From NCBI RefSeq assembly GCF_000212735.1, contig NC_015510.1, forward strand, positions 2,692,315 to 2,756,314: DNA of 64,000 nucleotides. Direction: 5' to 3'. The notes under the pieces are model-generated. The model was given only the letters and a program-made list of their open reading frames with translations, did no database searches and was not told where the DNA came from. Source of the stretch: Haliscomenobacter hydrossis DSM 1100 (GTDB lineage: Bacteria > Bacteroidota > Bacteroidia > Chitinophagales > Saprospiraceae). Positions 1 through 64,000 of the stretch are shown in pieces (position 1 is the stretch's first letter; every line of letters starts with the position of its first letter). Made by a program: the position numbers and the translations under genes.

Positions 1-675
1 CTTGCCTGGCCCTTTGTCCTGAATATTTTCCCAATAGATCTGCAAATCATCAGAAGCAGGGACTGGAAAAACGCGTAGCTTGTTGACAATGGACTCAAGG
101 TCCCTGGTTGAAGTTACCCGACTGGCACAATCTACACTGCTGTTTAGAATACCTGCAAAGGCATTGCCTCGGGCACCAAGCACCGTAATGTTTTGGGTGA
201 TGTTCAAGCGGTCGTTATTGACAACTTTGCGAACGATCTCGCTGTTGTTGTCCACCAATTCAATCTTGCCCACGCAGTCTTTGGATAAATTGACAAAAGT
301 GAAAAGGGGGACTTCCTCTCCCCGAGGGAAAGGAATTTTTTTTGTCCCCTTTTCATTGAGCGTGAAACAAACGAAATTGTAATCTTGGGCGGAGCCCGGG
401 CTTTCAACATAAGCATTGTCCGCCCAGGAAACTCCATCCACCAAACTAATAATACGACCTGCTAAAAATGACCTTTCAGTTGAATATTTTAGTACGACCT
501 GAATAGATGATACTGCATTTTGAGGGCTTGTCCAGGAGCTTTCCGGAACCATGCTGAGCAAGTAGGTTTGTTGATCTCCCAGCAAGGTCAGGTTGAATTT
601 CACCTGAGCCGAAGCGATTTGAACACTACCCCCTACGAACAGCATCAATACCGCAAATTTGAATAGACTCGACAT
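1..675 (-). CDS. Partial secreted protein with start of a T9SS sorting domain
   Basis: Open reading frame from ATG at 675 running off the left edge of the window (225 codons seen). The N-terminus is a clear signal peptide (MSSLFKFAVLMLFVGGS followed by a SVQIASAQ cleavage region). The body is beta-rich and looks like a cohesin-like domain (inference from pattern only). The last visible residues, LRVFPVPASDDLQIYW, match the opening of a Bacteroidota type A T9SS C-terminal sorting domain, so the protein probably ends about 60-70 residues beyond the edge. It lies 104 bp downstream of giant 1 on the same strand, separated by a hairpin. Likely exported by Sec and T9SS and attached to or released from the surface; its specific role is unknown. 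Confidence 0.8.
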   Translation of the reverse strand, partial: MSSLFKFAVLMLFVGGSVQIASAQVKFNLTLLGDQQTYLLSMVPESSWTSPQNAVSSIQVVLKYSTERSFLAGRIISLVDGVSWADNAYVESPGSAQDYNFVCFTLNEKGTKKIPFPRGEEVPLFTFVNLSKDCVGKIELVDNNSEIVRKVVNNDRLNITQNITVLGARGNAFAGILNSSVDCASRVTSTRDLESIVNKLRVFPVPASDDLQIYWENIQDKGPGK

Positions 676-727
676 GTTTTTTCTTTTTGATGTTTGATAA
701 TGCATTCGAAAAGATTTACTTGTGGAG

Positions 728-771
728 ACCCTGTCCGGCTGCAATTCCATTGAATTGAGGCCAGACAGGGT
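728..771 (-). terminator. Hairpin after giant 1
   Basis: Inverted repeat with arms ACCCTGTCCGGC and GCCAGACAGGGT (one mismatch), 8 bp beyond the stop of giant 1. The loop contains a second small inverted repeat, CAATTC/GAATTG. No long T tract follows on the minus strand, so it may be a weak terminator or an RNA-stabilising 3' hairpin. Confidence 0.5.
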
Positions 772-779
772 AATCCAAC

Positions 780-3700
780 TTATTTAGGTATCTGTTCGTA
801 AACTACAAATATGGGTAGGGCATTTGCGTTATCCGGGAAAAGTGACACGGTAAAGAATGCCACATCCGTATCGGCATTGTCGCCCTGGTAAATCACTTTA
901 CCATCCATGTTGGCATCAGCCCGGTTGTACACTGATGCTACGATGTGTACGGGTAGAACGCCAATGTTGTTTGTTGAATCCAAGAGTACGACAAAGTAAG
1001 CTTCTTCCACATCAGCAGCAGGCCCTTGATAGATGACCCGGTCGCCAGAATGTGGATCAGGTAGTGCTTCGGTATTGGCCATATTGCCTGCCCAAAGTGC
1101 ACGTTTATTGCCCGCAAAACTCTGCTGTGCGTGATCCGAACCTCGAGCTCCAGCAATCTTATAGTTGGTGGTGATGCCAGAGGTAAAGTCAATCACGGCA
1201 GGCGTTGTAGTCATGGCAATTGAGGCTGCAGACATTACCCCGAGGTGGTTGCGGTGCTTAACAGAAACGTAGTAGCTGTTGACCGCCGCGCCAGTGAAGA
1301 AGAGTGGCGAGCTTCCATCCGTATCTACGATGTCCCCATCCCGTTGTACCAATGCAGCACGTTTGTACAGCACCGTAGCAGGATTGTTTTTGTCACGCAG
1401 TTCCACCAAGACCCAGTCTACGATGGCATTGGCACCCGTGGTTGCAAACACTGTTGCGTTGACGGATTCTGTACCATTGTAATTGTAGTCGGTCAGGGTA
1501 TTGTAAGGTTGATTCAGCGGAATCAAGTTCTTCTTGCGCAAGCTGTCGTGCATCATACCGGTCAACTCATCGTAAGCACCACCCAGGAAGACCTTAGCGG
1601 CGAGAGACAGCCCACAAGAAACGGGATCACAAGGATCGAGTGGGTTGCTGGTTCCTGTAGGTACAGCGGTGGTTAATGGATCATCCACACCAGTGGTTTC
1701 TTCCTGGTCGGTCAAGCCATCGTTATCGCTGTCGTTGTCCTGGAAGTTCGGCAGGTTATCGTTGTCAGTGTCGGGTATGGGTAGCACAGTGCCTCCGTTA
1801 TCGGGATCAACTGTATTGGCCAAACCGTCGCCATCGGTATCCGCTGGGTTGTCTAACTTACCATCGTTGTTGGTATCGGTACCACCTGCTTCCACGATGT
1901 CCTTGATGCCGTCGGCATCGCTGTCCAGATCGAGGTAGTCGGGGGTGCCATCGTTGTCGGTATCACCGTTGTTTTGCGCAGTAGCGTTTTCAACCGCGTT
2001 GGGAATTCCATCGTTGTCGGCATCGGTATCTAAGCCATTGTGGACTCCATCGCCGTCTGAATCAAGTGGGTCACTCAAATCAGGTGTACCATCGTTGTCC
2101 ACGTCGGGCAAGGTGTAGACACCAGCTACCAGTGTACCTTGTTCGGTAGTGTCGGGGATACCGTCACCATCATCATCGGTATCGGTGGCGTTGGGTGTAC
2201 CATCGTTGTCCGTATCCAGTGGTTTGGAATCGGTGATGTCGGAAATGCCGTCACCATCATCATCTGGATCGGTCGCATTGTTGATGCCATCATTGTCCGT
2301 ATCGAGTGGTTTGGGATCTTGCGCATCGCTCAGGCCGTCACCATCGTCATCGGTATCGGTGAGGTCTGGAATACCGTCACCATCAGTATCAATTGCATCG
2401 ATCAAATCGGGGCGGCCATCATTGTCGCTATCGGGCAGGGTGTATACCCCAGCTACCAGCGAACCTTGCTCGGTACTGTCAGGGATGCCGTCACCATCGT
2501 CGTCGGTATCGGTAGCGTTGGGTGTGCCATCGTTATCGGTATCCAATTGTTGTCCAGCTGTTTCCGCCGTATCCAGGATGCCATCGCCATCGTCATCGGG
2601 GTCGGTCGCATTATTGATGCCATCGTTGTCCGTATCCAATGGTTTCGGATCTTGATCATCGCTCAGGCCGTCACCATCGTCATCGGTATCGGTTACATCG
2701 GGTGTACCGTCGCCGTCGGTGTCGAGCGGATCGGCCAAATCAGGTAGGCCATCGCCGTCACTATCGGGCAGGGTATACACACCAGCTACCAGTGGTCCTT
2801 GTTCAACGGTATCGGGAATCGAGTCGTTGTCGTCATCCGGATCCGTGGCGTTGGGCGTTCCATCGTTGTCGGTGTCCAAACGTGCGGCAGGCACTTCGGT
2901 TGCATCGGCAATGCCGTCACCATCGTCATCGGTATCGGTGGCATTGTTGATGCCATCGTTGTCCGTGTCCAGCGGTTTTGGGTCTTGTGCGTCAGCAATG
3001 CCATCTGCGTCGTCGTCCGTATCCACGACATCTGGGAGCGTGTCGCCATCGGTGTCGAGCGGATCAGCTAAATCAGGCACTCCGTCGTTGTCGCTATCGG
3101 GCAGGGTGTACACACCAGCTACCAGCGTACCTTGCTCAGTAGTATCAGGGATACCGTCACCATCGTCATCGGTATCGGTGGCGTTGGGCGTACCATCATT
3201 ATCGGTATCCAATTGTTGACCAGCCGTTTCCGCGGTATCCAGGATGCCGTCTCCGTCATCATCAGGATCTGTGGCGTTGGGCGTACCGTCGTTGTCGGTA
3301 TCCAATGGTTTTGGATCTTGCGCATCGCTCAAGCCGTCGCCGTCATCGTCGGTGTCGCTTACATCGGGTATACCATCGCCGTCGGTATCGAGGGAATCCG
3401 CCAGATCAGGAATACCGTCGTTGTCGCTGTCGGGTAGGGTGTACACACCAGCTACCAAAGTACCTTGTTCGGTGGTATCGGGGATGTTGTCACCGTCGTC
3501 ATCGGGATCCGTTGCGTTGGGCGTACCATCGTTGTCCGTATCCAATTGTTGACCAGGGGTCTCTGCCGTATCCAGGATGCCGTCGCCGTCATCATCGGGA
3601 TCCGTGGCGTTGGGTGTACCATCGTTGTCGGTGTCCAATGGTTTTGGATCTTGCGCATCGCTCAAGCCGTCGCCGTCATCGTCGGTGTCGGTTAAGTCAG

Positions 3701-6700
3701 GTGTACCATCGCCGTCGGTATCGAGTGGATCGGCCAAATCTGGAATACCATCGCTGTCAACATCAGGCAGGGTGTACACACCAGCTACCAAGGTACCTTG
3801 TTCGGTGGTATCGGGAATGCCGTCACCATCGTCATCGGGATCCGTAGCGTTGGGTGTACCGTCGTTGTCGGTATCCAATTGTTGACCAGGGGTCTCAGCC
3901 GTATCCAGGATGCCGTCGCCGTCGTCATCGGGATCCGTGGCATTGGGTGTACCATCGTTGTCGGTGTCCAATGGTTTTGGATCTTGCGCATCGCTCAAGC
4001 CGTCGCCATCATCATCCGTGTCAGCTATATCAGGGGTGCCGTCGCCGTCGGTATCCAGTGGATCAGCCAAATCGGGCACGCCATCGTTGTCAACATCAGG
4101 CAGGGTGTACACACCGGCTACCAGGGTACCTTGTTCGGTGGTATCAGGAATGTTGTCGCCGTCGTCATCGGGATCCGTGGCGTTGGGTGTACCATCGTTG
4201 TCCGTATCCAATTGTTGACCAGCCGTTTCCCCAGTGTCTAGGATGCCATCACCGTCATCATCAGGATCCGTGGCGTTGGGCGTACCGTCGTTGTCGGTGT
4301 CCAGTGGTTTTGGATCTTGCGCATCGCTCAAGCCGTCGCCGTCATCGTCGGTGTCAGTCAGGTCAGGAGTGCCATCGCCGTCGGTATCGAGTGGATCAGC
4401 CAAATCGGGCACGCCATCGTTGTCAACATCAGGCAGTGTGTACACACCGGCTACCAGGGTACCTTGTTCGGTGGTATCAGGAATGTTGTCACCGTCGTCA
4501 TCGGGATCCGTGGCGTTGGGCGTACCATCGTTGTCCGTATCCAATTGTTGACCAGGGGTCTCAGCCGTATCCAGGATGCCATCGCCATCGTCATCGGGAT
4601 CCGTGGCGTTATTGATGCCGTCGTTGTCCGTATCCAATGGTTTTGGATCTTCGGTATCGGTAAGGCCGTCGCCGTCATCATCCGTGTCGGCCACATCAGG
4701 GGTACCGTCGCCGTCCGTATCAAGTTGATCTGCCAAGTCAGGAATACCATCGTTGTCAACATCAGGCAGGGTATACACACCAGCTACTAGCGTACCTTGT
4801 TCAACGGTATCGGGGATGCCGTCGCCGTCATCATCCGTATCTGTAGCGTTGGGGGTACCATCGTTGTCGGTATCCAATTGTTGACCAAGGGTTTCCGCGG
4901 CATCCAGGATGCCATCGCCGTCGTCGTCCGTATCCGTATCGTTGGGTGTACCGTCGTTGTCGGTGTCCAGTGGTTTTGGATCTTGCGCATCGGTAAGGCC
5001 ATCGCCATCGTCATCAGTGTCGGTCATATCAGGTGTGCCATCACCGTCAGTGTCCAATTGATCCGCCAAATCGGGAATGCCATCGTTGTCAACATCTGGT
5101 AGGGTGTATACACCAGCTACAAGCGTACCCTGTTCAATGGTATCGGGGATGCCGTCGCCGTCATCATCCGTATCCGTGGCATTGGGCGTTCCATCGTTGT
5201 CGGTATCCAATTGTTGACCAGGGGTCTCTACTGTATCCAGGATGCCATCACCGTCGTCGTCGGTATCCGTTACATTGGGTGTACCATCGTTGTCCGTATC
5301 CAATGGATGCGGATCTTGTGCATCGGCTATCCCATCATTGTCATCATCCAAATCGTTGACATCGGGTGTACCGTCGCCATCAATATCGGGGGCAGGTAAA
5401 CCACCAAAAGCCGCAGGTTGGGTGTCAAGACCACTATTGTTGGCTACACCATCACCATCAGGATCGCTTGGGCTGTCTACCCGACCGTCGTTGTTGCCGT
5501 CTAAGGAACCATGACCAGCTTCAAGGATGTCATTCAATCCATCGTTGTCACTGTCTGGATCGGTATAATCGGGGCTGTCTGTTGCATCCGTGTTCACGGG
5601 CAGTGGATCAGCAGCATCACCAATCAGGGCATCATTGCCATCGGCGCTGTCGCGGATTCCATCACCATCGGTATCGGGGCCATCCACTACACCATCGTTG
5701 TTGGCATCGGCAAGGCCTGGAACACCTCCTTCGATTAGATCAGAAACGGAGTCATTGTCACTGTCCAGATCATAAGGATTGGCTTTGCCATCGGTATCGG
5801 AATCCACGGGCGTCAGACCAGCAGGAACCGGACGACCTTGTGCATCCGGGGTACCATCGGCCATGCCGTTGTTGTTGGCATCGGTGCCGCCAGCTTCACG
5901 TACGTCGTTGATGCCGTCGTTGTCGCTGTCGAGGTCGAGGCGGTTGGGAATACCATCTCCATCCGTATCACAGGATGCGGAGGCAATGCTACAAACCGCG
6001 TCTTCTACACTATTTAAGATACCATCATTATCGGCGTCCAGATCGTTGACGTCGGAAGTTCCATCGCCATCTACATCTGGTGCAGGTAAGCCACCATAAC
6101 CCGTTGGCGCTGTGTCCAGGCCAGCATTGTTGGCTACACCATCACCATCGGCATCCGTTGGGCTATCTACACGACCGTCGTTGTTGGTATCGAGCGGACC
6201 GTGACCCCCTTCGGCGATGTCTTTCACCCCGTCGTTGTCACTGTCCAAATCCGTATAATTCGGGCTATCCGTACCATCGGTATTTGTAGGAAGTGGATCG
6301 GAAGCGTCTCCAAAGGCAGTATCAATTCCATCGGCGCTGTCGCGAATACCATCGCTATCGGCATCTGGGCCATCGACTACACCGTTGTTGTCTGCGTCGA
6401 TTAAACCAGGTAAGCCACTTTCAACGAGATCCGAAATGGCGTCGTTGTCACTGTCGAGGTCGTACGGATTTAATTTGCTATCAGAATCGGAATCGGGTGG
6501 GGTCAGGCCAGCAGGCACCGGAGCTCCCTGTCCGTTCGGGGTGCCATCGGCGATGCCATTGTTGTCGGCGTCTGTACCACCAGCTTCACGTACGTCGTTG
6601 ATGCCATCGTTGTCACTATCGAGGTCGAGGCGGTTGGGAATGCCGTCCACATCGGAGTCACAGGCCGCAGAAGATGGGCTACAAGCGCTTTCTTCCACCG

Positions 6701-9700
6701 TATCAAGAATGCCGTCATTGTCGTCATCCAAGTCATTGGAATCAGGCGTCCCATCGCCGTCCAGGTCGGGAGAAGACAGACCACCAAAGGCAGCAGGCTG
6801 GCTATCCAAACCACCATTGTTGGCAATACCATCGCCATCAGGATCGGATGGGCTGTCTACGCGGCCATCACCGTTGCCGTCGAGGCTACCGCGGCCAATT
6901 TCGCCAATATCGAAAATGCCGTTGTTGTTGCTATCGGTGTCAATGTAATCAGGATTGTCGGTGCCATCGAGGTTGGCCGGAAGTGGATCCGTAGCGTCCC
7001 CAAAAGCGGCATCATCGGCATCGGCACTATCGCGAATCCCATCCAAGTCGGCATCAGGGCCATCCACTACACCATTGTCATCGGCGTCAATGAGACCTGG
7101 TTGTCCACCCTCAATGAGGTCAGAGATACCATCATTGTCGCTATCCAAGTCATAAGGATTGCGCTTGGTATCGCCGTCGGTATCGGCAGCGGTCAAACCA
7201 GCGGGCACGGGGCGGCCTTGACCGTCGGGTGTCCCATCGGCGATGCCGTTGTTGTTGGCATCGGTACCTCCGGCTTCACGTACGTCGTTGAGTCCGTCGT
7301 TGTCGGAATCGAGATCGAGGCGGTTCGGGATGCCGTCGCCATCGGTATCGCAACCTGTAGAAGCGGTACCACAAGCGGCGTTTTCAAGAGCATCCAGGAT
7401 GCCGTCGTTGTCGTCGTCGAGGTCGCTGCTATCCGGAGCGCCGTCACCGTCGTTGTCTGGAACTGGCAGGCCACCAAAGGCAGCGGGTTGGGTATCCAAA
7501 TCCCCCTGGTTGGCAATACCATCGCCATCAGGATCAGCGGTGTTGTCTACCCGGCCATCGTTGTCCGTATCTAGTGGGCCATAACCTGCTTCGGTAATAT
7601 CAGAAGTGCCATTGTTGTTGCTATCGGTATCGATGTAATCGGGTGTATCGAGGCCATCGGTATTGACGGGTTGAGGGTCAGAGGCATCTCCAAAAGCAGC
7701 ATCGTTGCCGTCCGCACTATCGCGGATCCCATCGCTGTCGGTGTCTGGACCATCCACTACCCCGTTGTTATCGGCATCAATCAATCCAGGAGTGCCACTT
7801 TCCACGAGGTCAGCAATGCCGTCGTTGTCACTGTCCAGATCGTATGGATTAGACTTGCTGTCGAGATCCGTGTCCGGTGGGGTGAGGCCACCCGCCACGG
7901 GGCTACCTTGTCCATTTGGTGATCCGTCAGCAATACCATTGCCATCGCTGTCGGTTCCGCCAGCTTCCCGCACGTCGTTGATGCCGTCGTTGTCGCTGTC
8001 GAGGTCGAGGCGGTTGACGATGCCATCACCATCGGTATCACAACTTTGGGCAGCAGGGCTACATGCAGCTGCTTCGATGTTGTCCAGGATGCCGTCGTTG
8101 TCGTCATCGAGGTCATCTACATCGGCAACGCCGTCGCCGTCGCCATCAGGTGTGGGTAGACCACCAAAACCACCGGGAAGAATATCCAAGCCACCATTGT
8201 TGGCGATACCATCGCCATCAGGGTCGGTAGGACTGTCTACTTTGCCGTCGTTGTTGCCATCCAAATCGGCGTGGCCACCTTCCGCGATGTCAAATACTCC
8301 ATTGTTGTTGCTGTCTGCATCGATGTAATCGGGGGTATCTAAACCATCGGTATTGACGGGCAGTGGATCACTTACATCTCCAGTGCCCGTTGGGTTGCCA
8401 TCCGCGCTGTCGCGAATGCCATCACCGTCGGTATCGGGGCCATCGACTACCCCATTGTTGTCGGCATCAGCAATACCCGTTGCTCCGCTTTCCACGAGGT
8501 CAGAAATGCCATCATTGTCGCTGTCGAGGTCGTAAGGATTGGTTTTGCCGTCGCCGTCGGTATCTGCTGGGGTAAGGCCAGCAGGTACAGGGCGACCTTG
8601 CCCATCGGGGGTGCCATCGGCGATGCCATCATTGTCGGCATCGGTTCCTCCGGCTTCCCGTACGTCGTTGATGCCGTCGTTGTCGCTGTCGAGATCAAGG
8701 CGGTTGGGAATACCGTCGCCATCAGAATCGGCAGTGGTTTCTACTGTATCCAGGATGCCATCATTGTCATCGTCCAAATCACTGGCATCGGGGGTTCCAT
8801 CGCCATCCACATCGGGCAGCGGTAGACCGCCAAAGGTTGCAGGCTGGGTGTCCAGTCCGCTGTTGTTGGCAATTCCATCGCCATCGGTGTCGGTGGGGCT
8901 GTCCACTTTGCCATCTGCGTTGCCATCCAGGTTGTAGTATCCAGCTTCTACGATGTCAAAAATGCCGTCATCGTCGCTGTCGGTATCCAAATAATCTGGA
9001 TTGTCGGGTGCCCCATCGGTATTGACGGGTAGTGGGTCGGAGGCGTCACCGAAAGCGGTATCGGTAGCGTCCGCGCTGTCGCGGATGCCGTCGCTGTCGG
9101 CATCAGGCCCATCGACCACACCATTGTCATCTGCATCGACCAGCCCCGTTTGGCCACTTTCGACGAGGTCAGAAACCCCATCATTGTCGCTATCGAGGTC
9201 GTAAGGATTGGTTTTGGTGTCGCCATCGGAATCGGCAGGAGTGAGTCCCGCAGGTACAGGGCGACCTTGCCCATCGGGCACGCCATCAGCGATGCCATCG
9301 CCATTGTTATCGGTTCCACCGGCTTCACGCACGTCATTAATGCCGTCGTTGTCGCTGTCGAGATCGAGGAAGTTCGGGATGCCATCACCGTCGGTATCAA
9401 CGGTGCTTTCAATGGCATCCAGGATACCGTCATTGTCATCGTCAAGGTCATTGGCATCGGGTACACCGTCGTTGTCAACATCTGGAGCGGACAGGCCACC
9501 GAAGGCGGCAGGCTGGGTATCCAAACCGCCATTGTTGGCGATGCCATCGCCGTCTGGGTCGCTTGGACTGTCTACTTGACCATCGTTGTTGGCGTCCAAA
9601 GTAGGATTGCCAGCTTCGGCTATGTCAAACAGGCCATCGTTGTCACTGTCCAAATCAATATAATCGGGGGTATCTGTGCCATCAAGATTGGCGGGTTGTG

Positions 9701-12700
9701 AATCAGCAGCATCCCCAAAAGCAGCATCGTTGCCATCGGCGCTGTCGCGAATACCGTCGCCGTCTGCGTCGGGCCCATCTACCACGCCATTGTTGTCGGC
9801 GTCGGCAAGGGCGCCCATCATCCCACTTTCCACCAGATCAGACACACCGTCGTTGTCGCTGTCGAGGTCGTAAGGGTTCTTTTTACCGTCGGCATCCGTA
9901 TCAGCAGGATTTAGCCCGACAGGTACCGGGCGACCCTGCACATCAGGAGTGCCATCGGCAATGCCATTGTTGTTGGCGTCGGTGCCGCCCGCTTCACGAA
10001 CGTCGTTGATGCCGTCGTTGTCGCTGTCAAGATCAAGGCGGTTGGGAATGCCGTCGCCATCCGTGTCGCAACCTGAAACGGATGGACTACAAGCACTGGC
10101 TTCGGTGGTATCGAGGATGCCATCGTTGTCATCGTCCAGGTCATCGGAGTCCAGTACACCATCGTTGTCATTATCGGGTGCAGCGAGGCCACCGAAAGCA
10201 GCGGGTTGAGCATCCAAGCCCCCATTGTCAGCGATACCATCGCCATCAACGTCAGTTGGGCTATCTACCCGGCCATCATTGTTGCCATCCAAGGCGCCGT
10301 AACCCGCTTCAGCGATGTCTTTGGTGCCATTGTTATCGCTGTCGACGTCAATGTAATCGGGCGTATCGGTAGCGTCGGTATTCACAGGAAGCGGATCGGA
10401 GGTGTCGCCAAAAGTGGTATCCGTGCCATCTGCACTGTCCTGGATGCCATCGCCATCGGCGTCGGGGCCGTCTACTACACCATTGTTGTCGATATCGGTA
10501 AGCCCGGGAGTACCATTTTCAACGAGGTCAGAAATGGCGTCGTTGTCGCTATCCAAGTCGTAAGGGTTCTTTTTGCCATCCGCATCGGTATCAGCAGGGT
10601 TAAGTCCGGCGGGAACCGGGCGGCCCTGACCGTCGGGAGAGCCATCGGCGATGCCATTGTTGTCAGCATCGGTGCCCCCTGCTTCACGCACATCGTTGAT
10701 GCCGTCGTTGTCGCTGTCGAGGTCGAGGTTATTGGGAATGCCATCACCATCTACATCGGCTGTTGTTTCGATCGAATCGAGGATGCCATCGTTGTCGTCG
10801 TCCAGGTCAAGGTTGTTGGGAACGCCGTCGGCGTCGTTATCGGGTGCCCGCAAGCCCCCAAAACCGCCTGCCTGGGTATCCAAGCCGCCGTTGTTGGCGA
10901 TGCCGTCGCCTTCAGGGTCGGTGGGGCTATCTACGCGTCCGTCGTTATTGCCATCGAGAGAACCGCGTCCGATTTCTTTGATGTCGTTGATGCCATCGTT
11001 GTCACTGTCGACGTCCGTGTAGTCTGGGTTATCGGTGCCATCCGTGTTGACAGGAGCAGGATCGGAAACGTCGCCAAAAGCGGTATCGATGCCATCGGCA
11101 CTGTCTTGAATGCCATCGGCATCGGCATCTGGGCCATCTACCACGCCATTGTTGTTGGCGTCGATGAGGCCAGGATGGCCACTTTCAACGAGGTCAGAAA
11201 TGGCATCGTTGTCGCTATCCAGGTCGTAAGGATTGGCTTTGCCATCGGCATCCGTATCAGCAGGGTTGAGGCCAGCGGGTACCGGACGGCCTTGGCCATC
11301 GGGTGCTCCATCGGCGATGCCATCATTGTCGGCATCGATTCCTCCCGCTTCACGCACGTCGTTGATGCCGTCGTTGTCGCTGTCGAGATCGAGACTATTG
11401 GGAATGCCGTCGCCGTCGATGTCTGCTGTGGTTTCGACCGTGTCGAGAATTCCATCGTTGTCGTCATCCAAGTCTGCGGAGTCGGCAACGCCGTCACCAT
11501 CGCGGTCAGGGGCAGTAAGGCCACCGTAAGCAGCGGGTAAACCATCTAGGCCGCCGTTGTTGGCAATACCGTCATTGTCTGGATCGCTGGGGCTGTCTAC
11601 AAAACCATCGTTGTTGGCATCGAGGGCACCACGGCCTACTTCACGGATGTCTTTCAGGCCATCGTTGTCGCTGTCTGTATCGGCATAATCCGGGTTATCG
11701 GTGCCGTCGGTATTCGCGGGGGTTGGATCGGAAGCATCGCCTACCAGGGCATCGTTGCCGTCGGCGCTATCGCGGATGCCATCGTTGTCGGCGTCGGGGC
11801 CATCTACTACACCGTTGTTGTCGGCATCGATCAGGCCTGTTGCGCCACTTTCAGCGAGGTCAGAAATAGCGTCGTTGTCGCTATCCAGGTCATACGGATT
11901 GGCTTTGCCATCGGCATCGATATCCGCAGGTGTAAGTCCCGCAGGAACCGGACGACCTTGTGCATCCGCAATGCCATCGGCGATGCCATTGTTGTCGGCG
12001 TCGGTACCGCCGGCTTCCCGTACATCGTTGATGCCGTCGTTGTCGGAATCGAGGTCTAAACTGTTGATGATGCCATCTCCGTCGGAATCACAAGTGACAG
12101 CGGAGGGGCTACAAGCCGCTTCTTCCACGGTATCGAGGATTCCGTCGTTGTCGTCGTCCTGGTCGATGCTATCTGCTTTGCCATCGCCATCGGTGTCAGC
12201 AGAAGCCTGCACGGTAACATTGACCGTATTGGACATGACGGTTTTCGGCATAAAGCCAGAGCCATTCGATGGGATAACGACTGCAAAGTTTGGCACCACA
12301 TTATCGCCATTAGAAACATCAACCCCGGTGGTTTTTACTTTCACCTTGATGGATGAAGTACCTGTGGGGAGGTTCATCCCCATGATGCTGAGGATACCTT
12401 CGTTGGCGTAAGTATTCGTGGTACCGCCCAGGCTATTCACGAGTGAACCAGCGAGGTAGGTCAAACTGTCGGTCAGGTAGTCCTGGAAGTCGACTGTAAC
12501 TGCGCTACCGGTGGTGTTGTTGAAACTAAAGGTGTATTCCACATCCGTTCCTTTCGGTACCGAAGCGGCATCAGCCGATTTGGTTACGGTGAAGGTAGCG
12601 GTGGGGAACGGTTCGGCGACAATGGTTACTGGCGTTGGGTTGGCTGAGCCACTTTGTCCGGGATCGTCCGACTGGTAGGTATTTCCACTTCCCGTTACGG

Positions 12701-15700
12701 TAAATGAGGCCTGGTTGTTGTAGGTACCCGGTGTACTGCCGTAGGCACTAATATAGATCTTGCTGGTACCAGGCGGAACAACCAAAGCAGTTAAGCTCAG
12801 GTTTTGGGTTCCCCCATACGTATTGGCAGAAGTATAGTCAAGGTTGGTACTTATGGTATTGGCGACCCACTTTAAGGTAGACGGCAGGTTGTCGGTCAGG
12901 TCAATGGTTTTGTTGCCACAGTCCAGGTTTTTGAGGGTCAAGACATAATCAAAAGTGTCGTTGACAAACATGGGGCTGAGGGGTGCCGTTTTTTGCAAAT
13001 AGACGTTGTCTACAACTGGTATAGGCGGTTCTGGCTCCGAACATCTAACGGTGATGTCGCCAATGCGCAGGTCATTGAAGACCTTCCAGGAATCGAACAG
13101 GTTGTTTTTTGCATAAGAAATAGTTACTTCATCCACCGGACGGTCGAAGGTCACACTAACGCGACCCCAAACCAAACAATCGAGCCAATAGATACTGCCC
13201 GTAAACGGAGGTTGGGGGTTACTGCCATTGGGTGCGATGTTGAAAGCTGCGGGTGGAAGTTTACTCACGGTGTATTTACCCGTGATAGGCACCCCGCCCA
13301 ATTTACCGGTGATGTTCACTTTATCCCGGCCCCATGCCCAGCCATCGATGTCGCAAACCACAAACTCCAGCTCACGAGCAGGTTTGGACATGGCCATTTT
13401 GAAGTCGATCGCGCTGTTTTCCTGGTTGTCGTATCGAGGGATGTACAAATGTGACCAAACGGTACGTGGATATGCCGCAGGGAAATACCGCACATTCCCT
13501 GCATCGGTGATGGTAAAGTTGAAGGTTTGGTCGCCGATGGTGACGTTTTTACTTAGGGCACCAGGCGTCCAGCCTTGATCCCACCAGCGGATGACTTTGT
13601 CACCCGTACAGATGTTGGCGGGCAAAGCGGTGCTGCCTGCAAAAGTGATGTATTTGGTGCTGTTGGCCGGGAAATCGTAAGACGTTTCGCCATTCGAGGC
13701 GTTCCAGGTTACGGGAATCGCCTGATCCCAGGTAGCCATGGTTGGATCCGTGCCAACGAGCATGTAGATTGCGCCACCCGTATTGAAGGGCAGGCTTTCG
13801 GCTTTGATTTTAGTGGTTTCGGTAGCACCAGTGGTTTGTACCAACCAAATGCGGTTGAGGCGACCGTCGGCGATGCCGGGTATACCACAGGCACCATTGG
13901 CGGCCAGAGCCGTAGTCGTGGTTGCGCTGAGGTTGTTGTTGCCCCACAAAACGTAAGCCAAGTCGTTGGCAAAAGTATTGCTGTTGGCCAAGTTGCTGGC
14001 AGCAATTCCACCACGGCCCATCACCAGAGGATCATCACCGTTGACGGATTTCGACTGCTTTTGGGTAAAGCAAGAAGCATCGTCACGACCGATACCCGCT
14101 ACATCGTTGTGGAAGCTGTTGTTGGCAGTACTGTTCCACACCACTGCACCGTTGGAGGCCACGTAGTTTCCTTCTACGATGCTGCCGTCGTTGTCGGTTT
14201 TGTCTAAGGTGATGCCGTATTTGATGGCCAGGTAAGAATGTACTTTCTGGCGGTTGGCGGGCGTATGGCGTTCTTGATAAGCCACAACCTCGGCAATTTG
14301 ACCGTTGAAGTATTCACCCAACTGCGGGTCGCCACCAATGTTGAGGAAGCTGCCGATGGTTGGGCCAATTTTTTGGGAGGCCGCACCGCTGGCCACTTTG
14401 CCATCAAAATGATAGCGCAATGCACCATTGGTATTGTAGATCCAGTCGTAACCAGCCATGCGGGTTTCTCCAGAAACTACGCTGAACGGAGAATCATCCT
14501 GACCGCCGCCGCCGTCCATCCAGTTGCCAATTTTATCACTAGGGGTCATCCCCAATTGCGGGCTGTTGCTGTCGCCGATGGTTTCACCAAAATCAACGAG
14601 GTTGCGCCAGGCGCCATCCACTTCTTGATTGTAGATGACGTAGACGGTTCCGTCTTTGTTGGTCCAGGGAGCGGTTACACTCAAGTTGGCCTGCAAACGC
14701 GCGTTGGGGTTGAACGTAACGGAAGGGTTGAAGTTGAACAAGCCAGTATTGGCTTTGAATTCGGGCTGCAAGCTGCCAGTGGCCTGGCTGGCGGTATGAC
14801 CAAAAAGTGATTGGTCGATCCAGGAACTGAGCGATGCGCCGTCGGTGGTGGAGCTGGTACCTGCATCGGCTTTGAGCCAGAAGACGAAGTTACTCACCAC
14901 CCCACCAGGACCACAGATGTTGGAACCGAAGGAGAAGTAGTCGCCTGAGTTAAAATCAACAGTGGCGGTGTAATACTCTACACCTCCAACAGTTTCAAGC
15001 GTCATGGCAATTTGGCTGTCCGTTCCGTCGAAAGTCGCATCCGTGCTGCGGAGCAGGTTAATGCTGGCCGCGCCACCAAAGTTGGCTTTGGGGACAGCTA
15101 CTTTTACACTCCCTACCGTGCCCGTCTCCTGGGTTTTCCAGATGCGGGAAATGCGATGAGTCATACCACCGAAGGCATAAGGAGTACCGAAGGAAGCGGA
15201 ACCATTGTCCGATCCCCAGAGCAGGAAGCTCTGGTCAGCAGTGAAATTACCCGTATGGGCAGTATTGGTAGCGGCCAATTGGTCGGCGTTGCCGATCACA
15301 GGTTGGAGGCCACTGTAGGCAGATTTGGATTGTTTTTGGTTTAAAGCCTGGCAGTCGTCGCGGCCAATACCAGCCACGTTGTTGTCGTAGCCTCCGCCAA
15401 GAGTCCACACGGTAGTGCCAGTGGTGCCGTTCCAATCGCCAGCATAATAATTATGGGTTAGCGTGGTGCCGTATTTGATCGCGAGGTAGGTTTCGACTTT
15501 GTCTTTTTCCCAGGTAGCGAGGTTGCGATCGTAAAGGATGATCTCCCCGATCAGGCCGTCCCAGGTTTCGACCCCGTTGTAGGCACCGATGGTCCACAAG
15601 CCGTCTACATAGCCGCTACTACCCACTGCGGTGGCCTCAGTAGTTGGTTCATAAAATTCGGTACCGTTGAGGCGCAAACCGCTGCCCACATTGGGGCTGC

Positions 15701-17291
15701 CACCGTTCCAGAAGTACCCCCACACATGCGGCCGGTCGGTGGCGAAGTTGCCGGGTTGAACAATCTGAACGGGCCCTGAGCTGTTCATCCACATGATTTG
15801 CTGGGTGCCCAGCTTGCCCATATGGGGGTTATCGATGCCCAGATCGGCCAGGTTTTCATAACTTCCATCGCCGATATTGGTAGCAGCACCAAACATGGAA
15901 CCAGAAGCGTTTGCAGCAATGAAGCGGCCAGCAGTGTACTCCAAGTGGTCGTCGCCTCCGTCAAACAAGAGCGCAGGGTTGAAGTTCATCGCTGCACTTT
16001 GGAGCATCGGCTGGTGGTTCGGGGTATTCTGGATTACATTGTACCCGTTCACCAAATCTTGCCAGGCCGATACCGAAGGGCTGCCCGTCACGCCATCGGT
16101 CGCTTTGTACCAGGTCAGCAAGTTGGCGGCCACACAGCCAGGCGTAACCAGGTAGGCACCGAAGGTAAAATGCTGGGTGCTGGTCAGGTCAACGGTAGCG
16201 GTGTAGTATTCCACCCCGCCTACCGTTTCCAGCGTCATGGGCGTTTTGGTATCGCTGTTGTCGAAAGTGGCGTCGTTGCTCACCAACAAGTGTATTTGTG
16301 TGGCATTGCCTGGGAAGTCGGATGTGGGCAGCGCCACTTTCACACTCCCTACGGTACCATTTTCCTGGGTTTTCCAGATGCGGGTGAGGCGATGAGACAT
16401 GCCTGCGAAAGCGTAAGGTGCACCAAAAGTTGCGGCACCGTTGTTGGCACCCCAAAGCAAGAAGCTCTGGTCGGCAGTAAAATTACCAGTATGACCAGTA
16501 TTGGTAGCGGCCAGTAAGTCGGCGTTGCCGATTACAGGCTGAAGCCCGTTGTTGACTGACTTGGATTGTTTTTGGTTCAGCCCCTGACAGTCGTCACGGC
16601 CAATTCCGGTGATGTCGTTGTCGTAGCCACCCCCCAGGGTCCAGAGGGTGGTACCCGTGGTACCATTCCAATCGCCTGCGTAATAATTGTGGGTCAGCGT
16701 GTTGCCGTATTTGATCGCGAGGTAAGATTCGACTTTGTCTTTTTCCCAGGCCGCCAGGTTGCGGTCGTAGAGGATGATTTCTCCAATCAGGCCGTTCCAT
16801 GTTTCTACACCATCGTAGGCGCCAATGGTCCACAGGCCATCTACGTAGCCACTACTACCCACTGCGGTGGCCTCGGTATTTGGTTCATAAAATTCGGTAC
16901 CGTTGAGGCGCAAGCCGCTGCCCACATTGGGGCTGCCGCCGTTCCAGAAGTACCCCCAGACATGTGATCGGTCGGTGGCAAAGTTACCTGGTTGAACAAT
17001 CTGAACGGGTCCAGAGCTGTTCATCCACATGATTTGCTGGGTGCCCAGCTTGCCCATGTGGGGGTTGTCGATGCCTAGATCGGCCAGGTTTTCATAACTT
17101 CCATCGCCGAGGTTGGTGGCTGCACCAAACATGGAGCCAGAGGCGTTGGTAGCAATGAAACGGCCAGCGGTATACTCCAGGTGATCGTCGCCCCCGTCAA
17201 ACAAGAGCGCGGGGTTGAAGTTCATCGTTGCGCTTTGGAGCATTGGCCGATGATTGACATTGTTCTGGATCACATTGTACCCGTTGACCAA
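780..17291 (-). CDS. Giant 1, C-terminal part: LamG/DUF8202-type units, DUF11-like domains, huge thrombospondin-type-3 array
   Basis: 5,503 codons in the same frame as the upstream fragment 17298-20597, from which it is separated only by one TAG codon. The first possible start is a TTG three codons after that TAG, so an independent gene is unlikely. Order of modules: the rest of the third and two more LamG/DUF8202-like units (marker GIGRDD then QKQSKS), a linker, two DUF11-like beta domains (about 12200-13000), then roughly 3,500 residues of Asp-rich calcium-binding TSP3-type repeats (about 1640-12205), and a C-terminal domain of about 280 residues ([16 protein letters not shown] to VVYEQIPK). 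No T9SS sorting domain is recognisable at the end. Likely an adhesin-like surface protein; the Asp density implies very low pI and strong Ca2+ binding. It is annotated as a CDS because the frame is otherwise intact for 16.5 kb. Confidence 0.75.
1640..5395 (-). repeat. TSP3 array B: ten units of about 111 codons, plus a terminal TSP3 segment
   Basis: Coding tandem repeat inside giant 1. The marker [14 protein letters not shown] occurs ten times with variants ([16 protein letters not shown]), spaced about 327-333 bp. Each unit is a string of [12 protein letters not shown] and DDDGDGI-type calcium motifs around AETPGQQL and DAQDPKPL. Neighbouring copies are nearly identical, implying recent expansion or gene conversion. 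The last unit lies near 2100; the remaining bases to about 1640 encode non-repeated TSP3 motifs. Confidence 0.85.
5396..12205 (-). repeat. TSP3 array A: ten units of 222-230 codons
   Basis: Coding tandem repeat inside giant 1. The marker [18 protein letters not shown] occurs ten times at 690, 669 or 666 bp spacing. The length classes reflect presence or absence of a short Cys-pair insertion (ACSPS...CD), present in six of the ten units. Each unit contains [46 protein letters not shown] and FGGL landmarks in fixed order. Reverse-strand frames are open here only because GAY/GTN codons are free of antisense stops. Confidence 0.85.
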
Positions 17292-18540
17292 ATCCTGCTA
17301 GGCCGATACCGAAGGGCTGCCCGTCACGCCGTCGGTGGCTTTGTACCAGGTCAGCAGGTTGGCGGCCACACAACCTGGCGTAACCAGGTATGCGCCGAAG
17401 GTGAAAAATTGTCCACTCGTGAAGTCAACCGTAGCCGTGTAATACTCTACGCCACCAACCGTTTCGAGGGTCATGGCTGTTTTCGTATCGCTGTTGTCAA
17501 ACGTGACATCGCCGCTAACGAGGAGGTTCACGTTCGAAGCATTCCCTGACATTTGGCTTTTCTCAATCGCCACTTTTATATTGCCCACAGTTCCTGTCTC
17601 TTGAATCTTCCATAGACGAGTGATGCGGTGGGTCATAGCTGAGAAAGCATAAGCAGTACCAAAAGAGGTAGCACCTGCGTCGGAACCGGCTATCTCAAAA
17701 GACTTATCCGCAGTAAATCCTGTGGTATTCGCTACATTGGTTGCAGCAAACGTAGTTGTTGAAAGAATGGGTTGGAAACCGGTATTTTGTGATTTGGATT
17801 GTTTTTGTTCCAATCCTTGACAATCGTCCCGGCCAATACCAAAAACATTGTTACCATAGGTGGAAATATCATAAATAGTAGATCCATCACCGGCTAAATA
17901 GTTTTGGGATAGCGTTGAACCATATTTAATGGCCAGATACGATTCAATCTTTTGTTTTTCTGTATTTGTTAAATTTCTGTCATACAAGATAATTTCAGGA
18001 ATGCTTCCATTCCAAGGCTCTAATGCTTCATAAGCACCTATTGACCACATTCCATCCGCTGAACCACTGCTGGCCACGCCAGTAGCTTCGCTCAAAGGAT
18101 CCAACGTTTCAGTACCATTTCTGCGCAGACCACTTCCGACATTCGGAGATCCCCCATTCCAGAAAAAGCCATACACTTCTGCTCTTTTTGCTTCTATTTT
18201 TGTTGGATTGTAGAAATAAACGGGAGAAGAAGTATTCATCCACATAAATGCTTCCTGCTGATTAACGCCTGAGCCTGGTGTAGCATTTATTCCCATGTGC
18301 GGATTATCAATACCGAGCACTGCGAGGTTTTCTAAACCACCATCGATGTCGTTGGTGGCTGCTCCATACATAGTCCCTGAACTAGAGGTAGTTAAAAATC
18401 TTGCCCCCTTATATTCTAAGTGATCACCTGCTCCGTCAAACAATAAGGTGGGGTTGAAATTTATTAACCCGCTTAATGCTGGTGCCTGCGTAGGAGTTGC
18501 TTGAATCACGTCAATGCCATTGCCAGATTGATCGGCCCAA
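16062..18540 (-). repeat. 1,236-bp tandem duplication of a LamG/DUF8202 unit
   Basis: The third and fourth LamG-like units of giant 1 are almost identical. The codon that is TGG at 16062-16064 in the fourth unit is TAG at 17298-17300 in the third, exactly 1,236 bp (412 codons) away. The wider region 15000-19900 holds five such units in all, the other three more diverged. Boundaries are approximate. Confidence 0.75.
17298..17300 (-). other. In-frame amber codon inside giant 1
   Basis: The reading GTA TCG GCC TAG CAG GAT TTG aligns with GTA TCG GCC TGG CAA GAT TTG in the neighbouring repeat unit, so TGG (Trp) has become TAG by one G-to-A change. No other stop interrupts the 19.8-kb frame between 20597 and 780. 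It may be a recent nonsense mutation, a sequencing error or a read-through site. Confidence 0.9.
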
Positions 18541-20597
18541 GCGGTGACGGTACTTGTGCCGGTTACCCCAACATCAGCTTTATACCATGCCTTAAGATTG
18601 GCCGCTACACAGCCAGGTGTGACTAAAAATACACCGAAGGTAAAAAATTGACCACTCGTGAAGTCAACTGTAGCCGTATAATACTCTACACCGCCAACCG
18701 TTTCGAGGGTCATGGCTGTTTTCGTATCGCTGTTGTCAAACGTGACATCACCGCTAACGAGGAGGTTCACGTTCGAAGCATTCCCTGACATTTGGCTTTT
18801 CTCAATCGCCACTTTTATATTGCCCACAGTTCCTGTCTCTTGAATCTTCCATAGACGAGTGATGCGGTGGGTCATTCCAGCGAAGGCATAAGCTGTACCA
18901 AAATTAGCGGCACCTGCGTCGGAACCAGCTATCTCAAAAGACTTGTCCGCTGTAAATCCTGTGGTATTCGCTGCATTGGTTGCTGCAAATGTGGTCGTTG
19001 AAAGAATAGGCTGGAAACCGGGATTTACGGATTTAGACTGTTTTTGGTTTAAGCCTTGATTGTCATCCCGGCCAATACCGAAAATATCATTCTTGTATGT
19101 TGAATTGGTGACTGAATTCCAAATCGTACTTCCATCACTAGCTAAATAGTTCGTCGGTGTGGTCTGATCCATTGTGATACCGTATTTCAGACCTAAATAA
19201 CTTTCTACTTGCTGATACTGGGTCGCTGTTAGTACACCGTTATAGACAATGATTTCTGAAATATCACCGTCCCAAGCTTCCTCACCCGCACCGGCAGTTG
19301 TATTACCGATGCGTGGGTAGCCTGCCACATTGGTTTTGTTAAGACCTGTATTGACATCCGTTCCTACCTGCAAACCGTTACGAACATTGGTCCGAGTACC
19401 ACCCGTGCTATTGCGGGTGTACCGAAGCATCAAAGGGGTATTGGCCGTAATCGCTCCTGCATTTAAGTCATTAATATAATTGGCTTGTGACATCAATGCA
19501 TTGAAACGTCCGACAGAAACACGTTGATTTCCCGCATCAACCCCTTCTACGTATAAATAGTTGTATGCGAAAGCACCACCCGTCAGGATGGAGGCTTTCG
19601 CTACGCCAAATACCGAGTACGAAATGTTACCTGTGGGCAATGCTGGTGCAGAGACAGTCAAGAAATTGTTGACGTTATTGGCAAAAACCAACGACGGGTT
19701 GAAGTTGATAGCGTTGTTGTTAAGCGTCGGTTGGTTGGCCATCGTAGGTTGCGTAGCTGTAAGTCCACTGGTTGATTGGTCAAGCCACGTCAGGGTTGCT
19801 CCTGGTGTCAGCCCTTCATCCGCTTTGAGCCAAAGTGCAAGACCATTGCTCACGCCACCTGGATCGGGCGGCGGCGGTGCCACGGTCCACAACGAAAAGT
19901 GCTCAATCCCCTCCAAATAGACGGTATTGTTTTCAGCATTGACCACACTATTCAAATGCGCTTGCCAGGTTTTGCCTTCATCGGCAGAAGAATATAAAAT
20001 GAGTCTTTCTTCACTCAATCCATCCAGCTCTGCATCGGTATACGCGAAGCTCATTTTGGCGTTCAGGTCTTGGTCGAACTGGGGCTGGATGCGGACCACT
20101 TTTTTAATGGAGCGGCGATTTTTGATCTGCACTGGTTTATAGGTCACTGTGATATCGGTGCGGCCCATTTTAGTGGGTGTATGGATGCGCAGCTGGGCTT
20201 TTTTTAGCCAGGTGTTTTCGGGTTGGTCAAAATGGTGGACGAGTCTTACGACCCGATTCTCCCTAAAATACCGATAGGCTGGAGGCATGCACAATGCAAA
20301 AAGCCCCAAGCCGATGATGAGAGAAAGAGCCAATCCAGCACCTTTCGGGCGTGGTGGCCCAACACTGGGCGTTGATCGGATTAAAGCTTGGAGTCGTCGG
20401 AAAAAGGCCAAAGATCGGGAGAAGACAAGAGCCTCTCTAATGATGACCAAGAGCAATGGCAACAAGGCCGTGCTTGCCCAGGGCGAGTACAACGCTGGCT
20501 TGACCAAAAAGGCTACAACGAGCAATATTCCTGCATAGAGCATAGCACCTAGCAGGAAGAGCTTCGACAAATGCGGATTGGTAAAGAATGTTTTCAT
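17298..20597 (-). CDS. Giant 1, N-terminal part: membrane-anchored LamG/DUF8202-type protein, ends at amber codon
   Basis: 1,099 codons from ATG at 20597 to TAG at 17298. The frame stays open upstream to 20819, but that stretch is a 17-bp tandem repeat and gives an unlikely Arg-rich leader, so MKTFFTNPHLSKLF is preferred. Residues about 12-31, 40-53 and 88-104 are hydrophobic membrane segments separated by a basic loop; this is not a classical signal peptide. A beta domain follows (about 110-235), then two complete LamG/DUF8202-like units (each with GIGRDD and QKQSKS) and the first residues of a third. The protein continues in frame in the next entry after the TAG. It lies downstream of the CxGSGxC gene at 20809, with a 211-bp gap. 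The original protein would be about 6,600 residues. Confidence 0.7.
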   Translation of the reverse strand: MKTFFTNPHLSKLFLLGAMLYAGILLVVAFLVKPALYSPWASTALLPLLLVIIREALVFSRSLAFFRRLQALIRSTPSVGPPRPKGAGLALSLIIGLGLFALCMPPAYRYFRENRVVRLVHHFDQPENTWLKKAQLRIHTPTKMGRTDITVTYKPVQIKNRRSIKKVVRIQPQFDQDLNAKMSFAYTDAELDGLSEERLILYSSADEGKTWQAHLNSVVNAENNTVYLEGIEHFSLWTVAPPPPDPGGVSNGLALWLKADEGLTPGATLTWLDQSTSGLTATQPTMANQPTLNNNAINFNPSLVFANNVNNFLTVSAPALPTGNISYSVFGVAKASILTGGAFAYNYLYVEGVDAGNQRVSVGRFNALMSQANYINDLNAGAITANTPLMLRYTRNSTGGTRTNVRNGLQVGTDVNTGLNKTNVAGYPRIGNTTAGAGEEAWDGDISEIIVYNGVLTATQYQQVESYLGLKYGITMDQTTPTNYLASDGSTIWNSVTNSTYKNDIFGIGRDDNQGLNQKQSKSVNPGFQPILSTTTFAATNAANTTGFTADKSFEIAGSDAGAANFGTAYAFAGMTHRITRLWKIQETGTVGNIKVAIEKSQMSGNASNVNLLVSGDVTFDNSDTKTAMTLETVGGVEYYTATVDFTSGQFFTFGVFLVTPGCVAANLKAWYKADVGVTGTSTVTAWADQSGNGIDVIQATPTQAPALSGLINFNPTLLFDGAGDHLEYKGARFLTTSSSGTMYGAATNDIDGGLENLAVLGIDNPHMGINATPGSGVNQQEAFMWMNTSSPVYFYNPTKIEAKRAEVYGFFWNGGSPNVGSGLRRNGTETLDPLSEATGVASSGSADGMWSIGAYEALEPWNGSIPEIILYDRNLTNTEKQKIESYLAIKYGSTLSQNYLAGDGSTIYDISTYGNNVFGIGRDDCQGLEQKQSKSQNTGFQPILSTTTFAATNVANTTGFTADKSFEIAGSDAGATSFGTAYAFSAMTHRITRLWKIQETGTVGNIKVAIEKSQMSGNASNVNLLVSGDVTFDNSDTKTAMTLETVGGVEYYTATVDFTSGQFFTFGAYLVTPGCVAANLLTWYKATDGVTGSPSVSA

Positions 20598-20760
20598 GTG
20601 GGTTGCTATAATTTGGAGCGGCACCAGGAGTGATCGCTCAGTGAGTACTGGTTTTGTGGAATGCGCTTTGTTTTGATAAATGGCTTTTTGAAGCGGTTTA
20701 AAAAGCTGGGAGTTTTGCGTTGTTCGTGCGTCAGAGACGCGGAGATGATGGGTTACAAGT

Positions 20761-20799
20761 CTGGAGACTTGTACCAGCCGGAGACTTGTACCAGCTGGA
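20761..20799. repeat. 17-bp tandem repeat upstream of giant 1
   Basis: Two full copies and a partial third copy of GGAGACTTGTACCAGC in the gap between the CxGSGxC gene and giant 1. The hexamer GGAGAC/GGAGAT begins each unit. The repeat would lie in the untranslated leader of giant 1 if translation starts at 20597. Confidence 0.75.
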
Positions 20800-20808
20800 G
20801 ATGCTTCT

Positions 20809-21249
20809 CTACGAGCCATCTTTAAATTTTACGATGATGTAATCCTGGAGGAATTCAGCCGGGTATTCCCCGGAGGGTATGGTGAATTTTCGTTCCATTT
20901 GGGGTGCAGAAATGGCCAGCTCAAAAGCCGATTCAACCCGAAAAATATTTTCGGAAAAATATTGTTTGATGGCGTGTTTGCACATGGATGCCATGACGAA
21001 AAAAAAGACTACGGCATTGGTTTGGTCGATCTTCACTATTGAAATGGCTTGGCTGCAGCGGTTCATTTTTTGCAGTAAATTCCGGTCAAGCGCCTTGAGG
21101 TGAATGGCTTTACAAATGCCTGATCCTGCACAGTTTTGTTGTGCCGAACCAAAGGTGACCTCAATCATGAGCAACTCATCACGACTCGTGCGAGATCGGG
21201 CGCGCAGCGGTGCATAATGCGTTTTTACAAGGGATTTCTGAATCCTCAT
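20809..21249 (-). CDS. CxGSGxC / IPxGEYP small protein, copy 1
   Basis: 146 aa, ATG at 21249. No function recognised and no signal peptide. It is a clear paralogue of the gene at 42013-42423: both share [IE]EVTFG-type residues leading to C-x-GSG-[IL]-C (here NCAGSGICKAI), a helix-like middle, an ESAFEL/EEAFAL segment and a closing IPSGEYP/IPAGEYP followed by a hydrophobic [IV][IV]xF end. The two closely spaced cysteines could bind a metal or form a disulfide (inference). The gene lies 39 bp after the tiny ORF 21289-21375 and just upstream of giant 1, so co-transcription with both is plausible. Confidence 0.75.
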   Translation of the reverse strand: MRIQKSLVKTHYAPLRARSRTSRDELLMIEVTFGSAQQNCAGSGICKAIHLKALDRNLLQKMNRCSQAISIVKIDQTNAVVFFFVMASMCKHAIKQYFSENIFRVESAFELAISAPQMERKFTIPSGEYPAEFLQDYIIVKFKDGS

Positions 21250-21288
21250 TGGTATCTTGTTTAAGTGGTCTTAAAGTAGGGTGTCACA

Positions 21289-21375
21289 TTAGCGGGGGCC
21301 GATGATGTCGACGTTGATGATGCCCTTTCTGGATGGCATGACAGTACCATTCAGTTGAATGCCAATAGCTTTCAT
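21289..21375 (-). CDS. Tiny peptide A1 (28 aa, NVDIIGPR end)
   Basis: ATG at 21375, TAA at 21289-21291. The 28 residues align without gaps to tiny ORF A2 (24109-24195), with 16 identities: M1, A3, Q7, L8, G10, M13, S15, K17, G18, I19, N21, V22, D23, I25, G26 and P27. Both end in one basic residue after NVD[IV]IGP. It lies 39 bp upstream of the CxGSGxC gene. An upstream promoter-like pattern is at 21584-21641. No signal peptide or TM segment. Function unknown; candidates are a signalling peptide, a leader peptide or a small structural partner. Confidence 0.6.
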   Translation of the reverse strand: MKAIGIQLNGTVMPSRKGIINVDIIGPR

Positions 21376-21583
21376 CTGTATTAAATTTTAAGGTGAACAA
21401 ATAGCGTAAAATGACCTCCTGAAATCAAGATACATTCGGGCATACCCATACCGGTACAGGTGCTGTGTTGAGTAGCACTTGTGCTCAATGGTACAACCGA
21501 CTTTTGAAAAGTGATTAGGCGATTGTGTGTCGTGCAGCTGAGTTTTTGGGAAGTGCTTGCGTTGGTAGTTTTCTTTGATATTG

Positions 21584-21641
21584 TAAAAGTAGATGAAAGA
21601 AAGTCTAAAGGCGAGACAGTTTTGGGGGTTTACATACCCCC
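21584..21641 (-). promoter_or_regulatory. Promoter-like pattern upstream of tiny peptide A1
   Basis: On the minus strand: GGGGGTATGTA, 11 bp, CTGTCT, 22 bp, TACTTTTA. This is the same architecture as at 21947 and 24364 but with a weaker middle box and one base less spacing. It lies about 200 bp upstream of A1. Confidence 0.45.
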
Positions 21642-21694
21642 GTTTTTGCACAAAAAAATTTACAAATAAAGCATATGTTAATATTCGCATAAAA

Positions 21695-21746
21695 TAAAAA
21701 AGAAAGGGCTCTTCAACTTGAAGAACCCTTTCAAAATGCTAATAAC
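21695..21746 (-). terminator. Hairpin with T tract and TGCTAATAAC motif (element E2)
   Basis: Arms AAGGGCTCTTCAA and TTGAAGAACCCTT followed on the minus strand by TTCTTTTTTATTTT: a good intrinsic terminator. The plus strand continues into AAAATGCTAATAAC, shared with elements at 21860 and 27447. Confidence 0.65.
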
Positions 21747-21859
21747 AGTGTAAGTTTTTGCAGAGGAATGCCCCCTAAGAACACGGTTAAAGAATTTCAT
21801 GAAAAAACCACTTAACTCTTTGTTATGATGTACATACCTCTGTGAGATATGATTCATTT

Positions 21860-21910
21860 AAAAAGAAGGCTTTTCAAATGAAAAGCCCTTATAAAGTGTC
21901 AATAACGTAT
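21860..21910 (-). terminator. Hairpin with T tract and GTGTCAATAAC motif (element E3)
   Basis: Arms GGCTTTTC and GAAAAGCC around AAAT, followed on the minus strand by TTCTTTTT. It sits about 60-80 bp downstream of the promoter-like pattern at 21947-22005, so promoter and terminator could define a transcript of about 80 nt. Confidence 0.6.
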
Positions 21911-21946
21911 TCAAAAATGAAACACACCAAAAAAATATTTACTATG

Positions 21947-22005
21947 TAAAGGTAGTTGCAAAGTATGGGTAAACCGAGGACAATTTATTGATTCTACATA
22001 CCCCC
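21947..22005 (-). promoter_or_regulatory. Promoter-like pattern downstream of TPR-like gene 1
   Basis: Minus strand: GGGGGTATGTA (22005-21995), 11 bp, TTGTCC (21983-21978), 23 bp, TACCTTTA (21954-21947). Spacing is identical to that at 24364-24422. The last box resembles the Bacteroidota -7 consensus TAnnTTTG. Confidence 0.6.
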
Positions 22006-22010
22006 GAGAA

Positions 22011-22080
22011 TGGGTGTGGGTGTGAGTGTGGGTGTGAGTGTGGTTTGAGTGTGGTTTGAGTGTGGCGTGAGGTGTGTGGG
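22011..22080. repeat. GT-rich low-complexity block
   Basis: Imperfect repeats of GTGTGGGTGTGA, then TGTGGTTTGAG, directly after the stop of the TPR-like gene. A similar GTGTGA-rich stretch forms the loop of the inverted repeat at 63436-63568. Confidence 0.7.
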
Positions 22081-22083
22081 CGA

Positions 22084-23592
22084 TTACTCAAGACAATTTA
22101 GAGCATACTCCCAGAGTTTTTCGTAGGGCAATACTTCAATTTCAAAAGTTTGATTGGCCATTTCAATGGGGAGGGCCATCAATGCCTGGAAATCAGGCGC
22201 TGCTTTTTGTAGGATGTCGGCCTTACGAAAAGATGATTTAGGGATTTGCAGCAACATTTTCAGGAAATAATTGCAACGCAGCACCACTCCATCCTGGAGG
22301 TAACGCATGCGGTATTTGTCCAGCGCCTCTACTCTATCAATCAATTCATCGTACTGATGGTTGGCAATGTTGAACAGGATTTCCAGAAAAATCAAATGAA
22401 TGTTCATCCCCTGTTTGTCCATGTAAAAAACTTGCAACTCGTTAAAAAATTTATTCAAGCGGAATTTTCGTTTTTTGGAAATGCCACTTTCAGCCGTATC
22501 CAAGGCTTTAATTTGCACCAAAAAATGCAGGTACGCCTCCGAAATCTTCCAAATTCCCTGGATGTTTTCGGGCAGGTCGGCAAATTGTTGGTGCTGCATG
22601 ACCATATACAAGATGGCCTGACTTTGCAGGTAATTCCCTTCATGCATGTGCAGCATAAAGTTAAGTTCATAGGTTTTGAACCAATTGAAGTTGCCGTTGT
22701 CGGAATATTTCAAACATTCCTCGGTGGCTTGTTTAGCCAGGTCAAATTCGCGCAACTGCACATGACAAATTGCTTTTTGGTAATAAAAAACTTGGAGAGG
22801 AATGGCGGCAGTATACTCCTTTTGTTCAAAAAATGCGATGGCGCGGTCACACACATCAATGAGGCTTGGGTAGTCATTGATGCTGGAATAAATGGCCGCT
22901 TCGACTAAGTGAGCACAGAGGTGAAGTTGGTACGAATTATAGGTTTTTAGGGTGGGTTCAATTTCGGCATAATACTCCTGGGCTTTGGCTTGAATGTCCG
23001 CTTTGGGTGCTCTACTGTTGACGAATCCAATGCTCAACTCAATGTAATAATGCTCTGCTTTATTCTCCAGTATCCATAGTTTTTCATAGGTCATTAGCTC
23101 TTGATGGTACTGTTGATATTTTGCATAATCACCATCCATGGTACCGTGGTACAAACGCAGGGTATGACAGATGTCTACGTTGAGTTCGGTGAACTCGTAT
23201 TTGCGGGAAATTTTAAGCAACTTGCGGGCAATGCCTACCGCTGCATTGCGGGCGTTTTTACCGAAGAGTATTTTGGCAGCAGCCCATTCTTTATAACATT
23301 CATAAAATGCTTTTTGCCGATTGGTGTATGAAGCTTGTTTCAAATCAATCAGGAAAAGAGAATTCACCAGACGGTCTTTGAGGTTTTTGCGCAATTTTTG
23401 ATAAACAGGTGCGTCTTTACTGGCCCCATATAATCGGCTTGCCGCAGTGTCATCGTCTTGAAATTGGCCTTCAGCAATATGGGTGTAAAAATCCTGGAGC
23501 TTTGATGTGCCGGGGCGGCTATCGTTCATTAGTTCTACTTCACGAAGTTTTGGCTTCGTAATAATATGTATAAGGTCGATCAAATCTTTCAT
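22084..23592 (-). CDS. TPR-like helical protein of about 500 aa, paralogue 1
   Basis: 502 aa, ATG at 23592. No signal peptide or TM segment, so probably cytoplasmic. The sequence is rich in amphipathic helices typical of TPR-like solenoids. Paralogous to genes at 24436 and 42743: all share the MK[DE]L start, a basic Y-KLRK-LKDRLV segment near residue 80, a KAFYECYKEWAAAKILFGKNA block near residue 110, CDRAIAFF-E-KEY near 250, and the closing I-PYEKLWE. No DNA-binding domain is seen. Downstream come tiny peptide A1, the CxGSGxC gene and giant 1. Function unknown; a regulatory or scaffold role is inference from context. Confidence 0.8.
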   Translation of the reverse strand: MKDLIDLIHIITKPKLREVELMNDSRPGTSKLQDFYTHIAEGQFQDDDTAASRLYGASKDAPVYQKLRKNLKDRLVNSLFLIDLKQASYTNRQKAFYECYKEWAAAKILFGKNARNAAVGIARKLLKISRKYEFTELNVDICHTLRLYHGTMDGDYAKYQQYHQELMTYEKLWILENKAEHYYIELSIGFVNSRAPKADIQAKAQEYYAEIEPTLKTYNSYQLHLCAHLVEAAIYSSINDYPSLIDVCDRAIAFFEQKEYTAAIPLQVFYYQKAICHVQLREFDLAKQATEECLKYSDNGNFNWFKTYELNFMLHMHEGNYLQSQAILYMVMQHQQFADLPENIQGIWKISEAYLHFLVQIKALDTAESGISKKRKFRLNKFFNELQVFYMDKQGMNIHLIFLEILFNIANHQYDELIDRVEALDKYRMRYLQDGVVLRCNYFLKMLLQIPKSSFRKADILQKAAPDFQALMALPIEMANQTFEIEVLPYEKLWEYALNCLE

Positions 23593-23645
23593 GTTTCGTA
23601 GTTACAGCGTTGGAGGATAAGAAGACCGTATCCATCTTAAAAAAT

Positions 23646-23839
23646 CCTTAAGCTCAACCTGGATTAGACACGATGAAAAAATAAATTTACATTTTTACTG
23701 AACTCTTTATTTGATTTTGCTGCGTTACTCGTCAGTTGCGTAGTTCACTATGCGCCTTCCTCGCGCCTGGCCAAATCAAAAAATAGCCGAGTCAAAATGT
23801 AAATTTATTTCCTCATCGTGCCTTAAGTTGAGCTTAAGG
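23646..23839. repeat. Long imperfect inverted repeat (about 190 bp)
   Basis: Outer arms CCTTAAGCTCAACC and TTGAGCTTAAGG, then CACGATGA and TCATCGTG, then AAATAAATTTACATTTT and its complement, then TGATTTTG and CCAAATCA, around a GC-richer loop with TGCGTTACTCGTCAGTTGCG and CTTCCTCGCGCCTGG. It resembles a dispersed palindromic intergenic element and lies directly upstream of the TPR-like gene 1 start. Confidence 0.75.
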
Positions 23840-23901
23840 ACAACATTCAGTATTCAAGAAAGTGCAGTACAAGGTAAAGTGCTTGAGCATTCTATTGAGC
23901 G

Positions 23902-24015
23902 CTAATTTATTTGCCGGAAGTAGATAAGGTTCTGTCGTAAGACATCGTGGATCAATTGTGGCATGTTGCAGTGCAGTAGGGCTTTGAAAAGGAAGAAGGT
24001 CTTGTTGTGTGTCAT
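23902..24015 (-). CDS. Possible small ORF (37 aa) between tiny peptide A2 and TPR-like gene 1
   Basis: ATG at 24015 to TAG at 23902, 93 bp downstream of tiny peptide A2. It contains a hydrophobic first half (TFFLFKALLHC). It occupies the position where the A1 and B3 peptides are followed by a CxGSGxC gene, but shows no resemblance to that family. Reported because of position only; the rest of the 0.5-kb gap holds the inverted repeat at 23646. Confidence 0.25.
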   Translation of the reverse strand: MTHNKTFFLFKALLHCNMPQLIHDVLRQNLIYFRQIN

Positions 24016-24108
24016 GTTTTATGATTTGTTAGGTTCACGTAAATGATGCATGGTTTATGCTGCATCTAAAGTTTGGAAACAGAATTTTTTGTGCAGTCGT
24101 TTATAGCT

Positions 24109-24195
24109 CTACTTAGGGCCAATAACGTCAACATTTGTAATTCCTTTGTTTGACAGCATAGCACGACCGCTAAGCTGAAGGCTGTGAGCATTCAT
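24109..24195 (-). CDS. Tiny peptide A2 (28 aa, NVDVIGPK end)
   Basis: ATG at 24195, TAG at 24109-24111. Same length as A1 with 16 of 28 identical residues and no gaps; the conserved end is KGI-x-NVD-[IV]-IGP-[RK]. Third-codon positions differ more than the protein, as expected for a translated sequence. A promoter-like pattern lies at 24364-24422, immediately after TPR-like gene 2. No signal peptide. Confidence 0.6.
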   Translation of the reverse strand: MNAHSLQLSGRAMLSNKGITNVDVIGPK

Positions 24196-24363
24196 CAGTT
24201 AAGCTTTTAAGAATGAGGAATCAGCAATTTTGGTTAGAAATGTAATTAAGCTTTAACAGTGATTATGCTCAAAACGGAAACCTTGTTGAACTTTGATGAA
24301 CCGTACCAACGGGCGTTGAGGCACTGTTCTACATTAAAGGCTTTCAAGGCATATGAACAATGA

Positions 24364-24422
24364 CAAATGTACTTCTGATCAACTGCAGACCCAAGGACAA
24401 TATTTTAATTTTACATACCCCC
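24364..24422 (-). promoter_or_regulatory. Promoter-like pattern for tiny peptide A2
   Basis: Minus strand: GGGGGTATGTA (24422-24412), 11 bp, TTGTCC (24400-24395), 23 bp, TACATTTG (24371-24364), the last an exact match to the Bacteroidota -7 box TAnnTTTG. It lies between the TPR-like gene 2 stop (24436) and A2, predicting a leader of about 160 nt. Confidence 0.65.
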
Positions 24423-24435
24423 GGAGCTGCAACAT

Positions 24436-25971
24436 TTAAGCTCGGCTGGTTGAAACCTCCGTGGCATTGAGCAGCATTTGCCATAATTTTTCATAAGGAA
24501 TGATCTCAATTTCATGGGCTTGATTCGCTACTTCGATGGGCAACTCATGGAGTGCTGCGAGGTAATGCTCTGTTTTTGCGATGATTGATTCCCTTTTGAA
24601 TCCATTTTTAGGAAACAGGAGCAGCATCTTTAAAAAAATATTGGTGCGCTTCAGTTGTGCCTCCCGCAAGTACCGCATGCGGTATTTATCAATGGCCTCC
24701 AAACGATCCAAAAATGCATCATCACGTTTCTTTTTCGCAATGGCAAAAAGGAGTTCGACGATCAGGATGGGGATGTTCATGCCTTGTTTATCTTTGGAAA
24801 ATGTTCTGGTCTCATTGAAAAATTTAGCGAGTCGAAAGCTTCCATTTTTATAAGATTCATCCTTCCCCCGAGGCAACAAACCCATACTTTCCACGAAATG
24901 AACATACGCCTCGAAAATCCTCCATGATTCCTGAATGTTTTCGGGTAAACTCATGAATTGCGGGTGGCTCAAAATGGTGCCTATTACTTTTTCCGCTTGC
25001 GCAAATTCGCTGTTGTGCATATAGACGAGGAAGTACAGTTCATATAGTTTGAACCAATTGAAAGTCCCTTCCTCCAGGTATTTCAGACACACATTTGCCG
25101 TCTGAATGGCCTGATCAAACTGACGGAGTTGGAAATAACAGATGAGCTTCTCGTAATGGAAGATGTGTAGTGAAATATTGGCAATGAATTCTTTTTTTTC
25201 AAAAAAGGCGATGGCTCGATCACATACATTAATGGTTTGCATATATTCGTTGACGCTGGTATAAATGGCCACCTGGATCAAGTTGCCATAAAGATGTAAC
25301 TGGTAGGAGTCATATCGGTCAAGTGCGCTGCTCAATTGGAGGTAGGAAGCCTTGGCCATCTCCTGAAAGTCTGTTTTAGTCGATTTGCTGTTGATAAAGT
25401 TAATGATGAGGATAATGTACAATTCTTCAGCACGGTTTTCTTCCATCCAAAGTTGACTTGCCAAATTGAATTCCTCATTGTATTGATGAAATTTTTTGAT
25501 GTCCCCCTCAATCGTTCCATAATAGAGCCGTAATGCATGGCAAATGTCTACGACAAGCTCGGTAAATTCATATTTCCGGGCAATCTTTAAGATCTTCTTG
25601 CAAAGACCCGTAGCCACGGTTCGGGCATTTTTTCCAAAGAGTATTTTAGCTGCTGCCCATTCTTTGTAACATTCGTAATAGGCTTTCTGTCGATCAGTGT
25701 AAGTAGCGGCTTTGAGGTCGATAATGAATAGAGAATTGACCAGGCGATCCTTGAGCGTTTTGCGCAGCTTTTGGTAACCGGGATCATTTTTGTCTTTGGC
25801 GTAAAAATAATGCGCTGCTTCGTCGTCGTCTTTAAAACGCCCTTCCAACAGCAGGTCATAAAACTGTTGGAGTTTGGATGATGATTTGTTACTAGACGAT
25901 GCTCCGACCAGCTCAACAGCACGCAGTTTTGTCTTGGTGACAATAAGGGACAGTTCCAAGAGGTCTTTCAT
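24436..25971 (-). CDS. TPR-like helical protein of about 500 aa, paralogue 2
   Basis: 511 aa, ATG at 25969-25971. Closest to paralogue 1: both have the LKDRLVNSLF-IDLK block, YECYKEWAAAKILFGKNAR, TELVVDICHALRLYYGTI, VCDRAIAFFEKKEF, SLPENIQ, DKQGMNI and PYEKLWQ. No signal peptide, no DNA-binding domain. An A2 tiny peptide follows 240 bp downstream. Upstream lies a near-perfect palindrome (25998-26074) and a truncated TPR sensor gene, so this gene probably has its own promoter in or next to that palindrome. Function unknown. Confidence 0.8.
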   Translation of the reverse strand: MKDLLELSLIVTKTKLRAVELVGASSSNKSSSKLQQFYDLLLEGRFKDDDEAAHYFYAKDKNDPGYQKLRKTLKDRLVNSLFIIDLKAATYTDRQKAYYECYKEWAAAKILFGKNARTVATGLCKKILKIARKYEFTELVVDICHALRLYYGTIEGDIKKFHQYNEEFNLASQLWMEENRAEELYIILIINFINSKSTKTDFQEMAKASYLQLSSALDRYDSYQLHLYGNLIQVAIYTSVNEYMQTINVCDRAIAFFEKKEFIANISLHIFHYEKLICYFQLRQFDQAIQTANVCLKYLEEGTFNWFKLYELYFLVYMHNSEFAQAEKVIGTILSHPQFMSLPENIQESWRIFEAYVHFVESMGLLPRGKDESYKNGSFRLAKFFNETRTFSKDKQGMNIPILIVELLFAIAKKKRDDAFLDRLEAIDKYRMRYLREAQLKRTNIFLKMLLLFPKNGFKRESIIAKTEHYLAALHELPIEVANQAHEIEIIPYEKLWQMLLNATEVSTSRA

Positions 25972-25997
25972 TGGAAAATGTTTAAGTATACAGTGTT

Positions 25998-26074
25998 AAG
26001 TGCTGGGACATTATTAATCGGCAGAATTCAACTTGATCTTTTGAATTCTGTCGATTAATAATGTCCCAGCACTT
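25998..26074. repeat. Near-perfect 34-bp-stem palindrome
   Basis: Arms AAGTGCTGGGACATTATTAA... and ...TTAATAATGTCCCAGCACTT of 34 bp with one mismatch (a G-U pair in RNA), separated by 9 bp. It begins 2 bp after the TGA of the upstream TPR sensor gene. It could act as a terminator-like RNA hairpin or be an inserted miniature element. Confidence 0.85.
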
Positions 26075-26076
26075 GT

Positions 26077-27366
26077 TCAATTACCGGTTCCCAAAACCAA
26101 AACAAATACAATCAATACCAGCATAGAACGATCTTGCTCCTGCCGTTGTCCAAAAACGGCTTGCTCGACTTGCAGTTGTGCTTCACTTTCTTCCTCCAAA
26201 AAATCGATCAGGTTGTCTAGCCGATGGCGCTCTTTGTTGTTTTTAAGGGCTATGGCAGAATCCAAAAGCACTTCGGCCTGTTTGCTATAGGAATAGGCTT
26301 GTTCCCATTGTTGGGTCAATGCATAATATTCTGACCACAAGCGCACATAACTGGTTTCGTATTGAATGGGTGGCGAAAGTTTTTTGGCGTATTCCAAAAA
26401 ATAATAAGCTTTTGGAGCATTTTTTTGCAGGATGGCAATTTTACCCAGTAGTTGCGCCGCACGTGAAGCATTATCAAAATCACCATAGGTTTCGCTTGCT
26501 TTGAGGTCGTGCATGACCAAAGTATTGGCATGTTCCAACTGCCCCTGGTTGCTGTAGATCCAGCCCTGGTTGCCTTTCATGATGCCCACCCAGACCTCTA
26601 TTTTATTGCGCTGAGCAAGGGCTATCCCTTTTTCAAAAATGCGGATGGCTTCCTCTTCACGGTTTAAATGCATGAGGTTGACGCCCCAATTGTTGTAATT
26701 GTAAATTTTCTCCAGCGTATCTGAAAAAAGGCCTGTTTTAAGCGCGCGTTGAAAACAGGCATTACCTTCTGGTCTTTTACCAGACGAGATGTAACAGTCG
26801 CCAATTCTTCTTAAATAATTGCTAATGTGGGGAATTTGATGTGCTGTTTTTTGATCTGTACACGAATTCTCGGCTTTTCGGGCCAGGAGGTAAGCTTTTT
26901 CGGGTAAATGCAGTTTTGCGTACAACCAGGCCATTTTGAGCGATACATCCACTTGTTGATCGATGTCTTTTCGTTCTTTGGCGTATTCTATGGCCCGGTT
27001 GTAATGAAATAAGGCATTCAGTTGCATGGATGGATTTGCATCGTACAAGTCCCCGGCCAATTCATAACAAGCGCTGAGGTATTTAGCGTTTTGTTCGTTG
27101 TGGGCATTGTTCATGCCAATCGTTACCGCATAAGTGATGTCACTGTTTTTCAGCTGCTTTTGAATTTTTTGAATGTCCAGAAAAAACCGTTCCACCAGAC
27201 TGGGGGTGCCTGATGTTGGCATGGATTGCCAAATGCTGTCTACTACACTCGATTGTGCAACCGCTACCTGGCTGACAAAAAACAAGGTGAAAATCAAAGC
27301 CGCTCTCTTGTTGAACAACTCACGCAAGCCTATATCTATCGAATAGTTAATAACTATAAGATTCAT
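26077..27366 (-). CDS. TPR sensor-like protein, C-terminally truncated after its TM helix
   Basis: 429 aa. The N-terminal hydrophobic segment KRAALIFTLFFVSQVAVAQ is a signal peptide preceded by an 18-residue leader. TPR-like repeats follow (about 95-370, including NWGVNLMHLNREEEAIRIFEKG), then a coiled-coil-like stretch and a TM helix (MLVLIVFVLVLG) that reaches the stop only three residues later. Bacteroidota proteins of this layout usually continue into a coiled coil plus a LuxR-type HTH or histidine-kinase domain, which is absent. The stop lies at the edge of a 77-bp palindrome, suggesting truncation by insertion or deletion. Confidence 0.7.
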   Translation of the reverse strand: MNLIVINYSIDIGLRELFNKRAALIFTLFFVSQVAVAQSSVVDSIWQSMPTSGTPSLVERFFLDIQKIQKQLKNSDITYAVTIGMNNAHNEQNAKYLSACYELAGDLYDANPSMQLNALFHYNRAIEYAKERKDIDQQVDVSLKMAWLYAKLHLPEKAYLLARKAENSCTDQKTAHQIPHISNYLRRIGDCYISSGKRPEGNACFQRALKTGLFSDTLEKIYNYNNWGVNLMHLNREEEAIRIFEKGIALAQRNKIEVWVGIMKGNQGWIYSNQGQLEHANTLVMHDLKASETYGDFDNASRAAQLLGKIAILQKNAPKAYYFLEYAKKLSPPIQYETSYVRLWSEYYALTQQWEQAYSYSKQAEVLLDSAIALKNNKERHRLDNLIDFLEEESEAQLQVEQAVFGQRQEQDRSMLVLIVFVLVLGTGN

Positions 27367-27427
27367 TGTACAGCGTATTACAGCAGATATAATTTATATT
27401 AACGCCTGTAAAATACATTAGTTTGAC

Positions 27428-27435
27428 CAAATGTA
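27428..27435 (-). promoter_or_regulatory. -7 box for the TPR sensor-like gene
   Basis: TACATTTG on the minus strand, an exact Bacteroidota TAnnTTTG match, 61 bp before the ATG at 27366. It is preceded by the T8 tract of the giant 2 terminator, so terminator and promoter overlap here. No clear -33 box. Confidence 0.4.
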
Positions 27436-27446
27436 AGGGGATGGGA

Positions 27447-27498
27447 TAAAAAAAAGGACTCTCCGAACGAACGGAGAGCCCTGTAAAGTGCTAATAAC
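27447..27498 (-). terminator. Terminator of giant 2 with GTGCTAATAAC motif (element E1)
   Basis: Hairpin arms GGACTCTCCG and CGGAGAGCCC followed on the minus strand by TTTTTTTT. The motif AAAGTGCTAATAAC on the plus side is shared with E2 and E3. A second hairpin, GTCGGGAGG/CCTCCCGAC, lies at 27527-27553 between it and the giant 2 stop. Confidence 0.75.
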
Positions 27499-27580
27499 TT
27501 AATCTAGTAAAAAGGGAGTACAAGAAAGTCGGGAGGAATTCCACCTCCCGACAATAGTTAAATTCTCATGAAAAAATCTA

Positions 27581-30500
27581 CTACTTGTTCAGCAACACCA
27601 TTTTTTTGGTGTCGGTAAAGTCATTGGTTTGTAAGGTGTAGTACATCACCCCGCTGGCCCGCAGTTGCTCCTGTTTGAGGATCACCTGGTTGTTGCCTTT
27701 GGTGTAATTGCCTTCCACCTGGTAGATCAAAGCGCCTTTCACATCCCGGATGGTCAACTTTGCTCGGGTTGCCTGGGGCAGGTAGAAACCAATCGACGTT
27801 TCGTCAGCAAAGGGGTTGGGCGTGTTTTGGCGCAGAACGGCACGATCATCGATCGCGGCATGGCCAAAGCTCAACACGACACCCATTACTTCGTCGTTCT
27901 GATTGTACGCTTCTTCGTGGGTCATCCGGCTGTTGATGTCCAACACCTTGCTGAGCAACGTAGTGGCATTTGCTTTCAGTTTCAGCGTGAACAATACTGC
28001 GTCATCTGCCAACGAAGTTGTGCTGTGGAAAGAGGAGGTAATGGTGCCTTCATTTTGGAACAAGCCAAAGTGTTCGGCTTTCATTACTCCGTATTCCAAT
28101 CCTACTATCTCGGCCTGTTCAGCTACCTGAAGGGTAAACTGGAAGCCTTGCAGTTTCGACAAGTCTTTGGCACGAATAGCCACCGCGTAGGTCTGACCAG
28201 CGTTGAGCTGTTGTTCCTCGGCGATTAAGATCATGTCCTTGCCTCCCCGGATTTCGGTAGCTACTGCTCCTGTGGCGCTGGCATTGCCATTGACGTCGCC
28301 CATTTTTATGGCAACGAAATCGGCTTTTACCTTGCCGGTCAGATCGTTGATGTTCACCACTTCGGGGAAACTATCTGACCATGGATTGGTCGCGTTTGCA
28401 AATTTATAGCTCGCATCTACAAATTTCCAGCTTGGCACATTGTTGAACTTGTTATCGAGGTTAAGGATCAGCTTACGAATCTGGATCATGTCCAAAGTAG
28501 AGATCGTTTTGGAGTTGTTCACGTCTGCCGCAATCAAGCGGTATGGACTCGTGATCGCTTGTGTACCCAGGATATGCTTTTGTAGCAATACCAGGTCGAA
28601 GGTCGATACTCCATTCAGATGCTCTTTGTCCATTTGTGCAGCTACGGTAAAATCGTTGCCTTTGATCAGGTTACTGAAGCTAAACCCTCCGGTTGCACTG
28701 GTGTTTTGGTTCATCTGAGCACCACCACTGATTTCTATACTTGCACCCAAAACTGGTTCAAGATCATCGGTTGTAATGAGGCCACTGATTTCTCCAAAAT
28801 TTGATCCACTGCCGGGAGTGCAGACCTGGCGATTGTCCTGTATATCGATAAAAGTAATACAGAAATCGTGGTTGCCGCGTTCATCCCAGGCGTGCAATTC
28901 TACCAGTACACGCTTACCTGCGTCCGTACAACTGAAGGTCATGCTGGTTTGGTTTGGATTCGCAACTTCGCCTACCCGGTTTATCGAGTATTTGGTAATT
29001 ACCTTCAACCCATCCTTCGTTTCTGGACCTTGGCCGTTGCAATCGTAAATTGGTGATGCAACAAAGTCTTTGGCCCATACTGCCATCATTCCACCTCTGT
29101 TGCCATCAGGCATCAGTTCGGTACTCAAGCCATTGATGCAAATTGGAGCGGGTGCTTTGCAATCTTGCACCACAAATGGGATACGGGTGGCTGCACTCAG
29201 GTTACCACATTCATCGCGACCCACCACGATCAAATCATGGATACCTTCAGGCAAACCAGTAACGGTGATCTCAAACTGGCCATTGCCAAGCTCTTTCACA
29301 CTCCAGCGTGTTGCAGAATACAAAATCATCGAGCCTGCATCCACAGTTTGGTTTGGTGCAATCATCAATTGGCGTTGCTCCAATTCAACCTGGTCGGTAC
29401 AGTTGTCCACAATCGTCACCAACTTGGTGATGCTTGCGGTACAGGACGTTGCGCTGGTACAGAAGGTATCCCGAATTCCCGTTACAACTGGTGCCACTTC
29501 GTCGTATACCTTGATGATCTGGGTATACATGAAGGAGTGGTAGTACTCACCCACTGGCAAACCATAAGGATTGTCCAGGAAGGCATCATTGCATTTGGGC
29601 ATGTAGGAGGAGGAAACAGCGGTTGTTCCCGCTCTGGTCACGCCACCGAAATCAGCATCCCCGCGTACGTAGATGTCATCAGCATTGTTGGTTGTAGGAT
29701 CTTTAGACAACCAGAATTCTTCATCCTGGTCGCGATCGCGGTCACGAACCAAGACGTAGATTGGCTTTTTGCCATAGTTTTCCCACAAGCTGCGTTGAAC
29801 CACAAAGACTGAACCTTCGGCCATTGGGTCACCACAACGGTCGTCGTAAGCACACCAGTCGATGACGGTGTAGGTGCGGAAGATTTTGTAGCACTCATCG
29901 TCTGATGCATCGTAGCGCTTGTCGCTTACGTTGACAGCGAGGAGGTCACAACCCCATTCCTTGATTACGGCGGTATCGATCACGGGTGTTTTGCAGTCGC
30001 GTTGGTCTACGTCTACTGGGAAGTAGATATCGTATTCACGCACGGGCAGTACCCGGATGATTTGTCTGCAAGTGGTTACTACCGGGCCATGAGCGGTTTG
30101 TTTGGTCAAAGTCCAGATCCGTTCAATGGTACCAGCGCCACACTTCAATCGCTTAACCACACTGTAAGTTGTGTCTGCAATGACACAAATTCCACCGCTG
30201 CTGATGACTACGTCGCCAAATAATTTGGCTGATTGTACTTTGTCATCAATAAACGCCAGGTTCTTGTCGGTGCACAGTACACTAATTTCCCATGGAGCAA
30301 TACATCCCAGTGGAGTCTTGTCTTCGAGGGTAATGTTGTTCCAGCAGAAGCTGCGGTTACCCATCCAGTCTTGGCCCCAGAGTTCTACCATCACACTTGC
30401 TGGATCGCAGCAGAAGAATGGGATGGAATCCATCAAAGGCGACATCAATGCGCCAGCCGTAGAGATGTGGAAGTATTCGAGTTCATCCGCAACTTTGTTG

Positions 30501-33500
30501 CGGTTTTCGTCAATGTAGTCTTGTGGCTTGGTCGAGCTTGGATCGTAAGCATCGATCTTTCCGTTTCCGTTGGCATCCACAAACCGTGGTAAGCGCATGA
30601 ATGAAGCTTCACAATCGCCAATTGGGCGGCGTATTTTCCTCCAGATCAGGGCACCACAGTTGTCGCTACTTCCTTCATCAACATCAGCAGCCGATACTTT
30701 GGCTGTACCTGCGTTATCACGGGTAATCACCAACTTGTCGTCACAAACCATCACTGGTGCAATTCTATCGGCAATACGGATGGGCACCAAAATGGTGGTT
30801 GAACCATAACATACGTTGGCAACCGTTACCTGGATGAAGTAAGCTCGGGAGCTGTCCTTCAACATTGGCAATCCAGTAACCGAGTAACCTTTTTCACTGT
30901 CACCGATAACCTTTACACCTAGCGGAGTTTTCATTTCGTACGCTCCAGTAGGCAATTTATCCAAGTCAAAGATTGGTTTGCGCTCGAGTACCACGATATT
31001 GAAGCTCCACTTGCTGGCTTCTTCCACGATGAAGTGGTCTTTGGTAAAGAGGAAGCTGGCTTCGCAATTCATAGGCCCAGTAGAGAACTCAATGACGTCC
31101 CCGGCATCGTAACCTTTAGCCAAATTATCCTTAGTAGGGCTGGCCTTAGGCGCGTCGGCATAACCTGTACCGATGTACTTGTCGTGGTCGATGTCCTTCA
31201 CTTTCACTACAGGGGCAGAGGCATCACCTACGATGATGAGCTGATCCCAACTGTAGATGTGGTTGTTCCAGGTCACTCCGTTGTAACAATCACCATTGGC
31301 AATCAGGTAGTCTGGGTAAGCATTTCCTGTACCATAACACCAGTCGATGATCGACCAACGTCTGATGATCTTGCGGCCACAATCTCCAGTATTGAACACA
31401 CTTTGATCGGTATAATTCACCGCAAATCCACAGTAGTCTTTGCCCGTCAAGTAGACCCTCTGACCTGCTCCATTGTAGAAGTAGGGTACTGACTCATACA
31501 GTTCGTACTTCTTGCTTACTAAATCAATGGGCTTGAGCGCTATGTCGCCTGCTGCGAGATTGGCTGGAACCTCTACCTTACATACGGGTAGTACAATGGT
31601 TGGTCGCTTGAAGTAGATGTACTGTGTGCAATGACCCACGTTGCCAAATTCATCTCTAAAGTAGAAGGTTCTGGCAATTTGTGCGTAGTAGTAATTGTTG
31701 GCTGCCTGATCCGCACAATCTGCAAATACAGTCAGCACATCACTTACTTTGTCCAGTACCGGATTGCCACAGTTATCAGTAGCCGTGGCCAGACCCGTAT
31801 AGTAGGCATAGTCCGCATCGGTCCAGGAACGCTTCACATTCATGATGCTGTCTACATCTGTACATACAAAGGTGTACGTTCCACCAGGAAGTTTCTTGTA
31901 GGTATTGACTGGACAGGTAACCACGGGCATGCTCTTGTCTTCGAAATTCAGCTTGCCCCACAATGGGTTACAATGGTTGGCCACACTCTTCACTTCGTAG
32001 ATCAATTCACGACCCAACCATGGAGTGGCATCAAATGGCGTGCGCCATGCTGAAGACCAAATGGTCCGTTCGGTTTTTTTGTCGATGATGATCACGCGGT
32101 AGTAACTGCCTTCTGGATACTTGTCAAAACCACATGCGTCGTCATGGTTTGGCACCAACAAGTCGGCAGTAACCAGCGCTTCGCAGTTTTCGTCCAAACG
32201 GATGTTGACGTCTCTTACGCCACTGTTCCACTTGGTTTTGATCCAGCATTCGTCATTCTGAATGGTTTTGTCGTTTTGATCCAGGTACTTGTCGCGTCCG
32301 GTTACGTTTGGCGCGGAGAATGGTGCATTGTAAGTACCATTAAAACCACGATCGGCAACCATTCCTTCGAAAGCGATGCCATCGCCTCCATCAGGATAGT
32401 TCAATCCAGCCATGTTCATTGGATCGTCGATCTCGTCGGTCAAATCGCTGACAACAATCGTTTTGCCAAAACGTGGGCTCTTCACGAAATAGTCGGTCAA
32501 TGGACGCTTGGCACCGGTGGCTTTGTTGAAACCAATGGCACGAGCCGTTACACTACCTTGAGAAGACCAAGGATACTTATCCGTTTTGGTAGGATCGATT
32601 TCAAATTCAACCCTTACACAAACAATTGAATCCCCGGGAAGGTAGAAACTGCTGTTCTCTTGCAGTGGCAACAACAAACGGGTATCGGTATTCCCATCGT
32701 AAGCCGGGTTCACTTTCAAAGCGGCAATGGCGCTACTCATCGATTTTTTCACTTTTACTCCAGCTGGGGAAGTGACGTAGGAACTGTCGATGATGCTCAC
32801 TTTTGGCTTGGTAGCAGTAAACAGGGCGTTGCCATACGCATCTTTCAGGTTGAGGAAAGACTGCAAACTATCGAGTGGCACTTCTTGTGGGTTTTTAAAA
32901 CACAAGTGCATGATCACGTTGAAGTTGCCGCAAATCTGACTGGTAGGATAATTCACCCCTACGATGTCCAGGTTGGCTTCGATGTTTGGTTCGTCTACCC
33001 AACCAAAGTCGATGGTTTGGTTGTACAAACTATCCGGGAATGGATGGCCAGTTGGGTGCATGGCGTTCATGGCCGTTGCATCAGCTGCATCGCTGTTTCC
33101 TGCTTCGTTTTTGGGTTGTGGAGTAACACACACTTCCGGTTCGCGAACATTGCCATCGTTGATGCGGATGAGTGCACCGGGCATGGCATCACTGTCATTC
33201 TGGTCATTTACACCTGGATTATCCTTCAGCGTCAAAACGCGGTGACGTGGCCAGGCGTTGACAAAGCTGGCGCTGTCCCCTTGCAGGTACTTGAGCGGAA
33301 TCAGGTAGTAGGTTCCAGGAATCAAACCCTGGAAAGAATAACGGCCTTGCGCATTGGTTCTTACAATTTGTCCAGGCGTATCATTGCCTGCAGGTGGCAT
33401 GGTTGGTGTCAGGTGTGGTGCAATCGACAGGTTGTACAACACGTCGGTCACTGAACCAGCAGAACCCATGGTGCTTTGGTACCCTACGGTATCAAATTTG

Positions 33501-36500
33501 CCAGTAGTTTCTTCCAAGCCACCCCATACCAGAACCAACTGGAGGGTATCTACATAGTCGTTTTCGTTTTGGTCACCTTTCACATCGTGGTCGAACCAGG
33601 CCAGGTTGCCCACTTTGGCAACGGGCACGGAATAGTCTTCCACTTCACCACGTGGATACGCCAGGGCAGTATTCACATAAGGTGAGGTTGTGGTGTGGTA
33701 AGCATTATTGTCGGGGCCAACATTGGCTTCCCAGCTCAGGCGGTAGCGCATGAAAGCAGTTCCGTCGCGGTAAACCGCATCCAGCGGTACGCGGAAGGCA
33801 AAAACCTGCATTTGGTTCACCCCACCTGGCATCAATGGATTGTTGTTGGCAGCGATGTTGGCAAGCGTAGCCTGGCTAGCACCTACGGCAGTAAAGGTCA
33901 GCAAGTCGGAAGCATCGTTGAGGTCGCCATCGCCATTGAAGTCGATGAAGGCGCGCAGGTATGCATCTTTGTTGACGTAACCAGTAGCGCTTGGATTGCC
34001 AGCATTGGCGGCAGTATCCTGAGCAGTGTAGGTTACTTTGATGTAAGCCAGTTCTCCAGGAATCATTGGGCTCAAGAGGCGTACACCTGATTCATCATCG
34101 GTAGTGAGGCCTTTTTTGAATTTGCCTTGAGCATCGTCGTCGCCGCCGTTTTTGCTGCCTGCATCTGCGTCTGGCTGGCCATTCAACTCACCGTCGACCC
34201 CTTCACCCAGGTACAATTTGGGCTGGATGGCGTGGCGTGGGCCAAATTTGTTGGCAAACAGGGCAGAAACAGAGTCGCGCAGGGTCAGGTAGCTGGTTCC
34301 AGCAACGGGTAAATCGCCGTAGTCGAAGCCAACGTAACCAAAGTCACGGGTTTCATCGTATTGGCCATCGGGGAAACCGTTGATGGTCGTTTGGTCATTG
34401 ATGCCGTTGGGATGTGCTTCAGTCGTACACATGGCCATCGGGTCCATGATCGCAAAGGTATCGCGGGTAATGCGGTCATCGATCAACAAGTCGTCACCAT
34501 TGCTATTGTTTTTCACACAAGCATCATCGGATGGATCAGGATTGTTGAAAGTAGCGGTCATACCTGCTGGATCGGACACGATCAGGCGGTAGGTTGGTTT
34601 AGCCACTCCGGATGGATCCAGGTTGCCAATCAAGCCACAGAAATAGTAGCGACCGTTTACATCGGTAGTATCGTGATAGATGTACTCCAGGTCGTTGGTA
34701 CCAAAGATACCGTCAGGTCCAGCGTACTCCAACTTGATCGGCACATTTGCAATCACGGGTTCGTTGATGTCTTGGATGCCATCGTAGTCGCGGTCTTCCC
34801 AGACCAGGTTGCCCACTTTGGACAATGGCATGTAGTAGTCTTCAACTTCACCACAAGGAATACGTCCGTTTGGATAGTTGAGTTCAGCAGCCAGGATACC
34901 ATCGGGTCCGAGGCGCGGGTTTTCACTCAAGCGGAAACGTGCAAACATATCGCCTTCGAAGTACTTCGCATCTGCTGGCACTTTGAAACAAACAATCACT
35001 TTGCCAGCACCTTGGGTCATGTACACTTTCTCCAGCTCAAGTGCTCCGGTATTGGCTTCGATTGGTGCAGCGGTGCCGTTTAGTTTGGTCCAGGCGAGTT
35101 TTTCACCTGCGTCCAAAACTCCGTTGCCGTTGTAATCGATCCAGGCATTCAAGTAGCCATCGGGGCCGTTGAAGTTGTCTGGAAGTGCGTATTTGATTTC
35201 GATACAAGCCTCATAGCCGGGGATCAGCGGAGTCATGAACCGGATGCCGTCGCCGTCATCGGTGCCCATACCTTGTTTCCAGCTGTTTGGATCGGTGTCC
35301 GTTGCGTCATCACCCTGGTCGTTGCCGTAGGCTTTTGAGCCTGCTTCGTCGTCAGGATTTCCATCCAACTCAGCGTCAACGCCCATTCCCAAGAAAAATT
35401 CAGGTTTCACAATGTGTCGGGGGCCGTTTTCGGCAATCGTAGTATTGTAGGCTACCCCAGGGCGATCGGTCTCTTGTGGCAAGTCACCAAAATCGAGCGG
35501 AGTGAACCCAAAGTCAAAACGCTGATCGGTTTGATCATCGGGGAAAGTTCCCACTTTATTGACATCCAATAGGTTGGAAAGGTCTTGATCACCAATACCT
35601 TCTTCTCCCTCAGCAAGCTCACAAATGGCTTCCTGATCCGCGATGGTAAAAGGTCCACTGTGTGAAAGGGTGCGTTGAGTGGTCAAATTGCGGGCAGTCT
35701 CCAGTCCATCGCTGTCTTTGTCCTCATCTTGTGCGTTGGTGACGAGGTTTGGACGGGTTGGCGTCAGGTCTTTTGGTCCCAAAACTACCACATCGTAAGT
35801 ACCTTCGATCAAACCACAGAAGTAGTAGAAGCCAGGCTTGGTGCTCGCATCCGTATAAGTATAATTGCTAGTGGTATCGTAATAAATGCGGTCGTCGCCA
35901 ACAGCAGTCAGTGGGAAACTGGCGTTGCTCAGGGAGGTTTCAACCGTGCCATTGGCACCAGCGTATACTAAGGCAACGACTACATTGTTGATGCCGAGGT
36001 CTTCTTCCAGGTCATCTTGCTGGCCATTCCAGTTGCGGTCTTCCCATACGAGGTTACCCACTTTGGCCAGTTTCACCATGTAATCTTCCACTTCCCCTTG
36101 AGGAACGATGGTTGTTTCGTCGAATTTCGCAGGGCCATCGGCAGTAAGGCCTCCGGTTGGGCTCAAACGAACCCGTACAAAGGCAGTTCCGTCGTTGAAT
36201 ACTGCATTGAAGGGCACTTTGAAGCAAAGGTTCACCACTTGATTGGTACCAGCGGCCAATGTGCCTCCACCAACAAAGCTGACTTGCTCTCCTGCTTCGA
36301 GTTGGCCATTGCCGTTGAAGTCGATCCAGGCTTGCAGTACTGCGCCACCTACTGGAGCAGTATAGGTTACTTCGATACAGGCATCAAAACCGGGTACTAA
36401 TGGCGTAATGAAACGAATGCCGTCTTCATCATCGTCACATTCTTCAGCTTCGTTGAAGGCAGAGTCGGTACCATCGTCACCATTACCCTGGTCTCCATCT

Positions 36501-39500
36501 TTTCCATCGAATACACCCGCGTCGTCGTCGGGAGCACCATCGCGTTCAGCGTCGGCACATTTACCCAGGCGCAGCACATCGTTCAGTACGTGAACGGGGC
36601 CATTTTCGGCCATGGTCGTGTTGAAGTCTTCGCCTTGTGGTTTTTCAGGTAAATCGCCATAATCCAGACCAGCAAAGCCAAAGTCGTGGGTTTGATCAGT
36701 TTGGTTATCAGGGAAAGTACCTACTACGTTAGGCGTATCCTCTAAACCATTCTCACCAGTAGGCAAGTTGGTTACATCCACAATCGTCAAGGTCTCCATC
36801 ACCATGGTCAGATCCATTCCGGTGATGCTGCCGTCGCTGTCGATTACATTCACCGTGTTGCCAGCAACATTGGCGCGGGTTGGCGTCATGTCTTCCGGTG
36901 TCGGTACGATGATTTTGTAGTTGCCGGGGATCAAACCACAAACATAGTATTCACCATTGGCGTCGGTAGTGGTCAAGAAGGAGCGGTTGTCGCCAGTACT
37001 TGCGATGCTGCCATCTTCACCAGCCCATTGTACTGTTACTTCACGGCCAGGGATGCCGGGCTCACCGGTGTCCTGACGACCGTTGAAGTTGGTGTCATTC
37101 CAAACCAGGTTGCCAATTTTGCCCAGTGGCAATTTGTAATCTTCAATTTCACCGAAAGGAATGGGTGCTACTTGGAAATTGGGGGACAAGCCACCGTTAG
37201 CGCTCAAGCGGAAACGCACCATGGCGTTACCAGCGGCAAAGGTAGCATTGGCAGGAACCTGGAAGCAGAAGCGCTGTGTGCTCATGCCCCCGATGGGGAT
37301 AGCACCACCACCAGTCAGGAAGTTTACGGCTTCACCAGGGCTAAAGGTACCACTGCCATCCCAGTCTACCCACATTTGTAGTACGGCTGCACTACCCGTA
37401 TTGTTCATGGCCGTAACCTCGATACAAGCTTCATATCCAGGAACCATTGGCGTGAGGAAACGGATGCCGTCTTCGTCGTCACCATTGGTGCAAGTACCAA
37501 ATACGACTGGGCCTACATTGCCGTCGTCGCCAGCTCCCATTGAGCCTGCCATTGGGTCGGGGTTGCCTGTAAGATCGGCATCCACACAAGTACCCAATTT
37601 CAAATCTTCAGAAATGATGTGCTTGGGTGCGTTTGGATCAACCGTTACGTAAGTATTGGGCAAATCGCCATAATCAAAGCCGGCGATTTGTACCATGTAG
37701 TCTTCCACTTCCCCACTTTGAGCAGGGCCATTGGGCGACATGGGTTCATCGGCATCAGCCAAGCGCATGCGCAAACCAAGATCCTGTCCCAATACTGCGG
37801 ATAGCGGCACTGGAATTGGTACGTTAACTGTAGTTGCCCCATCAGGAACGTTTACAAAGAACATTTCACCAGCGCCAAAGTCGCCATTCTTATTAAAGTC
37901 GATGTATACTGTCAATTTAGCATCCTGTTCGGTCATGTTCATCACGGGCACCACCAAGGTAGTCGTTTGAGTCACGATGAACAGTGGCAGGTTGTTTACA
38001 TCCAGGCCATTTTCGTCATTTGCGCTGCCAGCAGGGATGGAATTGTTGTCGTCACCACCAGCAGTTTTGCCAGCATCTACCGAAGGTTGGCCCTCCAGTT
38101 CATCATCTACGGATGCACCAATTTTCAGGATTACCTCATCACCGGCTGCATTGGTCGTCAGTTTATGCCGTGGACCATTGTCACTGGTTAAAGTGCGATG
38201 GTCGGCGGGAATGCCCGGTGTGGCAGGGTTGCCAGAAGTATTGGCCAGAGCATCGTTCAAATCGCCATAGTCGAAGGCCATTACCGTAGCCACGTAATCT
38301 TCTACTTCACCATCAGGCAGTGGGCCGTCTGGAGACATTACCGTATTAAAAGTAGGATCGGTACTGATCCGGAAACGAATCCCAATCGGGCGATTCAGTA
38401 CCGCTCCAGGAGGAGGAGTAACGTCGTTCAGGGTTACACTCGTTGCCGCATCTGCTACAGTAACCGAGTACATTTCGTTGGCATCATTGAAATCACCATC
38501 ACTGTTCCAGTCAAAGAAACCCACCAGTTTAGCTGGGTTTCCGGTCATGTTCATCACTGGAATCACCAGGTCTTCAGCCTGGTTGCGGATAAACATGGGT
38601 AAAGTCACGCCGTTTTCGTCGTCACCAGCGTCGTAATCGCCAGGGCCGTCCGCTTCGGTGTCGTCACCGGTAGCAGTAGCATTGGGATTGCCATTGCTGT
38701 CGTAGTCTACACTAGTGCCTAGTTTCAAAACAGAACCTAAGCGATGAGAGGGGCCGTTATCGGCAACGGTAGTATGGTAAGGTGCAGGTAAGTCGCCATA
38801 ATCGACTGGAATAAAACCAAAGTCGAAGGTGTGGTCATTTTGTCCATAATCCGCCGTATTTGCAGTGATTTCAGCAATGCCGGCGTTTAAGCTGGCGTCG
38901 TTGTCACTGAAATTGGGCAAACCAGCTCCACCAACATTAGAGGCGGTCAGCAACATCCGTTGCAGTGGTGTACCATTGACTCCCCCGTTGTTGTACTGAG
39001 TACCGGGGATACGAATGGTATAGGTTGCATTGGGTCGCAAACCATCCTCGCCTGCTAAATTGACATTACCATCGTTGAAATAGTAGTTGCCATTGGCATT
39101 GGTGGTCGTTTGAGCCACCATAACGTTGCCGAAAAAGAGCTGCACGGTCACTCCCTGGATGCCTCTTTCGTCACCATCCTGAACGCCGTCGCCGTCTTTA
39201 TCGGCCCAGACGAGGTTACCAATTTCCAGAGGAGCTACGGCACCACTCAATTCCACGTCACCCAGGCCATTGGCTTTGCTTGGAGTTGCATCGTCATCGA
39301 TGCCTGGATCCGTGGTGAAGCGGTCGTCGGTTACCTCGTAAGCCGAGCCAGGTACTTGTGCTCCAGTGGTGTTGTTGAGGCGGATAGTACCTCCAGAACG
39401 AATCCGAATGGGGTCAAGCCAAACGGCAATCGCATCTCCACCACCCGGCAATACGGCCAAGGGACCTTGAACCGATTCGCTGTGGATCAGGTTGTCGTTG

Positions 39501-41455
39501 TAATAATCGGCAGTTCCTGAACGCGTGACTATGCTGTATTCACAACCATTTGGCGTTTCGGTAACATTGGCCCGCAACAATTCACCAGCCGTTGAATATT
39601 CATAATCACGGGTTACCCCATTAAAATCATTGTTGTTGATGGCGTATTGATGGCCTTTGCGGTCCAACAAACCAATCAACATACTGCCCGAATCATCAAA
39701 TTCGATGTCGGCAATGATGGGTTCTGCTACCTCGCGCTGGTCGCCCGTAAAATGGCGGGATGGATGCGCGGGATTGGTGCTATAGCCCCAGGGAATCCAG
39801 GGGCGTTCCCGTCCGTAGTTGAAGCTAAAATCGAGTAGCGGTGTGGGGGTAAACGTACCCGCTCCACTTGGGGAAAACTCAAATACATAGCCCCTCAATT
39901 GAGCACCGTTGCCATTGACAGTGATGTCACTTACCACGTCTCCATTGATGTCTTGCCCGCTGAGCACTAAACCCACGAACAATTTACCCCGGTAAAACTT
40001 CAAACCCCAGGGGCGGTGTTCTCCCGCTTGAGGGTCACCAATGCCCGGATCTGGAATAGCCCAACTGCGCACATCATTTACGGTAGTTGGTGCAGTTGGA
40101 TTTAAAGGGTCACCCAAATCAATCTCGTAAAGTCGGCGGTCGTACAGGTTCACGATGTATAAAAACCGGCCATCATCCGAAATGTCGATGTCACCAATGG
40201 ACACCTTACCCACCTGGTCACCTGCCGCAAGGTCAGTACTGGGATCAAATGGAGTAAGGTTCAAATTCCTTTCTGCATTGGTGCCGATTACCGAACTAAC
40301 CGGACTGGTATTGTTGCCGGGATTGGCTGGATAACTACCCGATCCACGGGTGGGAATACCAATCGCATCTAAATCCAGAAAATTAACAGTTGGGGAATTT
40401 GGTGCATAAGGATCCACCATATAGATTCCTCCTGAGCCCAAGGGACCAAAGGCAGTGTGGCGGCGCATTACTGCCGAAGTAAAAATCTTTTGAGCCTGTC
40501 GGGAAAAAGCTACCCCATACAAGGCACCAACCTCTTCATAGGTCGAAAGAACAGTAGGATTAGGAGCTCCCGTACTGTTGGAGTGGGAAGTGGGAATACC
40601 ACTATCCAAAAACTTATACGTCACCAAACCTGCAGCGTTTCTGATGTCCGAATTGCCAGCGACGTTATCCCCAAAGAAATAACAAGGCAAAAACACATCG
40701 GGGTTGTTGGTTTCTACCCACTGGCCGGGGTAGTTGATGGCAAAATTGATGTTGCCTTGTTGGCCTGTGATAAACTGCACACTGGAGCCATACACGACAC
40801 CAGCTACACTGGTGTAATCTACTGGATTGGCCAGATTGCATTCATGTGATACGGGAATTTCAAATTCAACCCGCAGTTTTTCACCAGGATTAGCCGCGCG
40901 GCCACTGGTTACGGAGAGCGCAAAATTATAGCCTCCATTCGCTCCGGTTACCGTTGTTCCGATCAGTTGATCGGTTGCTGGCAAGGTAGCGTTGGCGTAC
41001 AATTTAACGACTATGCCTTCTACCCCAGGTTCTGCGCCCGTTTGAAGACCATCGCCGTTAAAGTCGCGAAAGGCCGTACCCGATTGGGCCTGAAGGCCTC
41101 CTGCAAAGAGACTGAATAAAACAACAATAGCCCCACCCCAAAAAGTCAATCGTGACTTTGCTGTGGTGAAGCGGTGCAACAATGCTGGGTTATCCTCAAA
41201 ATCGTGCTCATTTTTTTCACTAGAACCGTATTGTCGTCTTTGTTCCGTCAAGTGGCGCGAATGACTCCGAGGAGCCTCACCTAGCCACAATGGATGGAAC
41301 CACTGATCATTGGTAACCCCGCGCACAGCAGTGTTCATGGTCCGACTTTGCGGCACATGCCCAGGGTTCCATGGGGAAAAAGTGTGCAACAAAAAGTGGA
41401 ACATTTCCACCATTTGTCTTGCTGCCCACTCAACAAGTTTTGTAGATTTTTTCAT
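27581..41455 (-). CDS. Giant 2: SdrD-B / GEVED / dockerin-like surface protein with T9SS sorting domain
   Basis: 4,624 aa from ATG at 41455. The signal peptide is internal: hydrophobic LTFWGGAIVVLFSLFAGG at about 103-120 and a likely cut after LQAQ (124), preceded by a 100-residue charged extension. Modules in order: SdrD-B-like domain (about 125-220), a beta-propeller-like region (about 200-650), then five alternating SdrD-B units ([IV]GNL[VA]WxD) and six GEVED-type units (GEVEDY or GEIEDY; DYGDLP before each) to about residue 2600, long Ig/HYR-like modules rich in Cys to about 4200, a carboxypeptidase-regulatory-like domain, a dockerin-like pair (DVNNSKTISTLDMIQIRKLI, about 4282-4338), a cohesin-like region and a type A T9SS sorting domain (NTPNPFADETSI to MVLLNK). 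Its last third is paralogous to giant 3. Probable cell-surface adhesin or matrix protein. Confidence 0.85.
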   Translation of the reverse strand: MKKSTKLVEWAARQMVEMFHFLLHTFSPWNPGHVPQSRTMNTAVRGVTNDQWFHPLWLGEAPRSHSRHLTEQRRQYGSSEKNEHDFEDNPALLHRFTTAKSRLTFWGGAIVVLFSLFAGGLQAQSGTAFRDFNGDGLQTGAEPGVEGIVVKLYANATLPATDQLIGTTVTGANGGYNFALSVTSGRAANPGEKLRVEFEIPVSHECNLANPVDYTSVAGVVYGSSVQFITGQQGNINFAINYPGQWVETNNPDVFLPCYFFGDNVAGNSDIRNAAGLVTYKFLDSGIPTSHSNSTGAPNPTVLSTYEEVGALYGVAFSRQAQKIFTSAVMRRHTAFGPLGSGGIYMVDPYAPNSPTVNFLDLDAIGIPTRGSGSYPANPGNNTSPVSSVIGTNAERNLNLTPFDPSTDLAAGDQVGKVSIGDIDISDDGRFLYIVNLYDRRLYEIDLGDPLNPTAPTTVNDVRSWAIPDPGIGDPQAGEHRPWGLKFYRGKLFVGLVLSGQDINGDVVSDITVNGNGAQLRGYVFEFSPSGAGTFTPTPLLDFSFNYGRERPWIPWGYSTNPAHPSRHFTGDQREVAEPIIADIEFDDSGSMLIGLLDRKGHQYAINNNDFNGVTRDYEYSTAGELLRANVTETPNGCEYSIVTRSGTADYYNDNLIHSESVQGPLAVLPGGGDAIAVWLDPIRIRSGGTIRLNNTTGAQVPGSAYEVTDDRFTTDPGIDDDATPSKANGLGDVELSGAVAPLEIGNLVWADKDGDGVQDGDERGIQGVTVQLFFGNVMVAQTTTNANGNYYFNDGNVNLAGEDGLRPNATYTIRIPGTQYNNGGVNGTPLQRMLLTASNVGGAGLPNFSDNDASLNAGIAEITANTADYGQNDHTFDFGFIPVDYGDLPAPYHTTVADNGPSHRLGSVLKLGTSVDYDSNGNPNATATGDDTEADGPGDYDAGDDENGVTLPMFIRNQAEDLVIPVMNMTGNPAKLVGFFDWNSDGDFNDANEMYSVTVADAATSVTLNDVTPPPGAVLNRPIGIRFRISTDPTFNTVMSPDGPLPDGEVEDYVATVMAFDYGDLNDALANTSGNPATPGIPADHRTLTSDNGPRHKLTTNAAGDEVILKIGASVDDELEGQPSVDAGKTAGGDDNNSIPAGSANDENGLDVNNLPLFIVTQTTTLVVPVMNMTEQDAKLTVYIDFNKNGDFGAGEMFFVNVPDGATTVNVPIPVPLSAVLGQDLGLRMRLADADEPMSPNGPAQSGEVEDYMVQIAGFDYGDLPNTYVTVDPNAPKHIISEDLKLGTCVDADLTGNPDPMAGSMGAGDDGNVGPVVFGTCTNGDDEDGIRFLTPMVPGYEACIEVTAMNNTGSAAVLQMWVDWDGSGTFSPGEAVNFLTGGGAIPIGGMSTQRFCFQVPANATFAAGNAMVRFRLSANGGLSPNFQVAPIPFGEIEDYKLPLGKIGNLVWNDTNFNGRQDTGEPGIPGREVTVQWAGEDGSIASTGDNRSFLTTTDANGEYYVCGLIPGNYKIIVPTPEDMTPTRANVAGNTVNVIDSDGSITGMDLTMVMETLTIVDVTNLPTGENGLEDTPNVVGTFPDNQTDQTHDFGFAGLDYGDLPEKPQGEDFNTTMAENGPVHVLNDVLRLGKCADAERDGAPDDDAGVFDGKDGDQGNGDDGTDSAFNEAEECDDDEDGIRFITPLVPGFDACIEVTYTAPVGGAVLQAWIDFNGNGQLEAGEQVSFVGGGTLAAGTNQVVNLCFKVPFNAVFNDGTAFVRVRLSPTGGLTADGPAKFDETTIVPQGEVEDYMVKLAKVGNLVWEDRNWNGQQDDLEEDLGINNVVVALVYAGANGTVETSLSNASFPLTAVGDDRIYYDTTSNYTYTDASTKPGFYYFCGLIEGTYDVVVLGPKDLTPTRPNLVTNAQDEDKDSDGLETARNLTTQRTLSHSGPFTIADQEAICELAEGEEGIGDQDLSNLLDVNKVGTFPDDQTDQRFDFGFTPLDFGDLPQETDRPGVAYNTTIAENGPRHIVKPEFFLGMGVDAELDGNPDDEAGSKAYGNDQGDDATDTDPNSWKQGMGTDDGDGIRFMTPLIPGYEACIEIKYALPDNFNGPDGYLNAWIDYNGNGVLDAGEKLAWTKLNGTAAPIEANTGALELEKVYMTQGAGKVIVCFKVPADAKYFEGDMFARFRLSENPRLGPDGILAAELNYPNGRIPCGEVEDYYMPLSKVGNLVWEDRDYDGIQDINEPVIANVPIKLEYAGPDGIFGTNDLEYIYHDTTDVNGRYYFCGLIGNLDPSGVAKPTYRLIVSDPAGMTATFNNPDPSDDACVKNNSNGDDLLIDDRITRDTFAIMDPMAMCTTEAHPNGINDQTTINGFPDGQYDETRDFGYVGFDYGDLPVAGTSYLTLRDSVSALFANKFGPRHAIQPKLYLGEGVDGELNGQPDADAGSKNGGDDDAQGKFKKGLTTDDESGVRLLSPMIPGELAYIKVTYTAQDTAANAGNPSATGYVNKDAYLRAFIDFNGDGDLNDASDLLTFTAVGASQATLANIAANNNPLMPGGVNQMQVFAFRVPLDAVYRDGTAFMRYRLSWEANVGPDNNAYHTTTSPYVNTALAYPRGEVEDYSVPVAKVGNLAWFDHDVKGDQNENDYVDTLQLVLVWGGLEETTGKFDTVGYQSTMGSAGSVTDVLYNLSIAPHLTPTMPPAGNDTPGQIVRTNAQGRYSFQGLIPGTYYLIPLKYLQGDSASFVNAWPRHRVLTLKDNPGVNDQNDSDAMPGALIRINDGNVREPEVCVTPQPKNEAGNSDAADATAMNAMHPTGHPFPDSLYNQTIDFGWVDEPNIEANLDIVGVNYPTSQICGNFNVIMHLCFKNPQEVPLDSLQSFLNLKDAYGNALFTATKPKVSIIDSSYVTSPAGVKVKKSMSSAIAALKVNPAYDGNTDTRLLLPLQENSSFYLPGDSIVCVRVEFEIDPTKTDKYPWSSQGSVTARAIGFNKATGAKRPLTDYFVKSPRFGKTIVVSDLTDEIDDPMNMAGLNYPDGGDGIAFEGMVADRGFNGTYNAPFSAPNVTGRDKYLDQNDKTIQNDECWIKTKWNSGVRDVNIRLDENCEALVTADLLVPNHDDACGFDKYPEGSYYRVIIIDKKTERTIWSSAWRTPFDATPWLGRELIYEVKSVANHCNPLWGKLNFEDKSMPVVTCPVNTYKKLPGGTYTFVCTDVDSIMNVKRSWTDADYAYYTGLATATDNCGNPVLDKVSDVLTVFADCADQAANNYYYAQIARTFYFRDEFGNVGHCTQYIYFKRPTIVLPVCKVEVPANLAAGDIALKPIDLVSKKYELYESVPYFYNGAGQRVYLTGKDYCGFAVNYTDQSVFNTGDCGRKIIRRWSIIDWCYGTGNAYPDYLIANGDCYNGVTWNNHIYSWDQLIIVGDASAPVVKVKDIDHDKYIGTGYADAPKASPTKDNLAKGYDAGDVIEFSTGPMNCEASFLFTKDHFIVEEASKWSFNIVVLERKPIFDLDKLPTGAYEMKTPLGVKVIGDSEKGYSVTGLPMLKDSSRAYFIQVTVANVCYGSTTILVPIRIADRIAPVMVCDDKLVITRDNAGTAKVSAADVDEGSSDNCGALIWRKIRRPIGDCEASFMRLPRFVDANGNGKIDAYDPSSTKPQDYIDENRNKVADELEYFHISTAGALMSPLMDSIPFFCCDPASVMVELWGQDWMGNRSFCWNNITLEDKTPLGCIAPWEISVLCTDKNLAFIDDKVQSAKLFGDVVISSGGICVIADTTYSVVKRLKCGAGTIERIWTLTKQTAHGPVVTTCRQIIRVLPVREYDIYFPVDVDQRDCKTPVIDTAVIKEWGCDLLAVNVSDKRYDASDDECYKIFRTYTVIDWCAYDDRCGDPMAEGSVFVVQRSLWENYGKKPIYVLVRDRDRDQDEEFWLSKDPTTNNADDIYVRGDADFGGVTRAGTTAVSSSYMPKCNDAFLDNPYGLPVGEYYHSFMYTQIIKVYDEVAPVVTGIRDTFCTSATSCTASITKLVTIVDNCTDQVELEQRQLMIAPNQTVDAGSMILYSATRWSVKELGNGQFEITVTGLPEGIHDLIVVGRDECGNLSAATRIPFVVQDCKAPAPICINGLSTELMPDGNRGGMMAVWAKDFVASPIYDCNGQGPETKDGLKVITKYSINRVGEVANPNQTSMTFSCTDAGKRVLVELHAWDERGNHDFCITFIDIQDNRQVCTPGSGSNFGEISGLITTDDLEPVLGASIEISGGAQMNQNTSATGGFSFSNLIKGNDFTVAAQMDKEHLNGVSTFDLVLLQKHILGTQAITSPYRLIAADVNNSKTISTLDMIQIRKLILNLDNKFNNVPSWKFVDASYKFANATNPWSDSFPEVVNINDLTGKVKADFVAIKMGDVNGNASATGAVATEIRGGKDMILIAEEQQLNAGQTYAVAIRAKDLSKLQGFQFTLQVAEQAEIVGLEYGVMKAEHFGLFQNEGTITSSFHSTTSLADDAVLFTLKLKANATTLLSKVLDINSRMTHEEAYNQNDEVMGVVLSFGHAAIDDRAVLRQNTPNPFADETSIGFYLPQATRAKLTIRDVKGALIYQVEGNYTKGNNQVILKQEQLRASGVMYYTLQTNDFTDTKKMVLLNK

Positions 41456-41618
41456 GAGAAACAATTAGTTAAAAATTATAAGGTACTTAATGCTTATACA
41501 CATTTTGGACTGGTAGTAAGGCCACATCTGCTACATACCAGCCACCTACTCAAGAGCAAGACTCGAGGTCAGGCAAGCCAGGTAGCAACAGGATCGCAAA
41601 TGAAGCCATTGACAAGGT
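41456..41618 (-). other. Leader region between tiny peptide B1 and giant 2
   Basis: Non-coding as far as I can see. The 19 bases ending at the giant 2 start (41442-41460) reappear inverted at the gene's 3' end (27563-27581). It contains TGGCTGG...CCAGTCC half-sites but no convincing terminator, so B1 and giant 2 may share a transcript. Confidence 0.4.
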
Positions 41619-41696
41619 TTACACCACGGTGGTATCTACGGTAATTACTTTTGCAGCAATAGCATGCAGGGTGTGTTGAGTTGTTAGTGTTTGCAT
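41619..41696 (-). CDS. Tiny peptide B1 (25 aa, VITVDTTVV end)
   Basis: ATG at 41696, TAA at 41619. Same length as B2 (44690-44767); both start MQT and share T6 and the end VITVDTTV[VI], 12 of 25 identical. The leader just before the ATG is also shared (GTTAAG...CCACACTATGCAAACA). A T9 tract and -7-like box lie upstream at 41740-41779. It is the closest gene upstream of giant 2. No signal peptide. Function unknown. Confidence 0.6.
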   Translation of the reverse strand: MQTLTTQHTLHAIAAKVITVDTTVV

Positions 41697-42012
41697 AGTG
41701 TGGTCGTCTTAACGGAACAAATGATAAATATATCGATGTAAAAGTGCACGCTTACTTGCAAGAAGCCGCTAAAAAAAAACAGTTAAATGATACCTGCGAG
41801 GGGGGACAACTGAGTAAAAAATAATAATATAATCAACAGATATTCAATTTGTTAAGGGCATATTTTTTTTCAGCATTTGTTACATGTTGCGTTGAAATTA
41901 GTCTATGCTTTAATGTCAAGTTTTTAGCATAAAACAGTAATTATAATGTTATAAATAGGGCAAAAAATTTCTGCTCCATCATCGACAAAGCAGAAATTTC
42001 TAAACGCTATTT
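41697..42012 (-). other. AT-rich leader of tiny peptide B1
   Basis: Gap between the CxGSGxC gene copy 2 and B1. Apart from the promoter-like pattern at 41740-41779 I see only AT-rich sequence and no further ORF or strong hairpin. Confidence 0.4.
41740..41779 (-). promoter_or_regulatory. Promoter-like pattern for tiny peptide B1
   Basis: Minus strand: nine T (41779-41771), 23 bp, GCACTTTTACATC (41747-41735). The same T9-N23-GCAC[TC]TTT arrangement precedes B2. The pattern lies 39 bp before the B1 ATG. Confidence 0.5.
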
Positions 42013-42423
42013 TTAAAAAACGATATGCAACCAATTTCCCCTCCGCACGAGAGGATACTCCCCGGCGGGGATAAAATATTCTAGAATACCCAATTTCCGT
42101 GCAAAATAATTTGGCAAAGCAAAAGCTTCTTCCAGGATGAAAACATCTCTGTTGAATACCTCTGAGGCTAAAACATCTGGAAGATCTTCTTGATTGAGCC
42201 GAATTCCCAAGCGACCTTGGGAATTCACAAATAGGATAACCGCAATACGGCGTGAATGCGCCCGCAATCGCTTGGCTCCGGTTACTGTGTAAATTCTGCA
42301 CAGTCCAGATCCTTCGCAGCGCTTTCCCGGAGTACCAAAAACGATCTCGCTAAACAGTATTTTTACATTCTTCAACAGCTTGATCCTAGCCGTGAAGTTG
42401 CCCTTCATCAACGTCTTTGTCAT
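42013..42423 (-). CDS. CxGSGxC / IPxGEYP small protein, copy 2
   Basis: 136 aa, ATG at 42421-42423 (a second ATG five codons in is possible). Paralogue of 20809-21249, sharing EIVFGTPGKRCEGSGLC near the N-terminus, EEAFALPNYFA in the second half and IPAGEYPLV near the end. No signal peptide. The start lies only 11 bp after the stop of tiny peptide B3, so translational coupling is likely. TPR-like gene 3 is upstream and giant 2 downstream, the same order as around copy 1. Function unknown. Confidence 0.75.
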   Translation of the reverse strand: MTKTLMKGNFTARIKLLKNVKILFSEIVFGTPGKRCEGSGLCRIYTVTGAKRLRAHSRRIAVILFVNSQGRLGIRLNQEDLPDVLASEVFNRDVFILEEAFALPNYFARKLGILEYFIPAGEYPLVRRGNWLHIVF

Positions 42424-42434
42424 GGAATAGTGAA

Positions 42435-42527
42435 TTATACAACCGTAACGTCAACAGTAATAATGATCGAATACTGGAACAATGGTCCACATTGTTTACA
42501 GGCTCCATCACGGAGCCACGAATACAT
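42435..42527 (-). CDS. Tiny peptide B3 (30 aa, IITVDVTVV end)
   Basis: ATG at 42527, TAA at 42435; an in-frame ATG at 42563 would make 42 aa. The end IITVDVTVV matches B1 and B2 (VITVDTTV[VI]), while the first 20 residues differ and include CKQC. It lies between TPR-like gene 3 and the CxGSGxC gene, 11 bp before the latter, exactly the position of A1 in the other module. Promoter-like sequence at 42584-42624. Confidence 0.5.
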   Translation of the reverse strand: MYSWLRDGACKQCGPLFQYSIIITVDVTVV

Positions 42528-42583
42528 TCGTAGGCTCGATATGTTATTACTGCACCTCAGCATAAAGTGTTTTTTTGACAATA

Positions 42584-42624
42584 TAAAGTTACGGCAATCC
42601 CGGTGGGGAAGGCTAAAAAAAAAA
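42584..42624 (-). promoter_or_regulatory. Promoter-like pattern for tiny peptide B3
   Basis: Minus strand: ten T (42624-42615), 23 bp, TAACTTTA (42591-42584), a near match to TAnnTTTG. The T-tract to -7 spacing equals that of B1 and B2. It would favour the ATG at 42563 or 42527. Confidence 0.45.
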
Positions 42625-42742
42625 CAGCGTTTATTACCTTAAAAAGAGGGAAAAAGAGGGAGTAAAAAAGAGGGGAAAAACTGATTATCAACAACAAAAA
42701 CATTTTTTTTTGACACAAAACATTACGAAGTCAGGCTATTGA

Positions 42743-44245
42743 TTAGCCCAATTGGCGTTCTAACAATTGGTAAAGTTCTTCAAAAGGAATGATTTCAATT
42801 TCGTTGGTTTGGTTTGCTGCTTCCGTAGGAACAGCGCTCATTTTTTCCAGATAGGAGCGGGTTTTGGCCAAAAAAGTAGTTCGGTCAAAACCAGACAAAG
42901 GGATCTGCAACAAAATTTTGATGAAGTAATGACTGCGCAAAGTATGATCGTTACGCAAGTATTTGTAGGTGTACTGCTCCAGCGATTCTACTTTATCGAT
43001 AAAGCTGGATTTTTTGCCCTCCGAGAGCAACATCAACAATTGTGCCACCAAAATAGCAATATTCATACCTTTTTTGTCTTTGGAAAAAACGGGCGTCTCA
43101 TTTTGAAAACGGCTCAGTTTGAACTGTTTAAGACTATCATTGTATGAAGCTTGTATTTTTTCCAGGCGAATCAGGTAAGCCAGATAAGCAGCAAAAATTT
43201 TCCAGATCTCTTTTACATTATCTGGCAGGAGATTGAACCGTTTGTTTTTGATGACGCTGGTATAGATGTCATAAGCGGCCTGGTATTCGTCGGTATGCAT
43301 GGCCAGCAAAAAAATGGACTCCTGGTACTTAAACCAGTTGTAACTGCCTTCCGCTAACAACTTGCAGCAGTTTTCGGCAGCTTCACGGCCCTCCATAAAA
43401 TTCTTTAACTGAACGTGACAAAGCAATTCCTGGTAATACAGGATTTGCAGTGGCACATGCGCTTCGTAGTCTTTTTGTAAAAAGAACTGGATATACCGCT
43501 TGCACACTTTCAGTGCCTCAAGATAATTGTTGACGGAAGTATGGCAAGCCAACTCGATCAAGGCACCATAAAAATGCAATCGGTGCGAATTGTATTTCTC
43601 CAGAGCGGGTTGCAACTGATCGTGGAACAGCTTTGCTTTATCACGAATGTCTTCCTTGGTAGATTTATTGTTGACAAACCCAGAGCTTAAAATAATGTAA
43701 AATTCTTCGGCCCGATTTTCAAACTGATAAATCTCCTGGTATTCTCCGAAGAGTTTGTTGAATTCTTCGAAGCGGGCCATATCCCCCATCCGGGCACCGT
43801 AGTACAAGCGCAGTACACTACATATATCCATAGCCAATCCGCTAAAATCAAATTGCCGGGCTTGTCGCAACAACTTGGTAGCCAAGTCGGCAGCAGCATC
43901 ATTGGCATTTTGGCCCAACAATATTTTGGCAGCTGCCCATTCACGGTGACTGCGATAATAGGCTTTCTGGTAACTGTTGTACTTGTTGCTGTTGAACTTC
44001 AGCGTCAGGATGGTATCGACCAAACGCTCTTTTAAATCGGATTTCAATTTGCGGTAAGAAGAGTGTGAAGGTTCGCCCGGATAAAGGGCCTTGGCGGCAT
44101 TGTCGTCGGAGGTCCAACTGTTCTGAGAGATTCCTTTGTAAAAAATGGAGAGTTTTGATGAGGTACTAGCACTTCCGTTAAACATTGAGGTAGCCCCACA
44201 ACCATTGTTCTCCATTACAAGAACCAGTTCTCGTAATTCTTTCAT
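42743..44245 (-). CDS. TPR-like helical protein of about 500 aa, paralogue 3
   Basis: 500 aa from ATG at 44245 (MKELRELVLVMENNG). The frame opens three codons earlier at a GTG, but the ATG matches the MKDL start of both paralogues. More diverged than paralogues 1 and 2 yet colinear: YRKLKSDLKERLVDTILTLK, KAYYRSHREWAAAKILLGQNA, GLAMDICSVLRLYYGA, LLPDNVKEIWKIFAAY, KDKKGMNIAIL and the closing IEIIPFEELYQLL. No signal peptide, TM or HTH. It is followed by B3, the CxGSGxC gene, B1 and giant 2, and preceded by B2. Promoter-like pattern at 44287-44323. Function unknown. Confidence 0.8.
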   Translation of the reverse strand: MKELRELVLVMENNGCGATSMFNGSASTSSKLSIFYKGISQNSWTSDDNAAKALYPGEPSHSSYRKLKSDLKERLVDTILTLKFNSNKYNSYQKAYYRSHREWAAAKILLGQNANDAAADLATKLLRQARQFDFSGLAMDICSVLRLYYGARMGDMARFEEFNKLFGEYQEIYQFENRAEEFYIILSSGFVNNKSTKEDIRDKAKLFHDQLQPALEKYNSHRLHFYGALIELACHTSVNNYLEALKVCKRYIQFFLQKDYEAHVPLQILYYQELLCHVQLKNFMEGREAAENCCKLLAEGSYNWFKYQESIFLLAMHTDEYQAAYDIYTSVIKNKRFNLLPDNVKEIWKIFAAYLAYLIRLEKIQASYNDSLKQFKLSRFQNETPVFSKDKKGMNIAILVAQLLMLLSEGKKSSFIDKVESLEQYTYKYLRNDHTLRSHYFIKILLQIPLSGFDRTTFLAKTRSYLEKMSAVPTEAANQTNEIEIIPFEELYQLLERQLG

Positions 44246-44286
44246 GAGATTCACATTGTTATTAGCAAAGACACAAGATTACGCAC

Positions 44287-44323
44287 CAAATGTACTGTTG
44301 AATAGTTACAATTCATTGGACAA
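44287..44323 (-). promoter_or_regulatory. Promoter-like pattern for TPR-like gene 3
   Basis: Minus strand: TTGTCC (44323-44318), 23 bp, TACATTTG (44294-44287), 42 bp before the ATG. The spacing and both boxes are identical to those upstream of tiny peptide A2, but the GGGGGTATGTA box is missing. Confidence 0.6.
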
Positions 44324-44556
44324 TCATGCAGCAATTTTTTCTCAAAAAAGCATAATTTTTTTTGTAAAAAATCATTTAAAAAACTGGTTATCAAATTTTT
44401 AATAAATCTTTTTTTTGCCTAAAATAAATTGAAAAATTAGTGCCGAATTGTAGGGCACCGATGATTAATCAACAGGTAGAGTAATTTGATAAATGGTAAA
44501 CTTTTTGAAAATTTGATGGGCAGGATCTGAAAGATGAGATGAGGATAAACAAGCGA

Positions 44557-44576
44557 GCCGGGGTCATTCCCCCGGC
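44557..44576 (-). terminator. GC-rich hairpin downstream of tiny peptide B2
   Basis: Perfect 7-bp stem GCCGGGG/CCCCGGC with a 6-nt loop, about 115 bp after the B2 stop, followed on the minus strand by TCGCTTGTTTATCC. Weak T tract. Confidence 0.4.
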
Positions 44577-44689
44577 ATAAGTTTCAACCGCTTGAAAAAA
44601 AGAAACACACCAAAATATAATAACAAGTTCTTTAATTGATAGACTCAAAAGCTCTTTTTGCGAAAGACCGGTTAGAGGCCTGACCACAG

Positions 44690-44767
44690 TCAAATGACTG
44701 TGGTATCAACGGTAATCACTCTTCTGAGGAACCGTTGATGGGCTCGATTAGTAAACTGTGTTTGCAT
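44690..44767 (-). CDS. Tiny peptide B2 (25 aa, VITVDTTVI end)
   Basis: ATG at 44767, TGA at 44690. Matches B1 at MQT, T6 and VITVDTTV. The middle is basic (HQRFLRR). The final codons and stop form a perfect hairpin ACCACAGTCA-AA-TGACTGTGGT (44683-44704). Shared leader CGTTAAG..CCACACTATGCAAACA with B1. Lies between giant 3 and TPR-like gene 3. Function unknown. Confidence 0.6.
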   Translation of the reverse strand: MQTQFTNRAHQRFLRRVITVDTTVI

Positions 44768-44813
44768 AGTGTGGGCTTAACGAAAATTTTAATAGTTGTT
44801 TTCCTCTTGATAC

Positions 44814-44853
44814 AAAGGTGCTTCATATAGGTTTTTTATCCCTTAAAAAAAAA
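44814..44853 (-). promoter_or_regulatory. Promoter-like pattern for tiny peptide B2
   Basis: Minus strand: nine T (44853-44845), 23 bp, GCACCTTTGTATC (44821-44809). Same arrangement and spacing as B1. Confidence 0.5.
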
Positions 44854-45030
44854 GCACTATTTGTAACCCAAGCAAATGATAATAATGTGATAAAAAAATT
44901 CATAAATACATAGCTTCCAATACATTGAAATTTGGTCTAACACCTAAATCGTTACGAAACATGGGGGGGTATTTCCATAAATAAATCTCTTTTTTTTGAG
45001 GTTTGTAGTCGTACCGATTGATGGTTTGCA

Positions 45031-45072
45031 CAAAAAAAGGGTTCCGCCGTACTCCGGGGAACCCTTTTTTTG
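45031..45072. terminator. Bidirectional intrinsic terminator after giant 3
   Basis: Perfect 14-bp stem AAAAAAAGGGTTCC/GGAACCCTTTTTTT with a 12-nt loop, 30 bp downstream of the giant 3 stop. T tracts on both strands. Confidence 0.85.
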
Positions 45073-45100
45073 TGGGCACAATACAAATCAAATCAATGGA

Positions 45101-48100
45101 TCAATCCACCAAAACCAGTCGTGAAATGATCCGTTGGTCTTTAAAATGAATGAGGACCGAGTACGTTCCTGCACTGGGCAAGTTACTCCGCAAATAAGTA
45201 AATGAATTCGTTCCAACAACCATATTTACCTGATCCTGACGTATCGTTCTCCCATAAGCATCGATCAACTGCAGTGACCCTTCTCCATAAAAAGCTGAAT
45301 TCCAATTGATTTGAACTTGATCTCTAAATGGATTGGGTTGTATAGAAAGCAACTTGAATGGGTTGTTTTCAAGTTCTTTTGCCAGCGGGGCAATTTTTTG
45401 CTGCTGAATTTCAGCATTGTCTACCAACGCATTCGCAGCATAGGTCCCATTGACATCGCCCAATTTGACCCCAAGGAAACCCGCATCGGCAACCGACTGG
45501 TTGAGGTCATTGAATTGAATGTATTTAGGCACTCCCTCGACCCAGGGGTTTTCGGGATTTCTGAAACGATACTTGGCATCCAAAAACAGCCAGGTTTTTC
45601 CCCCATCAAAAGCCTGGTCAAGATTCAAAATAACCTTGCGGATTTTGATGATGTCGATGGTAGAAATCGAGCCGGATTGGTTCACATCTGCTGCCAGTAG
45701 CTGATAAGGTGAACTTAAACGTTTTTTTCCCAAAATATGCTGCGTAATGAGAAACAGATCGTAAGTAGTAACCCCATTACGTGGATCATCCACTTTATCC
45801 GCAGTAAGCGTATAATCATAACCTTGTGCCAGTCCCTGCATGCGGTAATTGCCGGCTTGATTGCTATTGGCTTCCAACCGTTTGACCCCACTGCTGTTGA
45901 CAACTACCCCGCTCAAGGCCAGTCCTTGTTCCGTGCGGGCATTGCCTTCAATGATCAGGGTATCTCCCGGATCTTTACACAAGTTGAATTTGTTGTCCTG
46001 CACTTTGACGTAAGTCAGGCAGAAATCGTGATTGGGTCCGGGAGGGCTGAGCTTGGGATTGATGGCAGCGTCCCAGGCGTGCAACTCTATTTCCGTCAAA
46101 CCCAGATCATCACAAGTGAGGATCAGGTAATCCTTGTTGATGTTGGCTTTTTCTCCTTTGCGGTTGATGGAATACCGCACCGGGCCAGAGCACGAATCGA
46201 TACTCGGGCTTGCCACCAGTTCTTTGGCCCAGATGATCGTAGAAGCACGATCAACATCTCCGTCACCATCCACATCCGTATTGGGTGGGAGCTCACTTAG
46301 TTCGGCGGAAAGACCATAAATACAGGTTACTGTTGGGGGTTTACAGTCCACCACTTTGAATTTGACCAAAGCCCGGGCTACATTGCCACAAGCATCTTGT
46401 ACTTTGATTTCCAGTTCGTATTCTCCTTTGGGTACCACCCCCTGGAATAAATACTTGGGGTAACGGCCAAACCTTCTCCAGTTGGTTTGGCTGTTGCTGG
46501 AACTTTCAATTACTTCCAGTTTTAGGTCGGTTTCAACATCTACAAAATCGGGGTTGCAGGCTTCTTCTATGCCTACCGACAAGACCACATCGGCTTCGCA
46601 ATTGTTTTTATTGGAGCAAAATACCAGGTTGGATTCGGTGAAAACCAAAGGTGGTACATTGTCTACCACTTTAATGACTTGAGTGTATGACCAATGTCCG
46701 GTTGAACGAATGCTGGGGTCTTGGAGACTGCTTTTCCAATACCCTTCTGGATTGGCGATACCATCACAAGACAAGCCCCGGGTATTTGCTTTAGGAAACT
46801 TATTGCGTTCATTGTTGTCCGCATCGTAAAAGGTAGTGTCCTGGCGTACAATGACCCAAACATCCTCATCTCCTGGAATGCCATCACAGTCTACGTCGCG
46901 AGAAACAGTGACAATTGAATCACCATCCTCGTATTCACACCAGTTGATGACGTTATAGGTTCTAAACACTTTATAACATTCCACCCCATCTCCCCCATAA
47001 CGTTTGTTCTGTACATTTACGGCCAGAATATCGCAGCCCAACTCAAAAACGCCAATCGTATCGGGGCTCGGTTCTTTGCAGTATTCAATGTAGTCTTTGG
47101 GAAATTTGATCAGGTAATTGTGCGAAGGTTTGATGGTAATGATTTGGGTACAAATGTCTGACTCGTTCCCTGCTTCATCTTTTGCCCTAAAAAACCTTTT
47201 GATGGTGCCGACACCACAATTGTTGAGTTTGATCTCGGGAGTCAATTCAAACCATTCAGCGCTGCTGCAATTGTCTGTAACCATTGGAATCCCGAAATAT
47301 TTTGCATAAGCGCTCGGATCTTTGGGATCCACCCCTTTAGGCAACCGATCGCAGAGGAAATCAGCAGAAGGAGGCGCCTTACATTGCGGAGGTAGCTTAT
47401 CATCAACCCAGATTGTTGACCAGCAATAATCGGTATTGCCGGAAATATCCGTCACCCGGAGCTCCACTTTCACAAATTCTTTGAGGTCACAACAAAAGAA
47501 ATCGAGGGCATCCCTTAGCGGCGTCATTATTTTGCCCTCTTTGGTGGCAAAAAATTCACCCGGATCGATGATGTCTCCGTCGCCATTGTTATCGATACCA
47601 TCCACAACATATTTGCCATCCACCATCCATTCCCAATCAGCTGGCGCATCTTTAGGGTCATCAAATGGCGCAGCATCCAGTTTGCCGTTGCCATTGGTGT
47701 CGTATTTCTTGGTAATGAAACTGGCTTCGCAAAAAGCTGGAACCATACGGCGAACCGCAATCCGCGCCAGTTTGCAATTGTCCTGACTGCCTTCGTCTAC
47801 TTCAGCGGCAGTAATGCTGCCTTGTCCCAATTCATTGAGGCTGACGTTGATTCGGTCGTCACACACCGCCCGAGGACTGATTTTGTCTTGTACCTTTAAG
47901 ATGATGGTATCCAGCGCCTGGTTGTGGCAAGCATCCCGTACCTGATACACGAGGCGATGAGTACCAATGGGCAGGTTTCCGATGTACTTTTTGGTCAACT
48001 TACTATTTACAGAGCCAACCAGCACCTGACCATTGCTGCTTACTGGTGGTTTTTGTCCGGTATAATCGTAGGTTGAGGGGTCTGTCCAGATGTCCGCGCT

Positions 48101-49201
48101 CCACTCAAAAGTAGAGCAAAGATCGGTCACAATCGGCGGCAAAACTTCTAATCCAGCCGTACAATCAAATGGGCCGGTAGAAACCAGCAGAAGATCGTTG
48201 GGGTAAGGAATTTTGATTTTTGGTGCATCCACATCGCCAACCTTGATGACTTGGGTAAGTTCGATGGATGTTTTTTTACACCAGTCTTTGATGATCCAGC
48301 GCCGCAGTAATTTATAGGTGGTCAAACAAACCTCAAAGCGGGTATCGATGTAGGTAGCATTAAGGCCACAGGAAGAATCTACCGTAATTTGATCCTTAAG
48401 GCCCAAATGATTGATCACATACGGATATCCACTGACATCGGGGTGAACGTTGCCCAAGCCATCGGTTTTGCGGTTTTTGATTTCGGTACAGGTATTGATC
48501 GCCACACTATCGGCCAGTTTGACGGAATCCAGCGGGGCACGCACCAGGTAAATGAACTGGAAGTCTGAGCCTGTATTGCCTTTTTCGTCGGTAGCAAAAA
48601 AAGAACGGCGTATGACCACGCTGTCGCATTGGTTGTTGTGGTAAATGGCATCATCAAATTTCTTGAGCACTTCCGTCCGCTGCTGGCAATTGTCGGTGAA
48701 TGTTGCCGCCCCGGTAATTTTGATGCTTTCGGGGTTGCGATAAATCAGGTTGATGTCGTCACAATAGATGAAAAAAGTAGTGTCTTTGGGTGCCACTACC
48801 ACTGGCGCATTTTTGTCCTCTGCAGCGATGATGCCCCAACAATGGGAGAAATTGGTACAAGTGGTAGGGTTTTTTACGCTGACTAAAAAACGAAAGTACC
48901 CACAACCGTCAACGATGTTTTTGTTGAGTGGATTTTCATCGTCTACAATGATTTCATAGTCGGAATCAGGGCAAATACCAGAGCCTTCCAGCACCAAATT
49001 CGGGGTAAGGACAAACTGACAATTGGTGTCGAGCGTCACCCTTACGGTATCAAAACATCCTTGGCTTACAGTAGGCTGTACGGATGGTGCAGTTTGTACC
49101 CCAGGTACAAGGCTTGAGGGTAACTTATGGCCTAAGCTACCGAGGAGCAGAAAAGCTTTTAAAGCTACTGCAACGGGAAATAGTTGTAAAAAACTGCGCA
49201 T
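45101..49201 (-). CDS. Giant 3: Cys-rich HYR-like secreted protein with dockerin-like pair and T9SS sorting domain
   Basis: 1,366 aa, ATG at 49201. Signal peptide MRSFLQLFPVAVALKAFLLL, then multiple Ig/HYR-like beta domains with paired cysteines (about 50-1080), a carboxypeptidase-regulatory-like domain (IIEGNARTEQGLALSGVVV), a dockerin-like pair (ADVNQSGSISTIDIIKIRKV, about 1144-1198), LGVKLGDVNG and a type A T9SS sorting domain (QPNPFRDQVQINW to RLVLVD). It is colinear with the last third of giant 2: VDEGSSDNC versus VDEGSQDNC, FFCCD, YKVFRTY, CLTYVKVQDN versus CITFIDIQDN. Probably exported by Sec plus T9SS. No recognised catalytic domain. Confidence 0.85.
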   Translation of the reverse strand: MRSFLQLFPVAVALKAFLLLGSLGHKLPSSLVPGVQTAPSVQPTVSQGCFDTVRVTLDTNCQFVLTPNLVLEGSGICPDSDYEIIVDDENPLNKNIVDGCGYFRFLVSVKNPTTCTNFSHCWGIIAAEDKNAPVVVAPKDTTFFIYCDDINLIYRNPESIKITGAATFTDNCQQRTEVLKKFDDAIYHNNQCDSVVIRRSFFATDEKGNTGSDFQFIYLVRAPLDSVKLADSVAINTCTEIKNRKTDGLGNVHPDVSGYPYVINHLGLKDQITVDSSCGLNATYIDTRFEVCLTTYKLLRRWIIKDWCKKTSIELTQVIKVGDVDAPKIKIPYPNDLLLVSTGPFDCTAGLEVLPPIVTDLCSTFEWSADIWTDPSTYDYTGQKPPVSSNGQVLVGSVNSKLTKKYIGNLPIGTHRLVYQVRDACHNQALDTIILKVQDKISPRAVCDDRINVSLNELGQGSITAAEVDEGSQDNCKLARIAVRRMVPAFCEASFITKKYDTNGNGKLDAAPFDDPKDAPADWEWMVDGKYVVDGIDNNGDGDIIDPGEFFATKEGKIMTPLRDALDFFCCDLKEFVKVELRVTDISGNTDYCWSTIWVDDKLPPQCKAPPSADFLCDRLPKGVDPKDPSAYAKYFGIPMVTDNCSSAEWFELTPEIKLNNCGVGTIKRFFRAKDEAGNESDICTQIITIKPSHNYLIKFPKDYIEYCKEPSPDTIGVFELGCDILAVNVQNKRYGGDGVECYKVFRTYNVINWCEYEDGDSIVTVSRDVDCDGIPGDEDVWVIVRQDTTFYDADNNERNKFPKANTRGLSCDGIANPEGYWKSSLQDPSIRSTGHWSYTQVIKVVDNVPPLVFTESNLVFCSNKNNCEADVVLSVGIEEACNPDFVDVETDLKLEVIESSSNSQTNWRRFGRYPKYLFQGVVPKGEYELEIKVQDACGNVARALVKFKVVDCKPPTVTCIYGLSAELSELPPNTDVDGDGDVDRASTIIWAKELVASPSIDSCSGPVRYSINRKGEKANINKDYLILTCDDLGLTEIELHAWDAAINPKLSPPGPNHDFCLTYVKVQDNKFNLCKDPGDTLIIEGNARTEQGLALSGVVVNSSGVKRLEANSNQAGNYRMQGLAQGYDYTLTADKVDDPRNGVTTYDLFLITQHILGKKRLSSPYQLLAADVNQSGSISTIDIIKIRKVILNLDQAFDGGKTWLFLDAKYRFRNPENPWVEGVPKYIQFNDLNQSVADAGFLGVKLGDVNGTYAANALVDNAEIQQQKIAPLAKELENNPFKLLSIQPNPFRDQVQINWNSAFYGEGSLQLIDAYGRTIRQDQVNMVVGTNSFTYLRSNLPSAGTYSVLIHFKDQRIISRLVLVD

Positions 49202-49607
49202 GCCGATCTTATTCTTTCAATCGATTCCTAGATCAATAGCAAAATGCTTATTGCTCTTCATCAAATGAGATTATGACAAAATTTCGTTCAAAGGATTGTT
49301 ACCGAGCTTCTTAATAGAATGGCCAAAACAACGGCTAGGAATGCGACCAAAAAACCTGTGAATACTCCCACAAGCTTCTCATTTCAAAAGGTTTATTCGT
49401 TTAGCAAACCTATAAAATACGTTCATAGGTACTGATTTTCATTGGGTATTTCCGGCAATCACGTATGATGTGATCCAAAAGGGGGTAGGACCGGATGTTA
49501 CTTTCGGGGTAAATATAGCCAAATAATTTTTATTCGTAAAAGAAAAAATATGATCTTAACACTTGTAATTTATCCATCTAACCTAAAAGAGTTAGTTAAT
49601 GTTTTAG
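49202..49607. other. Upstream region of giant 3, nothing firm
   Basis: AT-rich. A GTG-started hydrophobic frame of 27 codons on the minus strand (near 49290-49370) has no homologue in the window and is not called. No clear promoter box or tiny VD-type peptide was found here. Confidence 0.4.
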
Positions 49608-49726
49608 TTGAGAAAGTTGAGAGGTTGAGAAAGTTGAGGCTACCGCGAGCGACAAAAGAACCAACTGCATTGGGTTTTGTCGCTCGCGGTAGCCTCAACC
49701 CCCTCAACTTTCTCAACCTCCTCAAC
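49608..49726. repeat. Inverted repeat of TTGAGG-type words with GCTACCGCGAGCG core
   Basis: Left arm (GTTGAGA-AA)n then GAGGCTACCGCGAGCGACAA; right arm is its complement, perfect for the inner 22 bp and near-perfect for the outer repeats. Loop of 18 bp. Same word family as 63436-63568. Located just upstream of the epimerase gene. Confidence 0.9.
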
Positions 49727-49748
49727 CTTTAAATCCTCCTTCGTTCGT

Positions 49749-50789
49749 ATGCAATCATTTGATCAGACACTGCCCATCTTAATTACCGGGGGTTCAGGCT
49801 ACTTGGCTTCCTGGATCGTCAAGTACCTCGTAGAGGCAGGTTACTACGTACGGACTACTGTGCGCAGCCTCAAAGACGAGCGTAAAATCGGGCATTTGCG
49901 GCGCATTGCTGCCGCCGGCCCCGGTCGACTGGAGTTTTACGAGGCTGACCTGATGCGCCACGGGGATTTTAATACGCCCATGCGCGGCTGCGAGATTGTT
50001 ATTCACACGGCTTCGCCTTTTTTATTGGGAAAAATCAACAATCCCCAGCAACAGTTGATCGATCCAGCCCTGGAAGGCACCAAAAATGTGTTGTATTCTG
50101 CGAGCGAAATCAAGAGTGTCCGCAGAGTGGTCTATACTTCCAGTGCTGTAGCCATTTACGCCGAGGCCCGCGAAATTATGGATCAGCCCAAGGGTACTTT
50201 TACGGAGCAAAACTGGAACCTCATTTCAGACCTCCAGTACGATCCCTACGCTTATTCCAAAACCCTGGCCGAAAAAGAAGCCTGGGTCATCGCCCAAAGC
50301 CAAAAGCAATGGGACCTGGTCACCATCAACCCCACTTTTTTGCTCGGCCCTACCCTATCCGGACGCACCGACAATGTGAGCATTTCGACCATCCAGCAGC
50401 TGATGAATGGCGAATTGCGCCAGGGTGCGCCGCAATTGTATTTTGGTGTAGCCGATGTACGCGATGCCGCTCAGGCGCATCTCCTGGCCGCCTTCACCCC
50501 TGAAGCCAGCGGGCGCTACCTCATCAGCGCGCAAACGATGAGCATCCTGGAGATGGCCGAGATCATGCGCGACCATTTTGGGGAAGCGTTCAAACTGCCC
50601 AAAAAGCCAATTTCCAATTGGTTGTTGTACCTGATTGGGCCCTGGTTGGGCTTTAATCACCGTTTTTTGCGGGGCAACTTGGGTTATGTACCCCAATTCG
50701 ACGCCTCGCGCAGCATCGAGGAACTGGGCTTGAGCTACCGCCCGGTGGAGGAAACGATTGTGGATACGGTGGAGGGTTTGGCGGAATGA
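49749..50789 (+). CDS. NAD(P)-dependent epimerase / dihydroflavonol-reductase-like protein
   Basis: 346 aa from ATG at 49749 (MQSFDQTLPILITGG); the frame opens 24 codons earlier inside the inverted repeat, which is unlikely to be coding. Extended short-chain dehydrogenase: the Rossmann motif TGGSGYLAS is at the N-terminus, the VVYTSSAVA strand in the middle, and the catalytic YxxxK is YAYSK. Substrate motif VTINPTFLLGPTL and a C-terminal helical region match the DFR/3-beta-HSD-like subgroup. Cytoplasmic NAD(P)H-dependent reductase or epimerase; the substrate cannot be told. It stands alone on the plus strand and is followed by a CCCTCCGA/TCGGAGGG hairpin. Confidence 0.9.
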   Translation: MQSFDQTLPILITGGSGYLASWIVKYLVEAGYYVRTTVRSLKDERKIGHLRRIAAAGPGRLEFYEADLMRHGDFNTPMRGCEIVIHTASPFLLGKINNPQQQLIDPALEGTKNVLYSASEIKSVRRVVYTSSAVAIYAEAREIMDQPKGTFTEQNWNLISDLQYDPYAYSKTLAEKEAWVIAQSQKQWDLVTINPTFLLGPTLSGRTDNVSISTIQQLMNGELRQGAPQLYFGVADVRDAAQAHLLAAFTPEASGRYLISAQTMSILEMAEIMRDHFGEAFKLPKKPISNWLLYLIGPWLGFNHRFLRGNLGYVPQFDASRSIEELGLSYRPVEETIVDTVEGLAE

Positions 50790-50849
50790 GCGTTAGTCGA
50801 GCTTTTGGCGAAAGGCACCCATGAACATCCTACACCTCACATCTAAAGC

Positions 50850-50881
50850 CCCCTCCGAAAGTTTCAAGACTCTCGGAGGGT
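50850..50881 (+). terminator. Hairpin after the epimerase gene
   Basis: CCCTCCGAAAG and CT-CTCGGAGGG arms around TTTCAAGA, 60 bp after the stop. No strong T tract. Confidence 0.5.
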
Positions 50882-51015
50882 CTAGTCAGCAACATCTTCC
50901 GCTGCGGGGTACATCCTACCTCGCCTAAACATCCGATGGGTTACGAAAAATGGGTTATTCCAATAACACCCTATCGGGTATGAATCCGGATAGTTTAAAC
51001 CCTCGTAAAGAAAAG

Positions 51016-51209
51016 TCGCGTAGCGACGATCCATATTGTAGCGGCGGGTTTTAACCCGCCGATGAAAGGTTACAAATGTTTAATGGCGTGCCGTAGGTAC
51101 GGCTCATTTTGGCCTCCATTCGTCGTACCTACGGCACTCCATTGACCGGGTTATGCCATTGACGGCGGGTTGAAACCCGCCGCTACAAAATGAGTCATCG
51201 CTACGCGAT
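51016..51209. repeat. Nested inverted repeats in a 0.64-kb intergenic region
   Basis: Three nested pairs: TCGCGTAGCGA (51016) with TCGCTACGCGA (51198); TTGTAGCGGCGGGTT (51036) with AACCCGCCGCTACAA (51174); GCCGTAGGTACG (51090) with CGTACCTACGGC (51124). The GGCGGGTT..AACCCGCC arms are themselves palindromic. A further GC-rich imperfect palindrome (GCTCGTCGATC / GCTCGACGATCG) lies at about 51316-51376. No ORF seen in 50790-51427. Confidence 0.8.
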
Positions 51210-51427
51210 TCGTCGGTCATTTTAAGGCGGTGTTAAAAAAACTGATATTGAAAAAGTTTTGAGGATAAGCCGGCTTTTTGGCGAAAGACAACCATCGCTA
51301 TACTACACCTCACTCCGTGAGCGCTCGTCGATCCCTTATTGCTCGCTGGCGCGAGCGGGCTCGACGATCGCGGGCTTGGCACCCTGAGTCACTTATGGTC
51401 ATGGGAATAAGGTAAAATGACAAAAAG

Positions 51428-53617
51428 CTACTGCTGCCTGGCAAGACGGAAACCTAAGTAGCTGTCGCGGAGGCCCGGGGAGTCGAGGCGACGGTAGGCC
51501 ACCCGCGCGTAGATCGGGCGGCTGCTCCACGATCCGCCACGGTTAACACGGAGGGAGCCTGTATTGGGGCCTTGAGGATTATTGGCTGGGCTTTTTTGAT
51601 AATATTCGGCATCGTACCAATCCTGGCACCATTCATAGACATTCCCGCTCATGTCGTAGAGGCCAAGTTCATTGGCTTTTTTTTGAGCCACTGGATGTGT
51701 TTTAATGCCTGAGTTTGAATCGTACCAGGCTACTTCATCCAGGTTATTGCTTCCGGCATAGGTAAAATCCTGGCTGATCGCCCCCCCTCTAGCCGCGTAT
51801 TCCCATTCTGCTTCCGTGGGCAGGCGGTAGTTTTTACCCGTTTGGGCATTGAGTTTCTGGATGAATTGCTGAACATTATCCCAACTTACATTTTCTACCG
51901 GGCATTGGTCGCAACCTTTAAAGCCAAGTTCAGGAGGATCATTTCCCATGACTGCCCGCCATTGTTCCTGCGTCACCTCGGTTTTTCCAAGGTAAAAATC
52001 GTTTAAGATTACTTCGTGAACGGGTTTTTCGTCAGTTTGAGCGTTCGTTTCATTGCTGCCCATTTTAAACTTGCCTCCGGGTATTAGTTTCATATTTTGG
52101 TCGATGGATGAAATCAACCCTAAAACTTCTTTCGATGGAGCTTTCTTTTCAGGCCAAGATTGAATAAGAATAAATCCAATCACCAAAACCATCCCAACAA
52201 TCGACAATGCAGGATTGCGTTTTACCCAGTTTCCTAGTACTTTATGAAATTCTTCTGTTTTATTCACTTCCTTTGGCTGATCATGCGCAAAGGCATCTTC
52301 TTTTTGCGTTTTATCTAATTCTGCTATTTTCCTTTTTTCAGCCTCTAATGCCAGAATTGTTTTTTTTGCCTCTGTATGATAAACGCCTTGAGGATAATCA
52401 AGCAAGTACTGTTCATACGCTTTGACCGTATTGGCCTGCTTCGCCGCCGCCCAGGCCGCTGGTTCTCGTTCCTGCTGCGCAATTGCCTCAATCGCCGCTG
52501 CTGCTTCTCTTTCGTACTTTTTTATGATGCTGCGAATCAAATAATTGCGGTATGCAGAAACTGTATTTGAACGTTGGGCATTGGCCCACAATTCTTCCTC
52601 GTCCATTGAACCAATCAAACGATCCAGTTGACCAGAGCGGACAGGCTCGCTGTCGGGATAATTGCGCTCAAAATCGAGCAAGGCAAATTTAGAGCCAGCG
52701 GCTTTTGCTTTCGTCCAGGCCTGTTCTTCCCGATCCTTGGTAATGACCTGATTGGCCAGGAATTGGTATTTGCCGTTTGGATACTGCCTCAGGTAAGTTT
52801 TACAGCCCTCTACACTTGAGCCCATCGCCAACCAATCCTGCTCCTCATCCTGCCGAAAATACAACACCATTTGTCCGCCCTGGTGGCCGGGAACGAGCAA
52901 GGGTGAACCCATCGGCGTTTGTTGGGCATTGGCGGCTACTTTTTCCAGTACCAAGTCACAAATCCTCATGACGCCTAGCGGCTGATCCGCTTTCTCCAAT
53001 ACATCCAACAAGGCGGTGGAAAATGGGCTGTGCTCACCGGGTACGCCGTCGCTGACAATCTCTTTTTTGCCACTGGTCAGGCCCCAGCGGCTTTTTTCGG
53101 TATCGCGGCGATCGCCACTGAATTTCTCTTTGCTTTTGTCGATGAACAGAGCGCCTGAGAAACAGGAATCGGCAATCAGAAAAGTGTGAAAACAATCGAT
53201 TTTACTCAGGTATTCTTTGACGAGGCTATTGGAAAGGTAGTCGGTCCAGTCATCGTCACCCTGTCCAGCTTCAACGGGCAACCAAAACCCACCCCGGCGT
53301 GGATGGTAACGTCCGTGACCGCTAAAATAAACAATGAGGCTGTCGGCTGGCTCGATGCGGTCAATCAGGCGGTCGAAAGCCCGCTCAATGTTTCTTTTAC
53401 TGGCTTCGGTATCTTTAAGGAAAGTGATGTGGTTTTCTTCGAAATGGTAACGCTTAAGCAACACCTGGATGAAGGCTTCTACGTCAAATACGGCGTTGTT
53501 CAAGGGCGTACAATGCGCGTAGTCGTTAATGGCGATGGCCAACAAGTGGTTTTTGCCCCGAGGTGCTGGGGGATTAGCGTCGAGCTGATCTACGGTCAAT
53601 GTATCGCGGTTGGCCAT
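51428..53617 (-). CDS. Caspase-like (peptidase C14) protein with TM helix and FGE/SUMF1-type domain
   Basis: 729 aa, ATG at 53617. Residues about 20-255 form a caspase/metacaspase-like domain with catalytic His101 (YFSGHGRY) and Cys152 (IADSCFSG). Residues 256-450 hold repeated short helical motifs (WANAQRSNTVSAYRNYL, WAAAKQANTVKAYEQYL). One TM helix is at about 469-487 (ALSIVGMVLVIGFILI). Residues about 508-729 are a formylglycine-generating-enzyme-like sulfatase-modifying domain (MKLIPGGKFKMG, RLPTEAEWEYAARGG, GNVYEWCQDW, RGGSW, GFRLARQ). No signal peptide, so the caspase part is probably cytoplasmic and the FGE part across the membrane. In bacteria such fusions occur in signalling or defence-like contexts; substrate unknown. 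It stands alone between palindromes. Confidence 0.9.
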   Translation of the reverse strand: MANRDTLTVDQLDANPPAPRGKNHLLAIAINDYAHCTPLNNAVFDVEAFIQVLLKRYHFEENHITFLKDTEASKRNIERAFDRLIDRIEPADSLIVYFSGHGRYHPRRGGFWLPVEAGQGDDDWTDYLSNSLVKEYLSKIDCFHTFLIADSCFSGALFIDKSKEKFSGDRRDTEKSRWGLTSGKKEIVSDGVPGEHSPFSTALLDVLEKADQPLGVMRICDLVLEKVAANAQQTPMGSPLLVPGHQGGQMVLYFRQDEEQDWLAMGSSVEGCKTYLRQYPNGKYQFLANQVITKDREEQAWTKAKAAGSKFALLDFERNYPDSEPVRSGQLDRLIGSMDEEELWANAQRSNTVSAYRNYLIRSIIKKYEREAAAAIEAIAQQEREPAAWAAAKQANTVKAYEQYLLDYPQGVYHTEAKKTILALEAEKRKIAELDKTQKEDAFAHDQPKEVNKTEEFHKVLGNWVKRNPALSIVGMVLVIGFILIQSWPEKKAPSKEVLGLISSIDQNMKLIPGGKFKMGSNETNAQTDEKPVHEVILNDFYLGKTEVTQEQWRAVMGNDPPELGFKGCDQCPVENVSWDNVQQFIQKLNAQTGKNYRLPTEAEWEYAARGGAISQDFTYAGSNNLDEVAWYDSNSGIKTHPVAQKKANELGLYDMSGNVYEWCQDWYDAEYYQKSPANNPQGPNTGSLRVNRGGSWSSRPIYARVAYRRLDSPGLRDSYLGFRLARQQ

Positions 53618-53664
53618 CGCGGAATGGGTTGTTTGACGTGAAGATAGCGAAAAATAAAATAACT

Positions 53665-53825
53665 ATTTAGCACCCCGCCTGCGGCGGGATTATGTTTTAT
53701 ATTTTTCGCCCGCAGATCGCGCAGATTTTCGCAGATTTTTTTTCAAGAGAGAGATTATCTGCGGAAATCTGCGCGATCTGCGGGAAAATACATCAAAACG
53801 CATCCGCCGCAGGCGGGTGCTAAAC
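53665..53825. repeat. Long inverted repeat (about 160 bp)
   Basis: TTTAGCACCC-GCCTGCGGCGG at the left and CCGCCGCAGGCGGGTGCTAAA at the right, then CCCGCAGATCGCGCAGATTT facing AAATCTGCGCGATCTGCGGG, around a short loop. It sits just upstream of the caspase-FGE gene start. Confidence 0.85.
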
Positions 53826-53867
53826 AGCACAAAATAAAAATATTTCCACGCAGCCCGCAGCCCAAAA

Positions 53868-53907
53868 CAAAAAAAGCCCTCGATTCCATTCCGAAACCGA
53901 GGGCTTA
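53868..53907 (-). terminator. Intrinsic terminator of the lytic transglycosylase gene
   Basis: Stem AAGCCCTCG/CGAGGGCTT followed on the minus strand by TTTTTTTG, 95 bp after the stop codon. Confidence 0.8.
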
Positions 53908-54001
53908 TGTCACATTTTTCAACAAAAGAACCTTTGCCAATTTAGATCAGTAATGACCCTGATTTGTGCACATCAGCACATTACCACATCAGCAAATCAA
54001 C

Positions 54002-55126
54002 TTACGCTCTCTTAATGAAAAACGCCTTAGGAAGAAAAAGTACAAGTTCTTGATTGATGACAATTTTACCTTCACGAATGTCATTCCATTTTACCAGGTT
54101 CTCCACAGTCGTATTGAACAAGGTGGCGATTTTTGCCAAATCATCCCCTTTTGTCGCCACGTAAGGGGTTTTCATGGTGCCTTCCGGGTTCTTCAGGCCG
54201 TTGTCCAGGTAACTGCGCAGCAGCGCTGAGCTTTCGCCGTTGGGCAGCATCAGCAGGTTACCTTTGACACTGCGCGGAATGATCCCTCCTGTGAAGCTGG
54301 GATTGAGTGCCGCGAGCAGCGAGGTTTTCACCCCGGTAATCCGGGCAATTTGGCCAAAAGACAAGTTGCGGTAAATGCGGACTACCCGTGCATCGGCGGA
54401 ATAGTAGGAAGGAATGATCGGTTGCAGGCCATGCTGCTGGTAAAAGTTCATCACGTAAGCGGTAGCGAGGTAGGCAGGGACGTAGCGGCGCGTTTCGTGA
54501 GGCAAAAAATTGCTCACTTTGCTGTAGTTGCGGGTACCCGCCTTGCGCACTGCGGATTTGATGGTGCCGATGCCAGAATTGTAAGCGGCCAACACCAAAG
54601 TCCAATCGCCTAGTTCATCGTGCAGGTATTTCAGCATTTTTACTGCTGCTTCGGTAGAACGGTGGAGGTCAAGTCTTTCGTCTACGCCACCGCCCATTTG
54701 CAGGCCGTAATGGCGCGCAGCCACTGGCATCAATTGCCAGATGCCGGATGCACCTACAGCCGAACGTACTTGCGGTTGCAAGCCGGATTCGATGACAGAC
54801 AAATACTTGAGTTCTTCTGGTAATCCGTATGCATTGAGGTAGTGCTCAAATACGGAAAAGTACAGGTTGGAGCGACCAATAACCAGCTCTGTCTCCTTCT
54901 TGCCCGTCACAACGTACTGGCGAATTCGGGACATGACTGCCTCATTGGTTTTTGTTTCGATCGGAAGGCTCAATTTACTGAGCCGTTCTTTCACGAGTGT
55001 TTCGGTAAGTGTAGTTTTGCTGGAATGAATACTTACCTCGGTTTTGTGTGCTTTGGCGCTGACACCCACTGTTGAAACGGTCAAACCGATCAGCAGTGCC
55101 GCAGCAACTGTCCATGGGAAATTCAT
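54002..55126 (-). CDS. Lytic transglycosylase (MltD-like) with LysM
   Basis: 374 aa from ATG at 55126 (MNFPWTVAAALLIGL), with a signal peptide ending near VGVSA. An SLT/goose-lysozyme-type domain spans about residues 85-230, with catalytic Glu in LSVIESGL, followed by SAVGASGIWQLMP and AAYNSGIGTI, all classic lytic transglycosylase motifs. The C-terminal part has one degenerate LysM-like segment (LSFGQIARITGV) and a clearer LysM (DDLAKIATLFNTTVENLVKW). It cleaves the MurNAc-GlcNAc bond of peptidoglycan in the periplasm to give anhydro products, in cell-wall turnover. Single gene with its own terminator. Confidence 0.93.
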   Translation of the reverse strand: MNFPWTVAAALLIGLTVSTVGVSAKAHKTEVSIHSSKTTLTETLVKERLSKLSLPIETKTNEAVMSRIRQYVVTGKKETELVIGRSNLYFSVFEHYLNAYGLPEELKYLSVIESGLQPQVRSAVGASGIWQLMPVAARHYGLQMGGGVDERLDLHRSTEAAVKMLKYLHDELGDWTLVLAAYNSGIGTIKSAVRKAGTRNYSKVSNFLPHETRRYVPAYLATAYVMNFYQQHGLQPIIPSYYSADARVVRIYRNLSFGQIARITGVKTSLLAALNPSFTGGIIPRSVKGNLLMLPNGESSALLRSYLDNGLKNPEGTMKTPYVATKGDDLAKIATLFNTTVENLVKWNDIREGKIVINQELVLFLPKAFFIKRA

Positions 55127-55581
55127 CAAAAAGAAATTTGGTGATACTGAATTAACATTTTTTGAATAAATCCATTACTTTGACCTAGTCAATTCAGTTG
55201 GGCAATATGCCCCAGCAACTATATGTGTCGAAAGGACATCATTTCGTTACCGCCTTGATGGCAAAGTTAAGCCCGATTATCGGTTTACACAATGCATTGT
55301 AAATCAATCGCGATTTGAATGCCCTTGGTAAACGATTGAAGGAATTGGAAAATTATTTGGCATTTTTTGCCACTTCGGAGGGCATTTTGGGGCAATTGTT
55401 AAAAAAATCCAAATAAATGCAAAGGTTTCGGCGGAACGAGCGTACCCAAAAAGCGGTATATTTTTCTGCAAATTTAACGTTTTTATGACCTTTCCATGAC
55501 AGACACTAGGGTTTTCCACAGGTATTTTTGCCCAATAACAAGCCTTTTGGGAGGAAATATATGTACACTAAAATAAATGTA
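55127..55581. other. Intergenic region between divergent genes
   Basis: Region between the lytic transglycosylase (minus) and MoaD-like gene (plus). I see no ORF with support, no strong hairpin and no unambiguous promoter pair. Confidence 0.4.
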
Positions 55582-55824
55582 ATGACGATAAAAATTTTGG
55601 CTTTTGGCATCACCCGGGATATTTTAGGTGGCAGTAGCCTCGAAATGCAAATTCCGGGTAATACACGAGTAGCTGATTTGCGGGCAACTTTATATGCACA
55701 ATATCCCGCTTTGCAAAAGCTAAGCACCTTAGCGATTGCCTTGAATACCGAATACGCCAGCGATGAGGAATTGATTGGAGAGAAGGATGAGGTGGTGTTG
55801 ATTCCACCGGTGAGTGGGGGGTGA
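55582..55824 (+). CDS. moaD: MoaD/ThiS-family sulfur carrier protein
   Basis: 80 aa from ATG at 55582 (MTIKILAFGITRDILG); an in-frame ATG at 55561 would add seven residues. Ubiquitin-like beta-grasp pattern with PGNTRVADLRATLYAQYP and the C-terminal VLIPPVSGG, whose Gly-Gly end is adenylated and thiocarboxylated. Such proteins donate sulfur to molybdopterin as the small subunit of molybdopterin synthase, and the sequence is closer to MoaD than ThiS. No other moa gene is in the window, so the partners must lie elsewhere. It ends one base before a telomere-like inverted repeat. Confidence 0.85.
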   Translation: MTIKILAFGITRDILGGSSLEMQIPGNTRVADLRATLYAQYPALQKLSTLAIALNTEYASDEELIGEKDEVVLIPPVSGG

Positions 55825-55825
55825 A

Positions 55826-56001
55826 ATTTTGGGGTCTTAGGGTTTTGGGGTTTTAGGGTTTTAGGGTTTTGGGGTTTTAGGGTTTTGGGGTTTTGGGGTT
55901 TTAGGGTTTTGGGGTTTTGGGGTCTTAGGGTTCGATTGCCCCGCCTGAGGTGCATCGAACCCTAAAACCTTAAGACCCTAAAACCCTAAAACCCCAAAAC
56001 T
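55826..56001. repeat. Telomere-like TTTTAGGG/TTTTGGGG inverted repeat
   Basis: The left half is about 13 tandem units of GGGTTTTAGGGTTTTGGGG type (7-8 bp units); the right half (55955-56000) is their complement, TCGAACCCTAAAACC then CCCTAAAACCCCAAAAC. The centre is TTCGATTGCCCCGCCTGAGG. It fills the gap between two convergent genes (MoaD-like and DUF2723) and could serve as a bidirectional terminator. The G-runs allow G-quadruplex formation on one strand. Confidence 0.9.
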
Positions 56002-56004
56002 TAT

Positions 56005-59000
56005 TTACTGCCCTTCCGGAGCATTCGGGAACATCGAATTCTCCGTAGGTGTTGTCTGGTATGGCGCAAAATTCTTGGTCAATTCCGCCAGGAATTTCTC
56101 GTCTTTGTTTTCAGTAGCATCGCGAATGAGGGTCTGGATGGTTTGTTCCGCCAGGCGCTTTTGCAAGTCGTAGCTGGAAGCGATCACCTCCGGATCTTGC
56201 GAGCTGATAAACTTCAGCTGCGCGAAGGTCTCTTTCGCCAAGATCTCCATATGTGGTTTGGCCTTATTGTAGGCACCTGCCCTTACGTAGATTTCCAGCA
56301 TGTAGTTCGTGCGGTAATCGTAAGGGAAGTTGAAGTGGGGGAAAGATTTGAAGTATTGATCCGTGAGGGCAATGGCTTTATCTTTCTTGTCTTCGGCCAA
56401 AAAGGCACCTGCTGCCCGGCGCATCACCAATTGCATGCTCTGCAAGCTGGGTGCGTAGCTGTTGTCCACAAAAGTAGGTTTCTTGTCAAAGTTACCCCAA
56501 CGCCATTTTTTCATCACGTTCTCGTACACCTTCTCTTTGTCCACTTTACCACTGCCAATGAGGCCGAAGTTGGGATCACTTTGGGTACGCGTAGGTACAA
56601 TGCGCAGGGCCAAACCTTCCAATTGCATGTAGTCATCCAAACCAAAGAACTTACTGGCCTGGGTCGTTACCGCAAAATAGATTGGGCGCTCCCACAAGTT
56701 GGAAACGATGACGTCCAAAATTGCGATATCGTCTTTGGTCATGTACGATTCGGTGGGCATGCGCAGCGGAATGCGGTCAACCAAAGTGGTATCGGTAGCT
56801 TTTGCCAGCCCCATTTCGATGACCTTTGCCTTGGGTACGGGCAAATACACATTGCGCGAAGGCAGGTAAGACTCCGTTGCGCCTCCGTTGCTCAACTGCT
56901 GAGGGTGGTCTTCGCCCACAAACTTCATGAAGTCTTGGGCACTCATTTGCCCTGGGCTACCCTGCTCTACGAAGAACACCTGGTTGCGGCGATCTCCCTG
57001 GTAGGCTGAGCTGCTCAAGGTGAGTTTCAAGGCTGGTGATTCGTTGATTTTGCGGCGCAGCAGATCAATGTACCAATCTACGGCAATCAAGCTGAGGTTG
57101 ACCACGCGTACGTCACGGCGAATGCCCTCCACTTCCTGGGCGTACCAGAGGGGATAGGTATCGTTGTCGCCATACGTGAAGATCACCGCATTTTTTTCAA
57201 CCGAATTCAGGAAGTTGGAGGCGTAATCGCGGGAAGCGTAGTGCCCGTTGCGGCTATGGTCGTCAAAATTCTGGGTGCCCATCAGGATGGGCGCAATCAG
57301 CACCAGCGCACCAGCCAAACCCGCTCCAACGGGACCGCTGAGTTTGACTCGATCGCGCAACAACTCATAGATGGCCAAAACCGCCATCCCCATCCAAATG
57401 CAGTATACAAAGAACGAACCGGCCAAAACGTAATCCCGTTCGCGTGGCTCATTCGGTGGTTGATTGGAATAGACGATGATACCCACGCCCGTAATGACAA
57501 ACAAGGCCAACAGACCCAAAAAGTCATTGCGGCGCTTGCCAAAGTGGTACACGACCCCCAAAAGGCCAAATATGAAAGGCAACAGATAATATTTGTTGCG
57601 CGCTGGATTGTTTTTTTGTACTTCGGGCAACAAGGCCTGGTTGCCCAAACGCATGTTGTCAAGTGCCGAGATACCAGAAAACCAGTGCCCCGCAGACTTG
57701 TCCCAGGGGTAAAATCCTTGCTCGCCATTTTGACGACCCGCGAAATTCCACATAAAATAACGCCAGTACATCCACTTGATCTGGTAGTTCCAGAAAAAAC
57801 CGATGTTTTGACCCTGCGTAGGTTTCCAACCTTCGGGCAATTGCTGGTTCGGATCCATGCCCATCCACTGCATGTACAAGGAAGGACGCCCTTGGGAGGG
57901 GTCAGCCATGCGGGGGAACAACATTTTATCGGCGTCGTTGTACACGTAATCTACTTTATCAGACACGTGCTCGTAGCGGTTGCCTACCCTTCCGTAGCGT
58001 TTTTCGGTCTCCACGTTGACGGGTTGCGCTGCAAAGTGTGGGCCGCGCAACAATGGACGGTCGCCGTACTGCTCCCGGTTGAGGTAAGGCAGCAAGCTCA
58101 AGGCGTCCTTGGGCGCGTTCATGTTGATCGGCGGATTCGAATTGGCGCGGGTAATTACCATCCCGTAAGTCGACATGGCCAATACCATCAAAGCAAAAGC
58201 CACCGCTACGTTTTGTACTGTTGACTCCTGATTTTTCTGCGCATACCGAATCCCGAAATAGATGGCCGCCAGGATGATCAGTACCGTAGGAATGATCCCA
58301 GCGTGAAAAGGCAAACCAAGGGTATTGACAAAAAACAACTCAAAGTTGGCCCACAAACGAGGCAGACCGGTGATGACGATCATTTGGACCAAACCCACCA
58401 TGACCACCCCGACAAAAGCAGCAATGCCCGTGCCGACAAAGGTGACATTTTTGGAACGTTTGAAGTAAAAAAACATCGCCAAAACCGGGAAGGTCAGGAT
58501 GCTCAACAAGTGCACCCCGATGGACAAACCCACCATGTACACCGCAAAGATCAACCAGCGGTCGTTTTGGTGGTCATCCGGCAAGGCATACCATTTCACG
58601 GTCGCCCACAAAGTGAGTGCCGTGAAAAAGGTGGACATGGCGTAAACTTCACCTTCTACTGCTGAAAACCAGATCGAGGTACAAAATGCAGTACCCAAAC
58701 CAGCCACTAAACCAGCAGCAGCCAGGGCAACCTGATCACCCGTACTTGGCTCGTCATCGCGCCCAACCAGGGCCAGTTTACCCAAAATAATGGTCACCCA
58801 GGCCACAAACATGGCCGCGAATGCGGTACACAAGCCCGACATCAAGTTGACGGCAAAAGCAATGTTTTCCGGGTTATCCGAAAATATACTCGCTACCCAG
58901 GCAAACATGCGGCCAACGAGCAAAAACAGCGGTGCGCCGGGTGGGTGCACGACCTGGAGTTTGTAGGCTCCGAGGATGAATTCGCCGCAATCCCACAAGC

Positions 59001-59094
59001 TACCCGTGCGCTCGGCGGAAAGATAATAGACGACTGTCGCCACCGCGAACACCAGCCATCCAACAATGTTTGTTGTACGCTTAAAAGAACCCAT
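56005..59094 (-). CDS. DUF2723 (TMEM260/GT117-like) integral membrane protein
   Basis: 1,029 aa, ATG at 59094. The N-terminal half has about 12 membrane helices. The motif SLWDCGEFILGAYKLQVVHP with PGAPLF is the DUF2723 signature: acidic residues in the first luminal loop, as in C-type glycosyltransferases. A large soluble C-terminal region (about 620-1029) follows, with YGDNDTYPLWYAQEVEGIR and SYMTKDDIAILDVI. Human TMEM260 is an O-mannosyltransferase, and the bacterial relatives are placed in GT117; here it may glycosylate secreted proteins, possibly including the giants (inference). Upstream at about 59160 a TTTTGCAGG...AACCTTTG pair could be its promoter. It converges on the MoaD-like gene across the telomere-like repeat. 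Confidence 0.88.
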   Translation of the reverse strand: MGSFKRTTNIVGWLVFAVATVVYYLSAERTGSLWDCGEFILGAYKLQVVHPPGAPLFLLVGRMFAWVASIFSDNPENIAFAVNLMSGLCTAFAAMFVAWVTIILGKLALVGRDDEPSTGDQVALAAAGLVAGLGTAFCTSIWFSAVEGEVYAMSTFFTALTLWATVKWYALPDDHQNDRWLIFAVYMVGLSIGVHLLSILTFPVLAMFFYFKRSKNVTFVGTGIAAFVGVVMVGLVQMIVITGLPRLWANFELFFVNTLGLPFHAGIIPTVLIILAAIYFGIRYAQKNQESTVQNVAVAFALMVLAMSTYGMVITRANSNPPINMNAPKDALSLLPYLNREQYGDRPLLRGPHFAAQPVNVETEKRYGRVGNRYEHVSDKVDYVYNDADKMLFPRMADPSQGRPSLYMQWMGMDPNQQLPEGWKPTQGQNIGFFWNYQIKWMYWRYFMWNFAGRQNGEQGFYPWDKSAGHWFSGISALDNMRLGNQALLPEVQKNNPARNKYYLLPFIFGLLGVVYHFGKRRNDFLGLLALFVITGVGIIVYSNQPPNEPRERDYVLAGSFFVYCIWMGMAVLAIYELLRDRVKLSGPVGAGLAGALVLIAPILMGTQNFDDHSRNGHYASRDYASNFLNSVEKNAVIFTYGDNDTYPLWYAQEVEGIRRDVRVVNLSLIAVDWYIDLLRRKINESPALKLTLSSSAYQGDRRNQVFFVEQGSPGQMSAQDFMKFVGEDHPQQLSNGGATESYLPSRNVYLPVPKAKVIEMGLAKATDTTLVDRIPLRMPTESYMTKDDIAILDVIVSNLWERPIYFAVTTQASKFFGLDDYMQLEGLALRIVPTRTQSDPNFGLIGSGKVDKEKVYENVMKKWRWGNFDKKPTFVDNSYAPSLQSMQLVMRRAAGAFLAEDKKDKAIALTDQYFKSFPHFNFPYDYRTNYMLEIYVRAGAYNKAKPHMEILAKETFAQLKFISSQDPEVIASSYDLQKRLAEQTIQTLIRDATENKDEKFLAELTKNFAPYQTTPTENSMFPNAPEGQ

Positions 59095-59341
59095 GCGTTC
59101 GTTATGATTTTTTACAATTTAGTAATACCCCATCAACCCGAGATTAATAGCTTATCAACCAAAGGTTTAGATTTTTTTTCATAATTGACCTGCAAAACTA
59201 ATAAAATATTGAGCATTACAGCGGAAGCCAGGAAAGGTAATGTGGAAAAAAATCTGCGGTTTTGTCCCCATTTGCCACTTTCTTACCGCTTAGATGCCCA
59301 GATTAGGCAAAAAGTTTCCTGCAACATCCAATATTAGCGTT

Positions 59342-59349
59342 TACCTTTG
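59342..59349 (+). promoter_or_regulatory. -7 box for the DUF4834-rluA operon
   Basis: TACCTTTG, an exact TAnnTTTG match, 18 bp before the ATG at 59368, implying a very short leader. Confidence 0.5.
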
Positions 59350-59367
59350 CAGCAAAATTTTACCGCC

Positions 59368-59559
59368 ATGCTGAAAATGATTTTCATGCTTGCCGTGATC
59401 TATATCGCTTATCGCCTCTTTACCTACAAACCAGGTCTCCCTGGGCGAAAACCGCAGGATCACATCCGCAATCCAACCCAGAATGAACCAGGGAAGCAGG
59501 GTAAAAAAGCCAATTCTACTTACGACGACGATTACATCGACTATGAAGAACTCAAATGA
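59368..59559 (+). CDS. Small membrane protein, DUF4834-like
   Basis: 63 aa from ATG at 59368 (a TTG seven codons earlier is less likely). One TM helix (MLKMIFMLAVIYIAYRLF) at the N-terminus, then a basic Pro-rich linker and an acidic tail, DDDYIDYEELK. The layout and the closing [DE]YIDYEE match DUF4834 proteins of Bacteroidota, which typically precede other housekeeping genes. Its last 17 bases overlap the start of the RluA gene, so the two are translationally coupled. Function unknown. Confidence 0.75.
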   Translation: MLKMIFMLAVIYIAYRLFTYKPGLPGRKPQDHIRNPTQNEPGKQGKKANSTYDDDYIDYEELK

Positions 59560-60256
59560 AACCCCGGAATCCGTCAATGCTCAAGAACGTATTGGCGACT
59601 GGGTACTGTATAAAAACAACCAGTTAATTGCTTTCAACAAGCCGGCGGGTATTCCGACCCAAACCGACAAAACGGGCGATAAATCGCTGTTGCAACTTGC
59701 CGAGATTTTCACCAAATCCGCCGTGCAATTGGTGCATCGCCTGGATCGGCCCGCCAGCGGCATTGTGCTGGTGTCCAAAACGGCCAAAGCCCTGGCCAAC
59801 CTCAATGAGCAATTCCGCAATCGGCAGATCCAAAAAACCTATCTGGCGGTGGTAGAGGCCCTACCCGCCGAGCCAAAAGGCCGTCTGGAACATTGGATCT
59901 GGAAAAACGGCCAAACCAACCGCTCGGTGATCAGCACCGAAAAAGGCCACGCCAATGCACAGGAAGCCATTCTCGAATACCAGCTCCTGGGCAGCAGCGA
60001 CCGGTATCATTTGTTGGAGGTGAAACTCCTCACGGGGCGGCACCACCAAATTCGGGCCCAACTGGCCGCCATGGGCTGCATCATCAAAGGAGACGTAAAG
60101 TACGGCGCTCGCCGCAGCAATAAAGACCGCTCGATCCACCTTCATGCCTGGAAATTGAGCTTTCAACACCCGGTGTCTCATGAAACAGTGGTGTTGACCG
60201 CTCCGCTGCCAGTGGATGCGGTTTGGGACGCGATGGGAGGTTTTTTGGGAAGTTGA
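59543..60256 (+). CDS. RluA-family pseudouridine synthase
   Basis: 237 aa from ATG at 59543; earlier in-frame codons overlap DUF4834 and are not needed. The catalytic Asp lies in LVHRLDRPASGIVL. Supporting motifs: AFNKPAGIPTQTDK, KTYLAVVEG-like KTYLAVVEALP, and LLTGRHHQIRAQLAAMG. No S4 domain, so it resembles the short RluA/TruC-like class modifying uridine in rRNA or tRNA. Translated with DUF4834. The stop TGA is supplied by the first bases of a GTTGAAG repeat (60251). Confidence 0.92.
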   Translation: MKNSNETPESVNAQERIGDWVLYKNNQLIAFNKPAGIPTQTDKTGDKSLLQLAEIFTKSAVQLVHRLDRPASGIVLVSKTAKALANLNEQFRNRQIQKTYLAVVEALPAEPKGRLEHWIWKNGQTNRSVISTEKGHANAQEAILEYQLLGSSDRYHLLEVKLLTGRHHQIRAQLAAMGCIIKGDVKYGARRSNKDRSIHLHAWKLSFQHPVSHETVVLTAPLPVDAVWDAMGGFLGS

Positions 60257-60297
60257 AGCGTTTAGGGTTGAAGGGTTGAAAAGAAGTTGAAGAGTTT
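60251..60297 (+). repeat. GTTGAAGGG-type repeat, copy 1
   Basis: AGTTGAAGCGTTTAGGGTTG then AAGGGTTGAAAAG. The same 47-bp sequence with few changes recurs at 60893, so the four-helix-bundle gene is flanked by direct repeats. The RluA stop codon lies inside it. Confidence 0.85.
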
Positions 60298-60497
60298 GTA
60301 AGACCATGCCCTATTGCTTGTTTATGCTACAAAGCAAACCAAAATTGAGCGTTCAATTTTTTTGGCATTGGTTTTTTTGAATTGAATTTGGCACTAAATT
60401 TGAGCACAAATTCTTGATCAAAAGCGTTTTAAATCTTTAAGATATCGGGTTTTGGCAATTCTTAGTGGGTACAATGAGGGATTTGTTGGTATTGATC

Positions 60498-60505
60498 TAG
60501 GTTTG
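60498..60505 (+). promoter_or_regulatory. -7 box for the four-helix-bundle gene
   Basis: TAGGTTTG, matching TAnnTTTG, 31 bp before the ATG. No -33 box at standard spacing. The remaining gap 60298-60497 shows nothing else. Confidence 0.35.
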
Positions 60506-60535
60506 TAGAATTGTTTTCTTGCCAAGAAAATTCAA

Positions 60536-60898
60536 ATGGCCTATTCATACAGTTTTGAGAAATTGCAAGTATGGCAGAAATCTATACATTTAGTCAAAAA
60601 TATATACCAAATAACGAAGCAGTTTCCAAAAGAAGAACGATTTGGATTTACCAGTCAAATGCAAAGGTCTGCTGTATCTATTCCTACTAATATTGCAGAA
60701 GGAGTATCAAGAAAGACCAGTAAAGCCCAAGCTCATTTTTCTACAATTGCGTTTGGAAGTTTAACTGAACTGGTTAATCTCCTCATCATAGCTCGCGAGC
60801 TAGACTACATCTCCATTTCTTCATACAACTCATGTCGTGAACATATAGATGAAATATCGAGAATGCTAATTGCACTAAGGAAAAGCCAGGAGAGTTGA
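60536..60898 (+). CDS. Four-helix-bundle protein (23S rRNA intervening-sequence/S23 family)
   Basis: 120 aa, ATG at 60536. Typical start SFEKLQVWQKSIHLV, then RFGFTSQMQRSAVSIPTNIAEG and the final helices SYNSCREHIDEISRMLIAL. Family members assemble as helical bundles of unknown function and were first found in 23S rRNA intervening sequences; in Bacteroidota they are scattered, often as mobile single genes. Here it is flanked by 47-bp direct repeats and its own stop codon lies within the right copy, consistent with insertion of a small cassette. The upstream 280 bp are AT-richer than the neighbours. Confidence 0.92.
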   Translation: MAYSYSFEKLQVWQKSIHLVKNIYQITKQFPKEERFGFTSQMQRSAVSIPTNIAEGVSRKTSKAQAHFSTIAFGSLTELVNLLIIARELDYISISSYNSCREHIDEISRMLIALRKSQES

Positions 60899-61067
60899 AG
60901 AGTTTAGGGTTGAAGGGTTGAAAAGGAGTTTAAAAGTTGGGGAGTCTAAAAGATGACATGGTGTCTCTCAAATGCGCTACGTAAAATCTCACAAGAGAAT
61001 TTCTGAAATGGGACTACCCACAACTTTTCAACTCCTTTTCAACCCTTCAACTATAAACTTTTCAACT
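60893..61067. repeat. GTTGAAGGG-type inverted repeat, copy 2
   Basis: Left arm 60893-60940 (AGTTGAAGAGTTTAGGGTTG, AAGGGTTGAAAAGGAG) and right arm about 61020-61067 (CTCCTTTTCAACCCTTCAAC) pair over 48 bp with few mismatches, loop about 80 bp. The left arm is also a direct copy of 60251-60297. Confidence 0.85.
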
Positions 61068-61137
61068 TTTTAGCTATTTTTCCAAAAAAATACCTAACCA
61101 GTGCCCTTTGGCGCGTATTCACAGAAAACCTTATCGC

Positions 61138-62802
61138 ATGGATTTCAAATCATTGTTTCGCCAAAAACCTATACAATCCGTTCTCCACGATCCTGAAAGT
61201 AGCCCTCATGGTGCCATGAACCGCACCCTTACCGTGCGTGACCTTACCTTTATGGGGGTTGCTGCCGTGATTGGCGCGGGAATTTTTTCGACCATTGGCA
61301 GCGCGGCATTTAAAGGCGGACCTGGGGTGAGTATTCTTTTTCTGATTACCGCGGTCACCTGTGGTTTTACGGCCTTGTGCTATGCGGAGTTTGCAGCCCG
61401 TGTTCCTGTTTCGGGTAGTGCGTATACGTATTCTTATGTTACTTTTGGCGAGGTCATTGCCTGGATTATCGGCTGGGCGCTGATCCTTGAATACGCCATT
61501 GGTAACATTGTAGTGGCCATTTCCTGGAGTGCTTATTTCAACAATATTCTGCAAGCCATCGGCATTCATTTGCCGCAATGGCTCACCATTGGTTACCAGT
61601 CGGCAGCCATGGAATACCGGGATGCCCTGGAAACCGGAAAAGCGGTAGAAGAGTTGGCTTACACCCTGGCACCCGGCATAGGGGATTTTAAATTCATCGT
61701 CAACCTGCCCGCATTTATCATCGTTATTTTGGTGACCTGGCTGGTGCTGATTGGCATCAAAGAAAGCAAAAGTACCGCCAATGGGATGGTTATACTCAAA
61801 ATAGTCATCTTGATCTTGGTGGCCTTGATTGGCATTTGGTACATTTTTTCGGAAGGAACTACGTCCAACTGGACGCCTTTTTTACCCAATGGCATGAAAG
61901 GTGTACTGGCGGGCGTTTCGGGGGTATTTTTTGCCTACATCGGGTTTGATGCCATTTCCACTACTGCCGAAGAATGTAAAGACCCACAACGCGATTTACC
62001 GCGAGGGATGATTTACTCCCTGATTTTATGTACGGTCATTTATATTGTGACCACTCTGGTGATCACAGGTATGGTCAATTATTCCGAGTTTGAAAATGTC
62101 ACCGATCCCCTGGCCTATGTTTTTGACAAAATAAACATGCCTCTGGTTGGTTTCATTGTTTCGGTCAGCGCAGTCGTGGCGGCAACCAGTGTTCTGCTGG
62201 TTTTCCAATTGGGGCAGCCCCGGATTTGGATGAGCATGAGCCGGGACGGCCTGTTGCCCAAACGTTTTTCCAACATTCACCCACGCTACCGCACCCCCAG
62301 TTTTGCGACCTTTGTAACGGGTTTGCTGGTGGGTATTCCGGTATTGGTCATTGATGATGGTTTGGTGACGGATTTGACCAGTATTGGTACCCTGTTTGCA
62401 TTTGTACTGGTTTGTGGTGGCGTGTTGATTTTACCCCGAAGACCAAAAGAGCCAGGAAAATTCAATCTGCCTTACATCAATGGCAAATTCATTGTTCCTC
62501 TTTTGGTCGTAGCGGCGATTGTAGGTTTCCGGAATCGCCTGGGTGCAGCCTTCAGTAACCTTGGCCACGAAGGTTACCAGGAAGTACTCTTCATTCTTTT
62601 TATGGTACTTGCTGTTTACATCGCTGTGATGTCCTTTATCCGCAATTATTCGTTGATTCCGGTACTCGGGATGTTGTGTTGTTCTTACTTGATGATTGAA
62701 ATCCCATCTCAAAGCTGGCTGGTGTTTTTTGGCTGGATGGCTTTTGGGTTGATTATTTACTTCTTGTATGGTGCGAAAAATAGTAAATTGAGTAAAGGAT
62801 AA
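61138..62802 (+). CDS. APC-superfamily amino acid permease (cationic amino acid transporter-like)
   Basis: 554 aa from ATG at 61138 (MDFKSLFRQKPIQ). At least 12 hydrophobic helices. TM1 contains the APC signature AAVIGAGIFSTIGSAA with the unwound GAGIF segment; TM6 region GVFFAYIGFDAISTTAEE and CKDPQRDLPRG match the CAT/YfnA subgroup, which imports basic or other amino acids by proton symport or exchange. Inner membrane. The gene stands alone, between two long inverted repeats. Confidence 0.93.
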   Translation: MDFKSLFRQKPIQSVLHDPESSPHGAMNRTLTVRDLTFMGVAAVIGAGIFSTIGSAAFKGGPGVSILFLITAVTCGFTALCYAEFAARVPVSGSAYTYSYVTFGEVIAWIIGWALILEYAIGNIVVAISWSAYFNNILQAIGIHLPQWLTIGYQSAAMEYRDALETGKAVEELAYTLAPGIGDFKFIVNLPAFIIVILVTWLVLIGIKESKSTANGMVILKIVILILVALIGIWYIFSEGTTSNWTPFLPNGMKGVLAGVSGVFFAYIGFDAISTTAEECKDPQRDLPRGMIYSLILCTVIYIVTTLVITGMVNYSEFENVTDPLAYVFDKINMPLVGFIVSVSAVVAATSVLLVFQLGQPRIWMSMSRDGLLPKRFSNIHPRYRTPSFATFVTGLLVGIPVLVIDDGLVTDLTSIGTLFAFVLVCGGVLILPRRPKEPGKFNLPYINGKFIVPLLVVAAIVGFRNRLGAAFSNLGHEGYQEVLFILFMVLAVYIAVMSFIRNYSLIPVLGMLCCSYLMIEIPSQSWLVFFGWMAFGLIIYFLYGAKNSKLSKG

Positions 62803-62810
62803 GGTAAGAA

Positions 62811-62888
62811 GGGGGTTCGAAGGTTCGGGAGTTCGTGGGTTTAGGGCCACTTCTCCGAACCCACGAACTCCCGAACCTTCGAACCCCC
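62811..62888. repeat. Perfect 31-bp inverted repeat of GTTCG words
   Basis: GGGGGTTCGAAGGTTCGGGA and GTTCGTGGGTT facing the exact complement, loop 16 bp. It starts 8 bp after the permease stop and ends 6 bp before the ATG of the next gene, so it can act as terminator and would also lie at the translation start of that gene. Confidence 0.95.
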
Positions 62889-62894
62889 CAAAAC

Positions 62895-63434
62895 ATGAAA
62901 AATACTTTCCTGATCCTTGTTTTTTTCTTAAGCGTATGCTTACAAAGGGGCATAGCCCAGGAAATCCCCGTGCAAATTCAGGATTTCCTCATCCGCTCGG
63001 AGGTAGAGCTTCTTTATCCCGTAGATTCAGATTACAAACCCGCTTACATCCCGGAATACCTGTTCCAGCGCTATGATTATGCCATTCGTTCAAACAAGGA
63101 AGCGGTAGAAATCCGCTTTTTATTCCTGCCGGATATGGGCAATGCACCCCATGCCCAGGTCAACAGCTACCGCATGGCCTTGCACATTGGCGACAATGAA
63201 ACCAATACCAGTTTCACTGCCCGTGAGTTGACCGAACGAGAATTAACCGAGGTCTTCAATGCTGATTGGGGCCGGGTATACATCCTCAAGCCCAAAGCGA
63301 CATTTTCGGCGCAGCAGCATTGCCGCTTTTTGGTTTTGCACAAAGAAAACAAGGGAATGGTTTGTGTTTTTTACCTTTTTGACAAGCCGAGTGCAGCCAT
63401 TGATCAGCGGCTGCATATGTTGAAATACCAATGA
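62895..63434 (+). CDS. Small secreted protein of unknown function
   Basis: 179 aa, ATG at 62895. Signal peptide MKNTFLILVFFLSVCLQ with cleavage near GIAQ. Mature part about 158 residues, mixed alpha/beta, no cysteine pair pattern or T9SS domain recognised; contains YPVDSDYKPAYIPEYLFQRY and SYRMALHIGDNETNT. Probably periplasmic. Upstream frame extension to 62835 lies in the inverted repeat and is not coding. Converges on the cyclase gene over the repeat at 63436. I do not recognise a family. Confidence 0.75.
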   Translation: MKNTFLILVFFLSVCLQRGIAQEIPVQIQDFLIRSEVELLYPVDSDYKPAYIPEYLFQRYDYAIRSNKEAVEIRFLFLPDMGNAPHAQVNSYRMALHIGDNETNTSFTARELTERELTEVFNADWGRVYILKPKATFSAQQHCRFLVLHKENKGMVCVFYLFDKPSAAIDQRLHMLKYQ

Positions 63435-63435
63435 A

Positions 63436-63568
63436 AGTTGAGAAAGTTGAGAAGGTTGAGGAGGTTGAGGCTACCGCAAAAACGGGTTTGAGTGTGATGT
63501 GTGCGTGTGAAAGTGTGTATGTCGCATGCGGTAGCCTCAACCCTCTCAACTTCTCAACCTCCTCAACT
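63436..63568. repeat. TTGAGG-type inverted repeat between convergent genes
   Basis: Left arm GTTGAGAAAGTTGAGAAGGT... ending GAGGCTACCGC; right arm GCGGTAGCCTCAACC then CTCTCAACTTCTCAACCTCC. The loop is GTGTGA-rich. Same family as 49608-49726 (shared GTTGAGGCTACCGC). The cyclase stop codon is inside the right arm. Confidence 0.9.
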
Positions 63569-64000
63569 ATTTTTCAACTCAACAAAATACATATCAATAA
63601 TATCCTTGTCGCGGTCCGTAAACTCGCCATGTTTTTGGCCAGTAAACTCGCCGTTTAGCAATTGATAGGTGGTATCAGATACATTTACTTTTCCGGCTGC
63701 GCCTTCGGATTCCATCCGCGAAGCGATGTTGACGGTATCGCCCCAGATGTCGTAGGCGAACTTTTTGGTGCCTACTACACCCGCCACCACTGGCCCGGAG
63801 TGGATACCAATGCGGGCTTCGAAAGCGGGTTGACCCGATATTTTGCGTTTTTCTGCTGTTTCTTGCAAAAACTGTTGGATCTCCAGTGCGGCCAGCACTA
63901 CTTTGGTCGCGCTTTCACTGGGGGTGCCATCAATACCCTCTTCCATACACATATAGGCATCGCCGATGGTTTTGATTTTTTCCAAGCCATGACGGTCGAT
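63563..64000 (-). CDS. Class III adenylate/guanylate cyclase, C-terminal part
   Basis: Runs in from the right edge; 145 residues and the TGA at 63563 are seen. Catalytic-domain motifs: KIKTIGDAYM (metal-binding Asp region with substrate Lys), ARIGIHSGPVVAGVVG, and YDIWGDTVNIASRMES, where the Asp before IWGDTVN and the NIASR residues fit adenylate cyclase specificity. It makes cAMP from ATP, probably behind an N-terminal TPR, CHASE or receptor domain outside the window. The ending KNS-stop is formed by the TTGAGG repeat. Confidence 0.93.
   Translation of the reverse strand: MDRHGLEKIKTIGDAYMCMEEGIDGTPSESATKVVLAALEIQQFLQETAEKRKISGQPAFEARIGIHSGPVVAGVVGTKKFAYDIWGDTVNIASRMESEGAAGKVNVSDTTYQLLNGEFTGQKHGEFTDRDKDIIDMYFVELKNS

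Follow-up and report, generated by a model that had tools for sequence, protein, structure and literature searches.

The question raised by this locus of Haliscomenobacter hydrossis DSM 1100 is whether five very small open reading frames (ORFs) are genes and, if so, what their products do. The ORFs lie within the 64,000-nucleotide stretch of DNA that was analysed as a whole (the window), on the minus strand, as do all features for which coordinates are given below. Our analysis demonstrated that the five ORFs are real and under selection, and they are probably five overlooked genes of 25-42 codons that encode short peptide signals conserved at their tail ends only, next to helical-repeat (TPR) proteins, a case that shows how genes of 25-30 codons go unnoticed. 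Communication between cells by such pairs has mostly been described in Gram-positive bacteria.

A family of small ORFs with one C-terminal core

All five reading frames are open where they had been predicted. Peptides A1 (21289..21375, core KGIINVDIIGP) and A2 (24109..24195, core KGITNVDVIGP) both comprise 28 aa and align without gaps, with 16 of 28 residues identical (57%), while peptides B1 (41619..41696, core KVITVDTTVV) and B2 (44690..44767, core RVITVDTTVI) comprise 25 aa each. For the fifth peptide, B3, the predicted end IITVDVTVV stood (in full IIITVDVTVV), but the start at position 42527, giving 30 aa, is less likely than an ATG at 42563, which gives 42 aa (42435..42563). This earlier start is probably the correct one because in three relatives (L036, L037 and L038) an ATG opens a 42-residue reading that shares this end and aligns without gaps, although in all three the frame also remains open as far as a still earlier ATG. 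The original prediction that the five lack a signal peptide is consistent with their sequences as judged by eye, and its suggestion of a core common to groups A and B was borne out, the two forming one family with a single core of the approximate consensus [KG]-[VI]-I-x-[VI]-D-x-x-G. This core is short and strongly hydrophobic; a single acidic residue is fixed, and conserved blocks of Cys, Ser or Thr are absent.

The window contains 567 ATG ORFs with lengths of 16-75 aa. When these were ranked with a core PSSM trained exclusively on other genomes (34 distinct cores, close relatives being kept in training), the five ORFs occupied ranks 1-5 with scores of 28.6, 25.2, 23.7, 17.6 and 15.8 bits, compared to 7.7 bits for the sixth ORF and to a top score of 12.6 bits in 20 first-order Markov windows. 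A search of the organism's own genome with the alignment of the five peptides returned none beyond the five at E<1; a core-only profile was required to detect the others. The resulting 13-position core profile, 7 of whose 34 rows are this genome's own sequences, gave six matches at E<1 in the 8.77-Mb genome, namely A1, A2, B1, B2 and two outside the window, all of them near TPR paralogues, and the next two matches had E values of about 2.5; B3 was missed in this search.

Selection on the peptide, as originally suggested, is supported by codon counts obtained with a simple Nei-Gojobori script, not a likelihood model. In the 10 pairwise comparisons of five A-type peptides, the core showed a pN of 0.00-0.12 at a pS of 0.60-1.13, compared to a pN of 0.16-0.38 and a pS of 0.27-0.75 in the leader. 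Likewise, the comparison of B1 with two relatives yielded a pN of 0.05 and a pS of 0.49-0.61 for the core, and a pN of 0.46-0.49 and a pS of 0.48 for the leader. The counts for the B3 group compare L036-L038 among themselves, apart from the B3 of the window, and include sequence 5' of the likely start. In core codons synonymous sites thus vary freely and others hardly at all, and the leaders drift. Moreover, in 51 cores the common residues are each encoded by several synonymous codons, and this freedom speaks against conservation at the level of a DNA or RNA motif. Neither of the conditions set for refuting the original suggestion was observed: homologous tiny ORFs do adjoin the same genes elsewhere, and with respect to frame-disrupting indels, the members that were compared align without gaps in the core.

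Linkage of core peptides to TPR genes

In the window the five ORFs adjoin genes for three paralogous TPR proteins of ~500 aa, a link absent from the original prediction. These proteins are our proposed receptors: TPR1 (22084..23592, 502 aa), TPR2 (24436..25971, 511 aa, 54% identity with TPR1) and TPR3 (42743..44245, about 500 aa when started at the ATG at 44245, 39% identity with TPR1). Ten TPR paralogues are present in this genome. Small ORFs ending in the core were found within 2 kb of 42 of 88 TPR genes, a set that consists of the window and loci among the matches listed, leaves out L001-L016 as repeats from the same genome, and includes at least two pairs of overlapping copies (L060/L080 and L064/L085). 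Core scores above 14 bits were reached by 53 small ORFs on the same strand and by none on the opposite strand (1351 versus 1353 ORFs), and scores above 11 bits by 56 and 2, respectively. The 53 same-strand matches represent 39 distinct cores, and since the PSSM was refined on its matches, the fair controls are the opposite strand and the PSSM run without the organism's own genome. No core peptide above 11 bits was found for 46 of the 88 TPR genes, and a phylum-wide sample of 28 TPR loci yielded none above 8 bits on the core PSSM; a search by eye around some of the window clade's TPR genes revealed nothing convincing. Of 26 core matches in seven further genomes, five (L193, L203, L208, L212 and L214) were small ORFs without a TPR gene in the examined stretch; among these, L193 lies near a contig end, L203 is a relative of B2 in a genome of the same genus, and L212 may match by chance.

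In a tree of the TPR proteins (85 of the 88 rows after a length and X filter; quick search, SH-aLRT only, midpoint root) all 40 of 40 peptide-bearing genes fell into one group of 53, with none among the 32 others. Moreover, TPR distance and core distance were correlated (rho 0.54; 0 of 5000 permutations) across 35 of the 42 genes, near-copies having been dropped, a co-divergence that may arise from shared descent alone. Some peptides are located upstream of the TPR gene, and the others lie at distances of 85 to 1377 nt downstream of it.

The TPR proteins and their peptides compared with known systems

The predicted model of TPR1 is all-helical (pLDDT 83.7), and its top two Foldseek matches in the PDB were AimR proteins, the peptide receptors of phages, in a weak match (E 9.8e-4, TM 0.39/0.55) closely followed by unrelated TPR proteins such as IFIT5, Ski and LGN. 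No PDB sequence was matched by a 19-row TPR profile with an E value of 1 or below, a result that says little either way because the known receptors are so diverged. The N-terminal 112 residues, modelled alone, contained helices but matched no known fold and no HTH (best E 1.1), and because this domain matches no known fold, DNA binding by the TPR protein is unsupported. Pfam, NCBIfam and PHROGs assigned no function to the TPR proteins, nor to the CxGxGxC proteins encoded nearby. To judge from linkage, co-divergence and the predicted fold, the TPR proteins have the look of probable receptors of the adjoining peptides.

The best reading of these data is peptide signalling in Bacteroidota that would function as Gram-positive RRNPP quorum sensing does (Rgg-SHP, AimR-AimP) and may or may not belong to it. 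Similar to RRNPP(A) systems (Rap, Rgg, NprR, PlcR, PrgX, AimR), a small gene with a conserved C-terminus adjoins the gene of a TPR-type protein, here in the form of a small propeptide gene near 42 of the 88 TPR genes; a short C-terminal signal is conserved in a variable precursor, several pairs occur per genome, and a C-terminal TPR-type superhelix fits the TPR1 model with its weak AimR matches. In contrast, the receptors are about 500 aa long, have no sequence match in the PDB and show no HTH or three-helix bundle that could be recognised at the N-terminus, an export leader is missing from most of the window clade's peptides, and the host belongs to the Bacteroidota and is Gram-negative. In the Rgg-SHP systems of streptococci, precursors of about 22-28 aa end in a hydrophobic core that includes an acidic residue, and the SHP leader is hydrophobic as well. 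Very short precursors and a hydrophobic core with an acidic residue are found here too, a likeness in form rather than in demonstrated sequence relation, whereas the leader of our peptides is not hydrophobic. One paper presents the Rgg and ComR propeptides as the more hydrophobic ones (PMC9765709), and this and a further paper discuss peptide quorum sensing through TPR receptors for Firmicutes and the phages and plasmids they carry (PMC10075063, PMC9765709). Tandem pheromone copies, as described for RRNPP(A) in another paper (PMC11343458), can be compared with those of some relatives here.

Double-glycine leaders and obvious hydrophobic leaders are both absent from the five peptides of the window. 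Among other members, a double glycine immediately precedes the core in L122, and both ORFs of L214 carry GG a short way before the core. Other double-glycine peptides, with GG preceding the C-terminus, occur next to sister TPR genes in L101 and L110, all these cases coming from two genomes only (G014 and G055). They resemble the double-glycine peptides exported by C39-peptidase (PCAT) transporters, a likeness not shared by the window peptides; three C39-peptidase proteins are encoded in this genome. Divergent small ORFs with hydrophobic N-termini accompany related TPR genes in 12 of 32 and 10 of 37 cases, compared to 0-2 in other orientations, the group of 37 comprising mixed families and possibly overlapping loci, with one of its ten matches, L133, looking like an unrelated membrane protein. 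Related TPR genes also adjoin precursors with 2-6 copies of a motif. It is mostly the relatives that carry double-glycine leaders, hydrophobic leaders or tandem copies, and not the peptides of the window itself.

Proposed signalling role and alternative explanations

We consider it fairly probable that the five ORFs are precursors of C-terminal signals of roughly 9-12 residues, which would be read by the adjoining ~500-residue TPR proteins in an RRNPP-like form of quorum sensing. The precursor, with observed selection on its core and presumed expression, would be translated from its own small gene. The leaders and tandem copies of relatives suggest that the leader would then be removed and the core exported, and linkage, co-divergence and the predicted fold suggest that the core would enter a cell and bind the TPR groove. 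To judge from position, the receptor might then alter the expression of adjacent genes, namely the operon of peptide and CxGxGxC protein and the genes of giant surface-type proteins. Genes for CxGxGxC proteins lie 39 nt 3' of A1 (20809..21249, 146 aa) and 11 nt 3' of B3 (42013..42423, 136 aa), and a core peptide is encoded in the 900 bp upstream of 18 of 34 such genes. B1 lies directly 5' of the gene of a giant protein with SdrD_B and GEVED domains (27581..41464, 4627 aa), a possible regulated target. The chances seem to us evenly balanced that this is a pheromone system of Bacteroidota of independent origin from, or very distant to, the RRNPP family of Firmicutes, in which ~500-aa TPR receptors and fast-changing precursors, with swapped leaders (unrecognisable, double-glycine or hydrophobic) or 2-6 signal repeats and a retained short C-terminal signal, would control giant surface-type proteins. 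Such a system was not found in the literature searched; if true, a large Gram-negative phylum would own a peptide language, near genes of giant surface-type proteins, and synthetic peptides of 9-12 residues together with the receptor family are open to direct testing.

The peptides might instead stay in the cell and bind the TPR protein or the co-encoded CxGxGxC protein as small regulatory subunits. The lack of a recognisable export leader on the five, the close CxGxGxC genes and C-terminal selection, which would appear identical, fit such intracellular ligands, but some members with the same core have double-glycine leaders, and related TPR genes adjoin peptides with hydrophobic leaders and tandem copies, so that we regard this explanation as unlikely. 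That the ORFs encode precursors of secreted modified peptides or bacteriocins (RiPPs), for which the TPR protein would act in regulation or immunity, appears more doubtful still: a few double-glycine leaders and the C39-peptidase proteins would suit them, whereas the recurrent neighbour clusters contain no peptide-modifying enzyme, according to names and Pfam matches of representatives, and the composition of the core, described above, is also against them.

That translation of the tiny ORFs controls the downstream gene in cis, as in attenuation, is suggested by B1 preceding the giant gene and by A1 and B3 preceding CxGxGxC genes. However, the distance to the TPR gene varies widely, the freedom of synonymous codons indicates conservation of the peptide rather than the RNA, and core divergence tracks the TPR protein, which makes cis-acting leader ORFs quite improbable. 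An artefactual likeness among chance ORFs might be entertained given how common short ORFs are in the window, but it is contradicted by the codon counts, and with the strand counts, the PSSM ranking and the genome-wide core profile also against it, we give it hardly any credence.

The Bacteroidota -7 box, TAnnTTTG, occurred within 90 nt 5' of 9 of 45 peptides versus 64 of the 1220 remaining ORFs on the same strand and 59 of the 1236 on the opposite strand, a modest enrichment (composition shuffles: mean 2.0, maximum 8 in 500). It was given no weight, since the exact box was found upstream of 0 of the 5 window peptides and peptide upstreams are more AT-rich. Possible operators are two GGGGTATGTA...TGTCC sites, one between TPR2 and A2 (24395..24421) and one between TPR1 and A1 (21978..22004), and a near-match ending in TGTCT lies upstream of A1 (21614..21640).

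The five tiny ORFs and their conserved core

The five tiny minus-strand ORFs (A1, A2, B1, B2 and B3) are present as described in the original prediction. The window covers C1:2692315-2756314 of the 8.77-Mb, four-contig genome of Haliscomenobacter hydrossis, and the ORFs form two clusters in it, alongside three TPR paralogues of 500-511 aa (TPR1, TPR2 and TPR3; TPR2 and TPR3 are 54% and 39% identical to TPR1, respectively), two small CxGxGxC proteins with a mutual identity of 30%, and giant proteins that matched SdrD_B, GEVED and, weakly, secretion-tail domains. The start of B3 should probably be moved to 42563 (42 aa), since its relatives at three other loci (L036-L038) can each be read without gaps over 42 residues up to a shared end. 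The two giant ORFs lie at 780-17291 (5503 aa) and 27581-41464 (4627 aa), and their repeats open many long antisense ORFs, which are probably not genes. A further TPR protein of 429 aa (26077-27366) adjoins TPR2 and bears a weak NCBIfam likeness to the sensor kinase FimS (22.9 bits, cut-off 600).

The tiny peptides are real and under selection, as had been proposed, and pN/pS counts for the conserved C-terminal core, about [KG]-[VI]-I-x-[VI]-D-x-x-G, versus the leader ahead of it bear this out. Among five A-type peptides (10 pairs) pN was 0.00-0.12 and pS 0.60-1.13 in the core, compared to 0.16-0.38 and 0.27-0.75 in the leader. Likewise, B1 and two relatives gave pN 0.05 and pS 0.49-0.61 in the core versus 0.46-0.49 and 0.48 in the leader, while the B3 relatives L036-L038 had a core pN of 0 in all three pairs (pS 0.12-0.35) and a pN of 0.03-0.29 (pS 0.09-0.36) ahead of it. 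In a genome of the same genus, a B2 relative (L203) has three amino-acid replacements, which are confined to the leader, and its two synonymous changes both fall within the nine-residue core; the ORFs are 91% identical, while the flanking 120 nt are 80% and 74% identical on either side. No TPR gene was present in the 3 kb analysed at L203.

When 567 small ORFs of the window were ranked by a PSSM of the core, derived from 34 sequences of other genomes, the five ORFs took ranks 1-5 (at least 15.8 bits; sixth 7.7), and the highest score in 20 Markov windows was 12.6. A core profile run against the whole genome gave six matches at E<1. Four of these were A1, A2, B1 and B2; the other two, each with a TPR paralogue close by, lie outside the window at about C1:2.673 and C1:2.293 Mb, and the next two matches had E about 2.5. 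Since B3 was not recovered and this genome supplied 7 of the profile's 34 rows, the search represents a test of specificity rather than discovery. Of 43 cores, 38 have Ile at position 3, 42 have Val or Ile at position 5, 40 have Asp at position 6 and 23 have Gly at position 9.

Linkage to one group of TPR genes

The TPR family was found in at least 120 of 150 genomes of the same bacterial family (E up to 1e-20) and in 22 of 395 drawn across the phylum (E up to 1e-10), 17 of them from other families. Around 88 TPR genes, 1351 same-strand and 1353 opposite-strand small ORFs were scored at distances of up to 2 kb; core-ended ORFs above 14 bits numbered 53 on the same strand and none on the opposite one (56 and 2 above 11 bits), and 42 of the 88 genes had one above 11 bits nearby. 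At 28 TPR loci drawn from the whole phylum, no core ORF exceeded 8 bits, which also counts against strict pairing. The tree, built from 85 TPR genes, placed all 40 peptide-bearing genes inside one group of 53 (SH-aLRT 99) and none of the 32 outside it had a core peptide; four of the 13 peptide-less members (L039, L073, L078, L079) carry weaker candidates recognized by eye.

TPR and core distances are correlated (rho 0.48, 42 genes, 0/2000 permutations), also after near-copies were dropped (rho 0.54, 35 genes, 0/5000 permutations), a co-divergence that shared descent could explain without co-adaptation. Cores of one locus were more similar (mean score 30.8, 9 pairs) than those of different loci (19.2, 894 pairs). 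Of 26 core-profile matches in seven other genomes (E up to 3), 12 lay in stretches with a TPR gene, 9 had no core ORF above 11 bits, and 5 were small core ORFs without a TPR gene (L193, L203, L208, L212, L214), which count against strict pairing. A tie between the peptides and the TPR proteins is very probable, and the peptides are most likely signals. The data show selection, linkage, confinement to a single TPR group and co-divergence; we infer that the peptides are expressed, exported and bound by these putative receptors, and that the system is regulatory.

Modelled structure of the proposed receptor and neighbouring genes

An AlphaFold2 model of TPR1 (19 sequences) is all-helical (pLDDT 83.7, pTM 0.75). 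Its first two Foldseek matches in the PDB were AimR receptors, 9f36 (E 9.8e-4, TM 0.39/0.55; the sole match at E up to 0.001) and 6s7i (E 3.6e-3); Rap and NprR also ranked among the best 50, while the scores of IFIT5, Ski and LGN came close to those of AimR. The modelled fold thus supports a TPR groove, not membership of RRNPP, the Gram-positive quorum-sensing receptor group. The TPR profile matched no PDB sequence and the modelled N-terminal 112 residues no fold. Published work describes an RRNPP detector applied to Firmicutes and viruses (PMC10075063), RRNPPA architecture and export signals for Firmicutes (PMC9765709) and tandem pheromone precursors in Rap systems (PMC11343458). No comparable Bacteroidota system was found among the open-access papers searched, mostly by their abstracts.

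The CxGxGxC proteins (20809-21249 and 42013-42423) form an uncharacterised family that matched no Pfam family and in which G34, C40, G42, G44, C46 and G127 are invariant over 22 rows. Homologues lie near 36 of at most 97 TPR genes examined, and giant proteins of one cluster, broadened by shared repeat domains, near 28 of at most 97. A core peptide lies up to 900 bp upstream of 18 of 34 CxGxGxC homologues (including near-copies, and 9 without the motif), and 16 of these 18 peptide ORFs have their ends 117-180 nt ahead of the cysteine motif. B3 and A1 of the window end 11 and 39 nt upstream of the CxGxGxC start, respectively. The pattern GGGGTATGTA...TGTCC, which may be an operator, occurs twice in the genome, in the TPR2-A2 and TPR1-A1 gaps, while its reversed control does not occur. 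There is also a near-match upstream of A1, and of 15 sequences scanned, L025 and L026 hold two and three similar sites, respectively.

Related TPR systems with other peptides

Small divergent ORFs with a hydrophobic N-terminus accompany 12 of 32 same-family TPR genes outside the window's group and 10 of 37 TPR genes in another set, drawn largely from other families, compared to 0-2 in each of three other orientations and 2 of 51 TPR genes in the window's group. Their C-termini beside sister TPR genes include IIIEDDLGV and NSDISGI, and L132 combines a hydrophobic N-terminus with the end LLIVDLSVV. In f25, a different family of the phylum, small ORFs at 10 of 30 loci (two overlapping, many of the others truncated) have IDR-type ends (IDRTED, IDRGEEN and alike), and three precursors encoded divergently from TPR-family genes contain the motif IDRGE.N two or three times (L139:900-1043, L141:3860-4021, L163:3112-3207). 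Other ORFs at these loci have a hydrophobic N-terminus followed by the end IDR.ED. In f9, yet another genus, ORFs with a hydrophobic N-terminus beside TPR-family genes carry GGW.GD in six copies (L146:298-654; L148:3350-3712, which requires a non-ATG start) or one (L147:355-507), and L146 and L147 were the only 2 of 9531 small ATG-start ORFs with this motif. Double-glycine leaders precede window-type cores in L122 and two ORFs of L214 and occur beside sister TPR genes in L101 and L110, all five cases coming from two genomes (G014 and G055); H. hydrossis itself has three C39-peptidase proteins. Such swapped leaders and tandem copies are the pattern expected of exported signals.

At L214:1345-1900 the adjacent double-glycine/window-core ORFs adjoin a 369-aa protein without a TPR-profile match, perhaps another receptor family. 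Near a TPR-family gene, two ORFs at L129:1406-1958 have double-glycine-type leaders and then repeated TGCGSG-type cysteine segments, and look like a different exported peptide. The TPR gene of L028, a contig filed under a unicellular cyanobacterium, is 96% identical to that of L029, and L028 is probably Bacteroidota DNA within a cyanobacterial assembly.
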